Assembly: GCA_027475525.1 (NCBI GenBank)
Contig: JAMWFC010000065.1
Coordinates: 438,188-502,187, forward strand
From: Macrolepiota albuminosa
Taxonomy: Eukaryota; Basidiomycota; Agaricomycetes; Agaricales; Agaricaceae
Reading direction: 5' to 3'
Length of the DNA: 64,000 nt
Shown here: positions 1-64,000 of the stretch, piece by piece
How positions within the stretch are numbered: the first letter of the stretch is position 1
How the letters are laid out: every line of letters begins with the position of its first letter
Position numbers and translations under genes: made by a program
Notes under the pieces: generated by a model
What the model was told of the DNA's origin: nothing
Database searches by the model: none
What the model saw: the letters and a program-made list of their open reading frames with translations, nothing else

Positions 1-1
1 T

Positions 2-441
2 TTACGCGGGTCTGACGCAAACACCCCACCGTCAACAACTTGTATCAACATTCAATCCGTCCTCCGCGATGGACCTGCCTGGAAGGCATACACCCTCGTC
101 CGTCCGCGTCTTGGTGCTTCCGATGTCGATCCTGCCGAATTGACGTTTGCCTGGAGGGGAAGCCGATACATTGTTCGCAGAGTTCCTACAGTTGACTTTT
201 GTGAGTGTTTTCTGCATTGACGTTTGCCTGGAGGGGAAGCCAATACATTGTTCGCAGAGTTCCTACAGTTGACTTTTGTGAGTGTTTTCTGCATCTAAGT
301 CCTGATATTTCTCATCCTTCCTCAGCTTATCCATACATCAACGGTTATGTTTGGCGTGACTTCACAATTGCATGCCAACTTGGCGTCACGCTCACAAATG
401 CCAATCCCCAACACGACGAGGACGCTGACTTGTCTTGCTGA
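2..441 (+). CDS. 3' end of an unrecognised spliced gene, cut by the window edge
   Basis: An open frame enters at base 2 and runs to a splice donor GTGAGT (278-283 in the second copy of a 77-bp duplication). A 48-bp intron ends in CTCAG at 325, and the frame continues from 326 to a TGA at 439-441. The conceptual protein has an aromatic, basic stretch (AFAWRGS-like, then YIVRRVPTVDF) before the intron and an acidic tail after it (HDEDADLSC). I do not recognise the family. The duplication at 140-293 disturbs exon 1 and is probably an assembly artefact; with one copy removed the exon reads straight into the intron. Whether this is a host gene or transposon-derived cannot be told from the visible portion. 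Confidence 0.4.
140..293. repeat. 77-bp tandem duplication
   Basis: Copies at 140-216 and 217-293 are identical except for one G/A difference (165 versus 242). It falls over the exon/intron junction of the partial gene. Likely an assembly artefact. Confidence 0.95.
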
Positions 442-904
442 GTCAAATTTTCTGTTGATGAATTGAAATCTTACAATGCCTGCCCCAAGGCCGGTTATAT
501 CAGCAACACCCCCCCCCGAATCTCCTGTACTTGCTCCTACAAACACACCCCCCGTAGTCCCAGCCCCCGTAGTCCCAGCCAAAGTGATACTTTGAGTAGC
601 TCAAGCAGTGATGACGAATCATCGGACAGGCCTGGTGAGTTGCTCTGTACAGATCTCAATATTGTACTCATTCACGTAATCTAGCTGCTAAGCAAATCCG
701 GCGGTCCTAGCGGTATTTTTAATATATATTGTAGTTTATCTCGCGGCGCTGTTGTTTATTTTTTTTTTCTTTTGTAAACTTAATATCGTGTAGACCATCA
801 AATAAGATGGTATATCCAGTGTCTCCAGTGCTTCAAAAGATTAAGATTGTTAAGTTATTTACCACACAGTAGCCTATAAAAACGCTTGAGCCAGTGTTTG
901 TATT
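442..904. other. No confident gene; proline/serine-rich short frame
   Basis: After the upstream stop there is a short plus-strand stretch (about 463-634) encoding proline- and serine-rich sequence that ends at a GTGAGT donor-like site. It could be a further exon, but no continuation was found. From about 690 to 900 the DNA is AT-rich with no readable gene. Confidence 0.4.
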
Positions 905-1032
905 TATCTCAAGCTATAGTACCCTGCTGCTGTAAGCTATCGCTCTAGCTATGGTTTACATAAGCTGTTGCTACAGCAATATTTTATATAAGCGGTTGCT
1001 CCAGCAATGATTTATGTAATCTGCCACTCCGT
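905..1032 (-). repeat. 28-bp repeat array, part 1 (continues at 1974-2020)
   Basis: Three to four degenerate copies of a roughly 28-bp unit of the form GTTGCTCCAGCAATGATTTA. The same unit occurs in the opposite orientation at 46499-46770 and 59740-59850. The array is interrupted by the solo LTR at 1033-1969 and resumes on the far side, just downstream of the Helitron stop codon at 2031-2033. Confidence 0.7.
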
Positions 1033-1969
1033 TGATACGATGCTGTACCAGCAGTCAGGGACACACCATGCACCAGAAGTCAAAATAAACATTTAATTAT
1101 GGGCTGAAAACTGTAAGCCTCCTGGTAGCAGTCTCAACAAATTATATCTCCAAAAACACCCCAATAAATACACAGACAGTACAGAACAAAGGGCAGGGAC
1201 CAGCTCAAGCTATCAACTCAACAATAGTCCAACCACTGTTATGGGGAGGGGAAGCATGGAAGCTGGCAGAGGTGACAAAAGGGGATCAAATTGTGATGAT
1301 CTAGATCAAGATCTGATCTGACAATGCCCAATTTGATATGACTGAAAGGGGAAAGGGAAAGAAGCATGGAGGGATGTCAAAAGAGATGAATAGAATGGTG
1401 GCACATGCATTGAATGGAGGAAGGGAGGGATGAATGGAATGGTGGCACTGAAACATGCATCACCAAAATGGAAAATGGAACAACAAATTAGGTCAGGAAT
1501 GCTGGGAGGTCAAGAGCAAAAAGTCATGTGATTGGGTGGTCTGTGCACTGGAAAATTAGTATAAATAGTCCAAGTAGAGTAGAGAATGACCAGGCAATTG
1601 ATAGGCAAAGGCTTGGTGGTTCCCAGGGAGTGAATCACTTAGGCTAGAGTTTATTGAACACCTCTCATTGGAAGTCTATTGGCAAAGGCTTGGTGGTTCC
1701 CAGGGAGTGAATCACTTAGGCTAGAGTTTATTGAACACCTCTCATTGGAAGTCTATTGGTAAACAAAGGCTTGGTGGTTCCCAGGGAGTGAACTGCTTAG
1801 GCTGGAGTTTATTGAGAACCTTCTTCTGCCCATCAGGATATTTGATATTCTGTGAAGCACCCAATACATCAAGTTTTTATCATCAAGCACCAGTGTGGAT
1901 TAGAGGTCACTTTCTAAGACTTCAAGAAAGCCCCAGAACTATCAGTACTACTTGCAACCAAGTACTACA
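1033..1969. mobile_element. Solo LTR (family S), 860 bp without the assembly duplication
   Basis: Begins TGATACGATGCTG and ends AGTACTACA. It is flanked by the 4-bp direct repeat CCGT (1029-1032 and 1970-1973). A second copy lies at 7868-8726 (859 bp) with its own 4-bp flank ACAC. The TG...CA ends, short target duplications and absence of internal genes identify both as solo LTRs. It contains a 77-bp duplication (1604-1757) and a further diverged partial repeat of the same motif. The orientation of the parent element is unknown. Confidence 0.8.
1604..1757. repeat. 77-bp tandem duplication
   Basis: Copies at 1604-1680 and 1681-1757 appear identical, inside the solo LTR. Removing one brings the LTR to 860 bp, against 859 bp for its partner at 7868. 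Confidence 0.95.
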
Positions 1970-2030
1970 CCGTTATATTTTATGCAAGCTCCAGCAATGA
2001 TTTATGTAATATGCCAGTCCGTTGACATAA

Positions 2031-2827
2031 TCACTCCATCCTAATGTATACAGCCAACGTGGCTGTCCTGGAATTGCACTTTGACATATCAATCAAGCTA
2101 GTAGATTCACTTTCCCTTATCATTTTATGTCCAGTTGTCAATCCGTCGAATTGCACTTTGACATATCAATCAAGCTAGTAGATTCACTTTCCCTTATCAT
2201 TTTATGTCCAGTTGTCAATCTGTTGTGATACCAAGATTCGTTGGATGCAGATACATAGTGCCTTGAAAAATGAGAGTTGCCAAAATATATAACTCCTTTT
2301 AGTGTGTACTTACTCACACTTGCAGAATCAACCATCGTGATTTCAAGCCTCTTATTCACATTAACTGATATGCTTGATATATTGAAATAGACAATCGGAG
2401 GGGCCATCAAAAACTGAGAAACCTTGATTAGTCGTCTCGCACACAAATCACAACTTGTGCTTGTATAGCACCAAAAATCATCAATATGCTCATGAATGGA
2501 TGGTCTTCCTGGTGTCAGTATGATCATTACTGATTTTGATTTAACTCTCCGACGGGCCATGGCATGGTGAGCTGGACAGATCATAAACAAATCAAGCACA
2601 TCTGATGTGTTGACAGACAGTTCGTTAATCAATGAGTGTACAGATGTGTATTCACCAAATAGGAACTCCATGTGATTCCTCTGAGACAGCTTGGTCCAAA
2701 GCCATTCCCTGGTCTCCTTGAGGGCCTCATGATCTCCCGGCGCAATACTATGGAAATCTTTCACTAGATGTTTGTTTAGACATGGGCTCAATGTACTAAG
2801 CTTTTGAGACCATTCTAGAGGGTCTTC
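2031..2827 (-). pseudogene. Helitron C-terminal ubiquitin-specific-protease-like domain
   Basis: This is in the same frame as the helicase upstream and separated from it only by a TGA, so the two were one polypeptide. The Cys box (NSCAYDS) lies at the very end of the helicase frame. This segment supplies a His box of the form SHFSRHY, then WYH, resembling the GHY...WY pattern of C19/USP peptidases. When the 77-bp duplication at 2071-2224 is collapsed, the frame ends at TGA 2031-2033 instead of at 2138. Papain-fold deubiquitinase-like domains fused to PIF1 helicases occur in some fungal Helitrons. The USP assignment rests on the Cys/His boxes only. It is inactive as it stands because of the stop. 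Confidence 0.6.
2071..2224. repeat. 77-bp tandem duplication
   Basis: Copies at 2071-2147 and 2148-2224 appear identical, in the last codons of the Helitron protein. Removing one changes the C-terminus and gives a stop at 2031-2033. Confidence 0.95.
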
Positions 2828-5770
2828 TCACCATAAGTTGTATATAATAGACAATATGGAATCGTATGCGCAACTGTTCAGCTTCCATGAACAAGCAAAG
2901 GGGGGACAAGTACCTTGCAAAATAGACAGACTATCTGTATGACTCAACTGTTGGCGTTTGCTTGGACCATGCTCAATATCTTCCTGTATCTTCCATTTTC
3001 CTGTGCTACATGGATCCTTATATACCTTGGCCCCTCTGGCAGGAACAAAAGTGTTTTTGGGCAATGGTCTTTCTTGCAGTGGCCTTTCTCTTGATATTAT
3101 ATGCCAATTTATGTCTATGTACCCTGAATCATCAAATTGATTGTTTTTACTCCATCTCAGGGACAGATGCAAATGAGGAGGAAAGTAGGTGTCGCTTTTG
3201 CATTGTCTAAATAATGCTATCAAATTGGACCATCTTGGAGCATCATGGAAACCCTTTGGCAGCTTCCCTACATACCTCAGCCTTGTTATCTCATTCAGCA
3301 ACTCCAAATCCCAGAACTCCTGGCGTAGTGCACCAGTTGCTTTTCCTTGAATGACAGTTCTGTCAAATTCGCGTATTATAATAGTTCTGGCTGCAGTAGC
3401 GCTTTGGGACAGTGCTGTATAGTAAGCCTGATGGGATTGACATTTGAACAAGTCAACAGGATTGAAAGGCCTAGTCTTTCCTTGGCTAGCGTAATTGGTT
3501 ATAGCATAGTTGACGAGTATTTTGACTTGTGATCGCAAAATTGTAATCTTTTGGTCGTTAGATAGACTGCATTCAGTCAAAACTGTGCTTCTAGTTATTG
3601 GTACTACGTCTTCAGAAAGACCTTCTATCTGTATGTGGTGCAGTGGATTCTTCAGTTTTACAAACAGCGTGTCTATCCTACGTTGACCAACAGAACCCAT
3701 ACATGACTTCCATCCATATACGTAACCTTCTTGACCATTTGTGATACAGAGCTCTGTGGCAATGTTAGTCTTGATGATAATAGGTAAGCCGATGCATAGC
3801 GACAGTTTGCCTGCAACTTGACCAGATGTGGATGAAGGAGGCTGCTCCCATAAAATATTCTGAATAGAGGAGTGTAGAGGAACTCTGTTTCTACCTGATG
3901 CTCCTCGACCTTTACCTTTGCATGTGCTCTCGTCACCCTTGTCAAGTACAGTATCTTCGCTAAAGAAATCTGTCAGCTCGAGCCCACTCTCCAGGGCAAA
4001 TCTACTACTTCCAACCACATTGACAGCATCTTTATCTATGTTGTGTGCTGTTATGATAGACACATTACAGAAGTCATCATTGAGAAGCAAGGAGTCTGAA
4101 AGATTGGAGACTCGCCAAGACTCCAGGAACTGGATATCGTCTTTGGTGCATGCTCGATACCTCATGTTAGCGAGGGCCGTTCTAAAGGATTTGTCGTCTG
4201 GACTTTGCATTGTCTGTCTCATATTCTGTCTCAATATGACTACTGCAGTAACCTGGTGCCAAACTGCTTTACCCAATGCAGCCTTTTGTTTGTTCAGATC
4301 GATAGATCGCATACCCACACTGCGACTGTACAGCGCTGCATTCTCACGGCCAGTTACTGGCGGCAGCTGGGCAAAATCGCCAGCAAACACCATGTTCATA
4401 CCGCCAAAAGGGAGGTGCAACAGACCTGTAATCTGAGTAAGGCGCGCTGATATCTTGTACATATCCCTGCAAGACAACATGGATACTTCGTTGAAAAATA
4501 CATATTGCACCCTGATAAGGCACGACTTTACTTGAGCCAGTTGTGCCGGAGAGCCACATACCATATTATTAATTCCAAACAGATAATGGTAAGTCAATCC
4601 ACCTAACAGTGATGCTGCAGTGCCAGTAGGAGCAACCACTGCAAACCTATGAGATTCTCCACGGGCTGCAAAGTATTGGAACAGCCACTTAAGCACCTGT
4701 GTTTTCCTGGTGCCCCCCATAACCCCCATATACATTCTCAACTGTTCGGGGTTAGAAGTGGCAGCGTGGTTAGCCACTATTCTAAATGCTCTGGTTTGTT
4801 CCTCATTGAGATTGAAACTGGTAGTAATTTCGGATATGGTGGGTTCCCATTTGATATTTAAATGTTTTTTCTCTAGGAAAATACAATCACATACTTCCAC
4901 AATGCCCGGCTTGTTTTGTTCATCTGATCTTCCAACGTGCTGTTCACGAACAGACAACATGTCTTTTTGCCTATCTTTTAGTATGGACGCATGAGTTTCA
5001 CTGACCTTATGTCTCCAATAAGTACCGGGCATGTCTGACACCAAAGTTGAATGCTTTGTTGTATCAGGGGAGGTTTGGGCCATTACAGGCTTATCCCAAT
5101 TCAGATTTGTCATGGTGGAAGTCATAATAGCCATGTCTCTCCGACGTTTTAATTCGGTTTTGCCAATTTCATTACTACAGTCAAGGTCTATCCCGTAGTC
5201 CTCAGGTTGTCCATTATCTTTGTTGTCCATATAATCCTTTTGTTCGATATCTCTGACATTGGAAACTGAATTGTCCAATTCTGGGAATGCCATACTGCCT
5301 CGCTTCAGTTGTGCATAGAAGTCGTCATGGGCATCCATACACTCATACTTAATATTCATATTAGCCATAAGACACAATTGCCTTTTGGTAAAATGGTGGT
5401 TGTCGAATGCTGTGCTCCATAAATCATACTTGTTTTTTAAATCAGCACCTGAACGCCAAGGCTTGAATAAGGTAAGCATTGTGATGCAGTATTCGTTTCT
5501 ATCCCCTTTATCACACCTTGGAAGAGTAGGACCTATGAAATTGGGCACGCGCTTCTGCCCTGGCAGATACACAAGGGTAGCATGAGAGTCCGACAAGGGA
5601 TGATCGTCTGTAAAGTTGACGGTCAGTGTGTTGGCCGTTTTAGACTTGGAACTTTTGTTCCCTCTACGAGTGGATTTTACTCGTTTGCATCTAGAAGCCC
5701 ATTCGTACAATGTCATGTTGTGCAATTCTATGCCACGGTATATGTAGTCAAACACAGGAAATAGTCCCAC
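2828..5770 (-). pseudogene. Helitron PIF1-family helicase (980 codons open)
   Basis: This is the longest intact Helitron reading frame. The N-terminal 300 residues match the region between Rep and helicase in fungal Helitrons, with a KYDLWSTAF-like segment and a basic patch. The helicase core follows: a Q-like motif (NEEQTRAF, about 322-330), Walker A at about 349-357 reading MGGTRKT, PTGTAASLLGG, Walker B at about 425-430 reading FFNEVS, then GDFAQLPP and a C-terminal SQGKT motif. PIF1 enzymes normally have GGTGK in motif I and DE in motif II. Here one glycine has become arginine and the aspartate has become asparagine; both fit G-to-A changes and should abolish ATPase activity. The frame ends NSCAYDS...NLW-TGA, inside the fused protease domain. 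Confidence 0.9.
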
Positions 5771-6427
5771 TACTCAGCCTTTCTTTCTGATGATCGCTAT
5801 TTTGTCAGATCTGTATGAACTGTCAGTTGGCTAATCTTCGGGCCAAGCACGTTTGACCTTGTGGACAAAGCTGGGCCAATGAAGATTGGTGAATTTATGG
5901 TTGGTGTAATGATTGAGGTTACCAAGAAGGTACATACATATCATCAGAGAACCCATTTCTGACTTTGCACTCATTACATTGGCTATTTTTGTCATGAGAG
6001 ACCTTGCTTTTTCTTGCTGTGGGAGAGGTCTGTTAACAATATCTTGGTATTTTGTGAGCACTGTGCCAATGGCCTCAACTGCTGTGTATGTTTTAAGTGA
6101 TGATTTAGTTTGACATATAAAAGGACACCCCTGACTGCCGTTCCCAAACAAAAACTAGTTACATCAGTGTTGCATCTAAACAAATAACTCAAAGATGTGG
6201 TAAATGTATTCAGCCATGGTTCTGCTTTACGCATATTGAGCGCACCTGTTAGAGGGTCGACTTCAGTCTGTTGGAAGAGTTCTTTGGGAAACCGAGCCTT
6301 ACATCTGCCCCATTTGTTGTCTAGACATCCTTTATTCTCTTTGCCTAATTTTTTACTTCCGTCCTTCTTATATGATGTATGGCAGGTATGCACATTTGAC
6401 CTAAATACAATGTCATCTATAGTATTA
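5771..6427 (-). pseudogene. Helitron region between Rep and helicase
   Basis: Two overlapping frames make this piece. The first (about 6427-6110) has the Cys-rich entry HTCHTSYKK, then CKARFPKE, VDPLTGALN and EPWLNTF. The second (6151-5831) contains the LPQQEKARSLMTKI and YLLGNLNHYTNHKF blocks. These are standard landmarks downstream of the HUH domain in fungal Helitrons. The frame change near 6110-6120 is not explained by any 77-bp duplication, so it is a genuine indel. Two stops lie between 5831 and 5771. The segment starts just after a TGA near 6430, exactly where the Rep nuclease should have preceded it. Confidence 0.75.
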
Positions 6428-6441
6428 TGGAACTGAGTCCA

Positions 6442-7867
6442 TCAATTAGACGTCTCCTCGCATCCGATACACTCCTGGGGCGGTGCCTGAGGGTCAGATT
6501 GACCAGCATCGGGTATACTGTCCGTAGAAGCATCACAGGCTGTTGGTACTGGAAGTCTGTTGATTGAAGTTTCTTGTTTACTCCGACACAAATGATTGGG
6601 AGGAGAGTGCTGGGGCATCGTCCGTGTGAGATCAATATATTCTGGCATCTTCTTGGATTTTTCAATGTTATCTATTACTTGGTCCATCGATACCTCATTG
6701 TCTCCATCAACCTTGTAAACAGCAGGGTCAACTGTTCTGTTTTCCTCCAGAGACTCTTTGTAAACGACCTTTACAGGTGGTGTATCTTCTGGATAGTCGT
6801 CAAGATTGCTATCGCATATTTCAATGTCCGTATAAGCAGAGTGATTAAGCTTGAGCCATTCCAATGCCTGCTTCACAGCGTTTCGGCGGACAAGCAAAGG
6901 CAATCGTTTGAGATCTTCCCCAGTAGGCTGACAAGGCCCTGTAAATAGAATAGCTAAAACATCATCCATGTCAGCCCTCAGAGGAGGCAGTACATGGTAA
7001 ACCTTTTCAAAGGCCCTGTAAATAGAATAGCTAAAACATCATCCATGTCAGCCCTCAGAGGAGGCAGTACATGGTAAACCTTTTCAACAGGAGATTCAAA
7101 AGCAATCAAATGTGCGTTCATTTTGCTGAGACCCAAGGATGACACATATGTGAAACAGAGAGACCTGTGTACTTTGGCAACAAGGAGCTGTTCAACCCAA
7201 TTTAAATGGGATAAAACAACTGGAACAGCACCAATCCAAAAACCGTTTGCAAGTGCATACTTAGGAACTTTGCCCTTCAACAATGGGATCCTGCACTCTG
7301 AACAGACAGAATTGCATCTATGATCCAACACCGGGCCTTTTATTTCTCTCACAGATTCCGTTCCTGAACGCCTCTCCACTCTGGTAACTCCTTTGGTGGA
7401 TAACACACCAAGAAACCCTTTCATACTTTTTAGAGTATGCATATCCTTAACTGGGCACAGCAAACCACAAACAGCGCAACCACTTTCTTCTAATTGCGCT
7501 GGACCTGTTTTGTTGCAAAAGTCGCGTATGATTTGAGTAGTTAGGCTTGGTGTAAGAGGCGCAGGAGGAAATTCGGGCTTGTCAGGGCCCCGAACATCTG
7601 CCTCAAGAACAACTTCATGCTTTTGATTACGCACTACAGAGCATCTCAGCATGTTTCTTGCTTGTGAACTGAGATCAGCCATCAATACAGTAGACCAACT
7701 AACACATTTCAAGCAACTGTGAGAATTAAATAAATCACTTGGATGTGATGCTCTAAAATGCTTAGGCAGCACAATCCCATGTATACGCGCTACGGATCTT
7801 AGCTGCTTCAATGTGAGATGTTGTGAAAGGGTAGACAAAGGCAGCCTAGCATGCACGTTGATGACAC
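6442..7867 (-). pseudogene. Helitron N-terminal DUF6570 domain and acidic linker
   Basis: The frame from 7867 down has a zinc-ligand-like set (CAVCGLLCPV, CNSVCSECRIPLLKG) followed by KYALANGFWIG, which is characteristic of the DUF6570 domain found upstream of Rep in fungal Helitron proteins. It appears to stop at 6978 only because of the 77-bp duplication at 6933-7086. With one copy removed it runs on in frame through a 160-residue acidic linker to a stop at 6442. The start codon is not present: the reading frame is already open at the solo-LTR insertion point (7867) and continues across it into bases 8727-8734. The domain is of unknown function. No catalytic Rep motif (HUH, YxxxY) appears in this segment. 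Confidence 0.75.
6933..7086. repeat. 77-bp tandem duplication
   Basis: Copies at 6933-7009 and 7010-7086 appear identical. Removing one fuses the two Helitron N-terminal reading frames. Confidence 0.95.
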
Positions 7868-8726
7868 TGATATGACGCTGTACCAGCAGTCAGGGACACA
7901 ACATGCACCAGAAGTCAAAATAAACATTTAATCATAAGGCTGAAAACTGTAAGCCTCCTGGTAGCAGTCTCAACAAATTATATCTCCAAAAACACCCCAA
8001 TAAATACACAGACAGTACAGAACAAAGGGCAGGGACCAGCTCAAGCTATCCACTCAACAATAGTCCAACCACTGTAATGGGGAGGGGAAGCATGGGAGCT
8101 GGCAGAAGTGACGAAATGGGATCAATTTGTGATGATCTAGATCAAGATCAGATCTGACAATGCCCGATTTGACATGACTGAAAGGGGAAAGGAAAAGAAG
8201 CATGGAGAGAAGCATGGAGGGATGTCAAAAGAAGCATGGAATGCAGGGAAGCGCTAAAAGGGGAAAGAAGGATCTATGAATGGGATCGTGCTAAATGGAG
8301 CTGAAGCAAATGGGGAAGTGGCAATCAGAGACATCCGGAGGAATGGTGGAACAAGAAGTTGAATGGTGGAACTGGTGGCACCGAAACATGCCTCCCAAAA
8401 GGGAAATTGGACTATCAAATATGTTCTGGAGGCTGGGGAGTTGACAACAAAAGAGTCATGTGTAGATAGTGGTCTGTGCACCAGAAAAACAGTATAAATA
8501 GCCCAAGTTTAGTAGAGAATAGACAGGCAATTGATAGGCAAAGGCTCGGTGGTTCCCAGGGAGTGAATCACTTAGGCTGGAGTTTGTTGAGAACCCTCTG
8601 CTTTCAGGAAGATTATTGAAAGCCTTCAAATATATCAATTTCATCATCAAGTCAGTGTGCACTGCAAGTAACCTTCTACACCATCAAGCCCCAGAACTAT
8701 CAGTACTACTCACACCAAGTACTACA
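7868..8726. mobile_element. Solo LTR (family S), second copy
   Basis: 859 bp, beginning TGATATGACGCTG and ending AAGTACTACA. It is flanked by the 4-bp repeat ACAC (7864-7867 and 8727-8730). It is alignable along its whole length with 1033-1969. It interrupts the Helitron N-terminal coding region: minus-strand codons read in frame from 8734 across the insertion point. Element A begins only eight bases downstream. Confidence 0.8.
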
Positions 8727-8734
8727 ACACCAAC

Positions 8735-9791
8735 TGTGGTTGGGTGCGCTGGACGTATACGCAGTACCACACCGTCTCCAGCGCTTGGCGTGCATAGTTA
8801 TGAGGAGTCCCAACAGAGTCCCGGTGTGCTCAAGCAAAGGTGTTAAAACAACACGCTAGATGATAGCGCTTTGTGTGCTACCTGACAAATGGTAAGCATC
8901 GTAGTTTACACAAAGATATAGAAGACAAGGCGAATAGCGCAGCGTAGCGTGCCCATAGGTGGCACCGTAAACAACGAAGATGGGATAAACGAGGCTAGCG
9001 CCCAACTTAGTGACAAAGTTTGAGCAAGCTAGCGCGATTTAAATGCTAAGGATAACTTGGGTGCTCAAGAGATTACGATTCTTTTTATGTACATCCCAAG
9101 TAGCTATCTTTTATACTATGCGCTATTATATTTTTAAAATGAGTCCATTAGTGGAGCTACCAATTAGCGCCTCTCCTTGTGGTTGTAGCTAATGGCGACC
9201 TGTCAACGGCTACCGGTACGCATAGGGCAATGGCGACTAACGGCATTATAGCCCATTGGCCATGGCGACTCCAAACTGACTTAAACTTTTGTAGGAGTCT
9301 GCTCACTTTTTTAGTGTAATTCCAATTGGCCAGGCCTTTGGCAGGGTATGGTCGGAAAATCCTCGACAGACGCCGTGAGTTCTGCTGCCGGCGCTAAATC
9401 TAGTATCAATTTTTGATGAATAGAATGTCGGGCTAGAGTATATCCTGTTCCGTCGCTGTTGATTCTTTAGACTTCTGATTAAAGTGCCTTGTCCAATGGC
9501 AGCGCCTAATGCTAACCCCTTTATGGAACTGATCGGGGTTTGATCAAAGTCATGTCCCCACCGTCTTGCTAGCGCCCAGAGTCCCTGGTCTCCTAATCCT
9601 CCAAGGTCAATAAATGATATATGCTGAAGGCCTGATCATGGTAGTTAAGACTGATAACCAGCACCTATAATTGAGCGCCAAGATCCGTGGTTTCCTGTGT
9701 CCGAGAGGATCGCTAGGGTCTCGAGTATAGCCTGTGTCCATAGACCTATAGTGTACCCCTTGATGCGCTCAGTCCGAGTAGAAGCCTATCA
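8735..9791 (-). repeat. 3' LTR of element A
   Basis: In element orientation it begins TGATAGGCTTC and ends CCAACCACA. It has the same length as the 5' LTR once the latter's duplication is removed, and only scattered substitutions separate the two. Confidence 0.9.
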
Positions 9792-9800
9792 TCTCCCCCC
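9792..9800 (-). promoter_or_regulatory. Polypurine tract of element A
   Basis: On the minus strand GGGGGGAGA directly precedes the 3' LTR start TGATAGG. This is the expected plus-strand DNA primer and fixes the orientation of element A. Confidence 0.8.
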
Positions 9801-9939
9801 AACTGAAAAATTGACTGTCCTCAGTCAAACGCTGTCATTGATTTGACTGTGCTACGGTCCATGAAATGCTGCCGGCGCCTTATAAGCTTGTTTCTAGATG
9901 TTGCCCTGCACTGGTGTTCTTCCTCCCACCTTTTTCAGA

Positions 9940-12390
9940 ATGTCTGGTTTTGCTTCTTCTGCCCTTCCTAACTTTCTTGCCAAAGCTTCCTATCTATTTG
10001 ACTGCGCTAAGGCTACCAGCACCGCCGATGCACCACAAAATGTTCCTGCTATAATGCAGCTTTATCAGCAATGGTTGGTGGTGCATGGCCCTGACAGCTC
10101 CTGGGCACGCAAAGCCGAAGTTCGTGAATGGTGCATGGCCCGGTACTGGGAGTATGAAGGTGCCGACTGGTTGCGTCCTTTTGTGAAGTCATTCGTAAGT
10201 TAGGTTTTGATTTCAATTTTTGTGGCGCTAAAGTTTGGTGCCTACACAGGCTCCTTCTTTATCCAACGAGATTGACACGTTGCTTGCTAGTACCAAAGTT
10301 AGCGAGGTGGGTTCCCTGTTATATCCTATGCCAGCGATTTTAACTTTTCCTTAGTCGGCCCAAACTTTGCCAACCCTCGCCACTCTTTCCAGCGCCCCTT
10401 CAACTCAAACTGCTCCTTCGTCTTCCGCTCCACTCGCTCCTTCCCTTCCTGCCTCTTCCATGCTTGGCAGTCCTTTTTGTGGTGCCACTTCGCCTACCCG
10501 TCCTGGCCCCCCTCACTCGGCCATCAAACGGATCACCGTTCCTGCCACTGAACCTAGAGTAGGCCCTTCCTGTTCTGTCCCCCATGGTTCTCTACAAAAC
10601 TTTGCCGTTGTTATTGATCATACCCTTACTACTCGTTCTAGTCCTCCCAAGCGCACGGTAAGTCCATCTTCTTATCCCTTTTTTATTACATTGTTAACTC
10701 GTCCCAAGGTTAACCTCCCTGCTCGCGGCGTTTCTTTATATGTTGTAAGCATTCGTTCCAAGATCGCTAGATCTTAGCACTTAATCTTTGATGGCCCCAG
10801 GCGCCTAAACAAACCATGTTTACTGATGCAGAGCTTCGTGACCTCTTGCGCCTCCGTCGCGATACTACCGTCATCAATACCGGACTACCCACTGGGGTTC
10901 AGGTCTTAGGCGCCAAGAAGAAGATTACTGTGTCTCCCCAAGATCGTCATGCCTTTTGAGAGAAGATTGGCGCTGTACGTTCCTGCTTGCTTCTGGTATT
11001 ATGACGTCGCTAACGCCGACCTTAGTGTGATAAATGTTGGGCTGAAAATGATCCGGAGAGTTGTTGGTTTCCTATGGCCTCCCTTCCTTGCTACCGCTGT
11101 GATGCTTTAAAATGGGGTTGCGCCTTCAACAGCATCTGCACTCGAGAGCGCGGTAAGGACGCTAGCATGCAGAAGAACTATGAGTGTGCTGTACTGGTCC
11201 ACAATGCGAGGGATTTTGTTCGCCAACAATGTGTACTAGCTGGCACTCACCAGCCCACGGTCATCAGCGAGGCCAGTTTAGCGCTTCCTATTACTCAGGA
11301 CAGAACTACCGTTGCCGCCCCCTTCGCCCGTTCCCCCCACCGTCCTGCCTTGTTGAAACGTAAGCCCAGGGTTGCTTCTCCTAGCAAAAGTCCTGGTAAG
11401 CGCCGTGAGTTAGCGCCCGCTACCCCAGTTATCTTGTCTACTGCTGAGCCATCCTCTGATGAAGGCGAGGATACCAAGCGGGATGCCAAAGGCGACGACG
11501 ATGACAAAGTTCCTTTGGAGCCCACCACTATTAACGTTGATGACTTGCTGGCGGTACACGCCATCCTTCTTCAAATCACTCCTTCACTTGCCACTAACTC
11601 CCGCCAGAGCAGCCCTAGCCATGAGCCGTATGTCTTCTTAGTTCCCCTTTGCTTTTTATCCCTTTTGACTTAATCGCTAGGACTCCAGTTCCTCCTTCTT
11701 TTCCTGTTGTCGTGGCAATACCTCCTGCTGAGGATGTGCCTATGGCCAGTGAAGGCGCTAGCCCTTCACCTGTCCCTGCCGTGGTTAGTGACTCGCCTGG
11801 TGTCCTCCTTACTCCCTCTGCGACTCTTTCTCGTAGCCCTTCTACCCTCCCCAGCACCTGCAAAACTTCCGAGGCCCCTCAGTCTGAAGAGACCCTGGTG
11901 CCTCAGAGTGAGCGCCGCTGGAGATACCTGCCCTCTTATGGCATGAGCCTTTCTTTCATCAGAGCCATGTCTCCCAGTGATGAGCGCTACGAATGGACAC
12001 CCCGCACCCCCGTTACTGTCTGGGTGAGTTCTTCCTAAGTTATTTTCTTCTCTTCTTGCTGATTCAGGTTAGTTCGATCCTTTCTAAACCCCTGCCCCCG
12101 CTATGCGCATCACTGGCAACGCTTTCCCGTGGCTTGGCAACCAGTTTTCCTATCCTGTCACTCCCCTTCATCCCGCTGGAGACCTTTGCCAACAACTTCT
12201 CCACGTTGATGAGGCTACCGAGATCGTTAGATGCAACCTGGCCCTTCTGCATCCTCGCATTGATACCTTAGCGCGTTGTGTGGCCCTTTTGCTTGGTCTT
12301 CATGATGATCTCACTGATGCGCTTGAGTGGCAAGCGAGTAACTGTATTCAGGACGGGGATTTGCTCCCTCTTCCCGCGTTTGATGCGTAG
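9940..12390 (+). pseudogene. Antisense accessory gene of element A with a double CX2C zinc-type module
   Basis: This spliced gene is antisense to A, starting 149 bp from the 3' LTR and reading toward pol. Exon 1 is 9940-10194 (85 codons; donor GTAAGT), exon 2 is 10250-10306, and exon 3 is 10355-10657 (Ser/Pro-rich). A later exon ends at donor GTACGT near 10975 and carries one in-frame TGA. The next exon, 11026-11627, starts exactly at a cysteine codon after acceptor CTTAG: CX2C, X8, C, X8, then CX2CX6C (CYRCDALKWGC). A basic and then acidic tail follows, with another exon at 11681-12023. A final leucine-rich frame reaches a TAG at 12388-12390, but its splice join is unclear. Zinc or nucleic-acid binding is an inference from the cysteines. 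The gene in element C has the same layout. Confidence 0.6.
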
Positions 12391-12934
12391 TTGCCGGCCC
12401 GTAGCACTTCGCTCTTCTTGGACTTTGATTGTGTGATCGGTTGATACGTAGTTCTTTGATGTAGCCTCCTTTATCTGAATAAATGCCCCCCCTCTTTTTG
12501 ATACCAAATACCTCCAGCTGTAAGCAATCAAAATAAACAAACTAAAGAAAAAAGGGGAAACACTCAGTAAATCATCACAGCGCAAAAACCCCTTTGCCGG
12601 CGTGGTCCAATTGCCATTACCATGCCAGACTAAGTAGAAATGGGTACTGTCTGTAAATAAATAAGCGGATCCATGCAAGAAGTATAGTATATTAAGAAAT
12701 AGAAAACCAGTAGTTGCTTATGTTTATTCGGTGATGATGTGAACAAGCGCTAAACATCAAATGTCAACTGCCTCTTTGGGCGGTCCCAGAATGAGTCAAG
12801 CGCCTCTGATTGGCTAGCACTCCTATTAGGGTCCTGGTTCCTTGAGAAAAGTCCTCGCACGCTGTCGCTAGTCGAAACACTTCCTGTGTCCTATAAATTA
12901 CTTGTGCATCAACTCGACTCCATCAGTCTTCACG
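12391..12934. other. Spacer between two antisense genes of element A
   Basis: No supported coding frame. The last 100 bp before the ATG at 12935 could hold the promoter of the next antisense gene; TATAAATTA lies near 12892. Confidence 0.3.
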
Positions 12935-13313
12935 ATGGCCACCCCGTCTGGTTGCGTGTGGACTCGAAGCTGTGATCATGCCTATATCACCATGGATCCT
13001 CCCACCTTTTTGGACCGGGCCACCTCATTCTTTCACCACTACCCTCCTGAGGGTATCTCTAAGTTGGCCGATGAAGTGGTTGAGTTGAGTCGTCGCTGCC
13101 AGCTCCTGCGTGCCGCTTGTGAAATTTGGGGAGACTCGTCCCCGTTAACGTGTTTCGGTATGGAGGCCGCATGGAGCCAGGCTTTCCATGTGCGTATGCT
13201 GCTATTCCTGGCGCATTACCATGTCCTTCTGATATTCGCCCCCAATCCAGGAAATCGCCACCGAGGACACGGCGGATCGCCTTCAGCTTTTGATGGAGGA
13301 AAGCTATTACCTG
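12935..13313 (+). CDS. Second antisense gene of element A, first exons (cut off before element B)
   Basis: ATG at 12935 opens an 85-codon exon (12935-13189) ending at donor GTGCGT. After an intron ending CCAATCCAG, a 21-codon exon (13251-13313) follows with donor GTTAGT, both in phase 0. The protein has a helical pattern with LDRATSFFHHYPPEG and a run of leucine/arginine (LSRRCQLLRAACE). A similar pattern (LDRLEMFFARMPPGS... RYRLLLALAQE) occurs in the short gene at 25541, so the two may be paralogues. Element B inserted about 300 bp downstream (TCATG/TCGTG target site), and I could not follow further exons. No known domain is recognised. Confidence 0.45.
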
Positions 13314-13619
13314 GTTAGTTACTGAGCTATCACCTCTCCTTCTTCCGTGTCCAACGGCATTATGCTTCCAGTCCCCTTGCAAGTATACCAGCGCTCGTCT
13401 TTTTCGTGGTCCCCTCGAGGGTCCAGCGGTTGTGAGCAAGCGTATTTCTTGGTTTGGCCCCTCTTAACTTGTCGCATGTCTGTCTTTTGCCCCTGGCTCG
13501 TGTCGCTTGAGTGAGGTGATTCCATCTTTTTTGTAGCGCCACTGGTCTGACAGATTCCCAGATTTTTGCTTCTCGTGTTGTAGTTTTATGAAATATATCA
13601 TTGTTATTGTGTCCTCATG

Positions 13620-13888
13620 TGAAACAAAGTCAAGTATGGTTTAGCCTTACAGTCACACTAACAGAACCAGATTGATAGTCGATTCTAGTACTACAAAGTA
13701 TGACAGTAAAATTGGCTGCCTTATGTAAGGCAGCCAGCATGTATGTAAAGTAATGACGATTCTAGTACTACAAAGTATGACAGTAAAATTGGCTGCCTTA
13801 TGTAAGGCAGCCAGCATGTATGTAAAGTAATGAGAACTAATTAATATAATTGTATATTAATTAATTAACTAAAATACAATATGTTACA
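13620..13888 (-). repeat. 3' LTR of element B (contains a 77-bp duplication)
   Basis: In plus orientation it begins TGAAACAAAG and ends ATGTTACA. The 77-bp copies at 13681-13757 and 13758-13834 account for the extra length over the partner LTR. About five substitutions separate the two LTRs. Confidence 0.9.
13681..13834. repeat. 77-bp tandem duplication
   Basis: Copies appear identical, inside the 3' LTR of element B. The other LTR has only one copy. Confidence 0.95.
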
Positions 13889-13900
13889 TGCCCCCCTTTG
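13889..13900 (-). promoter_or_regulatory. Polypurine tract of element B
   Basis: Minus strand reads AAAGGGGGGCA directly before the LTR start TGTAACATATTG. Confidence 0.75.
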
Positions 13901-14239
13901 AGACTGGTAATCAGTCTTGATGTAAGGAGGGACAATTTGTCCGGGTCACTAAGTAGGTCAATGTGGAGGCACGCTGGTCCTCCATGGCTTGAAAATGTCC
14001 AAGTCATCTGTCAAAAAATACAATGCCGACGTTAACCAACAGTATGAATTGAAAAAGAGATGAGCTGCCTACGATAATTACGCAGATGGTGGACACAACA
14101 ACTTGCAGACTGTATCGATCCTCATCTCATTGTTGATGTTAACCAAGGATGATGAGGCGACGGGGCCCGACGATGTTGAGGCTGTAGGAGCCTGAACTGA
14201 CGTTGAAGGGTAAGACGGAGAGGAGGGATATGGCCCATG

Positions 14240-16973
14240 TCAAGAACGGCGTTGCCATAAATCTCGATGGTTGGGGTTCATCCCCACCAGATAATACAGT
14301 CCACTTTCAAGGTACTCATGACCTTGATCGGATTCGCGGGCGAGTAGTGCGTGGAGACGAATCATATCATCATCTGTGGGCAGTTGCCAATTGTCCCACC
14401 GCGTGATGGCTGGGGGCTCTCCATAGATGTCCAGTCGACGATGACGTTCATCGTCGACCTCGCAGAACTGGTCGATGGATGCTGTGGCCACTAGGAACTG
14501 ATTTTCAAGGTAGACCACACCGAAGGTATAGGCGTGATCTACCCACTCGAGAGGTACATGGTTGGCTATCATAGCACGTAGCACGTCAGCATCGGTGATG
14601 TTGATGGCATTAGCCGCATCAAAATGTGGGGGTCAGAACTGGACGTCAGTCCAGCTCATGGGTACGAAGGGAGTGCTAGGGTTGGCAGCATCGTAATCAG
14701 CGACCGCCTCACGATACAGCCCAGGACGCATGATAATCAAGGCCAACAGCCTTGCAAAACGTCCCTGAGCTCTTCCCGAAGGAGACAGTCCATGCGTCAG
14801 GGTGTGGCCCAGGAGAGTATGCCAGTGAATGCGATACGCTCGATCTACTGCGATGCCATACACAGAATTCATCATCCCTGGTCGACAGAAGTAGAGTACG
14901 TTCTGCAACAGCTTGTCCAGATCGAAGGGTGAAACGTACACCTTCGGAATCAAACCTGGAAAGCGTAAAAAATGGTCTTCCGGCTCGGTCCTTCCATCGC
15001 AGGTACCCGTCTGGGGTTGGCATGACCACGATGTTCATGTGATGGGAGGAAAGGTCTAGAGGGGGCAAAATGTGCTCGTACTCTGGTGAACACACCAGAG
15101 TCATCGTCCTATCCCTCACTGTCGTGTAGTAGTTAATACTGATGCGCTGAAACTCACACAACAGATAGTAGGCCTCAGTGCATAGAGACACTGATGTGAA
15201 CTTGTTCTGCGAAAGCTCATAGAGCTTTTGCAACTGCTGGGGATTCATCGGGAATCCCCTCAGTACCGCACGGTTCAACTCCTTCGAGGTATGGTAATAC
15301 CTCTCTCCCTTCTCTTCCTCATGCGTCTTTGCGGCCAAGGCTTCATCGCTCACAAACACTGTATTGGTGAGCCAGGAGTAGTAAAAATGGTGGTTGAGTG
15401 CCCCGCCATAGAACCAATTGGACCGCTCCACCAACGTCCCGCTGACAAACACACCGAGGCCATCAGGAATACGGCCTGTGGCCTGCTCCTCCCAGTCTTT
15501 ATCGACCTTTGCCTGCTGGGCGGCCTCGTGCTTCTTCTGAGCCTTCCTCTTGCATTTCTTGTCTAAACGCACTCGGCGTTTAGCGGGGGTTTCTCCTTCC
15601 GAGGGGGTCTCATCTGATGACTCCCCATAATCACTCCTGTCGCTCAGTTTATTCAGACCGAGTGCAGCCAACGTGAGGAGTTGCCCTTCGACTTTGGCAT
15701 CCATCCTCGTGTCCTTTATGGGGACCACGGATGCATACGCCCTCAGTGGTGCCTCAAACTGCACCACTGCTCCAAACTGCATCACTACTCTGTCTGTTCC
15801 TCATGGGACACCTGCTCCAAACTCCACTTCTGACAGGACCACCTCATCCTGCCGCTTCGCCCCTGACTGCTGGAAAGGTGCATGTGTTGATGAGGACAGT
15901 CCTCGTAAACTATTGTCAACCTCCATGAGCTCGTCATGTAACTCGGCCGGACTCGGAGTGAGTTCTCCAGATTCCCGCACCCCAACTTCCGGTACTGCAT
16001 CACACGCTCTGAGGCGTTTTGCCTCAGGTTGCTCCTCCGATGACGACGGACGCTTCTTCATAGCATTCATGAATGTTTTAATCGTATTGTCATTACGCTG
16101 CTGCAGCATAACGATCTCATCAAGCAGACCCGTAATCACCACCTGAGCCACTGGATCCGCCAAAAATGTGTACTCCAGTGGCACTCGCTGGCCGGCAGAT
16201 ATGAGGCGTCTCCAGACTGCCTCTGCCTGAGGGTCCAACACCTCCGACAGCGTCCCAATCTCCTTTCCTTTCCCTTTCTCCGCATATGATAAGCGCCGTG
16301 GAGATGGTGCACAATGTGGTGACAGAGATGCTCGTTGGGGTTGACCTCGAGTCTGCGTCCTCGCTGACAGTTCATCCTGTCTGTGCCCTACTATATCCTG
16401 AGGCCCGCCTACTCGTTCCCCAGTACTCCTCAGAGGCGATTGCCTCCGGTCTCTTCTATACGTCTCTTGTGGGGGTGGCATCCTCTCTTGTTGTCGTCGA
16501 GGTTGCACCACCTCGCTCTTTCCCTGCTGTTGACGCCCCACATCGTCGTCCACGTCCATGGGTGCTACCTGTGGTGCAGTTAGTGCTTTCTCATCCGAAA
16601 GGAGTGTACTTGCACTCTGGGTCTGCATCTGCTGCATCGGCATTGGCATACCCCACACAACCTGTCCTCCCATCTGCTGTCCAGGACCAGCTGGCCCTGG
16701 GAAGTATGGCATCTGGAAAAATGGCGGATAAAACTGCGGAGGTTGTCCAAATTGGGCTGGGTTCTGTCCAAACTGGGACACCACTGGATACGACGCCACA
16801 GTCGGTGTCGTTACAGGCTGCTGAATGTTTTGCTGGGGGTGATCCCCCCCTCCTCCAGAACCCTGTGGGTTCTGAGGCTGCTGCTCACTGGTCGTACGCT
16901 GGTAAGGGTACGACATGGTAATACGAAAATGTCGACGTGTCAGTGGGAAAAAACACACTAAATTCCCCATCAT
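14240..16973 (-). pseudogene. Extra sense ORF of element B in the env position
   Basis: A separate frame begins after integrase; the likely ATG is near 16917 (MSYPYQRTTSE). It has a Gln/Pro-rich start, a charged middle with a helical segment and a KKRPSS patch, and a TGA at 15801-15803. It continues in the same frame to 14709, with a second basic stretch (KRRVRLDKKCKRKAQKK). A true frameshift near 14950 moves the frame for the last part, which reaches 14240 with another stop. The original protein was near 850-900 residues. It shows no signal peptide, membrane segment or other envelope feature. I do not recognise a family. Its position corresponds to env or accessory ORFs of other Gypsy elements. 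Confidence 0.6.
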
Positions 16974-17146
16974 CAGGTTACATAACCTGATCCAAATGCC
17001 AACTCCGCATCACGATCCGCCTTATCTCATCAGATAGATCAATCTCCATGTTATCTATTCGGAACAACCGTGATCTGATCCGGATCAAACACTCAGTTGA
17101 TTTGAGCTCCGACTGATCCGGCCTACATCTTATCACTGCCATCAAT

Positions 17147-20100
17147 CTAAGCACGTGAGCGCTTAGCAAGCTGATTTGGGTGCTTCACACCCTGCAGTTC
17201 TAAGTACCGATCCAACGCTGCCAACTTGGCACAAGTGTGATACAACTCCCATGTCGTATCACCCGCACTCCATCGTACCTCGAATTTGAGGTGCGTTCCT
17301 CCCTGCCACCGATGGCCCAGAATATCCTCGACAAACCATTCCTGTTTGTCACTGGCACCAAAATCATATGGCTCAGGTGTCACCCGATTAGGGAACATAG
17401 CATCATCGCTTGCATTATATCGCCTAAGTAACAATACATGAAACTTAGGCACAATCTGACGTGCTTGCAGAGCTGCAGGCAGCTCCAGAACATAGTTCGA
17501 TGTGCTTGGTTCTGCGACCAAGACTTTGTATGGTCCAATGAATTTTGGACACAACTTCCTCGCCCTTCCTTTCGGAAGATTCAAGTTTTCCGTCGACAGA
17601 TATACTAACGTCCCAGGCGTTAGCTCTGGTTCCTCACTCCGCCTATCATTTGCATGGCGTGCCTGTATAACACGCGCGGCAATGATAGCGTTGTGTGCAT
17701 TGGCTAGATTCTCCAATGCTTGCCGTGCAAAGTCCTTCACCCTCTTGTGAACGACTCCATCCGTCCTTAGTCCGCGCAGCATGGAGGGCATGTACCCTCC
17801 ATTGAGCTCGAACGGCGCATATTTTGTGGTTTCTGACACACTCACGTTGATTGCGAACTTGGTTAGCGGTATCCTATCTACCCAGTCACGTTGGTCCGGT
17901 CGGACCATTGTACGAAAGATCTGGGCAATACTTCGATTCACTCACTCTGTCTGTCCATCCATCTGCGGATGAAACGATGTGGACATGAGCAACTTAGTCC
18001 CCAAGAGCTTGTGAAGTTCTTGCCACCAGTGAGACATAAACTTTGCATCTCGATCGCTCACGATTGAACTTGGAAGGCCATGTAGCCTTACAATCTCCTT
18101 CAAGTAGATCCAGGATAATGCGGACGCAGTAATGGTTGTGTGCATCGGTATCAAGTGCACCATACTGGTCATTCGGCAAATAACCACCCAAAGGTAGTTG
18201 TAGCCTTTGGACTCGGGGAACGGACCAACAAAGTCCATTCCAATGGAGTCCCATGGCTTTGTTGGGATGGGCAAGGAGTGCAACTTCCCTGCTGGCTTCT
18301 TATTGCTGGTCTTTGACGGCTGGCAGACCTCGCAGGTCTGGCAGAACTGCATCACTTCTTTCTGCATCTGAGGCCACCAGTACCATTGCCTCAGGTATTC
18401 CAGTGTTTTGTTCGTCCCAAAGTAACCAACAACCTCATGCGCTTGAGTGACAACCTGCATGATTAATGTTCGGTCGCGTGGTAAGCACACCATGTCGTGC
18501 CCTTGAACATTTGTTATCCGGACCAGTCCTTTCTCATCCATGCTGAAGCATGGGTGGGAGTTTGCGTTCTGCCGGATTTCTGTGTAGAACACATCGCGGC
18601 TATAGCCCCTCAGTACCTTTCGTAGGTACTCATTGGTTTGAGGAACAGGAGGGTTACAATACTCTCCTGTAGGCGATAACACATCAGCGAGCGTAATGTT
18701 GTGGCCATACGGTCCACGACTGCTCCCAGTCCTGCCCTGGCATGGCATTGTCGCCTCCTTTGGCTGAGCCTGCTCTAATTGCTCAGCTTCTATGTCTCGC
18801 CCCTCTTGCCACTCCTGCAGTCGTCGACTGCGTCGCAGCTCGGTTGCTTGCATAGCACAAAGCTTGACCACATGCTCCTTCACCTCTCTGTAGCAATGGT
18901 ACGGAAGATCATTGCCCTGTGGATCAATACAAATATCCGCATCGACATAATCATGTGTATCATGGTGTTCACCAACTCTATCACTCTCAAAATACCTCAA
19001 GAGACAGTCGGCTACCTTGTTCAGTTCGCCTTTGACATATGTGATGTCAAAGTTGTAGCGAGACATATAATTACTCCACCGGCATTGCCGGGGGGACAAC
19101 GTTGCTTGAGTTTTGAAGAACTCAAGTGCTTTATGGTCCGTAATGATGTGGATCTTATATCCCATCAATTTGTCTTTCCACTTGAGGAGTGCCTCAAGTA
19201 TCGCCAATGTTTCAAGCTCATGGACCGCATAATTCTGTTGGGCCGAGGTGAACTTCCTCGACATGAACCCAGCCGGTCGACAATTCTGCCAGGAACTTCC
19301 CTGGCCATACATTGCTCCTACTCCGGTCTTTGAGGCATCACAGATGAGCCAAATTGGCTCATCACGTCTGGGATCTATGGGACGAATGACTGGCGTCTTT
19401 GAGCAGATCCTCTTGATCATCTCAAAACAGCATTGGTGTATAGGTCTCCATATGAATGGAGCTCTGTTCTGCGTGATGGACATCAAAGGTCCAGTATACA
19501 CTGTAATATCAGGCAGACAGTTGCCGATATAGTTCACTAGTCCCACGAATCTTTGCACATTGTTATAGTTACGAGGCACACACCATTCATGTATGCGATT
19601 GATTTTGTCCTGGTCAGGGTGAATACCCTGACTGTCAATCTTGTGTCCGAGGCAGTCTACTGTCTCGGCATATAGTTCACATTTCTTCCACTTGAGGTAC
19701 AGCAGATTAGACCTCAGTCGCTCGAAAATAACATGAAGATGCTCTTCGTGTTCTTCGATTGAATTGGAGTATATGAATATGTTGTCCAAATATATATGGA
19801 CGAACCTCCCAATAACATCCCGGAAGATGGAGGTCATCAACCTCTGAAACGTTGCAGGAGCATTACAATCTCCTATCTGCATGATGTTGCTCACATATGT
19901 TCCCGTGATCGATGAGAACACTGTCTTTGGGATATCAGACAAGCAAATTCTCACTTGCTCATAAGCATCCGTCAGGTCAATTTTTGACCTGAACTTTGCT
20001 CTTGCCACATCCTCTCGAATCACTTCCTGATCCGGAAGTGGCATCACGTCCTTTACGGTGTTGTCGTTGCGTTGGCAAGCATCCAATGCCGTTCTCAATG

Positions 20101-20353
20101 TACCATCTTTCTTTGGAATGCACAATAGCGGAGCAGCTTGGGAGGCCAGTTGGGCCTCCCACCAGTGGGCTCTCAAGTACCGATTGGTCTTGTCTCGGAG
20201 CTGCTGCTGCAACGCCATTGGACATCGCGGCAAATGATATTTATACACCTTATTCTCATCAATAAGGTTGATTTCATGATTGACCTCATGCCAAGGAGGT
20301 AACTCCTCCTTGGTTCCATTCAGAATATCCTCAAATTCCTGCTGCCACTGCAC
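17147..20353 (-). pseudogene. Element B Pol: RT, RNase H, integrase, chromodomain-like end
   Basis: The frame runs 20353-17942, with a single TGA at 17942-17944 inside the integrase motif DGQTE-stop-VNRS, then continues in frame to 17147. RT blocks include KIDLTDAYEQVRI and, at about residues 187-195, IYLDNIFIY: the catalytic YLDD is YLDN, a G-to-A change. RNase H shows LICDASKTGVGA, HELETLAI and TDHKALEFF. Integrase shows the zinc motif (H...CX2C), GMDFVGPF and VSDRDAKF. The C-terminus (WFVEDILGHRWQGG... FEVRWSAGDTTWELY) resembles a chromodomain. The stop is consistent with CGA-to-TGA at a conserved arginine. The protein is non-functional as it stands. Confidence 0.9.
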
Positions 20354-21042
20354 TCGTAGGTCGGAATGTCCTCCTTCATAAAACCACTGGTTTTACCTTT
20401 GCCCTTCCGGTCCACATCCTTGCGTGGACACCCAGACAGCTTTGCTTGTATAGCTGGGCAGCCATACTTCTCTCTGAGGGCAGTAATCCTCAGCTCACTG
20501 TCATCCGGCGTGTGCAGTCGCACAGGCACTTCCTTCTTACTTCTCCACGACGTCACAGACAGTCTGTCAAAGAATACCTCACTCGGTGGCGATATCTTGT
20601 CATCACTAGCCTGACAATATGACTCCTCCTTCGACGTCCATCGTGGTCCATTCCATGCATACATTGATGCCACTAGCTCATTCCACTCAGCAGGCATTTG
20701 TGGATCAGATGCCCATTCAAATGTGGGATGAGGTACCGGTTGATCACAGATTGACCAATTTGTATGTGTGGAAGATGCCTCGTCCTCCATCAGTCCTTGT
20801 TCGTCACCCGTTACTAAGTCCTCGACCTTCACTTGTGACAATGTTGGCTGGCACTCTGTGCTTGCCGTGTGCTGAGGCCACTTGTCCTCAGGCTTACCCT
20901 GCTTTTCACACTCCATCTTGGGGCTCTCCCCCCTCTTCAGAGTACGTTTGTACTCTACAGCTTTGCTCTCCAGCATCAACACAGCAGGACTATTTGTTGG
21001 CAAGCTTGCACAAGCTTGCTCCTCATCCTCTCCATCCTCCAC
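20354..21042 (-). pseudogene. Element B spacer region between protease and RT
   Basis: A roughly 240-residue acidic and basic low-complexity frame overlaps the start of the RT frame and is out of phase with it. It contains the RT-proximal region (RLHTPDDSELRITALREKYG) and a GKGKTSGF segment. No domain is recognised. The phase change suggests an indel near 20330. Confidence 0.5.
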
Positions 21043-21069
21043 CGTAGGCAGTTTCTTGCCTCCGCCTAG

Positions 21070-21582
21070 TCAATGTCGCCTGACTAGCACCTTCTTCTCT
21101 GTGGCGCGGTGTCGATGGAGACATCCATCGCCATTATCTATGGTCACTCGCACTGCAGGAATGGTGGTGCCATCCACCACTATCTCATTCTTCTTGAAGT
21201 CAAGCACAACCTTGTGCTTCCTCATATACAGCGTGCCTATAATCATGTCGTAACGATCAAAATTCACCACGTCAAGGTACTCTTTCGTCCTTGATTTTGC
21301 ACAGGTGATACTTGCCTGCGTGCCAAACTGTACTGCAGCTCGGCTGCCCACAGTACCCAATTGAAGGAGTAATGGCTCCTTCAATTCACTCACAGAAATA
21401 TCATGCACTTGGCAAAACTGAGGTGTCACCCCAGTAGTCATACTACCTGAATCCCACAAGGTCCAAGCCTTGTGGCCATTCACCTCAACGTACGACGCCA
21501 GACACTCCTTGTCTTTGCGCTTCAACACTGGCCTTATCAGCTTCTCCGGAGCCTTGCGAAGGTGTACTTTATACACCTTCAC
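21070..21582 (-). pseudogene. Element B retropepsin-like protease
   Basis: Residues around 60 read LWDSGSMTTGVTP, the catalytic DSG motif of retroviral-type aspartic proteases. It is followed about 70 residues later by DMIIGTLYMRKHKVVLDF, equivalent to the conserved I-hydrophobic-G near the end of the fold. It would release Gag and Pol products as a dimer. The frame is open over 170 codons and the upstream part joins the acidic gag tail at 21601-21789 across a stop. Confidence 0.8.
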
Positions 21583-21600
21583 ATTGGCTGCTCCAACTGG

Positions 21601-23039
21601 TCAGTCTAATGCGCTGGCCGGGTAGTCCGTCAGAGCTCCCATGAATTCTGAGTCTGACTCCCAGGCGTAATAGTCGTTGTTGTATATGTCAACCTCAACG
21701 TATTCATCATCTGACAACTCCTCTACCTCAGAGGCATTTTCATCCTCTGGTGCATCAAGACTGAGGTTCTCCACCTCTTCGTCTTCCACATCAGGTTCAT
21801 TTCCCGAGTCTATCCCTTCAGCATCTGGGATAGCATGTGGGCTGCCCGTACATATGCACGTGGCTTACCCATAGGCCATCCACCGCCTACTGGACATGCA
21901 TTCGCAAAATGCCCAGGCTGGCCACATTTGAAGCACTTATTCACCATGAAAGGGCGAGCTGCTTCAAACTTCGGTGGCCCAGTCGGTGTCAACACTTTAG
22001 CCTCACCAGCAGTCTGATGCGGCCGAGCACCCTCTCGGCACAGACCCCTCTGAACGTCCTGCGCTGTTGCATCCCTACAGTCCCCAGGCCGGTCACTACA
22101 GAAGCGTTGTTCCTGCCAAGGTGCTGCTCTTATCACGAACCTCAGGTTTGTATTGCCCACCATCTCTTTTTGACGGGCCCAGAAGGTGCCTACCTTTTAA
22201 GGCTCGGCCTTGTTCGCCAAACAAACCTTTGAGCTATGTAGCCCAAAGTGTTGTGCTATTTTGTGGGCTTGCTTGTAGCGCAACGCATGCGCTACAAACT
22301 CCTCAACAGTATTCACTTCGGGCGATAGCCCATCATCACAAATGAGAGACTCTCTCATTGCATCGGGTATCCCATGCAGGAAGGTATCGATCATTACCTA
22401 GTTGTCTGGGTAAATAGACATATTCTGTGCGTGGTCTATCAAGGTGTCATAGAAACCTTGAACACCCAATCGTTTGGTGTAGGACGTTGCAATGAACGCC
22501 TCCTGAGCATCCTGCATGGTAGATGCACTTACGAACCAGTTATACAGTTCAAGGATTACATCCTTGAACGTCCATTGCTGTTGTGCACAATTATAGTGCA
22601 AGACATGATGTCGAAACCAGGCCTTGGCCGGTCCGTCTAGGAACTCCGGGAGAACAAATACACGTTCTTGATCCAGACAATCCCCCCCATACTGGCATGC
22701 TGCCAGATGGTTACACACATCCATCGTCCAGTTTTCCAAGTCACTAAACTTGGACTCCCCTCTGTATGGTTGGATGTGTTTCGACTCCACCTTACACAGT
22801 TTGATACCTTCGGGAAGGTGCAATGCTACGCCTACCGCGTCGTCAATCATGCTACTGAGGTGTTGGTGCATATTCTCAGTATACACCTTTGTCGCCTCAG
22901 TTATCCCAGGTGTTTTATTCCTACCTTCTGCTGGAGGTACTACTGAGAATGCACGCACTGGTTGGTGACCTGTATAGTGCACTTTCCCTGCATCATTCCA
23001 ATGCAGTGGGCTCTTCTGTCCCCCTAGCCCTTCTGTCAC
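21601..23039 (-). pseudogene. Element B Gag: capsid-like region, zinc knuckle and acidic tail
   Basis: The piece at 23039-22398 carries the capsid-like Retrotrans_gag pattern (DLENWTMDVCNHLAACQ, FLDGPAKAWFRHHVL, LELYNWFVS). After one stop it continues at 22394-22197 (FLHGIPDAMRESL) and, in the same region after another stop, 22163-21810, which has a CCHC zinc knuckle CFKCGQPGHFANAC. A short acidic segment (21789-21601) follows and leads to the protease. The interruptions include stops that look like C-to-T changes. Confidence 0.85.
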
Positions 23040-23054
23040 CTGTCTTTCAGGGAC

Positions 23055-25087
23055 TCAGCTCGGATCCGCTGTGGGCGGGTCCCCCCTCCTAGTGTCAGGC
23101 TGACGTGTCCATTGGACATATTGCCTTCTCATCTCGTTGATGGGTGTTATCCCATTGAATAAAATCCCCTGGTCATCTATCCAGGAGTGTCCCTGGCATT
23201 TCAGATCTTGGTTCCGCATGCGCTGATAAGCTACCCTCTCCGCAAACTTATCAGCCAACGGCACTTGATTTGTCAGTGGAGTATTCTCTACTGATTTCTG
23301 TTTTGGGTGAGGGTGCCTTGTCCCCCCTGTTTTGGGTAGGTTGCTATCTACCACAGGTATGGTAGACACCAATTCAGCCGTCAACAGAGGTCTCCTTAGT
23401 TGACCTCTGAATACATTTTGTCTCTGTGCTGCTGCGAACCTTGCAGCAAACTGCTCGTCAGACTCTCCTGCTTGCTGGGGCGCATATATATTGCTCATCG
23501 CCTCTTCCAGGTGGGGAGTCAACTCTGGCTTTGCCACCGAAGGTATACTCGGAATCAAGTTTGCCCCCCCTGGGGTCGAGGCAGCTGATTCTCGATTAGC
23601 CTTGCGGTACATATATGCTTGGGCTTCCAGCTCAAGAATCTGGACATACAATGTAATGTATTCAACAGTATTCAATTGAGGTACATTATCATCTCTAGCC
23701 TGTATCAACTATATGTGTTTCAGTACATACAGTCCTAGTCGAGCACGTGTGGTATCCTTCGTAATGCTAGGGTATCTTTTCCATAGCATAGCACACTGAA
23801 CCTGAAGGGTGGACTCACTCCGTCCACTCTCCTCATCATTGGTGTCAGGTTCCGCTGAGTCAGGGGCTTTCCAGGAAAGCAATTGCCCTTACAATGCGGA
23901 CTTGACCCACGGATACTCGGATGTCTGGAACTCCGGGGCTAGGACTCCAGGGTTCAAGACGCGGACAGGGGAATCCCAGGAGAGGGGACTTGGTCCGGGG
24001 GTTTTGGGTGGTAGGTAGTTGGGGAATTTGGGTGGGGGTCGAGTCGTGAACCGGAGGTTCTAAGACGAGACCAAGTTAGTAAATCAAAGTCGCAAAGTGC
24101 GTACCAATCTTAGAGCACGCGAGTATTCAAGCATGCCAGTCAAGCGTGCCAGTCAATGCGTACCAGTCAAATAAAGGGCACGCAACAATTCAAGTAACCA
24201 AGTGAAAACAGTGTAAGCAGTGTAATCTCAAGACTAACGAATACAATGGGGACTACGCTATAAGTACTACGGGACCGGGTCTCAGGATTCCAGGGTGTCT
24301 GGGATGAGTTCCGGGAGTCATTGAGTAGCGGGCAGGGACTGTATGCCGGGATTGCATGTGTGGGGTGCGCAATCAATTGGCGCAGAGGGAGCCGTGATGC
24401 GTGATGCGCGTGATCCAATCGTTGATTGGGGCTGGTGGTGGCTGATGGCGGTTCTTGATGCGCATGATGGCGGTGTCGGTAGCCATGATGGCGGGGCGTG
24501 TTCTGCGGGGTCGGAGGGAGGGTCCCGGATGGTGTTCTGGGGGTGTCCCGGGGTGGGTCCGGAGGGAAGGGGTCGTGACAATCGGAAGTTTTGTCTTCCC
24601 AATGTACTGCCGGTGTTCTTTGCTCGGGAATTGTTGTTTCCTACGGCACTCCAACTCCCTGCTGACGTTGCGTCAGTGGAGTGGACTCAGTTGGCACTTT
24701 CCAACTGCCCGCCTCAGGCCTCAGCATCTTCCCCAGGAAGTACGACAAAGGTCTGTGACCTTCAGTTGGTCCCTGAGCACTACTCCTGCTCTGGAACTGT
24801 CGCCCTGACCTCCCAGTCTGCATGGAAAATTCATGTTCCCTGCCAGATCGCTGTTCCAGGTCTTCCACAGCTGCCCCTGGTCTCACTGCACCGCTTGGCG
24901 CAGCTGTCGGCCGCACTTCACTCCATTGTGTCCCTCCTGGCATCCCCTGAGGCTGCCGGGAAGGCTCGGCCTCTGTATATTCTGACCCGGGACAACCCGG
25001 GTCAGTCACCGCAGATTGAGGATACGCCAACAACTGGTCGATGGTCTCACCATTGCGTGTTGGTTCAGCAGATTGATTGGTCTCCAT
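23055..25087 (-). pseudogene. Element B Gag N-terminal part, split by a solo LTR
   Basis: An ATG at 25085-25087 opens METNQSAEPTRNG and runs to a TAG near 24641 that fits CAG-to-TAG. The frame continues to 24581, is interrupted by the 738-bp solo LTR, and resumes at 23842 in a sensible reading (ESGRSESTLQVQC, LWKRYPSITK). One more stop occurs near 23709 before the long frame 23708-23055, which is helical and charged (PHLEEAMSNIYAPQQAGES). The N-terminal Gag part has no recognised domain; its role as Gag is inferred from position. Confidence 0.65.
23843..24580 (-). mobile_element. Solo LTR of the element C family inside element B gag
   Basis: It begins TGTCAGGTTCCGC and ends GGGGTCGTGACA in plus orientation, the reverse complement of the element C LTR ends. 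It is 738 bp, shorter than the 793-bp LTRs of C. The target site is ATTGG (23838-23842) and ATCGG (24581-24585), one transition apart. It is clearly older than C itself. Confidence 0.85.
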
Positions 25088-25237
25088 CCAATCAGGCGTT
25101 AATACATCTCTATTAATCTGGAAGCGTGCGTCAAAGAAGTTGATGCACTGTTCGATGCAATCACAGTCTAGGCTATTGGTCTAGACACGTAGTCTTCGTT
25201 CGTAGTATCAGAATTGAACCCGAAAAGTTCAAAAAAG

Positions 25238-25429
25238 TGAAACAAAGTCAAGTATGGTTTAGTCTTACAGTCACACTAACAGAACCAGATCGATAGTCAA
25301 TTCTAGTACTACGAAGTATGACAGTAAAATTGGCTGCCTTATGTAAGGCAGCCAGCATGTATGTAAAGTAATGAGAACTTATTAATATAATTGTATATTA
25401 ATTAATTAACTAAAATACAATATGTTACA
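25238..25429 (-). repeat. 5' LTR of element B
   Basis: 192 bp, the same ends as the partner LTR. On the element strand, bases 21-40 past the LTR (25199-25218) are about 17/20 complementary to a segment inside the LTR, which may be a second case of self-priming. Confidence 0.85.
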
Positions 25430-25540
25430 TCGTGATGGTGCCGCATAAGTTCTGTTTCCTAAGTCCCTTCGACCCTGCACAACGTCACTAGGTATATATC
25501 TGAGATTTTGGGTCTAGCGTTTTATGTCAGAGTCAGTGCA

Positions 25541-26208
25541 ATGCCTACTCCCTTCGTCCTCCTCAAAGATACTTCTCCAGTCTTCCATCCTGAGGTGTTA
25601 GACCGCCTCGAGATGTTCTTTGCTCGAATGCCCCCAGGCAGTATCAGACACCACAACGGCAACATTCTGACTTTGATTCAACGGTATCGTTTACTTCTGG
25701 CTCTGGCCCAAGAGTAGCTTGTAGAGACCGAAGAGCCTTCAAATGCGGTAAGTTTCTACCTGTGGTGTGGTTAAGTACCTTTTACGCGTTCTTCTAGCCT
25801 CCCGTTTCCAGTAGCCAGTGGTGCTTAGAGTTCCTGCTCCTCGAAACAGATAATATTGTTAGTTCCCTTTTCTTTCCTTCTCTCTGGCTCGCTAAATCCT
25901 TGTCTCTCCAGGCGCTGAAGTGGTTGCCCTTGCCAGACCTAGTTACTGAGGATGTTTGTGCCGCTACCCTCAAGCGCATTGTTATTCCATTCACGCCTCT
26001 AGCTCCTCGCTTTGGCGCTGGAGTGCCTCCTATCTCCGTCTATGCGTCTCCTCCACCAGGCTTCTCCACTTTTCCCCCCGGGACTGCCTCCTCTGCTTTG
26101 TCGCCTATCTTACCACCTGCACCACCTTCTTTGCCCTTGCTACCCCACCGTAGACAGCATTCTAGGCGCTCCAGTGGACATGTCCAAGGTCCTCACCACA
26201 GGGCCTAA
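25541..26208 (+). pseudogene. Third short antisense gene of element A
   Basis: The ATG at 25541 opens a 58-codon exon (LDRLEMFFARMPPGS, then RYRLLLALAQE) with a TAG that fits CAG-to-TAG. It continues to a GTAAGT donor near 25748. After introns with normal borders, a last exon beginning near 25915 encodes ALKWLPLPDLVTEDV and a Pro/Ser-rich tail to a stop at 26206-26208. It resembles the exon at 12935 in its leucine/arginine pattern. Like the other two, it is antisense to A's pol and its end faces A's integrase. No domain is recognised. Confidence 0.4.
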
Positions 26209-26229
26209 TGTAGCCAACTCATTACTTAG

Positions 26230-26585
26230 TTAACTGTTCCATAGTCTTGAATACCATGTCTATTTATGTTTGACATTTCTTTTCATGAGTGAAGTGCAAG
26301 GCGCTAAGGTCTAGCGCCCTACCACACTGTATCCTGTTACTGATTGTCTTCTTTCTCGGGTGCTACTTCATCATCATCCACTAATTCGGTTTCCTCCAGC
26401 TCTCAAAGCTTAGCCGTGTTAATGTCCAACGCCAACAACAGTAAGGAAATGTGTTTGCACGCTAAGTAAGGAACAAGGTGAAACGCCAGTACCGGTCGAT
26501 GCAAAACTGAGCCGTCCAATTCACAAATCATGTAGGCCCCTCCCCTGTTACGGGACACTACGATGAGTGGTCCTAGGTACCGTGG
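26230..26585. other. Spacer between antisense gene and integrase of element A
   Basis: No coding frame could be supported; the convergent 3' ends of two transcripts probably lie here. Confidence 0.3.
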
Positions 26586-27503
26586 TCACATCTTTTTGTT
26601 GTGTGTTACCTCAATTTTTAAGTTCCTCATAAGGACCAGCGCTCCTGTTGTGAAGTTGTAGTCTCTTATAGTGGCGCCATGTTCACTTTCAAACCGTAGC
26701 GCTGCTTGTCGACATGCCTGAAATACAGTCTCATGTAAGCGTGCTAAGTCCTCCATTCGGCACTGTAAATCTATTGCTTGTCTAGCAATCATATTCGTCG
26801 AAGCCAATAGTGAGTTAGATGGGAGTTGCAAATAAGTCGCTTCCACTATGTCAGCCAGTAGCAGTGGATGGGTACCCGTCGCAGCGTAGTAAGGAGAGCA
26901 GCCCATCCTCTTTTGTACAGTTACCCATTCCGACCAAAAGACAGAGTAAGTCGCTTCGCTCCAGCGACCCTCGTCGCCATCGACCGCTTTAAATAAGGCC
27001 TGTCGAACATCAAAATGTGGCCTCTCAACAATACCGTTGGCTTGTTTGTTGTACCCAGAGACTTTTATATGTTGTATATTATACTTTTTCGCCAAATAAG
27101 CAAGCACCTTAACTATAGGCACCCTGTTGTCTGTAACGATCTTGTGTAGAGCCCCCCATCGGCAGATAACATCTTCAAATAGCCATTTAGCTATGGTGTC
27201 CGTGTTTTCTCATTGTAACATGCGAAATTCTGGCCAGTGTACCAAGGAACACCTGCCTTGGATAATATACCTGTAGCGCCCGGACTTGGGCATATGCATC
27301 GTGTCGACATATATTTTTCCAAACAGGGGTGCTGGAGTCGCTACCGTAGGCGGAATAAGGACCTGACGAGTCTGTTGGACCTGGCAAAGGTGACAAGTGC
27401 ATATATACCACACAATGTTGGTGCTAACTTGAGGCCACCAGAAGCACTCTAGTAGGTTCGACCATGTCGCATAGAGTCCTTGGTGTCCCAAATCATTGTG
27501 CAT
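26586..27503 (-). pseudogene. Element A integrase
   Basis: The upper frame (27503-27210) has the HHCC zinc domain (HNDLGHQGLYATW... CTCHLCQ) and the first catalytic aspartate in IYVDTMHM. After a stop the lower frame (to 26586) has the second aspartate in IVTDNRVPI and the glutamate in ANGIVERP. The C-terminal part lacks an obvious chromodomain. The break near 27200 prevents one continuous protein. Confidence 0.85.
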
Positions 27504-27749
27504 CGCTCAAAGAATTTGGATACGGCTATCCTGCTTGATTACTAACTTGTGCATGCCTTCCCTATTTCGCCGCCAGAGTCGATCCTTGGTTAAGAAAAAG
27601 GTCATTGCATATCAAATAAATGTGGCGTATTCCGCATCAGTAAGGTTTTGGGGTCATTGCAAATTCTTTAGCCACTCCCTAACTTGGTCCAATCGCTGAT
27701 CTTCTGCCTTTGCTTTAGCGCTTTATGGTACTGCCAAATATGGTAGCTT

Positions 27750-28574
27750 TTAGCTGTCTTCTCGCAAGGGTCTGGGTTCCTCGACTATCTTTAGATTGTT
27801 AGATGGCTTAGCGACGTTATAGATACTGGCCATGTAAAAAGTTGATGGCACTTCATATGGATTAGGTTGATATGGCACCAAAGGTTGTAACCAAGTGGAG
27901 ACTGGTTGATCTTCGCGAAGCAAGGATATAGGTAGCTGAATGATATGTATAAACCCATGTAGTCGATCAATCCAGTTGTCAAATGCTTCATTGTCACTTT
28001 TGTCTAGCGCCTTATCTTCTGACTGTTGTGGGCGTTGAGATAAACCGTCTGGCCCGTGGAACGCGCTTTTCACATGAACTAACTCAAAGTGAAACATTAG
28101 TATTGCCACAACCCAATGGTTCATACTAGCCAAGGGTTGGATATCTGGATTTTGCAACATCCCTTTAATGTAATGAGCGTCGACCTCGACAATCAGATTC
28201 TGGACTCCTATAAGGTACATGCGTAGCGCTTGAAACACCCAAAACAAGCCGTATAATTCTAGCTTGGGTTGGCTGTAGCGTGATTCTCTGTCATTAAGGG
28301 TAATCGACCCAAAGCGGTTGTAGCACCTAATCTTGCGATTTGCGCTGTCGCACTGACACAGGAAAAAGCCAACCGCAATGTATGACGTGTCGATGGCAAG
28401 TATGACCGGATCGGCGGTAGTATAGTCAATGGGCACCAGGGGCTTTGCTTCCTGTAGCACCTTGACTAAATCTTTTTGGGCATTAATTTGATCGGGTCCG
28501 AACTCGAAGGGTATCCCTGAGCGAGTTAAGCAATTGAGAGCATGTGCTCGATGCGCAAAGTGATGAATGAACAT
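27750..28574 (-). pseudogene. Element A RT thumb/RNase H region
   Basis: An open frame of 274 codons. It starts within the RT thumb/connection (MFIHHFAHRAHALNCL), then shows the RNase H-like domain: ILAIDTSYIAVGFFLCQ, SQPKLELYGLFW and VEVDAHYIKGML. The DTS/E/D pattern matches the Gypsy clade in which RT carries FIDD. A Ser/Thr-poor tail leads to the integrase linker. Confidence 0.8.
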
Positions 28575-28781
28575 GTGAAGGACGCCAACTGTGCCTAGAA
28601 ACGCGCGAACTTCTGAAAGGTTATGGCAGATTCCCTACTTCTCCAGTAGCGCTAATCAGCTTTCTTCAGGGATCCTGCCATTGGGCGTACAAACGTGACC
28701 TAAAATTTTAAATTGCGGTGCACAAAGAACCAACTTGTGGCCTGAAAACGTCCTGCCGCAATATTTCATGCGCTGTAAAAC

Positions 28782-29792
28782 TCAGTTAACCAGCTGAAAG
28801 AATTCCCATAGTGCCATACGAATTTTGGGGTTCTCCGGATGGACCTCAGGTTGGCCATTTATTAGGTGCCAATCTTTCGGTCCCTTAACGCCCATGTCGT
28901 CAATAAAACTAAGCACGTGGTGAGGTATCTCCGGTTGTAAGATAAATGTAATGTTGTCATGGAATATAGGCACCGAATTGGTCCATCCCATAGGAAGTGT
29001 CACTAGCCGTAGCGCCTCAAATGGCATTTGGAATGTCGTTAAGTCTCTGGAGGATGGATGAATTAAACGCTCATTGTAGCCCACATACAAATTCAGGGTA
29101 GTGCCACAGATGCGGCCAGCAAACGACTCAGCGATGTGATCAGGAAAAGGTGGTACCCCAGAATGGCGAATCGTGACTTTGTTTAATGGCTCTAAACTGT
29201 AAACTATACGCAGCTTCCCATTTTTCTTGAGGACACAGAACCATCGTGAGCGGTAGGCTGAATTAGAAGGCTCATATATGCCTGCCGCTATCTTAGAACG
29301 GATAATCTGGCATACTTCGGCTTCTATTCTGGGTGGGATTGGTTGGTTATGCTTGGTCCACGGCATGTGGGGGATAGTTGGTATAACTACAGGCAGGAAG
29401 AAGTCAGTCCTAAATTTACCATGCTCTGAGTCTTCCCAAGTGAAGGCTTCATTTTGTTTCCCCATTATGTCGACTAGTATGTCCAATTCCACTTCCGATA
29501 GAAAGCCTGTGTCATGGGTGCTTAGAAATAGCGCCTTTTGTTCTGCCGTAAACTGTCCTGTGGGTGCAAAGGGCGGTGGATTCAGGTCGAGTTCAGGGAG
29601 TGTCACTAAGGGGTTGCCGATTATCTTTCTTTCAATCCGAAATTCTTCGGGTACGGTACTCGCTACTGGTTTTGTTTTAAGCCCTACGGGTTTGTACTTC
29701 TTCTTGACCTGAACCCCTTTTCGCTTAGGGGTATTATTGTTAGCAAACACATCATATGTAGGATTTTGGTTTTTGGCAAAACCAGATATCAA
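28782..29792 (-). pseudogene. Element A reverse transcriptase
   Basis: A 336-codon frame. An upstream linker is followed by RT fingers and palm: IEAEVCQIIRSKIAAGIYEP, SRWFCVLKKNGKLRIVY and LNKVTIRHSG. The catalytic block reads LSFIDDMGVKGP, the FIDD variant typical of one basidiomycete Gypsy lineage, so the two catalytic aspartates are kept. The frame ends in a stop soon after, near the thumb, and the following 200 bp before 28574 are out of frame or interrupted. Confidence 0.85.
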
Positions 29793-29814
29793 AGGTTCTT
29801 TAACATCAGGAGTA

Positions 29815-29968
29815 GAAACAAAATAAGTGTCTGTAGAAAGGTTTTCAGTAATATCCGAAGCTGTGAGGTATAGGTATGATAAAGCTTTGCTGAAACAAAA
29901 TAAGTGTCTGTAGAAAGGTTTTCAGTAATATCCGAAGCTGTGAGGTATAGGTATGATAAAGCTTTGCT
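29815..29968. repeat. 77-bp tandem duplication
   Basis: Copies at 29815-29891 and 29892-29968 appear identical, between protease and RT of element A. Confidence 0.95.
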
Positions 29969-30139
29969 AGTAAGCGATGAAGGGGAGTCCAAAATTTTGG
30001 GAGCTAAAGGGGTATGTGATATATGAGTTACTTGCCTGGTTCAATGATTGTAGTCCAAAATAAGTGCTTCATCTCCATGATCTTCATCACTCATCTCCTC
30101 GATGGCGCTGGAAAATACTTGCAGGGGTCGTTGCTAACG

Positions 30140-30319
30140 TAAGGTCATTTTCTTGGTCCCGGTTTTTGAAATTTCCCTCGTGGAAATGTCGGGACCGTTC
30201 TTCTGACCCCGGAATTAGGGTCGCTAATAGTTAGCATTGTTTCTTCTTCGGACGTTGTCTTGACGATTGATTGAGCTAGTACGTCGAAGGGCCTTCCCAA
30301 TAGTAAGTCGTACACGGGT
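30140..30319 (-). pseudogene. Element A protease, C-terminal half
   Basis: Reading down from 30319 the frame gives VYDLLLGRPFDVLAQS, the second half of a retropepsin fold. It joins directly to the frame that ends at 41750 on the other side of element C, after removal of one copy of the CGGGT target site. This shows that C inserted inside A's protease codons. Confidence 0.8.
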
Positions 30320-31112
30320 TGTCACGACCCCCTCCGGATCCACCCCGAGACACCCCCGGAACCCCACCCGCTAACCCTCCCCCCGACCCCACAGAACGCG
30401 CCCCGCCATCACTACTACCGGCACTGCCATCACACGCATCAACGGCCGCCATCATCCGTCAACGATCACCATCAGCCAGCCCCCCAGGACCCTTGCATCA
30501 TGGACCCCGGGACCAACCGCCATCAACGATCGGATCTCGCGGCGCGGCCATCACGCATCACGCACCACGCATCACAACTCCCTCCACGCCAATTGATCGC
30601 GCGTCCCCACACGCGTGATCCCAGTATACAGTCCCTGCCCGCTACTCAATGGCCCCCGGAACTCATCCTAGACACCCCAGAACCCCGAGACACGTTCCCG
30701 TAGTACTTATAGCATAGCTCCCCACTGTATTCGCCAGTCTTGATATTGCATACACTGTTACTTGGATATTGCGTGCCCTCTGTTTGACTGGTACGCCTTG
30801 TTTGGTACACTTCGACTGGCACGCCTTAGTATTCGCGTGCTCTAAGCTTTGGTACGCACTTCGCGACTCTTAATTTACTAACTTGGTCTCGTCTTAGAAC
30901 CTCCGGTTCACGACTCGACCCCCTCTAACTCTCAGCCACCCCCAACCCAAAACTCCCGGGCTCTAGTCCCCTCTCCCGGGATTACCCCTGTCCTCGTCTT
31001 GAACCCCGGAGTCCTAGCCCCGGAGTTCCAGACACCCGAGTATTCGTAGGTCAAGTCCGCATCGTAAGGGCGTTGCTTTCCCGGAAGGCCCCCGACTCAG
31101 CGGAACCTGACA
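30320..31112 (+). repeat. 5' LTR of element C (793 bp)
   Basis: Begins TGTCACGACCCC and ends GGAACCTGACA. The same length as the 3' LTR after removing one 77-bp copy there. Confidence 0.95.
30707..30748 (+). promoter_or_regulatory. Probable TATA box and transcript start / self-primer of element C
   Basis: TTATAGC lies at 30707-30713. Twenty-eight bases downstream, 30736-30748 reads AGTCTTGATATTG, which is complementary to the 13 bases right after the LTR (12 pairs plus one G-U). If the mRNA starts here, its 5' end could fold onto the primer-binding site. The start site is inferred, not shown. Confidence 0.55.
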
Positions 31113-31125
31113 TAATATCAAGACT
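31113..31125 (+). promoter_or_regulatory. Primer-binding site of element C (self-primed type)
   Basis: The 13 bases next to the 5' LTR read TAATATCAAGACT. They lack the TGG start expected of a tRNA-primed site and are instead complementary to LTR bases 30736-30748. Confidence 0.6.
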
Positions 31126-31138
31126 CTCTCCTTACACC

Positions 31139-31292
31139 GTTCTTGATGGCTACGTATACTCACACTTACTACCCCACCGGGTACCAGACCAACCCTTACG
31201 GACGCCCGGTACCCGGTTCTTGATGGCTACGTATACTCACACTTACTACCCCACCGGGTACCAGACCAACCCTTACGGACGCCCGGTACCCG
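31139..31292. repeat. 77-bp tandem duplication
   Basis: Copies at 31139-31215 and 31216-31292 appear identical and span the Gag start codon (31146 and again 31223). Confidence 0.97.
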
Positions 31293-34026
31293 AGCACTAC
31301 TCTGCGCAGACCCCCCGCCCCGTCTATCCACCTCTCCCGTACGAACCTCCATATCTCCACCGCCACTGGGCCCCCGACCCGTCCCTCTACGACCTGGGGC
31401 CCTCAGCCAGCTGGGCCTCTCCGCCCAATTTAGCCATGGCGCGACCTGTGGAGGTCCCCTCATACCGGAGCATCCCCGGGGGCCTGCCGGAGACCCCACC
31501 TGTACCCAGTGGACCTCGCCCGATTCCCCCCAGCGAGGGCCCCTTTGCACCCACCCTCTACTACGGTTATCAGCGCCCCGTCCCCCAACCCCGAGAACCC
31601 CGAGGACCCCCCTACCCCGACTACCCCCCTCGTCATTACCCGGCCGCCGCCCCACCCGCTCGAACCCCTCCCTCGCCAATGGGACGACGACGCCTCGAGG
31701 AGTATGAACGGCAACGGGACGAGGTACTCCGCTCCCTCAGGATCTCACCAGAGGACTTCGCGCAACGGACCAGGACGCTGCTCGTGGAATTCGGACACGA
31801 CGACTTTGAAGGCACTCCGGAGGAATGGGCTCACTGCCTGGTCGAATTCGGGGATCGCCTCATGCGAGGAGAACTCCCAGAGCAAACCATGGTAAAGTAT
31901 AGGCGCAATACGATCCTCCGGGAAGAATTACAGCAACTGCTCGACGAAGTCCACGCGTCCCCCTCCCCTCGGCCCCTCAACAACCCCGCGGACCCAGGTC
32001 GCTCGATTCACATTTGACGGGAACCCCCGGAACCGGCCCCAGCAGTCCCGGCAGCCCCCACGGTCCCCACTCCGGAGCAACGACAACGGGAAGAACGGCA
32101 GAACGCCTCAGCCATATTACGGTCCCTCAACCCGACTGGAGGCCTCTTCGATCAACCCGCTGCTCGCACGGTAGGCTTGTCAACTCGCCGCAGGGCTAAC
32201 TCCGTTCCTAGTACCTTTGAGACCTGGGGGCAGCCCCAGAGACCCCTGGAACCCCTCCCGCGAATGGACAACGCCCGACCGCCGCCCCCGACGAGCCCCG
32301 GTAGAGCCCGGGTGGACACCCCTAGTACGGACGACACGCTATGCTACATTGACGAGCTCACGCGCGACAACAACGAACAACGTCCCGTGCCCGTGCCCGC
32401 CCCGGCACCAGCACCGCCCCCCACGTCCGCCCCGGCCCCTCCGGAACGCAACTTCCGCCGCGATCCGCCACCCCACTTCGACCTACGGAACCCCCCGCGA
32501 CCCCTGATGCAAGCCCGACCCTCCCGGATTGAACGTCCCCCGCGCAACCCGGCACCCGACCCAGCACCTAACCCCCCTCCGCCCGACCCGACACCGCCGA
32601 ACCCTCCCCGACCGCCTCCGCCACCCCCAGCTGAACCTCGAGGACGACCCCCAGGCCCTCCACCTCCGCCACTCCCTGCGTGGAGACCCGGGCCCCCTCC
32701 TGGCAGGAACGAACCCCCTTGGGACAACGGACCTCCCGGGCGTGGACCCCCAGGTGAGCCACCTGGAGGAGGACCTCCCGGCGGGTGGGGCCCCGCCCTT
32801 GGTGCTTTTCCTCCTCAAGGAGGGGGGGGTAATCACTATTACTACTATTACAATGCTGGCCCCCCTCCCCGCAACGCTGCCGGACCGGACAACGCTCGCA
32901 ACGCCCTCGCCCACGAAGGACGACTGGACATCCAAAAGCCCGACGCTTTCACGGGCCGGGACCCCCGAAAATGGCGTACCTTCCTCACTCAGTGTCTCAA
33001 TACGTTCCAGGCAAAGCCGCTCACGTTTCAGGTTGACAGCTCCCGGGTGGCCTTTGCCGCATCATACCTCCAGGGGATTGCCTTCGATCACTACACGGCC
33101 CTCATCCAGTTCGACCCCAACAATCCGGCACTCGCTCGCTGGCAGGCCTTCATCGACGAGTTCTCCGGGAAGTTCGGAATCTACAACACCGTGGCCGAGG
33201 CCGAGGACAACCTCTTCAATCTCCGGATGCGCTCGGAAGAACGTTTCACCACCTTTATCGTACATTTTGAGAAGGAAGCTTACGAAACAGGTTGGAACTA
33301 CAGCGCCCTCCGGTACGCCCTCCGCCGCGCCCTGCCACAACGCATCAAGGACGTCCTCCGACTCGCCCCGAAACAACCCTCCTACGACGGATACAAGGCC
33401 CTCGTCATGCAGATCGACCAACGCTACTGGGAAGACCGCAGCGAGTATTCAAATTCCCGACCCCCCTGGAACCCTAGAGGAGGACCCCCTTGGCCCTCCG
33501 GCGAAGCCCCCAACCCCCAAGGTCGGAACCCCGGTCCCCCCGCGTTAACCCTAGAGGAGGACCCCCTTGGCCCTCCGGCGAAGCCCCCAACCCCCAAGGT
33601 CGGAACCCCGGTCCCCCCGCGTTCCCTGGCAGCCAGCCCCCGGTGAGTCGCGGCCCGCCCAATGCTAACCCCGGCAGCAGCGCCCGCCCCCAGGCCCAAC
33701 TCAACGCCGCCGTGGCCGCCCACGACCCGGACGACGTGCCAAGCCCCGAGGAACCCCCGGAAGACCCTGGAGACTCCGACTTCGACGACGAACGGGACGA
33801 AGAGGCCCTCCGGGCCAACCGGCTTCAGAAGAAGGGACGACCCTGGATTGAAGTCCCGATGGATGTGCAGGAACGACGGAGAAGGGAAGGTGTCTGCATA
33901 CTCTGTGGTGAGAGAGACCATTTCATCTCCGAGTGCCCCAAACGACAGGTCATGGGACGTGCCACCTGGACCTTTGAAGGGGAGGACGCCACCTACGAGT
34001 ATTCGGAAAACGACCCGGCGATTTAG
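31146..34026 (+). CDS. Element C Gag
   Basis: ATG at 31146 (copy at 31223) gives MATYTHTYYPTGY. A Tyr/Pro-rich 264-codon section ends at TGA 32015-32017. The same frame continues without interruption through a proline-rich stretch and the capsid-like region (LTFQVDSSRVAFAASYLQG, FIDEFSGKFGIYN, RRALPQRIKDVL). Collapsing the 77-bp duplication at 33471-33624 carries the frame into the nucleocapsid CCHC knuckle CILCGERDHFISEC and a TAG at 34024-34026. The single TGA, in TTTGACGG context, may be a CGA-to-TGA mutation or a read-through site. The protein would be about 900 residues, long for a fungal Gag because of the Pro-rich insert. Confidence 0.85.
33471..33624. repeat. 77-bp tandem duplication
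   Basis: Copies at 33471-33547 and 33548-33624 appear identical. Removal joins the capsid and zinc-knuckle parts of Gag in one frame. Confidence 0.97.
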
Positions 34027-37000
34027 ACCCGGAAGACGCCCTAAATCGCGGAATCAACCCCGACGTCTTCTCCGCCCCGGTCTCACATCTTCGCTCTACG
34101 ACACTCATACCGGACACCCTCACGGCTTATCTACCCTCCCACTCTTCGCACTCCCTCCTCCTCAAAACCCGCCTCACCCCCTCCGGAACTCCCCTCAACA
34201 CCCTCGTCGACAGCGGCGCCACCGACAACTTCATCGACGAAGCATGGTCTACCCTCGCCCCGGAACCCGCCCAGCGACTCCCGGTCCCGGTACGACTCTG
34301 CCTCTTTGATGGGACGAAGCATGGTCTACCCTCGCCCCGGAACCCGCCCAGCGACTCCCGGTCCCGGTACGACTCTGCCTCTTTGATGGCGACGCCTCTA
34401 CGGCGGGGGACATCACTCATTTTATAACCAAACTCCACCCTTCCGCACCCCTGGTCCTAGGGCTCCCGTGGCTCCGAGACACTAACCCCCACATCGATTG
34501 GCGACACCTCACCCTTCGCCTGACCCGGGACCCAACCCCCGACGACCAGCAACTCCCCTTCGACATCCCCCACTCCTCAAACCCAACCCCGAAGGACCCC
34601 CCGGACGAGCCCCCACCACCCCCCGGACTCCAGTCCCGCTCGTCCCGATCCTTCGTCATCAATGCCAGGCTGGACGGCACCCCGGGACCGATATCGGCCC
34701 TTATCGACAGCGGAGCCACCGGAGTATTCATCAGCGACGCTCTCGACCTCCCCCACGACTCCCTCGACCAGCCCCTCCGCCTGCAACGCCTCGACGGCAC
34801 CCCCTCCTCCTCCGGCCCCATCCAAAGGTCTCACTCAGGACGCGTGACCCTGGACAACAACTACGAGTTCACTTCCGACTTCCTGGTCACGCGACTTCAC
34901 AAATCGACCCCGATGGTGCTGGGACTACCCTGGCTGCGCGACACGAACCCCGACATCGATTGGAGGACGCTCACCATGACCTTCCCGGGACCCGAAGACC
35001 ACCCCTCGACCGCCGTGCACCTCCGGGCCCTAGGAAACGACCCGACGCCCGACACCCCCGGGACGACTGCCGCGCCCCCCACACATGCACCACCCACGCC
35101 CGTCCGAGACCGCAAGGCCCCCGATCGACCCCCGAACATTCCTCGGAACAAGTACAAAGGGCCGAACTACCCCTGCCGGTCTCAGACACGCGTCACACCC
35201 GCTCCGGCCGATGCTTCCGCAACCCCGATCGACCCAAGCGCACTCGACATTAGGATCATTGGGGCCGCGTCACACCCGCTCCGGCCGATGCTTCCGCAAC
35301 CCCGATCGACCCAAGCGCACTCGACATTAGGATCATTGGGGCCGCCCCCTTCGCCCGCCTCATGAGGGAGGGAACTCCCACGTTTCAGCTGCACACCTCG
35401 CCTTCTCTCCTGGAAGAACACCTACGAGGGGGCGCTATTCCCCCGGAACAGAAAACTAAGGAGCAAATCCTCCGAGAAGTAGTTCCCCCGGAGTATCACG
35501 AGTTCACTGACGTATTCTCCGAAGGAGACGCCAAGGAGATCCCATCCTCCGAGAAGTAGTTCCCCCGGAGTATCACGAGTTCACTGACGTATTCTCCGAA
35601 GGAGACGCCAAGGAGATCCCCCCTCATCGCCCCTATGATCACACCATCGACCTCGAGGAAGGAGCCACCCCCCCTTTCGGCAAGGTCTACAACATGTCGG
35701 AGGTCGACCCTATGATCACACCATCGACCTCGAGGAAGGAGCCACCCCCCCTTTCGGCAAGGTCTACAACATGTCGGAGGTCGAGCTCCGGGCTCTCAAG
35801 GACTACCTCGACGAAATGCTCGGTAAGGGATTCATCCGACCCTCCGCCTCTGCCGCCGGAGCCCCGGTTCTATTTGCCAAGAAGAAGGACGGCTCGCTCC
35901 GACTCTGTGTCGACTACCGGGGACTCAATAAGATCACCAAGAAGAACCGCTACCCGCTCCCGCTCATTGGCGATCTGGTCGATCGACTTCGCAGTGCCAA
36001 GGTCTACACGAAAATCGACCTCTGCTCCGGTTACAACAACGTCCGCATCGCCCTGGGACACGAGTGGAAAACCGCGTTCCGCACGCGGTATGGTCTGTTT
36101 GAGTACCTTGTGATGCCTTTCGGAATGACTAACTCCCCCGCCACGTTCCAATACTTCATGAACGACATCTTCCACGACATGAGCGACGTCTTCGTGATAG
36201 TCTACCTGGACGACATCCTCATCTATTCCGACTCGAAGGAGGATCACCAGAAGCACGTCCGGCAAGTCCTCGAACGCCTCCGGGAGCACAATCTCCACGC
36301 CAAGCCCGAAAAGTGTTCGTTCCACACAGAAGAGGTCGAGTATCTTGGCGTCATCGTATCCCCAAATGGCGTTGGCATGGATCCCCATAAGGTCGAGGCT
36401 ATCGTCAACTGGCCGCAGCCCCGGAATGTGAAGGAAGTACAGTCCTTCCTGGGTTTCGCTAACTTCTACCGGAGGTTTCTAGACAACTACTCCGGGATTA
36501 CGAAACCCCTCAACCGGCTCACACGCAAGGACATCGCCTGGAACTGGGACAGTAAGTGCCAGAGCGTCTTTAACCTGCTCAAGGAGGCTTTCACAGTCGC
36601 CCCGGTACTCCGGCACTACGACCTGGCCCTCCCGATCATCCTAGAATGTGACGCGTCCGACTACGCCATCGCCGGGATCCTCTCACAGATGGAGCCTGAC
36701 GGTGGGGAACCCCGGCCAGTCGCTTTCTACACCCGGTCCATGATCGACGCCGAGCTCAACTACGACATTTACGACAAGGAACTCCTCGCCATCGTCGAAG
36801 CCTTCAAGCAATGGCGGGCCTATCTCGAGGGAGCCCGGCACCGGATCCAGGTCTACTCAGATCATAATAACCTGCAGTACTTCACCACGACCAAGCAACT
36901 CAGTCGACGGCAGGCCCGATGGTCTGAGATCCTCTCGGAGTACGACTTCACAATCCAATACCGCCCGGGACGACTTGGCGCCAAGCCCGACGCCCTCACC

Positions 37001-38663
37001 CGCCGTCCGGACGTCTACCCCAAGAGGTCGTTCGAGGCGGAACGTAATGCGTTCAATCATCGCGTGACGCCCTCACCCGCCGTCCGGACGTCTACCCCAA
37101 GAGGTCGTTCGAGGCGGAACGTAATGCGTTCAATCATCGCGTGGTGATCCCTCCCAAACATTTGAATGCCTTACTAATTTTAAACGAGGAAGGGACCCTG
37201 AGTCAGATCCGCCGCGCCCCCGAGACAAGTACTTCACCGACCACGACCCCCGCAGACCCCCCGATGGGACCGACCAGGACCCCGCCTTCTCCCTGTCCCC
37301 CGACAAAAAACTCCTCCTCCGGGATGGCCGCATCTACGTCCCGGATCACGCCCGACTTTGCTACGACGTCCTCCGTCAACACCACGACCACAAGCTCCGG
37401 GGACATCCTGGAATACGTAAGACCCTCCAGCTCATCTCCCGGACTTACTTTTGGCCAGGGTTGAAGAAGGACGTGACCCGTTACATTCGATCATGCAAGC
37501 CCTGCCTCCGGGCCAAGGTCCCCCGACACCGACCGTACGGACTCCTGAAACCCCTGCCGGTCGGACGACGCCCCTGGTCCTCAATATCTCTGGACCACAT
37601 CGTCGAGCTCCCGGAATCTGAAGGGTTCGATGCCATTCTCGTCATTGTGTGCAGGCTAACCAAACAGGGCATCTTCCTACCCTGCCACACCACGGATACC
37701 GCCCCGGACTTCGCCCGGCTGTTCCTCGAGCACGTCTTCGCCAAGCATGGTCTCCCGGACGACATCGTCTCCGACCGGGGCCCCCTCTTCGTGTCCAAGT
37801 TTTGGACTTCCCTGTGTAAGGCACTTGAAGTAAAGACTAACCTCTCTACCGCCTACCACCCCGAAACCGACGGTCAAACCGAAAGGGTCAACCAGTCCCT
37901 TGAGCAGTACCTCCGGCTGTACGTCAACTACTTGCAGGACGACTGGCGCGCCGAGCTCCCCCTGGCCGAGTTCACGTACAACAACACGCTGCACTCTGCC
38001 ACCGGGGTATCGCCCTTCTTTGCCAACAAGGGATACCACCCTCGACTGACGCTCTCGCTCCGGGACATCCCATCGCACGCCGCCCACGAGGTGGCCCGGG
38101 ATCTCCAGTTCCTTCACGAGTTTCTCCGGGAAGAGATCGATACCGCGAACCAGGCCTATGCGAAACATGCCGACCGGAAGCGGGAGGACACCCCCGACTG
38201 GACCCCCGGGACAAAGGTATGGTTAGATCAACGCCACCTCCGCACCCGCCGGCCCTCCCCAAAACTCAATCACAAGCGCCTCGGCCCGTTCAAGATTCTG
38301 AAGAAGGTCTCATCCCACGCCTACAAGATCGAGCTCCCCCCGGGACTTAAGGGGCTGCACCCGGTATTCCACGTCCGCCTCCTGGAACGACACCCCCCGG
38401 ATCCCTTCCCCGAACGACGACCCGAACCCCCTCCCCCGGTCGAGGTCGAGGACGAGTACCACTACGAGGTCGAAGACATCCTCGACTCCCGGAACATTCG
38501 TGGACGACCCCACTTCCTCGTACGATGGAAGGGATATGGCCCAGAAGACGACACTTGGGAGCCGCAACGAAACCTCAAAGGCGCCCTCGACAAACTCCGG
38601 GACTTCCAGCAACGGCACCCGGGAGACGACCCCCCCGGGCGCAGGACTCACAGACGGCAGTAA
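33978..38663 (+). CDS. Element C Pol: tandem protease-like domains, RT, RNase H, integrase, chromodomain
   Basis: Open from 33978, overlapping the end of Gag in the -1 frame. Two retropepsin-like units follow: [11 protein letters not shown]...VLGLPWL (about 34200-34500) and [11 protein letters not shown]...VLGLPWL (about 34690-34960). RT has [10 protein letters not shown] and [10 protein letters not shown]. RNase H has [22 protein letters not shown] and YSDHNNLQY. Integrase has the HHCC motif (H...CKPCLRAK), [18 protein letters not shown] and [10 protein letters not shown]. The C-terminal chromodomain reads [20 protein letters not shown]...DTWEP, to TAA 38661-38663. Five 77-bp duplications break the frame and each is corrected by collapsing it. 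One unexplained -1 shift remains near 37141-37206. All catalytic residues seen are intact. The chromodomain probably steers insertion to marked chromatin. Confidence 0.93.
34236..34389. repeat. 77-bp tandem duplication
   Basis: Copies at 34236-34312 and 34313-34389 appear identical, in the first protease-like domain. Removal restores the frame. Confidence 0.97.
35189..35342. repeat. 77-bp tandem duplication
   Basis: Copies at 35189-35265 and 35266-35342 appear identical, between protease and RT. Removal restores the frame. Confidence 0.97.
35467..35620. repeat. 77-bp tandem duplication
   Basis: Copies at 35467-35543 and 35544-35620 appear identical, upstream of RT. Removal restores the frame. 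Confidence 0.97.
35631..35784. repeat. 77-bp tandem duplication
   Basis: Copies at 35631-35707 and 35708-35784 appear identical, at the start of RT. Removal restores the frame. Confidence 0.97.
36989..37142. repeat. 77-bp tandem duplication
   Basis: Copies at 36989-37065 and 37066-37142 appear identical, at the end of RNase H. Removal restores the frame into the integrase linker. Confidence 0.97.
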
Positions 38664-38929
38664 AGGGTGTAACCCCCGCCTCTGGACTCAGCAGGGATTC
38701 AACTCCCGCGTATACTTTCTGTTTTTCCTTTCTCGATTTTACTCTCCTTTAGTACCTTTCCACAGTAGCCCCCCCCGGATTCTGGGCCAGGTACTCTTTT
38801 TCGTTTTTCCGCTACTTTACTTACATCATTAGAAATACGACGGTCGAATATGTACATTTTTCTAGAACTACATATTGTTACAGCTACGGGTCACGAGAAC
38901 GAGCAAACGACAAGAAAAACGGGGGGCCC
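38664..38929. other. Gap between convergent pol and antisense gene of element C
   Basis: Contains T-rich stretches but no coding frame. It is the meeting point of two convergent transcripts, so both 3' ends probably lie here. Confidence 0.35.
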
Positions 38930-40744
38930 CTAGAGCTGAGGCCCCGAATCGTCCCCTCCCCCCCTCGGCCAACCCCGGAAGTCTTCCCCCATTCCCCCTG
39001 GACCCTCCTCCCGCCGCACTTCCTCGGCCAGCGCATCCCAGGACGGGAGGGGCTCGCCCTCGTCCAGTACACGCTCGAACCAAGATCCCGGGGCAGGCAC
39101 GTTCCTTCGCCGGTGGGCACTCACCAACCGCCCCAGGAGGTCGAGCCCGCGCTCCACCCCCGGGCGTTCCCCCCCCTGCAACGCGGCAAGTGCCGCGGCG
39201 ACCCCGTCCAGGAGCGAGCGGTGCTCCCGGGCCCAGCCTGGAGACGTTAGCGGAAATAGCAGGTAGGCGACGGGAGACTCACTCAATGAGGCCATGCGCG
39301 CGATCACCACATCGCGGCGCAGCCCCTCCACCAACTCCTGCCCCGAGGGGATCCTCTCCGGGATCCCCACTCCCTGCTCCAGCCTCGCCTGCGACGCCCC
39401 CAGCCCGGCCTCCACTTCTCCCTGGGCAACTCTGGCCTCCCGATCCTCCTCCGGACTCCTCCCGACCGCTGCCTCCTCCCCCACCCCCTCCTCGAGGCCC
39501 TCCTCCTCCCGCCCGACCTGTCCCTGCAGGGTCCCGACTTCGCCCGCTAGTAGGCCCCCAGACAAGGGGGAAAACACCGCCGGGGATAAGCGCGGGGGAG
39601 ATACCGGGGAAGGGGTCCCCATGAATAGGCGTCTCCCCCTAGAAGAAGGTCCCGGGGAGGGACTGGACGACCGGATCGGGGAGGGGGTCCCCAGGAACAA
39701 TCGCGTCCTCTTGGGAGGTCCTGGGGAGGGACTGGGCGACGCCCGCCGCTTCCCCTTGTCCAGGTACCCCTCCTGCCCCCAGGCGACGGACCGAGGGGCC
39801 CGGCGCGTGATCAACACCACGGGCCGGCCCCGGCCCCCCACCCGGGTGACCCCCCGACTCCCCGACCCCCCACTGGACACCTCCACGGGCACTGCTGGCC
39901 CCTCCCCCACCGGCTCCACCGCCTTCCCCGCCGCCTCCGCCACCCAATCGCGCTCCTCAACCCCCATCCTCCGGGTGACTCCCCCCAGCAGCCATCCCTG
40001 CTCCCGGGCGACAGACCACGCCCTCCACAGTGCCGACACGGAACAGCGCTCGTGATTGAGGCAGCAAGCCTTGCACACGGCCATGTCCCGGCGGAACAAG
40101 GGGCTCGGGACTTCGAAGGTGCAGAGCACCCTCCGGCGGGCGCAGTGCAGGCACTGCACCGAAATCAGCAATGGGGAACCTAGGTAAGGGCGCAACTCAC
40201 CGGACCGTTATTCACGCACCAAGCGTGAGTGGGCAGTCCCTGGGGCCTCTCCAGGGCCTCCTCGAACAGCTCCTGCGTGGCATCCGCCCACGCGACACGT
40301 TGTCCCTCCAGGACCTCTGCCACGGTCCCTATCGCCATCCGGGAGCGGCGGAAACGAGGGGCAGGCAATCTCGGGCGAGGAGGGGGCCGGGGACGGGGAG
40401 GTCAGACGGTCATCCACACGACAGTGGGTGCGGGGCGACTGGGACCCGCCTGAGGGGCTACCGCGGGAACCGACGGCGGGGGACTGACCGGTGCCTCCGG
40501 GGCAGCCTCCGGCAGGCGACTGGGTCCCGCCTCCGGGGCAGGTGCGTTTTGTTGTTCTAAAAAAGGGAGGTTGATCGGGCCAAGCAAAAAACACGCGAAT
40601 GCACCTACGTTGCTGAAACAGCGCCGCGACATGCTCCTGATCCAGGTGGCGCCGATACCGGGCATTCCGGGCCTCCCATACGACCAAAGGTGCGACTTCG
40701 TTGGTGGGCGGGGGCGTCGGGGAATGCGTCGGGGTGCGTGACAT
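38930..40744 (-). CDS. Antisense spliced gene of element C with a double CX2CX6C module
   Basis: The gene starts 130 bp from the 3' LTR, opposite to pol. Exon 1 is 40744-40609 (MSRTPTHSPTPPP start). Intron 1 is 40608-40557 (GTAGGT...TTTAG, 52 bp). Exon 2 from 40556 is Ala/Pro-rich, and its 3' splice to exon 3 is unresolved. Exon 3 ends at 40201 (MAIGTVAEVLEGQ, DATQELFEEALE). Intron 3 is 40200-40154 (GTGAGT...TGCAG, 47 bp). Exon 4 (40153-38930) opens exactly on cysteine: CLHCARRRVLC, X15, CKACCLNHERC, i.e. CX2CX6C twice. A Ser/Pro-rich basic middle and a helical acidic end (SWFERVLDEGEPLPSWDAL) follow. Zinc-dependent nucleic-acid binding is an inference. The spacing resembles fungal Zn(II)2Cys6 factors but is not that fold with certainty. 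Confidence 0.7.
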
Positions 40745-40860
40745 GGTTGAGTTTGATGAGAAAATTTTTTTTTTCGATACGTGTCAGGACATGTGACGGA
40801 TCCCACGCCCGGACCCCAGCCCGTGCCACCGTCTACGCGCGCCTCGGAGGGTCTCGGCAC

Positions 40861-40874
40861 TAAGGGGGGGATGA
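40861..40874 (+). promoter_or_regulatory. Polypurine tract of element C
   Basis: AAGGGGGGGATGA directly precedes the 3' LTR start at 40875. Confidence 0.85.
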
Positions 40875-41744
40875 TGTCACGACCCCCTCCGGATCCACCC
40901 CGAGACACCCCCGGAACCCCACCCGCTAACCCTCCCCCCGACCCCGCAGAACGCGCCCCGCCATCACTACTACCGGCACCGCCATCACACGCATCAACGG
41001 CCGCCATCATCCGTCAACGATCACCATCAGCCAGCCCCCCGGGACCCTTGCATCATGGACCCCGGGACCAACCGCCATCAACGATCGGATCTCGCGGCGC
41101 GGCCATCACGCATCACGCACCACGCATCACAACTCCCTCCACGCCAATTGATCGCGCGTCCCCACACGCGCGATCCCGGTATACAGTCCCTGCCCGCTAC
41201 TCAATGGCCCCCGGAACTCATCCTAGACACCCCGGAACCCCGAGACACGTTCCCGTAGTACTTATAGCATAGCTCCCCACTGTATTCGCCAGTCTTGATA
41301 TTGCATACACTGTTACTTGAATATTGCGTGCCCTCTGTTTGACTGGTACGCCTTGTTTGGTACGCTTCGACTAGCACGCCTTAGTATTCGCGTGCTCTAA
41401 GCTTTGGTACGCACTTCGCGACTCTTAAGTTGTTTGGTACGCTTCGACTAGCACGCCTTAGTATTCGCGTGCTCTAAGCTTTGGTACGCACTTCGCGACT
41501 CTTAATTTACTAACTTGGTCTCGTCTTAGAACCTCCGGTTCACGACTCGACCCCCTCTAACTCTCAGCCACCCCCAACCCAAAACTCCCGGGCTCTAGTC
41601 CCCTCTCCCGGGATTACCCCTGTCCTCGTCTTGAACCCCGGAGCCCTAGCCCCGGAGTTCCAGACACCTGAGTATTCGTAGGTCAAGTCCGCATCGTAAG
41701 GGCATTGCTTTCCCAGAAGGCCCCCGACTCAGCGGAACCTGACA
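40875..41744 (+). repeat. 3' LTR of element C (contains a 77-bp duplication)
   Basis: 870 bp; 793 bp after removing one copy of the 77-bp repeat at 41353-41506, which then equals the 5' LTR. Confidence 0.95.
41353..41506. repeat. 77-bp tandem duplication
   Basis: Copies at 41353-41429 and 41430-41506 appear identical, in the 3' LTR of C. The 5' LTR has one copy. Confidence 0.97.
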
Positions 41745-41749
41745 CGGGT

Positions 41750-42657
41750 GACCTAAGAATGTGTATTTGTAGGTAAAACGTAAGGTCGCCTATGGCACAT
41801 GGAACATTGCGGGCCATCCCCAATGATCAGTCAATAGTGCCATTAGCACTTTGCATATTGAGAATAATCGTCGGGTCGTAAATAATGCCAAGTTCGTTAG
41901 CGACATCTGCAGCCATAGAGATGATCTGAGATCCACTATCTACAATAGACTCGATTTCACTTTTTCCATCCACAGTCAGCATGATCGAGTGTATGGCATG
42001 AGAGTCCTGAGCTACAGTCAGGATAGCGGGATCGTCACTAGATTCTAGCGACTTAAGGTAAGTTTCAACCGGATCTATAGATGTGGCTTCCTTTGGTGGT
42101 ACGGCCTCCTCTTTGGTTTCCAGTGCTACAGTTTCCATAATATACATGAACCCAGGTAACGCATTGTTGCATTTGTCCAGTGTTGTTTCGTTGTTAGCTA
42201 TGTTTTGCCAGGGGGTAACTGCGGTGCGCATCTGATTCCGGACGTCCAGCGCCACACTACACAATTCTCCTACCAATAGCGTAACCTGACTCTGCATAAT
42301 GCGATCAAAAACTACCTTCGACTTTTCTAAGTTGTAAATAGGCGCCGTTGGCTGATAGGCACCCATTGGTTTGTCTGGTGCCCCAAAGTTGCGATTAAGG
42401 GGTGGGGCGTAGTTGCCCCCAAGGCCAGTGTAAGGGTGTAACGGTGGTTCCGGAGTGGCGGGCACCTTGGTCACCTCTGGTACGTCTTCATTAGCGCTAG
42501 GGGTTGACGCTTTGGTCAGAGCGGGATCTGCTGTGGTGCCTGATGGTTTATAGTCCTTTAAAGGCTGTTTGCCCTTTCTTATTTCTACCCTGTCGAAGAC
42601 CTGGTTCTTTAGCAACTTCAATTCCTTTTCTAGCGTCTCAATTCTTTCTTCGCACAA
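41750..42657 (-). pseudogene. Element A gag-to-protease region
   Basis: A frame from 42657 begins in a coiled-coil-like segment (EERIETLEKELKLLKNQ), passes a proline-rich linker and reaches the retropepsin motif IVDSGSQIISMAADVANEL, with NMQSANGTID. A TGA at 41827-41829 interrupts it. The same frame continues as MARNVPCAIGDLTFYL up to the point where element C inserted (41749). The rest of the fold is at 30140-30319. Confidence 0.8.
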
Positions 42658-42882
42658 CAGCGTGGATCAGTCACTGACCGCGTTAAGTTGGAGTACCTCG
42701 TGGATTAGCGCTTGTTGTGGAGTCGTTTCTGCTTCTGTTGTCACTGCACTATTTAAGTTACCAGTCGCTAGGTTCTCCGGGTTTCGTCAATGCCACTTGT
42801 CAATGCACCCCTGGAACGTCTTATGCTCGGGGTAAAGTGGAATGGTAGTGCCCAAAGGTAAGACTAGTTTACCATCCATCCC

Positions 42883-43950
42883 TCAACGGGCTTTCCCTTG
42901 TCGCAGGTATTGTTCAAGGATAGTACATTGGCCTCTGGTTATAGTATGTCCCATCTCACCACAGAAATGGCAGAACCCTGTCTGTACGTTATTCCTAGGT
43001 GCTGAAAGACTAGTCGAGATCAAGGTTTCAAGTTTATTCATTATGCTAGCGACTGCACTGTTAACGGCGTTTTCCAAATCCTCTTTCTTGACAAACCCAT
43101 GGTGGTCATTGACGGCGCTAGGAGCTGGCGACTCCAGTTTGGGTGCCAATCCTCCGTAGTCCAAGCCAGGTCGCTGCAAAGGTATACCTGTGTCTGTTCC
43201 CTTTAATACCCACTTTCCTGCTTCAAAGACTTTTTCTATATCATACGGTTCCTTGGGGTGGTGGTCATGCATAATGATCTTCAAGCGCTGTGCAATCTTA
43301 GTCCATAGCGAGGTCAGGAACCCCTGTTAGAACAAACAGCGCTCCTTATTCCTGTATAACTTTCCATTCTGGACAAGCCATCTCGCTATCCGCTGAAAAT
43401 CGCGATAATAAGTCGATAAGGTGCCCAGCATATAGATTCCTGCTGCAAAGGTATCTTGTACTAACTTCTGGATTTCCATTACCGTGTAATGCGTAGCTTC
43501 TTCAGTGCCAGGATATAGATGAATAATAGCCTTTTTCCATTCATTATAGGTGAAAGGCCTTGGCACCGCGTCGCTTGTAAGTCCTTGGAACTCCTTTAAC
43601 CCTGTCCATGATTCAGCCGTATCGTATGAAACATATCTAGCGGCGTATTCTTTCATTTGTGTATTGTCCGTCATGCGGCAGTCGCGTAGCAAATACTCCA
43701 ACTCCTTGAAATACTGCGTTAGTTTGCGCGGTTTTGTTTTGTCCCACTTTGGCAACGAGAAGTGATTTCAGGGCAGCATGTGCTGGTTATTTGGTTGCTC
43801 CATACCGGCAGGTGTGTAAGTCAAAGTCAGAAGTGTGGTAGTGCTTGTGTTACTTAGCGTCGATGTAGTAGGTACGGGCTTGGTTGGTTCGGAGTCGCTA
43901 GGTTCTGGCGATAATAACCTAGATAGCTCTTCCAGAGGAGTAAGCAGCAT
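42883..43950 (-). pseudogene. Element A Gag
   Basis: Three successive frames. 43950-43768 is a Ser/Thr/Pro-rich start (MLLTPLEELSRLLSPEPS). 43755-43327 is the capsid-like region (WDKTKPRKLTQYFKELEYLL, YNEWKKAIIHLYPG). 43284-42883 carries a CCHC zinc knuckle CHFCGEMGHTITRGQC. Each is ended by a stop. The pattern belongs to the basidiomycete lineage whose RT has FIDD. Confidence 0.8.
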
Positions 43951-44186
43951 ATGGCTTTTGCCTGCTAAATACTCAAAAGGTCAGGAAAAAGGGAAAAAGG
44001 CTTTCAGCTAGGCTGTCCGGTGTGGCCTCAAGCTCTTGGTCTAAAGTTTGTCTTGGTAGCGTGCCTGGCAAATGTGGTGATTTGGTGGTGCTTGGTTCAA
44101 AAGCGCTCTCCAACAGGAGACGGCGCTGTCGCTGGGCTCGGGTTTCCGGTGGAATTCTGTCTCAATGGAACCCCTCACGGTGGGCT

Positions 44187-44205
44187 CCAAAATGATGACG
44201 CCAAC
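44187..44205 (-). promoter_or_regulatory. Primer-binding site of element A
   Basis: On the minus strand the LTR end CCACA is followed by GTTGGCGTCATCATTTTGG. TGG begins two bases after the LTR, the normal form for a tRNA-primed site. The tRNA was not identified. Confidence 0.6.
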
Positions 44206-45339
44206 TGTGGTTGGGTGCGCTGGACGTATATGCAGTACAACACCATCTCCAGCGCTTGGCGTGCGTAGTTATGAGGAGTCCCGACAGAGTCCCGGTGTGC
44301 TCAAGCAAAGGTGTTAAAACGACACGCTAGATGATAGCGCTTTGTGTGCTACCTGACAAACGGTAAGCGTTGTAGTTTACACAAAGATATAGAAGACAAG
44401 GTGAATAGTGCAGCGTAGCGTGCCCATAGGTGGCACCGTAAACAACGAAGATGGGATAAATGAGGCTAGCACCCAACTTAGTGACAAAATTTGAGCAAGC
44501 TAGCGTGATTTGAACGCTAAGGGTAACTTGGGTGCTCAAGAGGTTACGATTCTTTTTATGTACATCCCAAGTAGCTATCTTTTATACTATGCGCTATTAT
44601 ATTTTTAAAATGAGTCCATTAGCAGAGCTACCAATTAGCGCCTCTCCTCGTGGTTGTAGCTAACGGCAACCTGTCAACGGCAACCAGTATGCATAGGGCA
44701 ACGGCGACTAACGGCATTATAGCCCATTGGCCACGGCGGCTCCAAACTGACTTAAACTTTTGTAGGAGTCTGCTCACTTTTTTAGTGTAATTCCAATTGG
44801 CCAGGCCTTTGGCAGGGTATGGTCGGAAAATCCTCGACAGACGCCGTGAGTTCTGCTGCCGGCGCTAAATCTAGTATCAATTTTTGATGAATAGAATGTC
44901 GGGCTAGAGTATATCCTGTTCCGTCGCTGTTGATTCTTTAGACTTCTGATTAAAGTGCCTCGTCCAATGGCAGCGCCTAATGCTAACCCCTTTATGGAAC
45001 TGATTGTTGATTCTTTAGACTTCTGATTAAAGTGCCTCGTCCAATGGCAGCGCCTAATGCTAACCCCTTTATGGAACTGATCAGGGTTTGGTCAAAGTCA
45101 TGTCCCCACCGTCTTGCTAGCGCCCAGAGTCCCTGGTCTCCTAATCCTCCAAGGTCAATAAATGGTATATGCTGAAGGCCTGATCATGGTAGTTAAGACT
45201 AATAACCAGCACCTATAATTGAGCGCCAAGATCCGTGGTTTCCTGTGTCTGAGAGGATCGCTAGGATCTTGAGTATAGCCTGTGTCTGTAGACCTATAGT
45301 GTACTCCTTGATGCGCTCAGTCCGAGTAGAAGCCTATCA
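44206..45339 (-). repeat. 5' LTR of element A (contains a 77-bp duplication)
   Basis: 1134 bp; 1057 bp after removing one copy of the 77-bp repeat at 44928-45081, equal to the 3' LTR. Confidence 0.92.
44928..45081. repeat. 77-bp tandem duplication
   Basis: Copies at 44928-45004 and 45005-45081 appear identical. The partner LTR at 8735 has one copy. Confidence 0.97.
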
Positions 45340-46498
45340 ACGTATCCTGCAGCAATTGGGTACGACAGCAAACCTACATCATCTGCATGATTGATGAATT
45401 TGAATACATGTCGTGGGTTGTGTTTGCCCTGACTCACGTCAATGTACATATCTACTTGTGAAAAGGAGAACGCATAGGTTTTACCACCGCCTATAGGTCG
45501 CCTGAGGACACGTTTAGGTTTATGAAGCAATCTTTGACGTCCGAGGGACTTGCGTGCAGACAATCAACCACTCCTACGGGAAGCTCTAGACACAGATAGA
45601 TGCAAATACCCTAATATTCTAAGTCCAGGTACCACAAACGATTTTACTGCAGAAAGGGTTGAGCTAATAACGATGTGTTGGTCCAAACAAGGCCACGTAT
45701 CAGGCAAATGGTATCCACGCAGTAAGGTTTCGACAGCAAACGTAACATTACATACATTGTTTCTCATCATGCGGTTACACAATATAGGACCTAGGTGGCA
45801 TCGGTGCAGGCACACTAGAAAATCATGATGGGACATGAGGGATTGCATCACAAAAAGTCACGTTATCCTGCATCGTTTGAATATCGCCGGAACAGTCAAA
45901 AATCTACAATAATATAACCAGGGCATATAGAACTGACAAAAAACATAGTATTGATTAGGTATGTTGACCCTAAAAAAGGAAAATACCCAATGTGTGTGTG
46001 TCCTGTTGCCCATGGAGTCTTGAATTGCAGATTAGGTATGTTGACCCTAAAAAAGGAAAATACCCAATGTGTGTGTGTCCTGTTGCCCATGGAGTCTTGA
46101 ATTGCAAGATATGTGCACTGATTTGTGCACATATCAAACCGTATAGTAGTATGCCATTCTGTATAGGTACGATAGCATCGCTCAGTATTATAGATCAAGC
46201 ATTGCTCAGCGTTTGACAGAACACATAGGTATTGAGAGCGCGCGGGTTGAATTACTGTAGGCTCCCTGTCGACTGTACATGAGATATGTCGCACCAGATT
46301 AGATACGTGCATACCTTGTGAACGATGCATATTTAAAAACAACGAGCAATATATGGACTGATAGCCAGGCACCGTACACAGACAATCTCATCATTGAAAT
46401 CAATTCACAAGTACAAAACAGGTTACATATGAAGCAACCATCACTATAGTCACCTGATCTAATATTACATCATAACTCAAAACCATCAATGGAGCAAT
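45340..46498. other. No recognised gene right of element A
   Basis: Short minus-strand frames (about 45851-45350) give readable but unrecognised sequence (IGGGKTYAFSFSQVDMYID, FINHADDVGLLSYPI). They are too fragmentary to call. This DNA does not continue the Helitron/solo-LTR sequence seen left of element A. A 77-bp duplication lies at 45953-46106. Confidence 0.4.
45953..46106. repeat. 77-bp tandem duplication
   Basis: Copies at 45953-46029 and 46030-46106 appear identical. Confidence 0.97.
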
Positions 46499-46770
46499 AG
46501 CTTACATAAACCATGTCCAGAGTAGCAGCTTATATAAACCATTGTTGGGGCGGCAGCTTACATAAACCATTGCTGGAGCAACAGCTTACATAAACCACTG
46601 CAAGAGCAACAGCTTACATAAACCACCGCTAGAGCAACAGCTTACATAAACCACTGCTGGAGCAACAGCTTGCATAAGCCACTGCTAGAGCGACAGCTCA
46701 CAAACCACTATTAGAGAGACAGCTTACATAAACCACTACTAGAGCAACAGCTTACATAAACAAGCATTAA
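46499..46770 (+). repeat. 28-bp tandem array, about nine units
   Basis: The unit is AGCTTACATAAACCACTGCT plus GGAGCAAC (28 bp; unit starts at 46555, 46583, 46611 and 46639), with a few substitutions per copy. It is the inverse of the array beside the Helitron (905-1032, 1974-2020) and the same orientation as 59740-59850. Confidence 0.9.
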
Positions 46771-47082
46771 CACAGTAAATACCACCGAAGGTAACATGAC
46801 AAAAGATTCAAAGCATGTTGGAAGTACAATTAAATCCAGTGGGGTAACAAACCATTTATACATAGATTTGCCAAAGAAAAGAAAAATCACTCAGTGAATA
46901 AACAGTCAAACAGACAACGGCTCAACAAAAAGTCTATATCGAGACTATCAAAACAACGCAACACAAAAACGACTGCTAAAAGTAACAAGTAAATGTCCAA
47001 TGGCTAGATGGCTAAGGTCACAACTGAGGTCACAATACGCCCGTCTGCACTGTGCCTCCCAGGCAAAAGGTCGCTGAATGCC

Positions 47083-47104
47083 ATTTTTTTTTTTTTTTTT
47101 TTTT
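47083..47104. other. 22-base T homopolymer
   Basis: An uninterrupted T run just downstream of the 3' end of the following minus-strand gene. On the gene strand it is a poly(A) tract, which could come from an inserted retrocopy or simple slippage. Confidence 0.6.
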
Positions 47105-47148
47105 GGCACAGTCAACCAACAAGGACAAAGAAGCGGCAAAAGCAGGAA

Positions 47149-50100
47149 CTACTTACGCCCCTTGGACTTGGCCTTCCCCTTAGTAGCACCGGTGCAGTCC
47201 ACCACAAGAGCAAGTTCAACAAGACGCATCATGTAAGTAGGGTCGTGCAACACAATGACAAACAGCAAGTTCAAGATGAGATACCTGAAAAACGTGAGAA
47301 CATATTCAAACACAATGAACACCAACGTACTTGTGACCACTAGACTCATACCAGTTGGCACTAAAACCAACACTGACAACAGAACTTTCCAGAACCTCAA
47401 CATTGTTGTTTTCATATAGACACCAAGAAGGAAGAGAATCAAAGTCACTGAGCATAAAACGGAACAGTTGACAGGTTTCTACCCTGCCATCATATACAGG
47501 TACTGAGAAAATGTTAGAACACTATCTGGAAACGAGCATAACAGGAACCTTTTTGATCAAACTCAACGACCGGCTTATACAGATTGGCAACCCCAGCCAA
47601 TTTGAACACAGGAGCATCCATCTCGGTAAACATTGAGTTACTCTTTATACCAGAGGGCCTCTTGGACTTGGAGGTCGTGTACCCACCATCTGAAGTCACA
47701 TCAAATGCAGAACCAACAAAACAACGAATCACGACTCACCAACATTGTATGTAGGGGTTTTACCCTCACCTCGAGTAACAAATGCCACACCATTACTAGA
47801 AATAGTACCTCAAACACCGTCCGGGAGGTTGAAAACACAACCCAAAACAGCAAACTGGCAAAGAGACTCTTGATGGAATTCAACAATCTCGATACGATGC
47901 TGACCATACTTGTCAGACGGACTCCCAACAAGAACAGAACTGTCAAATAAATGCGAGGCAGTTACCACTCCAGAGGTAATACAGACACAGAAGGGACCCG
48001 TCAAATCCCGAAGAGCCAATCGCTGCTTCGGGGCATTGAGTTGGACAGGGTCAGTCCTGGCCAAGTTAACGTAGAAGGCGTGACGATTGAATAAAAGAGA
48101 AGACGACAACGAACTATTGAAAAAGTCATACATAAGAACAGAAAAAAATACAAAACAAGAAGCAAAATGCACGTCCAATTGTCTTCATTCATATGCTCAG
48201 CAATAACACCAATGTGCGCGTAACGGATTTTACCATCACTGTTCATTTTATCATATCCAAAAGGCTGGATTATGAGTTGTTTCCTGACGACAAGTTGAGT
48301 AAATGCAAGCAAAATAGTAGACGTTGGTCCGCACTTAAGGAACGGCAGTCCTTGATAAGTCGACACCATAAACTTTTCTTGGATAGAAGGCTGCATGACC
48401 GCATCCACTGCAAGCTCTTCTGCAGGATTGAGACAAGGATCAATGCTACAGCAAGACATTAACAAATGAGGTACAGAGATGAAGGGAAGAAAATAAAATA
48501 AAATAAAATAAACATGCGGTTCAACAGCATCTGAGCAGACAATTGAAAGCGGAGCAGCCAAAGCAGACAAAACGGGGATGGGAGGCACAGGAGACTCGCC
48601 ATCTTCCAACAATCCATAATCGGGAGCAGAACTATCATTGACAATAAAGTCCGATAGCGTGTCACTATTATTGTCCACAGCATCCCAATTGTCGATGTTA
48701 TCATTGCCCGCCATGACAACAAGAGGCTTTTTAACAAGCGGCCTAGGTACGGGCTGCTTAGCAATCCTATACCAAAGTGAAAAGAACAAAATGAGCACAA
48801 GCAAATAACAGAAGAAACAATTCACACTGACACAACAGGCAAGTCATCATCGTCATCGTCAGACAATTCAACAAGTTTTTTTGGTGCAAATTCGTCATCC
48901 AAATTTGGACTAGCGGCCTTGGCCGCAGCTCCGGCATGCAACCTTTTAGGACTTGATTGGCTTGCAAACAAAGCCTTCTCCGTCATGGTACAGGAGCGCC
49001 TTGAGAGTGCAAAACATAAGGCAAACCACACATGAACACAAACAAATCAGAAATCACGTACACAGCATGACCACTTGACAAGGTCGCATCTTCAGCAGTC
49101 AATCTAGCCATAGCCTGACTACATAGCAGCAGTCAAGCAAAGTAACAAGGAAAACGGAGATACAAACATGACAGGTGTATCAACAGATGGAATGGACACA
49201 GCTCTCTTTTTCTTGGGTGACGGCATGGCAGGAACACTAACAGAACTGACACCAAGACATTAAGTAAAATGATAGTCACAAATACAACAAGTAACACACA
49301 AACCCATCATGCAAAGCAGAAACCTTTTGCTTAGACGGCAACCCGCCATCAATAGACCTAAAGAACATTAGCATTACAGATTACAACACAAAAAGAGTAC
49401 TCACTCACCAGATGGTTCACCTGTTTCAGATCCAGAAGCTGTTGCTGCAGAAACGCTATCAAATATGCTACAATAAGCCGCCTGCTCTCCATCCGGTGCT
49501 TCTGTATTGGGAAGAGGTGCCCCAGTAGCAGGTGCCGTATTAGAATTGGTATGATTGACCTCACGGTCACCTGCAGGGGAATCCTCGACGTTCAAAACAT
49601 CGGGCGCCACGTCCATAGGGTCTGGTTCAGGGGAATTCTCAACGTCACGATTCAAAATAACAGGCGATACGTCCATAGCATCCTCCGACGCACGGATGTT
49701 ATTTGGAGAGGAAGGTACATCGGTTAACTGGTTGAGGTTTTTGGAACCTGTGGTATCTTCTGATGCACGGACAAGTGTGTCTGTACTAGGAGACGGGTCA
49801 ATATGGGAATCATCAGGTGTGACATCCATAAGGTCCCCTAAGTCAATGATATTGTTCAGAGAAGCGGGCAAGTTGTCAAAAAATTGGGCCTCGTAGGTGA
49901 AGACTGCTCATAACCATCAGGCTTGTCGCCAACAGTTGGATGAGGAACATCTATGTGACCCGACGGGCTTGCCAAGCAATTAGAGGGTCCTGGTAAGGCA
50001 TCCGATCCAACAGGGAATGGAGCGGGTCCAAACAACTGGCTTGCATCATTGTCTTGTTGGGTTTTGTTGCTCGTTGAAGTGGTCAATGCAGGAGTCAAAG

Positions 50101-51530
50101 TAGCAAGCGAAGCATTGCAGAGACGCTTCTTAGAAGGGGAAGGGACGGATACAATTTCAATCCAAGCAGGTGCCGCTTTGTTAATTTGATTAGTCAGGGT
50201 ACTCAAAGCAGATGACAACTCGGTTAGCAGGTCACCACCCTGAGCTGCCAAGAATAACACTCGCCATAATGCTTGATCCGCCTCGACGATGATACATGGA
50301 CGTTCGAGCCCTCCAACATGCCTCCAAAGCTTTGGAAGCAATCAGAGTCGCTCAAACAAAATAAAAGGTAGATCAATTTACCTGTAGCAGGGAGTCTTTA
50401 CTGGTTAGTACACCATACTCATGAGGAAGAAGTAACATGAGCAGGAATACAAGTAATGCCAAATAAAGTGTGTTGTGCATAATAGTCGAGCAACCATATG
50501 AACCAGCACTATTGATGGCACTGCCATGCGTGGTATGAAGGTATTTTAATTGATCTTGGTCACTAGACCTGCTTTTGCTATACACATCGAAGACAATGAG
50601 CAGACATTCTAATAAGGACGGGAAGGACAATACTCGTCAACGATGATATTTTCGATTGCCTTGATATCGGACGGTAAATAGAGGTTACCCTGAGGCAACT
50701 TTAATGGACATTCAAACTGATATCAATTAAGATTACCTTCAATAGACAACTCAGATGTAGCGCTTACTGAGGCAACTTTAATGGACATTCAAACTGATAT
50801 CAATTAAGATTACCTTCAATAGACAACTCAGATGTAGCGCTGCACTTGTAAGATTGATTATGGTGTTTTGAACACCCTTATTGCTGACCCGAGAAGTGAG
50901 TTCAGAATACAGCTTCATGCGTGGACCTGTAAGCTTTGGGGTGGGGCGGTCTCTTGGTCGTTCTCCTCTAGATTCGGCATGTATTTTATTCAGATGTTAT
51001 ACGAGGTTTTTATGGAATTTCCTGATAAGGTTTGGGAGTGAGTTTAAAGGGTTTACCAGCTAAAATACAAACTCAATCAATGAAATGGGTAATAGGGATA
51101 AACCTACTGATCGACTATTCTCCGTCATTGGCCCTGAGGTTCGTGGAGGGCGCATCTTATCCTCACACACAAGGGTGTATATGTTGAGTACACGATATGA
51201 CAAAATGACTTTGAAAAAGGCTTTGAGTGCCTTATCTTTTGGTACACAATAAACAGGGACATCATTTATAGTATCTTGAAATATGGAGAATACGTCTGAA
51301 CGGCTAGCAAGAGAAATATTTTTTTCTTCATCAGACAACACATGTGCAAGAGCCTTAAATAGGTCAACAGAGCATGCATGAAAAAAACCTAATCAACTTG
51401 CCGCCACAGGTGTGCTGTCAAAGTGAGAGGACAGGTCAGAAGTGTTAGGAACAACGTCTGAATACCAAGAGTGATTGTAAAACTTAGAGTTGTCAATGCG
51501 AGGGTGGCTAGATAACATTGTACCGTCCAT
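47149..51530 (-). CDS. Unrecognised multi-exon gene
   Basis: The ATG at 51530 (MDGTMLSSHPRIDNSKFY) starts a series of exons separated by short introns. Recognisable coding blocks in order: HVLSDEEKNISLASRSDVFS (about 51320), a helical block at 50341-49860 (LWRVLFLAAQGGDLLTEL), an acidic repeat-bearing block at 49870-49405 (MDVSP/MDVAP units), SSPKRLHAG...LVELSDDDDDD (about 48950), NDNIDNWDAVDNNSD (about 48700), a compact block at 48430-48180 (QEKFMVSTYQGLPFLKCG), one at 48080-47810 (QRLALRDLTGPFCV... RIEIVEFHQES) and a last exon ending KGKAKSKGRK at 47149. The N-terminal half looks disordered and acidic; the C-terminal half looks globular. I do not recognise the family. Exon borders are approximate. 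A 77-bp duplication lies at 50690-50843, between coding blocks. Confidence 0.55.
50690..50843. repeat. 77-bp tandem duplication
   Basis: Copies at 50690-50766 and 50767-50843 appear identical. Confidence 0.97.
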
Positions 51531-51744
51531 GGTGACAATTGCAGAACAAGAACAGATTGAACAATCAAATACAAATCATACAATAACGATAAATATACAT
51601 AACTATTTGTCAGCTGTTGCAGGAGCTGAGACTGTCACGTTTGGCACTTTCTGATGTAACCAGTTCTGGAACCAGCAGTTTATTCTAGAATAGAGCATGG
51701 GAAGACTTTATATAACGTGACCTGACAGATCTGCGGCAATCCCC

Positions 51745-52903
51745 ATGCACCCACGAGCAGTTTCATTGTCAGCATCCGCTCTCATGGGAGTCGCTCAAGC
51801 ATGCGTTGTCGACATTCAAAGTGCTAGGTATGTCTCCTCTCACCCGCACGGCTATATGTTCTGAAAACATCATATAGTCACACTGGCGGGTCATATGCAG
51901 CCAAATGCAAATGTGGGTAAAGTCGGCATATAGACGAAAGACTACGTGTCTCCAGGACTACGGGGCAGTTTGTTCTTATTAGTTCTTTCTAGGTTTGACA
52001 GCATTGACATCGTTGGATCACAGCTGATTATAAGCTTTGGAATTGGCGATTGAATATCCTACGTCTCAAACACAGGAGAAGAATGTAAAGCATAAAAACT
52101 TGCTCACTTTCCCTTCCTCTCACAATTCAGGCGAAAAAATGAAAAGCCCCGATTTGATATTGACACAGGTACGAAGTTGTCCATTACTTTTTCTTTAATA
52201 ACAAACATCTATGAATTATTCATTATCCTGCTAGATATCAAGGAATCGGAGTCACCGTTTCTATTTCTTGCCCACGATCTTCCCCCCCCCCCCTTGGCCT
52301 CTGTTACAGGACTCAGCAGGGCAGAACATCATTAACCATTGTGCTCACACTGCATCGGCATTAATGTAAGCCACTCAAATTTGATGGTTATTCCTGTGCA
52401 TGGTCACTGAACACCATGTCATTTAAACGCAGCCAGGGATGCAAAAGACTGTCTGTCCTTCTTTGCCAACATATAATTCTCACCAATCACTCTAAAGGTC
52501 TCTGGATTTCTCAGGCGGTACCTTTGTTCATCCACGCATAAAACTTGGGTATGGCCAGGACCATCCTCTTGGTGCTAAATCTGTGATAGAGCTTGTAGAA
52601 TTGACTGCTTTGCATTATCCCATCCATACCTTCAGTGTACATCCTCACGCTCAAGCTTCATGGTATCTGAGAACAAAGGTTCCTAATATTTTTACCTCAG
52701 CCGATCTCATTGTACCTGGATATAACCCAACCAGAGACGCAGAAAATATTAGGAACACAATGAATGTATTTGGTACTAATGACAATGTCTGTATGTCATC
52801 ATGGTATCCCGCTAGTCCTCATCCCACGCCTTCAATATCCTTTTTCAATAATATCCACTCTCGTGCCCCTGTCAGCAATGAAGATGTAGATGGTCTGGAA
52901 TAG
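51745..52903 (+). CDS. Unrecognised spliced gene
   Basis: The ATG at 51745 opens MHPRAVSLSASALMGVAQAC (27 codons plus two bases) with donor GTATGT at 51828. The next exon (from about 52131, after TTCAG) joins in frame with KNEKPRFDID and ends at GTACGA. A third runs from about 52237 into a 12-base C run near 52281 and on to SAGQNIINHCAHTASALM with a GTAAGC donor. The last large exon (about 52515-52903) encodes GTFVHPRIKLGYG, VIELVELTALHYPIHTF, ADLIVPGYNPTRDAENI, SSWYPASPHPTPS and a TAG. The sequence is well-formed but not assigned to a family. A short frame after 52930 (RPSWFYITWL) may be a further exon if the TAG is spliced out. It is divergent from the minus-strand gene ending upstream, 215 bp between starts. 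Confidence 0.5.
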
Positions 52904-55900
52904 GTTCGTTATGGCTTATGGCTCACAGCTTGTCAACGTGCTGGACAAAGAGACCATCATGGTTTTATATTACATGGTTAGTGCCTTCGTGCTCTTGCCA
53001 CGGGACTTCAGCAATGCTAATGCGTAGGCGACATATTTGGGATAAAATGCTGCATAAGACTTGTTGGCTATGCTCCAAACACATTATTTTGATAATAGGA
53101 CGTGCATACAAGCTCAAACCCGCGTGCAGATGCTCCAAGGACCATGCGAGGGCTAATATCAGCCAACGGGAGCGATGATGATGCAGGGATGGGTTTTATG
53201 TGATCAATCATTGCGTCATACTTGTAAACTGCATCCCGACCTCATGATTTCTATTCTAGGACATGCCAAATATATTCCAAACCACGTGTGGAGGCATCAA
53301 AGATAACAAAGAGAGCTGATGTTGGCTGTTTTAAGGCCAATGGGAGCAACGTTGAGGTGCAGGCAGGGCACAATGTATCTAACCTGCGTACAGGGACATC
53401 AAGGATGACAAAGGGGGACAACATTGGCGTTGGCCATTTAAAGGCCAACGGGAGCGACGTTGAGGTGCAGGTAGGGTATTCGTGACTGTCATGTGTGATT
53501 TGATGCATTGGGATTGTCACGGCATCCCAGACGTTGCCCAGCGTGAACGCTTTATTTGACGTTATTTTCGACCTCACAACGTCCATGAATTGCTCTTCGA
53601 CTTTTGATGAATCATTGCATGCGGTTTCCCAAACCGTCGACGGTGATCCATTGCATAAAATCAGAAAAAGGGGAGGCAGAGTGATTGGTGTGGTTCAAGG
53701 CATGAAGTAAGTGGCCTTGTGCCTTCTTTTTTTTTGCTCTGACAGCCTGATAAATGGTCAGGCGTGCGTACGTGTACGTTGTTGGCTTATTGAAGCGCTG
53801 CAAGGGAGTTATGGGGAGGAAAGCACCCAATTGTTACAACAGACAGGTTCGTTGCATTTTTTTCGCTATGATTGGTCAAATCAACCCATTTACAGGGTAT
53901 GAATGCGAGGCCACGTTGCACAGGTATGTATCTATTCCTGTATGGCGGCCATGTCAACGCAAACACATTCTACGCATACAGGGACGACAATGAGAACTGA
54001 AGACTGGTTTTTCAAAATTATGATATTTTTTTGATACATTTATGCCTTTTTTTTATATTATGGTTACGGACATCAATCTATACAGTTTTGATACTGACGT
54101 CTACATAAACGTTGACAAAATCTATTCATTTACTTCTAAATTACCGTACCCTCAAATGTCGTGCTGGCATGTCACGCTGACACTGCCACGTCCACACAGC
54201 ATCACCTTTCTGACAACCCGTAGACCTCAGTCTTGCCGTGCGTCGCAGCAGCCCATCTCCTTTGATTATATAAAGGGAGAAGAAACCTACAAAGACAAAG
54301 TGTGACAGGAATGGATGGAAGAAGAACACTGCAGACGCACAATAGCACCTGAGGCACAGTAAGTCAGATAATTGAAAACTGGTAGGTTACACGGCTAATA
54401 TTTTTAAGCAAAAAAAAATTCCTTCAATTCCATACAACCTCAATCGATTCTAGATCTCGGAATATAGTGTTGGCTTGTCAGTGCTTTGCAAGGCGCCAAT
54501 ACAAGAACCGCAAAAACAATAATGTATTTCGCATATTTGTACTACAGAGCGGGGTAGCAATGTACGTACCTAAGAACGAGATGGATCAAAGTAAGGAATG
54601 CATTCTAAGGGGAATGACTACTTGTAGCCAGTGTGGTCATGTGTGTATCGTGATTTGTATTGGTAGCGGCTAGATCTCGGACGCCCTGCAACAGTGCATA
54701 ATAGGTGCATACCTTAGCCAGATTCAAATTGTCTGCTATGGTTTCTGACTGATGAGTCTACTTACTGTGTCGATATATATTTAAGACATATACAAACAGA
54801 TCCCTCCCAATGATAACTAACTCCACACAACAAAGGATAGCTTCCGACCTCACTGCATATGGACCTGCAAATTGTCCAGCTAGTCCTACCAATTGATCCC
54901 AGTGTGCCTTGAGCGGGCTTAATCTGCAAACCTCTCAAAACTGGCACAAATCAAAAGCACACTCAAAACACTCAACGTCACAAGGCGCGGACATGCTTTG
55001 GCATAAGCTCTCATACCCATCTCGTGTGCCCCATGCTCCTCAGACTCATGAGTGCTTGGCCACTCTCTTACATCATTAATATTGACCAAAACCTTCCTCA
55101 CCGAGTAGAGATTTTGAATACTGTTGTATGGAGCTAGAAAGAAAAGGTTGTTTCAAAGTTAGGCCTCGGATGGCTGCATCTAACAAAGAACCCAAATGCA
55201 TTGAAAACCAGTCAGATTCTTAGTGTACTGACAGGCACAGTTTCTACGACTGCACAATGCCAGATCTGATCCCCTTTGCATCTACTCTTTCCACTTGGCA
55301 CCACAACCGGCCCTCAACCTTTCTGGCCTATGGAGTGGTGCACAATCTCTGCACACCTCGGTCGTGCATGATACTCTTTCCAAAGACGCGCCGTGGAAAA
55401 AGGTATTTGTGTTGTCACAGGCCCCAGTCTACTATCACACCCTGATTAATCTATCTAAAAAACTCGATGAGGATATGTTAGATAAGGTCAGTATCCATCA
55501 ATTCCGCTGCCACTAGAAATATCATGTGCGATACTTGTCATACACGTCAACTGACCCAAGGTGAGGGGTCAACGATAGACAGTCACCCGATTTGTCGTTT
55601 ACGACTGAGCTGGCATCTGCTTGAAAATCCGTCTATAAGCGGTATTTCTGAGACCCTTTCAATCAGTAGGCATGGGACCTGTGCCATGACAGGTAGAAGA
55701 AAAATGGAGAGAGCCTTCACCTACTATATGCGACCCAGCCTCTGCCAAACATGGACCATGCCGAAGACGGCTTGGAATCTCAAGGTAAGAGTCTGACCAC
55801 ATGGAGGACTCGCTAACTATGTGGTCAAGAGGCCTCCGAAAAGGATTCTTACTTTAGGACTTACATAAATAACAGTCATCAATAGGGATGGGCCGTTGCA

Positions 55901-56073
55901 GTGCATGGCAATACCAAGGTCTACAGTAGAGTTTTGTCAATGACTGTTTATAAAATTGAATAGTCAAAAAGAGATCAATAGCACAATTACTGAAGCAGAA
56001 AGAGAAATTTTAGCTACTATTTATATGAAACTTGAGCTCAAATTTAAATGAGTTGAGCTTTTGAGTGAGTTTG
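52904..56073. other. Gene-poor region
   Basis: No confident gene over about 3.2 kb. Around 53320-53480 there is a diverged tandem repeat of roughly 110 bp (GTTGAGGTGCAGG core) that is unrelated to the 77-bp copies. Between 55260 and 55800 there are plus-strand frames with donor-like sites (VFVLSQAPVYYHTLINLSKK at about 55410, ending near GTCAGT) that may be exons of an unrecognised or decayed gene. Confidence 0.4.
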
Positions 56074-56372
56074 TGTTGGGAGATATTCCAACAGTGGCTT
56101 AGTAGAATGTCTCTCAACAGTTTGAAGAGAGGGGTTTTCCAATGATTGAGGAAGTTGATCATATATATTAGTGTTTATCAACATAAATCTAAGAATTGGA
56201 TAGCATGATATGTATTAATAAGTAGACAAATAAAACATAGAGACTTAACTTCAAAGCCTTTAATTTTCATTATTGTTTTTGTAGGCATAGAAGATATTGA
56301 CATCAATATGACTTCTGAGGATTAGAGGCAACTTTTTAAGACTACAAGTAATATTTGCCCTCAAATATTACA
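56074..56372 (+). repeat. Copia-like LTR, probably a 5' LTR remnant
   Basis: It begins TGTTGGGAGATATTCCAACA, the palindromic start common in Copia LTRs, and ends CAAATATTACA. It is followed by TTGGTGACAGACC, close to the initiator-tRNA-type primer-binding site TGGTATCAGAGC. No target duplication and no internal pol genes were found, so only this end survives. Length is 299 bp. Confidence 0.45.
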
Positions 56373-56427
56373 TTGGTGACAGACCAGATAAATCTCCTGC
56401 TGCTGGCCTATGATCTATCTGCTCTTT

Positions 56428-56836
56428 TCATGCCAGTGCTGTTGACAGACCAGCTGCAGTCAACAGATCAGGTTGTTCTTTGCCCTTACTTTGTTCTCCC
56501 CCTCTTCCACTTTTCTGGGCCCATTTATTTGCACTGTTCTTCAACTGCCTAGTCATATCCTTGTCAGAAAACTTGCTCTGGAGTAGTGGAATGACTTTGT
56601 TGATGAAACTTCTCCTGGCATCAAGGAAGAGTTTCTTATCATCTTTTATCTGGCTGACCATCAGCCACATGTCAGTCTACAGGACAACTGTTAGTGCATG
56701 TATATTAGAAAGAAGTGCTTGCATTTTACCAAGTTCTTCAGCTGTCTTTTGAGTTTACCAAGGTCTCTCCTGTGAACAAGGTATAATACTCAAACATCTG
56801 TGTCAACAACCCATTGGTAGAGTTCAGCATTAGACA
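56428..56836 (-). pseudogene. Small decayed gene fragment, unrecognised
   Basis: From MSNAELYQWVVDTDV (about 56836) the reading shifts frame and passes stops to KMQALLSNIHALTVV. It then runs in one open frame from 56670 to 56428 (IKDDKKLFLDARRSFINKV, then a Lys/Gln-rich tail). The helical, charged composition resembles transposon-associated proteins, but no family is recognised. Confidence 0.35.
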
Positions 56837-56839
56837 TGG

Positions 56840-57550
56840 TGGATAGAGGATTAAAGAAACAAATGAAAATTTTACACAAAGCAAGTTCTGAAAATAGATA
56901 TCATGTGACCCTGTTTAAATTACAAAAGAAGTTTGATTTATTGCTTGACAAACCTTACTTTGTTTTTATTAGAATCATGCAAACTGGTGTAGGATTTAGT
57001 ACTCTTGATTTAGAGGCCAGGGACTGCCTGGGTTTAATACCATCCACCTACTAAGCCAGGGACTAAACTGGCCATTCAGCTTCTAGTTACAGGGCATATG
57101 GTTTGCTGATGCCTAAGTATGGATTCCCATGTGTTCCCACTCTACACCTTGTCTTTCAGCCTACCAACTTGCTTCTGGTCACATTGTCAGAGTTGGAGTT
57201 GTTTAAACAGGCTTTATTTTGCAATCTGGCTCTGCCTTCCTACTACCAAAGACTAATGCCACTGACTAGCCAATCAGAGGAGAGATAGCCCATCCCAATG
57301 GTTGGCTTATGATCAGGACAATTTCTCTGCTTATTGTTTCTATCTTCTCAGTGCATTGCTGCATTTGAGGATAGATCCTAATTCTATTCAGCACCATGAT
57401 AAGGAGTAGAGATATTTCCCCTGCAAACTAACTTTACTAAGGCAAGACTCCCAATCACATGATTATACTGCCAAATATGCCCTCCAAGAGCAGAGATATC
57501 TTCTCATCAAACTGACTTTATAAAGGCCAGACTCTTGTATGACATATGAC
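56840..57550. other. AT-rich spacer
   Basis: No gene is supported. It contains a duplicated motif of the type AGATATCTCTGCTCTTGGAG / AATATCTCTACTCCTT on the minus strand, about 90 bp apart, which may be part of the SINE body called next. Confidence 0.35.
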
Positions 57551-57559
57551 ACTGTATTC

Positions 57560-57665
57560 ACAGGGCTTTACAGTACTCATGCATGTGCAGGAATTGAACC
57601 CACAACCTCCAGAGCAGGAGCATGTACCCAATAATACAGACCAGATAACTGTTAGGCCACCTGTT
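57560..57665 (-). mobile_element. tRNA-derived SINE candidate (head region)
   Basis: On the minus strand TGGCCTAACAGTTATCTGG resembles an RNA polymerase III A box. GGTTCAATTCC, about 59 bases on, matches the B box. This spacing fits a class II tRNA (Leu/Ser type). The seven bases before the A box and the bases after the T arm do not pair as an acceptor stem, so it is not a functional tRNA gene. The body would extend to lower coordinates; its end was not found. Confidence 0.4.
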
Positions 57666-57709
57666 CAGTGACTAATCTATTGTTCCCATGAAACAGTTGT
57701 CCCATACTA

Positions 57710-57935
57710 CAGTGGCTCAAAAAACTGTCCTAAGGTTTTATACTTTTTAAAAGATGACATTGACATGAAGGATGAGAAGTACCTAAAATCCTGATTAACT
57801 CATGTAAGATAATATGGCATTGTAGCTACAAAATAAACCTATGCCTATGTAATTAAAATTAAAACTGATGGAGCAATAGCCATTTTAAAATATTCACTCA
57901 TTGAGACAGTTTTTTAAGCATCTCTGATTTTTCAG
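57710..57935. repeat. Left terminal inverted repeat of the Tc1 element
   Basis: The outer end carries GCTCAAAAAACTGTC and the inner end carries the inverted form GACAGTTTTTTAAGC. The right repeat (59065-59290) has the same plan. Each repeat is thus bounded by opposed copies of the likely transposase site. Confidence 0.85.
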
Positions 57936-58066
57936 GTTTATTCTTGTTTTAGTCAGAAACAAGTAAGTTGCATGTGGCAATACAGACAGAGTCATGTGAC
58001 CATGTTTAGATATATTTGAGAGTGGTTCAAGCTGGTTGAACCACATCTTGACCTTCAACCACCATC

Positions 58067-58960
58067 ATGAAACTTATTCCTCCTGCACAACACTCTACTG
58101 TTGCTTCTCTTCTTGCTCAAGGGTATTCTCTGCATCAGATTGGGGCTCAAACTGGTCTAGAGAAGTCTAATATTGGGAGGATTAGTAGAGAGTTGGAGAT
58201 GGACAAGGAAAACCATCCTGGAGGCCATCCTGCTAAGCTTACTCCATTGTGATAAACAGGCTATTGTTCAACAAATCTCAACTGGGAGACTTGATACAGC
58301 TGTCCAGGCCACCAATTTTATCAACAACATCATTTCTAACCTTGTCTCTTCCCAGACTGTCTGGAATGTGTTGAAGAAGGAGGAGTATTGGTCTGCTACC
58401 AAGAGAGAAGTTCCTATGCTCAAAGCTAGACATCAATAACTATGGCTTAAATGGGCTCAGGAATCAGAACTGGACTATAGAGGACTGAAAAATGGTGTTG
58501 TGAACAGATGAGACAAAGATTAACAGGATTGGGTCAGATGAAAAGTAGTATGTGTGGAAGCTATGAGGAGAAGGCATTTCAGACCAAACAACTACATCTA
58601 CTGTGAAGCATAGAGGAGGGAATAATCTCATGGTATGGGGCTGTATGGGTTGAAATGGGGTAGAAAAGCTTGTGGAAGTGGTGGAGATCATAAATGCAGA
58701 GCAGTACTGTGAAATTTTAGATAATAGAGCAAAAGAGAGCTTTAAGAAGTTGGACATGGAGAAGGGTGCCCGCTACTTTCAACAGAACAATGACTCCAAA
58801 CACAACTCCAAGAGGGCTGACAAGTGGTTTGAGGACAACAACTTTGATGTCCTTTGGTGGCCAGCCCAATCCCCTGATCTCAACCCTTGAACATCTCTAG
58901 GAGTACCTCAAGGAGCAACTTAAATAATATGCATGAATTATAGAAGAGGGTTGCAAATAA
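58067..58960 (+). pseudogene. Tc1-family DDE transposase
   Basis: ATG at 58067. The N-terminal helix-turn-helix reads VASLLAQGYSLHQIGAQTGL. One extra base near 58243 and a second frame change near 58465 break the frame. The catalytic domain has TDETKINRIGSDEK, NLMVWGCMG, YFQQNNDSKHNSKRA, WWPAQSPDLNP and EHL. The first aspartate and the final glutamate are kept, but the second catalytic aspartate (QQD in the family) is QQN here. At least five family-conserved tryptophan positions read TGA or TAG. It cannot make an active enzyme. Confidence 0.9.
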
Positions 58961-59064
58961 GTGGGATGAAATACCACCAGAGGTATGCCAAAGACTAATA
59001 AAAAGCATGCCTAGAAGGATTCAAGCAGTTATCAAGGCAAATGGAGGACATACAAAGTACTAGA

Positions 59065-59290
59065 TACTAAAATTAGAGATGCTCAAAAAACTGTCTCAAT
59101 GAATGAATATTTTAAAATAGCTATTGCTTTATCACTTTTGATCTCAATTACATAAACCTAAATTCATTTTGTAGCTACGATGCCATAGTATTTTACATGA
59201 TTTAATTAGGATTTTAGGTACTTCTCATCCTTCATGCCAATATCATTTTTCAAAAAGTATAAAACATTGGGACAGTTTTTTGAGCCACTG
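59065..59290. repeat. Right terminal inverted repeat of the Tc1 element
   Basis: Inverse of 57710-57935 with scattered substitutions; ends CACTG before TA. Confidence 0.85.
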
Positions 59291-59739
59291 TATACAGAAA
59301 CAGATGTATCTCTCTGCAATTGTGGCTTCATATTTATAGCTTGTAAACAGAAATAGTTTGAGTACTACAACAAACTATGCTAAAAATGAGAAATGAATCT
59401 GCTTCTTGTAGATATTTTTTAGTGCTATATAAGCACAAGATATAATTTATATCCAAGATGATTAATTAAAGTTTCTCAGTTTCTAATAGCTCTCTAATTA
59501 TTTATTTCAATATATTAAGTGTATCAGTTAATGTAGATAAGAGACTAAAATCATAACAGTTGACTCTTTAAATAAAAGGAGTTATAGATTGACAACTCTC
59601 ATGTACAATTTTTATTCAATGACACTTAGCATCATAGCAGATTGACAACTAGGTATAAAATGCTAAAAGAAAGCAAATTTATAAACTCAATCAATATGTC
59701 AAAATGCAATTTTAGAACAGATTATCAAACAATAAATTA
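59291..59739. other. AT-rich DNA without a gene
   Basis: No coding frame or known repeat was seen. Confidence 0.4.
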
Positions 59740-59850
59740 TTACATAAGCAATAGCTTATATAAACTACTGCTAGAGCAACAGCTTACATAAACTATTGCT
59801 GGAGCATCAGCTGACATAAACTATTGATGGAGTATCAGCTTATATAAGCA
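59740..59850 (+). repeat. 28-bp array, about four units
   Basis: Units of the form AGCTTACATAAACTATTGCT plus GGAGCAAC, the same orientation as at 46499-46770, more diverged. Confidence 0.8.
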
Positions 59851-60294
59851 TATTCTATTAAACAGAAAACTGAATCTATATAAGCTTATAGAAAAAAAAA
59901 TTCAAAAAGTTCTATAAATACCAAAGACAATGTGCTCTAATTTTCAAAGATAAAAATAAATGAAGAGAAAATAATGACTGCTAGAGCAAAAAAAAAATTT
60001 CACATAATTGTACAATTTTCATGCATGCTCCTCTTTCTAGGTACTAGATGTAATAAATTACAATAATAAACAAGGCATTTAACAATATGAAACAAATTAC
60101 ATATTCAAAAAAAAATATACACTTATTTAAAAAAAACATACACACTTATTCAAAAAACATAAATATATATATATATATAAAACAAACAGAATCTCTTAAC
60201 TTGGTAAAAGAAAAAACAACTTAAAATATAGATATATAGAAAATAAAAGTATAATCCTTTAACATAAAAAAATTGATTAATTACTTAGCAGAGA

Positions 60295-60556
60295 TAGCAG
60301 AAAAGAGGAGCAACATAATAGCCAGTAAAGATAGCCAAAAGGGAGCAAATATTGAGGACATGATAGTAATAGCCGGTAGAAATAGCCAGTAAAGATAGCC
60401 GAAAGGGAGCAAATATTGAGGACATGATAGTAATAGCCAGTAGAAATAGCTGGTAAAGATAGCCGAAAAGAAGCAAATATTAAAGACATAATAGTAATAG
60501 CCGGTAGTAATAGCCAGTAAAAATAGCCAAAAAGGAAGCAAATATCGAGGACATAG
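60295..60556 (-). repeat. 64-bp minisatellite, about four units
   Basis: GAGCAAATATTGAGGACATG recurs with a period of 64-65 bp (60343, 60407, 60471, 60536). On the minus strand the units translate to repeated, hydrophobic LSLLAISTGYYYHV-like segments fused to the frame at 60557-60917. Since 64 is not a multiple of three, each unit is read in a different frame. Confidence 0.85.
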
Positions 60557-60917
60557 GAGCAAGGGCAGAGAAATTCGGATGAACAACTATGTCACCAACA
60601 ACACTAGAAGTGACAGGTGTAAGATCCTCCTGCCCAGACTGCCCCGAGCCTGTGGGGACATCTGCGGCTGGTGCCGCTGTATGCGCATCCGCATGAGAAG
60701 GTAAATTGTGTTTTGGGTTGCTTCCCGATACAGCCTCATCAACGTCCTCTATTGAAGGCAGAGTACTACTGGAGGTCGCCTTGTTAGTGCGCCTTAAAGA
60801 ACGACTATCCAATATCTCCTCGCCAAGGATGGCTGATGAAGGAAAATGAGATCGAGTACGGGGTCGACCGCCCCCGCCCAAGGAGGGCAACGAATCAGTG
60901 GATCCAGGAGAAGCCAT
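60557..60917 (-). CDS. N-terminal fragment of an unrecognised gene, running into a minisatellite
   Basis: The ATG at 60917 (MASPGSTDSLPSLGGGG) begins about 120 residues of Ser/Thr/Pro-rich, probably disordered sequence with a basic patch (GRPRTRSHF) and acidic stretch (IEDVDEAVSG). It then runs into the 64-bp repeats and stops at 60480. No domain is recognised. It may be the surviving start of a truncated gene. Confidence 0.4.
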
Positions 60918-60929
60918 GAAAGGAAACAC

Positions 60930-61487
60930 GCAGTCAAAGCAGTTCGAAATCTCTATATGTATAGTATAGATGGAGGTTTCAATACGAGATGTTCAAAGAG
61001 ATTGTGACTGTGACACTCATCCCAAAACGTGTATCACATTCCTCCCGTGCCTCCTTCCTGTAAACTTACAAGATTTAACCCGATCGATCAGTTTTCGAGC
61101 AGAAATACAATGTTTATTCATGACTTTTATGATACTTGGACTTCCTTGCTTTACTCTACACGACTCAAGTTGTTGTGGGTAATGAGTGAATTCGACGCGT
61201 TTCTGACTTGGAACCCACGGGTTTCTTTGCTAACACGTGACACAATATAGAAAGCCCGATCAATTGGATCTCTGAATCGATGATTCTGCCCCTAAGATAA
61301 ATGAGGGTCAAGCCAACAAATTCTGTGACAATTTTGCACACACCATTGGAGTCTGTGCAATTGATTTAATTATGAATAACTCCCCTTTGCGTAGTGTTTC
61401 CCTCCTATAAACTGTGTCTTGCTTGAGAGCAACGATTATCCCCATCTAAAAAATGGATCAAATCGATAATCGATGTCAGAAAAGGCT
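60930..61487. other. Intergenic region
   Basis: No gene is supported. It would contain the 3' flank of the small gene at 61488 and the upstream region of the fragment at 60917. Confidence 0.4.
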
Positions 61488-62023
61488 CTAAGCATTAATC
61501 ACTAGACCTACTGGAAATGCAGTGTCCGCTTTGCAGTTTGCCGGTGCCACAGGCCGGAGGTTGGAGTGCTGAAGTTTATCTCCCATAATCGCAGTCTTCG
61601 ATTGTTTGATATCTTTCCATACGGTCAATTTGATTTCGCCCTCAATTAGATATCCCGTGTTTACGATAGTCTGTTTATCCGAGTCGTCCGCACCCTAAAT
61701 GGTAGAGGGAGGAAATGGTAGGAGTCTTCAAGAAGTGCAACGTACAGTGAACCTGAGTCTCTGAGCATCATAGACAGTTACATAGGAGTTGGCGGGAAGC
61801 ACGTGGTAAACATTGCTGTCGATGTTTGGACAATGAAGATCTGAAGGCAAAGTAATATCTACGATTTTAACGGTGACTGATTGTTTGAGTTTACAGATCG
61901 TAGAATTCTACGCATCGTTGTATACATTAAGTTATTCAAATATTTGATGGATAGCGAGGGAGTACGAACGTGATATATCTCTGAATCATTTCTTTCTTGA
62001 GTTATAGCTGCAGATGGATTCAT
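61488..62023 (-). CDS. Small three-exon gene, 140 residues, unknown function
   Basis: Exon 1 is 62023-61970 (MNPSAAITQERNDSEIYH), intron 1 is 61969-61908 (GTTCGT...CGTAG, 62 bp), exon 2 is 61907-61746, intron 2 is 61745-61695 (GTACGT...TTTAG, 51 bp), and exon 3 is 61694-61488 with TAG. All junctions are in phase 0 and the total is 141 codons including the stop. The protein has alternating hydrophobic strands (SVTVKIVDITLP, NVYHVLPANSYVTVYD, GEIKLTVWKDIKQSK) suggesting a small beta fold, and no signal peptide. The intact frame and normal introns mark it as a real host gene. I do not recognise the family. It is divergent from the kinase-like gene to the right, with about 550 bp between them. 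Confidence 0.75.
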
Positions 62024-62568
62024 GACAAGTGAGTGGGCTAAAAAACAAGTAGTGACCGTGGGTTAAATTCTTATACACTGCGACATTTCTCAGGAGCTGT
62101 AGAGACAACTGATACTAGCTGGGGATACACAACACAAGCCTCTGACTCGGGGAAAAAGACGTCTGCCCCAATTGATTAATTGATTCCGAATCACATACAT
62201 ATGAAGACAATTCTCAGCATCTATATCATGTCATTTAGGTAGCATCGCACACGCCGCCTCCGTGGATTGTTGCTAGAAAAGCCTTCCAGTTTGGAGGCCC
62301 ATCAAGCGCGCTTCTCCTTGACGAGTAATTCTCTATTTTTTTCGATGCAAATTGAAATTTCAGGCAAGGTTATCCCCTTGTTTGTCAGACAAATTTTTTT
62401 TCTGCTTGACGCATGATGCATGACCGGTCATGTGTCAAGTAGCTTCCTTTCGGACACGTGATATTAATACTTGTTGACCACTCATCGGAGACTGCTACCT
62501 TTATTCACGCATCAAGGATGGTGAGGTGCCATTATAACAAGTCACAAGGCATCCGGCTTACTCCTTAA
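62024..62568. promoter_or_regulatory. Shared upstream region of two divergent host genes
   Basis: No coding frame is seen between the two starts. Both promoters should lie here; no specific element could be fixed. Confidence 0.4.
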
Positions 62569-64000
62569 CAGCGATTAGATGTATCTGCTTCACAACAGAA
62601 CAATAACTCCCTTACATTATGCGATTCTTCTGAGTATGATGACACTTTGGATTCTGTGCTGCGAACTCCCTTGTTTCCACATGATACCGGATTTGACCAA
62701 TTATCCCGCCGAAGGTTTGTCTGGTGGGACTCAAACCGTATCCGATCGTGGCTCTTGGAAAAGGGCTATACTTTGTATCGCCGATTTCTTTATGAGGGAG
62801 ATTATGAACTTAGGATGTACCCAGTACACACGGAACATAGCGAGCATTTCTTTCCCTTTGCAATTCATGAAGGACAGGAACTGGGGAGTGACTCAGAAGG
62901 GATGGTCCTTTCTGGTAACACTGGTTTTATGGTGTGTAAGGCACTTTCAAAGAGAATTTTGAGATGCTCAGGCTCTCTCAGGGTAACATTGCTTTCGCTC
63001 AGAATACCCAAGGACAGCATGTAGCTGTAAAAGCTGTTGTAGACGGAAGCGAAGAGTTTCGCATTCTCAAATACCTTCATGATCAGGGAGTGCCTCGTTC
63101 AGTGGATGATTTTCACAATGTCATACCTGTTCTGGACGTTCTTGCTTGCGAGGGCCATTGGCTGGCTGTCATGCCCAGGTGTGCATAAATTACTGCAAAA
63201 ACACTCGCCTCGATTGACGGCTATGGAACTAGATGGGGTGTTTTCCCTCTCTTACCCAGATGTCGCTATTTACATGAAGTATTCCATTTTATACATTGTC
63301 TTTTGAAGGTTCCTTGTTTCTCCGTCCTAGTCCCATTCACTCTAACACCTTCGCCAGGGATTGACCTACCTTCACAAGCATCGCATCGCTCACGGAGTGC
63401 GTCTTTTGACATTAAGAGCCTGACTTTTCTGAAAATTTGCCATCGCAGGACATAAAGACAGGCAATATACTCGTTAGCCATGTCTACACTGATGAATGGG
63501 ACGCCAGAGACTCCTGCCGCCAGTCTTTACGTTCTCAAGGAAAATTGACCTATGCTTTATTTGACTTTGATGGTTCTACAATGTTTCCGCCTTCTATGTC
63601 CCTCGATGATTGTCGTCTTCCGAGCCACATCTCCTTTAACACGCTGTATGAACAGGTCCCAGGGGATACGTTACAGGGAGAGTTTGATTTCAATCCTTTC
63701 CCCTTTGACGTTGGAATGCTAGGTGTTATGTTTTGCCAAGAATTTCAGGTGAATCAGTCTGTTTACTGTCGGCCTCCTGCTATTGATGCAAATTCCATCA
63801 TTATTATTCTCGCAGCATATGACGTGCACTGTTCCAATGTTAGCGCCCCTGTTGGACCGCATGACGACTCGCGACATTGCACAGCGGTTTAAGGCTTCAG
63901 AAGCTTTGCAATTTTTTGAGGGACAGGTCATTCCCCTGACACCCGAGCACGTATTATCTTCGCCAGCACCAGTGGACCTTGAATATGTGGCATATGTGGC
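62569..64000 (+). CDS. Kinase-like protein gene, 3' part beyond the window
   Basis: Six exons can be joined in phase: to 62904, 62964-63178, 63233-63308, 63358-63396, 63449-63748 and 63816 to the edge, with introns of 49-67 bp. Landmarks: HVAVKAV (ATP-binding lysine) in exon 2, GLTYLHKHRIAHGDIKTGN across exons 4 and 5 (catalytic loop HGD instead of HRD), and LFDFDGSTMF (DFD instead of DFG). PFDVGMLG follows (helix F aspartate), then LDRMTTRDIAQRFKASEALQFF in exon 6. The frame before exon 2 is open from 62569 but lacks an ATG, so the first exon is not located. This is the agaricomycete kinase-like expansion family. HGD and DFD changes make full catalytic activity uncertain. The pathway is unknown. 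Confidence 0.88.

Follow-up and report, generated by a model that had tools for sequence, protein, structure and literature searches.

Locus and tandem duplications

The window (the whole 64-kb stretch of DNA that was analysed) holds LTR-like repeats, coding parts of mobile elements, among them gag and pol of an LTR-bearing element designated element C, a DUF6570 coding region and a Gypsy copy. The window also carries tandem duplications with a period of exactly 77 bp. All 17 sites listed in a preliminary description of this DNA were found to be present at that period, and no other exact tandem period between 25 and 300 passed the threshold of the scan in the window (an exact run of at least 40 bases and at least 0.6 of the period). 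The features are given below with their coordinates in the window; none of them is assigned a strand.

139..294, 77-bp duplication with one internal mismatch
1604..1759, 77-bp duplication, identical over 79 bases; a diverged third copy follows, offset about 81
2071..2220, 77-bp duplication, identical over 73 bases
6933..7087, 77-bp duplication in a DUF6570 coding region, identical over 78 bases; domain split over two frames
13680..13833, 77-bp duplication within one member of the 194-bp repeat pair, identical over 77 bases
29815..29968, 77-bp duplication, identical over 77 bases
31139..31292, 77-bp duplication near the gag start of element C, identical over 77 bases
33470..33623, 77-bp duplication in gag of element C (frame 2 to 1), identical over 77 bases
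34236..34389, 77-bp duplication in element C (frame 0 to 2), identical over 77 bases
35189..35345, 77-bp duplication in pol of element C (frame 2 to 1), identical over 80 bases
35467..35620, 77-bp duplication in pol of element C (frame 1 to 0), identical over 77 bases
35631..35784, 77-bp duplication in pol of element C (frame 0 to 2), identical over 77 bases
36989..37143, 77-bp duplication in pol of element C (frame 2 to 1), identical over 78 bases
41353..41505, 77-bp duplication in the 3' LTR of element C, identical over 76 bases
44928..45081, 77-bp duplication within one member of the 1062-bp repeat pair, identical over 77 bases
45953..46106, 77-bp duplication, identical over 77 bases
50690..50841, 77-bp duplication, identical over 75 bases
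30320..31112, 5' LTR of element C, without duplication, 793 bp; control for 41353
8730..9791, repeat copy without duplication, 1062 bp; control for 44928
25237..25430, repeat copy without duplication, 194 bp; control for 13680

The starts first listed at 13681 and 33471 had to be moved one base earlier (13680 and 33470), after which both pairs are identical over 77 bases. The count of sixteen identical pairs and one with a single mismatch did not survive: 13 of the 17 are identical over at least 77 bases and four are imperfect, namely those at 140 (a 79-base match with one internal mismatch), 2071 (run of 73), 41353 (76) and 50690 (75), the mismatches in the last three falling within the last four bases of the unit. 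The two copies abut directly, with nothing between them, at every one of the 17 sites, and the window contains no N. Target-site duplication by a mobile element was considered and discarded, there being no insert between the abutting copies at any site. The window gives no match in Rfam.

Length spectrum in a sample of the genome

Twenty stretches of 10 kb outside the window (200 kb) were sampled from the assembly, which comprises about 100 Mb in 129 contigs. The exact-run scan of these 200 kb returned 35 occurrences of period 77, with at least one in 12 of the 20 stretches; the only other periods were 76 and 50, seen once each, and those of a single 61-mer array (61 and its multiples). When mismatches were allowed and periods from 60 to 99 were considered over 264 kb, 52 of the 60 tandem segments had period 77, the remaining eight being at 81 (twice) and at 61, 64, 67, 69, 76 and 84 (once each), with none at 78. 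Nine of the 52 (four of them in the window) are not identical over 77 bases. The excess at 77 bp over neighbouring lengths that the preliminary description had called for is present in this 264-kb sample of the 100 Mb, as is the fixed length that characterizes an untrimmed de Bruijn overlap, and duplications at this one length are more than chance would give. One sampled stretch, L024, also holds an 81-bp repeat that is mismatched at 10 of 147 positions.

Homology, phase and borders of the duplications

The 43 exact runs of at least 77 bases are distributed as 26, 14, 2 and 1 at lengths 77, 78, 79 and 80; the numbers expected if an exact 77 is lengthened by chance are 24.1, 12.1, 4.6 and 1.5. 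The homology is therefore 77 plus chance extension in these 43 runs; the other nine of the 52 segments are shorter or mismatched. Microhomology at the junctions is absent, with no excess of run length over chance in the 43 runs, and no border motif was found in either orientation at 26 junctions (top column 0.23 bit, versus a control mean maximum of 0.26).

Copies of the repeats were fetched for four sites (80 in all), and different copies of one repeat hold the duplication at different phases. A period-77 run is contained in 37 of the 80, and at the remaining periods between 40 and 129 no run in any of them reaches 30. Those fetched for 13681 and 35631 were mostly top-ranked search matches, hence enriched for duplications, so that they say nothing about frequency.

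Contigs of a de Bruijn graph are predicted to end at branching 77-mers, and borders would for that reason be expected at bases that vary among repeat copies. Such a base lies at the border of 21 of 25 junctions, against a mean of 11.09 and a maximum of 20 in shifted controls (10,000 trials). With a minor count of at least 2 the figure is 16 of 25 (control 6.00, maximum 14), and with at least 3 it is 12 of 25 (control 3.48, p 0.0001). In this form of the test, which is the one relied on, copies were cut at the junctions and the pieces mapped apart over a wider range, overlapping positions were merged, six runs too near a stretch end were left out (five at 35631, one at 50690) and runs shorter than 77 were not counted. 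An earlier form, in which the window starts at 13681 and 6933 and a short run at 50690 were still uncorrected, gave 20 of 24 versus a control mean of 10.73; after correction of the starts the result was 17 of 20 versus 8.80, and with alignment ends masked, which stops a duplication from making its own border look variable, 17 of 20 versus 8.85 (the duplications in L071 and L072 being unmapped). The positions thus agree overall with branching 77-mers, and no variant border base was seen among the copies sampled at four of the 25 junctions, 6933 included.

Whole-genome pattern searches, with one mismatch allowed, located the exact 77-mer of site 6933 twice in the window and at three further places (C62, C66 and C78), with neighbouring bases all alike, and did not find a branch at it in the assembly. 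An overlap at this site would accordingly need a copy, or a nucleus, that is not represented in the assembly. Of 39 matches listed elsewhere for this stretch, 37 have it as a single unit, and in the window the DUF6570 profile is matched from 1 to 90 in one frame and from 66 to 133 in another. The fetched loci contained two gaps of 100 N, and neither has 77-bp shared ends.

Repeat pairs and reading frames

Three repeat pairs, in each of which one member carries a duplication, provide an internal comparison. The LTRs of element C, 30320-31112 (793 bp) and 40875-41744 (870 bp), are identical at 780 of 793 positions; the pair 8730-9791 (1062 bp) and 44201-45339 (1139 bp) at 1021 of 1062; and the pair 25237-25430 (194 bp) and 13619-13889 (271 bp) at 189 of 194. 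Each alignment has one gap, of 77 bp, beside base differences of 13/793, 41/1062 and 5/194, respectively. The claim that removal of one copy makes three "LTR" pairs equal in length holds in that sense, with lengths of 793, 1062 and 194 instead of the 793, 1057 and 192 initially given. A fourth pair (pair A, 1033-1657 and 7868-8590) was tried as a further LTR comparison; its alignment stops within the duplicated stretch and has several small gaps, none of 77 bp, and the pair was not used.

The reading frame shifts by 77 at each of the six coding sites of element C that were examined; the preliminary description had reported that removing one copy restores the frame at the sites it tested there. 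The wider advice to disregard most apparent frameshifts in this DNA applies to the 77-bp sites of element C and does not extend to another change of frame near 37,170-37,240, which coincides with no such site, or to the Gypsy copy at about 14.7-23.7 kb, whose ORFs are interrupted, yet no 77-bp duplication lies between 13,834 and 29,814.

Origin of the duplications

The 77-bp tandem repeats are almost certainly a mistake of computer assembly and no real feature. The preliminary description had attributed them to contig overlaps at k = 77 left untrimmed, and the length spectrum, the exact homology, the phases that vary within one repeat family, the borders at variant bases, the single gaps in the repeat pairs and the frame jumps all support that attribution, which we hold with high confidence. 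The assembler would have built a de Bruijn graph from short reads at k = 77, and the graph's contigs would end at branching 77-mers, beside bases differing between repeat copies in a repeat-rich genome. Two contigs meeting at one 77-mer would each carry it, and a later step, using long reads, a scaffold or a graph path, may have placed them end to end with both copies kept, so that each join would read A-X-X-B instead of A-X-B, X being exactly 77 bases. We infer this joining step, as well as the software; k = 77 with an overlap of k presumably fits SPAdes or a SOAPdenovo-like graph. The four imperfect pairs in the window and the unbranched 77-mer of site 6933 speak against the overlap reading, as do the four junctions, 6933 among them, at which the sampled copies show no variant border base and the two 100-N gaps that lack shared 77-bp ends. 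A pure graph overlap should be exact, yet these four pairs and nine of 52 segments overall are imperfect, so that polishing or approximate joining must be added, and the few mismatches would stem from later polishing or imperfect joins.

Real duplications could arise if some process in the cell worked in steps of exactly 77 bp, for example through paired nicks at that spacing which are then filled in and sealed. Abutting copies without microhomology are what filled-in staggered nicks would leave, the sites fall in LTR-like repeats, in coding regions of elements and elsewhere, and the 77-mer at 6933 is unbranched in the assembly. Such a process is nevertheless very improbable: the borders have no motif, there is no spread of length (in 264 kb, period 77 occurs 52 times, 76 once and 78 not at all), the phases differ among copies of one repeat, the stretch at 6933 is nearly always a single unit among the matches listed, and the borders track variant bases, which a nuclease has no reason to do. 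Less credible again is a process of this mushroom lineage that copied exactly 77 bp in tandem, free of motif and microhomology, thousands of times and recently, for instance by filling in nicks whose spacing is fixed by the span of a protein complex. Ordinary duplications mediated by microhomology or slippage, similar in length by accident, are the least probable of all. Real tandem duplications do exist here, as the diverged third copy after the 1604 pair (offset about 81) and the 81-bp repeat in L024 indicate, but these two older repeats have diverged whereas the 77-bp ones are nearly identical. Microhomology-mediated and slippage duplications vary in length, while the lengths here are fixed, so that the spectrum already contradicts this origin, and run length shows no excess beyond 77.

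Another artefact of fixed length, from a gap filler, a read-patching step or k-1 overlaps with k = 78, would be expected to leave the same length signature, and in three window pairs the first copy has mismatches close to its 3' end, which suggests some later editing. We consider it very improbable too, slightly less probable than the fixed-step cellular process in general and slightly more probable than its lineage-specific version. The variant-base borders point to contig ends in a graph, and an overlap of odd length fits a graph in which contigs share an odd k; assemblers overlapping by k-1 with odd k yield an even overlap.

Comparison with known assembly errors

One account of plasmid assembly describes SPAdes contigs whose ends overlapped by a fixed 127 bp, removed by hand when the plasmid contigs were closed (PMC6232296). 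That case likewise involves one fixed terminal overlap that needs trimming on closing or joining, although there it was trimmed, whereas here it would have been left at many inner joins and is 77 instead of 127. Heterotype and homotype false duplications have been traced to haplotypes or read errors, with a gap between the copies as their mark (PMC9516828, in the part dealing with these types). They too show single-copy sequence twice and may be mistaken for gain, but the copies described here have one length and abut, with no N in the window, and trimming of the overlap would suffice. False duplicates also arose when short-read and long-read assemblies were merged (PMC9635638), a likeness limited by the fact that merging failures were counted there on genes, in a main text without the word "tandem". 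The genome analysed here is Termitomyces-like. For Termitomyces cryptogamus, the passage on assembly reports that the reference was made with Canu and Pilon, and that SPAdes was applied to Illumina reads from one of the parental strains (PMC10021994).

Consequences for the use of the assembly

If untrimmed overlaps are indeed the cause, genes and mobile elements would look broken where they are probably intact: 77 is not a multiple of three, so that false insertions shift frames, and they would also make LTRs longer and pass for recent duplications. Errors could follow across such joins in gene models, in counts of pseudogenes, in the dating of elements and in tandem-repeat surveys. The signature would be easy to screen for, as a single odd tandem period in excess whose copies are exact and directly adjacent. 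On the same condition the assembly would contain some ten thousand false 77-bp insertions; extrapolation by hand of 35 in 200 kb gives about 17,500 in 100 Mb, or about 1.3 Mb, with a range of two standard errors from roughly 6,000 to 29,000.

Period and exactness of the duplications

Each of the 17 tandem sites in the preliminary description, named here by their start positions in the window, contains two abutting copies exactly 77 bases apart, that is, a unit X in the arrangement A-X-X-B instead of A-X-B. Sixteen identical pairs and one with a single mismatch had been reported; instead, 13 of the 17 are identical over at least 77 bases, the 77-base frame of that description containing one mismatch at 140 and at 41353 and two at 2071 and at 50690. 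Its start positions required correction at two sites (13681 and 33471), where they were late by one base. No tandem period besides 77 rose above the same threshold in the window for periods of 25-300. At 1604-1815 the 77-bp pair is followed by a third, diverged copy at an offset of about 81 (4 mismatches in 52), and therefore an old, real tandem repeat seems to adjoin the false one.

The assembly comprises 100,137,612 bases in 129 contigs, with the window on contig C11. In 20 further 10-kb stretches drawn from ten contigs, 35 period-77 tandem duplications were found, spread over 12 of the stretches, along with one duplication at period 76, one at 50 and one 61-mer array. When the window and these stretches (264 kb) were scanned for periods 60-99 with mismatches tolerated, 52 segments were obtained at period 77 versus eight at all other periods combined, and the expected excess over neighbouring lengths thus holds in this sample. 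The spread was uneven (10 in stretch L020, none in eight stretches), which would be expected if contig breaks fell mostly inside repeats. The period-76 case (L020:75-205) has an identical run of 55 and an apparent small length difference near its end, and is possibly an edited 77-bp case; the 61-bp units form a long, nearly identical array at L022:450-1243.

Among the 52 segments, 43 had runs of at least 77, with lengths 77, 78, 79 and 80 seen 26, 14, 2 and 1 times, where chance extension of exact 77-base homology predicts 24.1, 12.1, 4.6 and 1.5. Because of this match, there is no microhomology beyond the 77 in these 43 runs. The remaining 9 of 52 were shorter than 77 or had a mismatch. Nor was a motif found when the 20 bases around the junction and around each of the two outer borders, left and right, were compared across 26 clean cases, the top column reaching 0.23 bit against a control mean maximum of 0.26.

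Effects on reading frames and LTR-like pairs

Since 77 leaves a remainder of 2 when divided by 3, a duplication in coding sequence changes the frame. Each side of six sites in element C, which carries gag, pol and LTRs, was read as is (33470-36989, all of them past 31139, the site near the gag start), and all six shift as a 77-base insertion requires, in agreement with the frame loss previously proposed.

Frame changes at 77-bp sites in element C
33470: frame 2 to 1
34236: frame 0 to 2
35189: frame 2 to 1
35467: frame 1 to 0
35631: frame 0 to 2
36989: frame 2 to 1

At 6933, the Pfam profile DUF6570 is matched from 1 to 90 in one frame and from 66 to 133 in the next, and the common part is therefore read twice. 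The advice to disregard most frameshifts is sound at the 77-bp sites of element C, but not window-wide: pol of this element has an additional frame change (1 to 0) at about 37,170-37,240, at no 77-bp site, and the Gypsy copy at about 14.7-23.7 kb has broken ORFs in a region free of 77-bp duplications.

The three LTR-like pairs said to differ by one extra 77 each align with one gap, of that length.

Alignment of LTR-like pairs
30320-31112 and 40875-41744 (5' and 3' LTRs of element C): 780 of 793 aligned bases identical; single gap of 77 at 41353
8730-9791 and 44201-45339: 1021 of 1062 identical; single gap of 77 at 44928
13619-13889 and 25237-25430: 189 of 194 identical; single gap of 77 at 13680

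The members of these pairs differ from each other by 1.6 to 3.9 per cent. Between the two 77-bp copies, in contrast, there is no difference at 13680 or 44928 and one at 41353. Consequently, if the duplications were real, every one would have to postdate its host element.

Phase and borders among repeat copies

The element around 29815 has copies elsewhere in the genome (L003, L005) in which a 77-bp duplication begins at another position. Among 20 fetched copies per site, a period-77 run of at least 30 bases was present in 14 at 13681 and 19 at 35631, both figures being inflated by how copies were selected, and in 2 each at 6933 and 50690; no run of at least 30 occurred in these copies at any other period between 40 and 129. 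Phase varies from copy to copy, with some phases shared by several copies. For the 6933 query, 2 of the 39 other genome places listed cover both copies and 37 one unit only (positions 1-144).

A contig of a de Bruijn graph stops at a k-mer that offers a choice of two neighbours, and the base directly before or after X is therefore expected to vary among repeat copies. To examine this, the window was compared at 13681, 35631, 6933 and 50690 with 20 copies per site (loci L029-L068 and L071-L110), and the sides of each junction were mapped separately, which prevents the duplication from making the signal itself. A variant base lay at the border of 21 of 25 distinct clean junctions, against a mean of 11.09 and a maximum of 20 in 10,000 trials with junctions shifted by 4-25 bases. 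With a minor count of at least 2 there were 16 junctions (control 6.00, maximum 14) and with at least 3 there were 12 (control 3.48, p 0.0001); a version in which two copies were missed gave 17 of 20 (control 8.85, maximum 16). Of the four junctions without a variant border base, two belong to 35631 and one to 13681; the fourth is that of 6933.

Origin of the duplications

The fixed length, mostly exact homology, lack of a motif, copy-dependent phase, variant-base borders and frame jumps are established. In SPAdes, adjoining contigs share k bases, and k = 77 is one of the customary settings. Graph contigs built with k = 77 would have been joined untrimmed, each keeping its own copy of the common 77-mer, and the mismatches in a few pairs might come from polishing or from joins of near-identical contigs. 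A point against this graph-overlap reading is the unbranched 77-mer at 6933, where whole-genome pattern searches with a tolerance of one mismatch gave, besides the tandem pair, no exact 77-mer next to a different base, unless the branch stemmed from sequence absent from the assembly. The 77-bp duplications are almost certainly an assembly artefact, as originally proposed, once imperfect pairs, start positions and the scope of frameshifts are corrected. In one published study, SPAdes contigs were closed after removal of 127-bp overlapping ends (PMC6232296). The value of the 77-bp pattern is as a warning and a screening tool rather than as biology.

Source organism and other repeats

The nearest matches of RPB2 from this genome are Arthromyces, Lyophyllum, Tricholoma, Asterophora, Moniliophthora and Termitomyces proteins (96 to 94 per cent), and Termitomyces accounts for 4 of the best 5 matches of a RING protein in L021 (65-90 per cent, with 35-85 per cent of the query covered); judging from these matches, the genome is that of a Termitomyces-like basidiomycete.

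Other features observed
Window 942-1019, 46492-46761 and 59732-59847: three arrays whose unit is 28 bp long; GAGCAACAGCTTAC occurs in the consensus of both the second and the third, which may form one minisatellite family
Window 60317-60554: tandem array, 64-bp unit, 3.7 copies, 88 per cent matches
Window 57708-57931 and 59069-59292: 224-bp inverted repeat arms, 88 per cent complementary, spacing 1137 bp; perhaps a small DNA transposon
Window 2831-7889, minus strand: coding pieces of a PIF1-like helicase and DUF6570, with many genome copies; presumably a Helitron-like element
L016:565-664: gap of 100 N whose flanks are near reverse complements (85 of 100 bases matching), as at an unresolved inverted repeat
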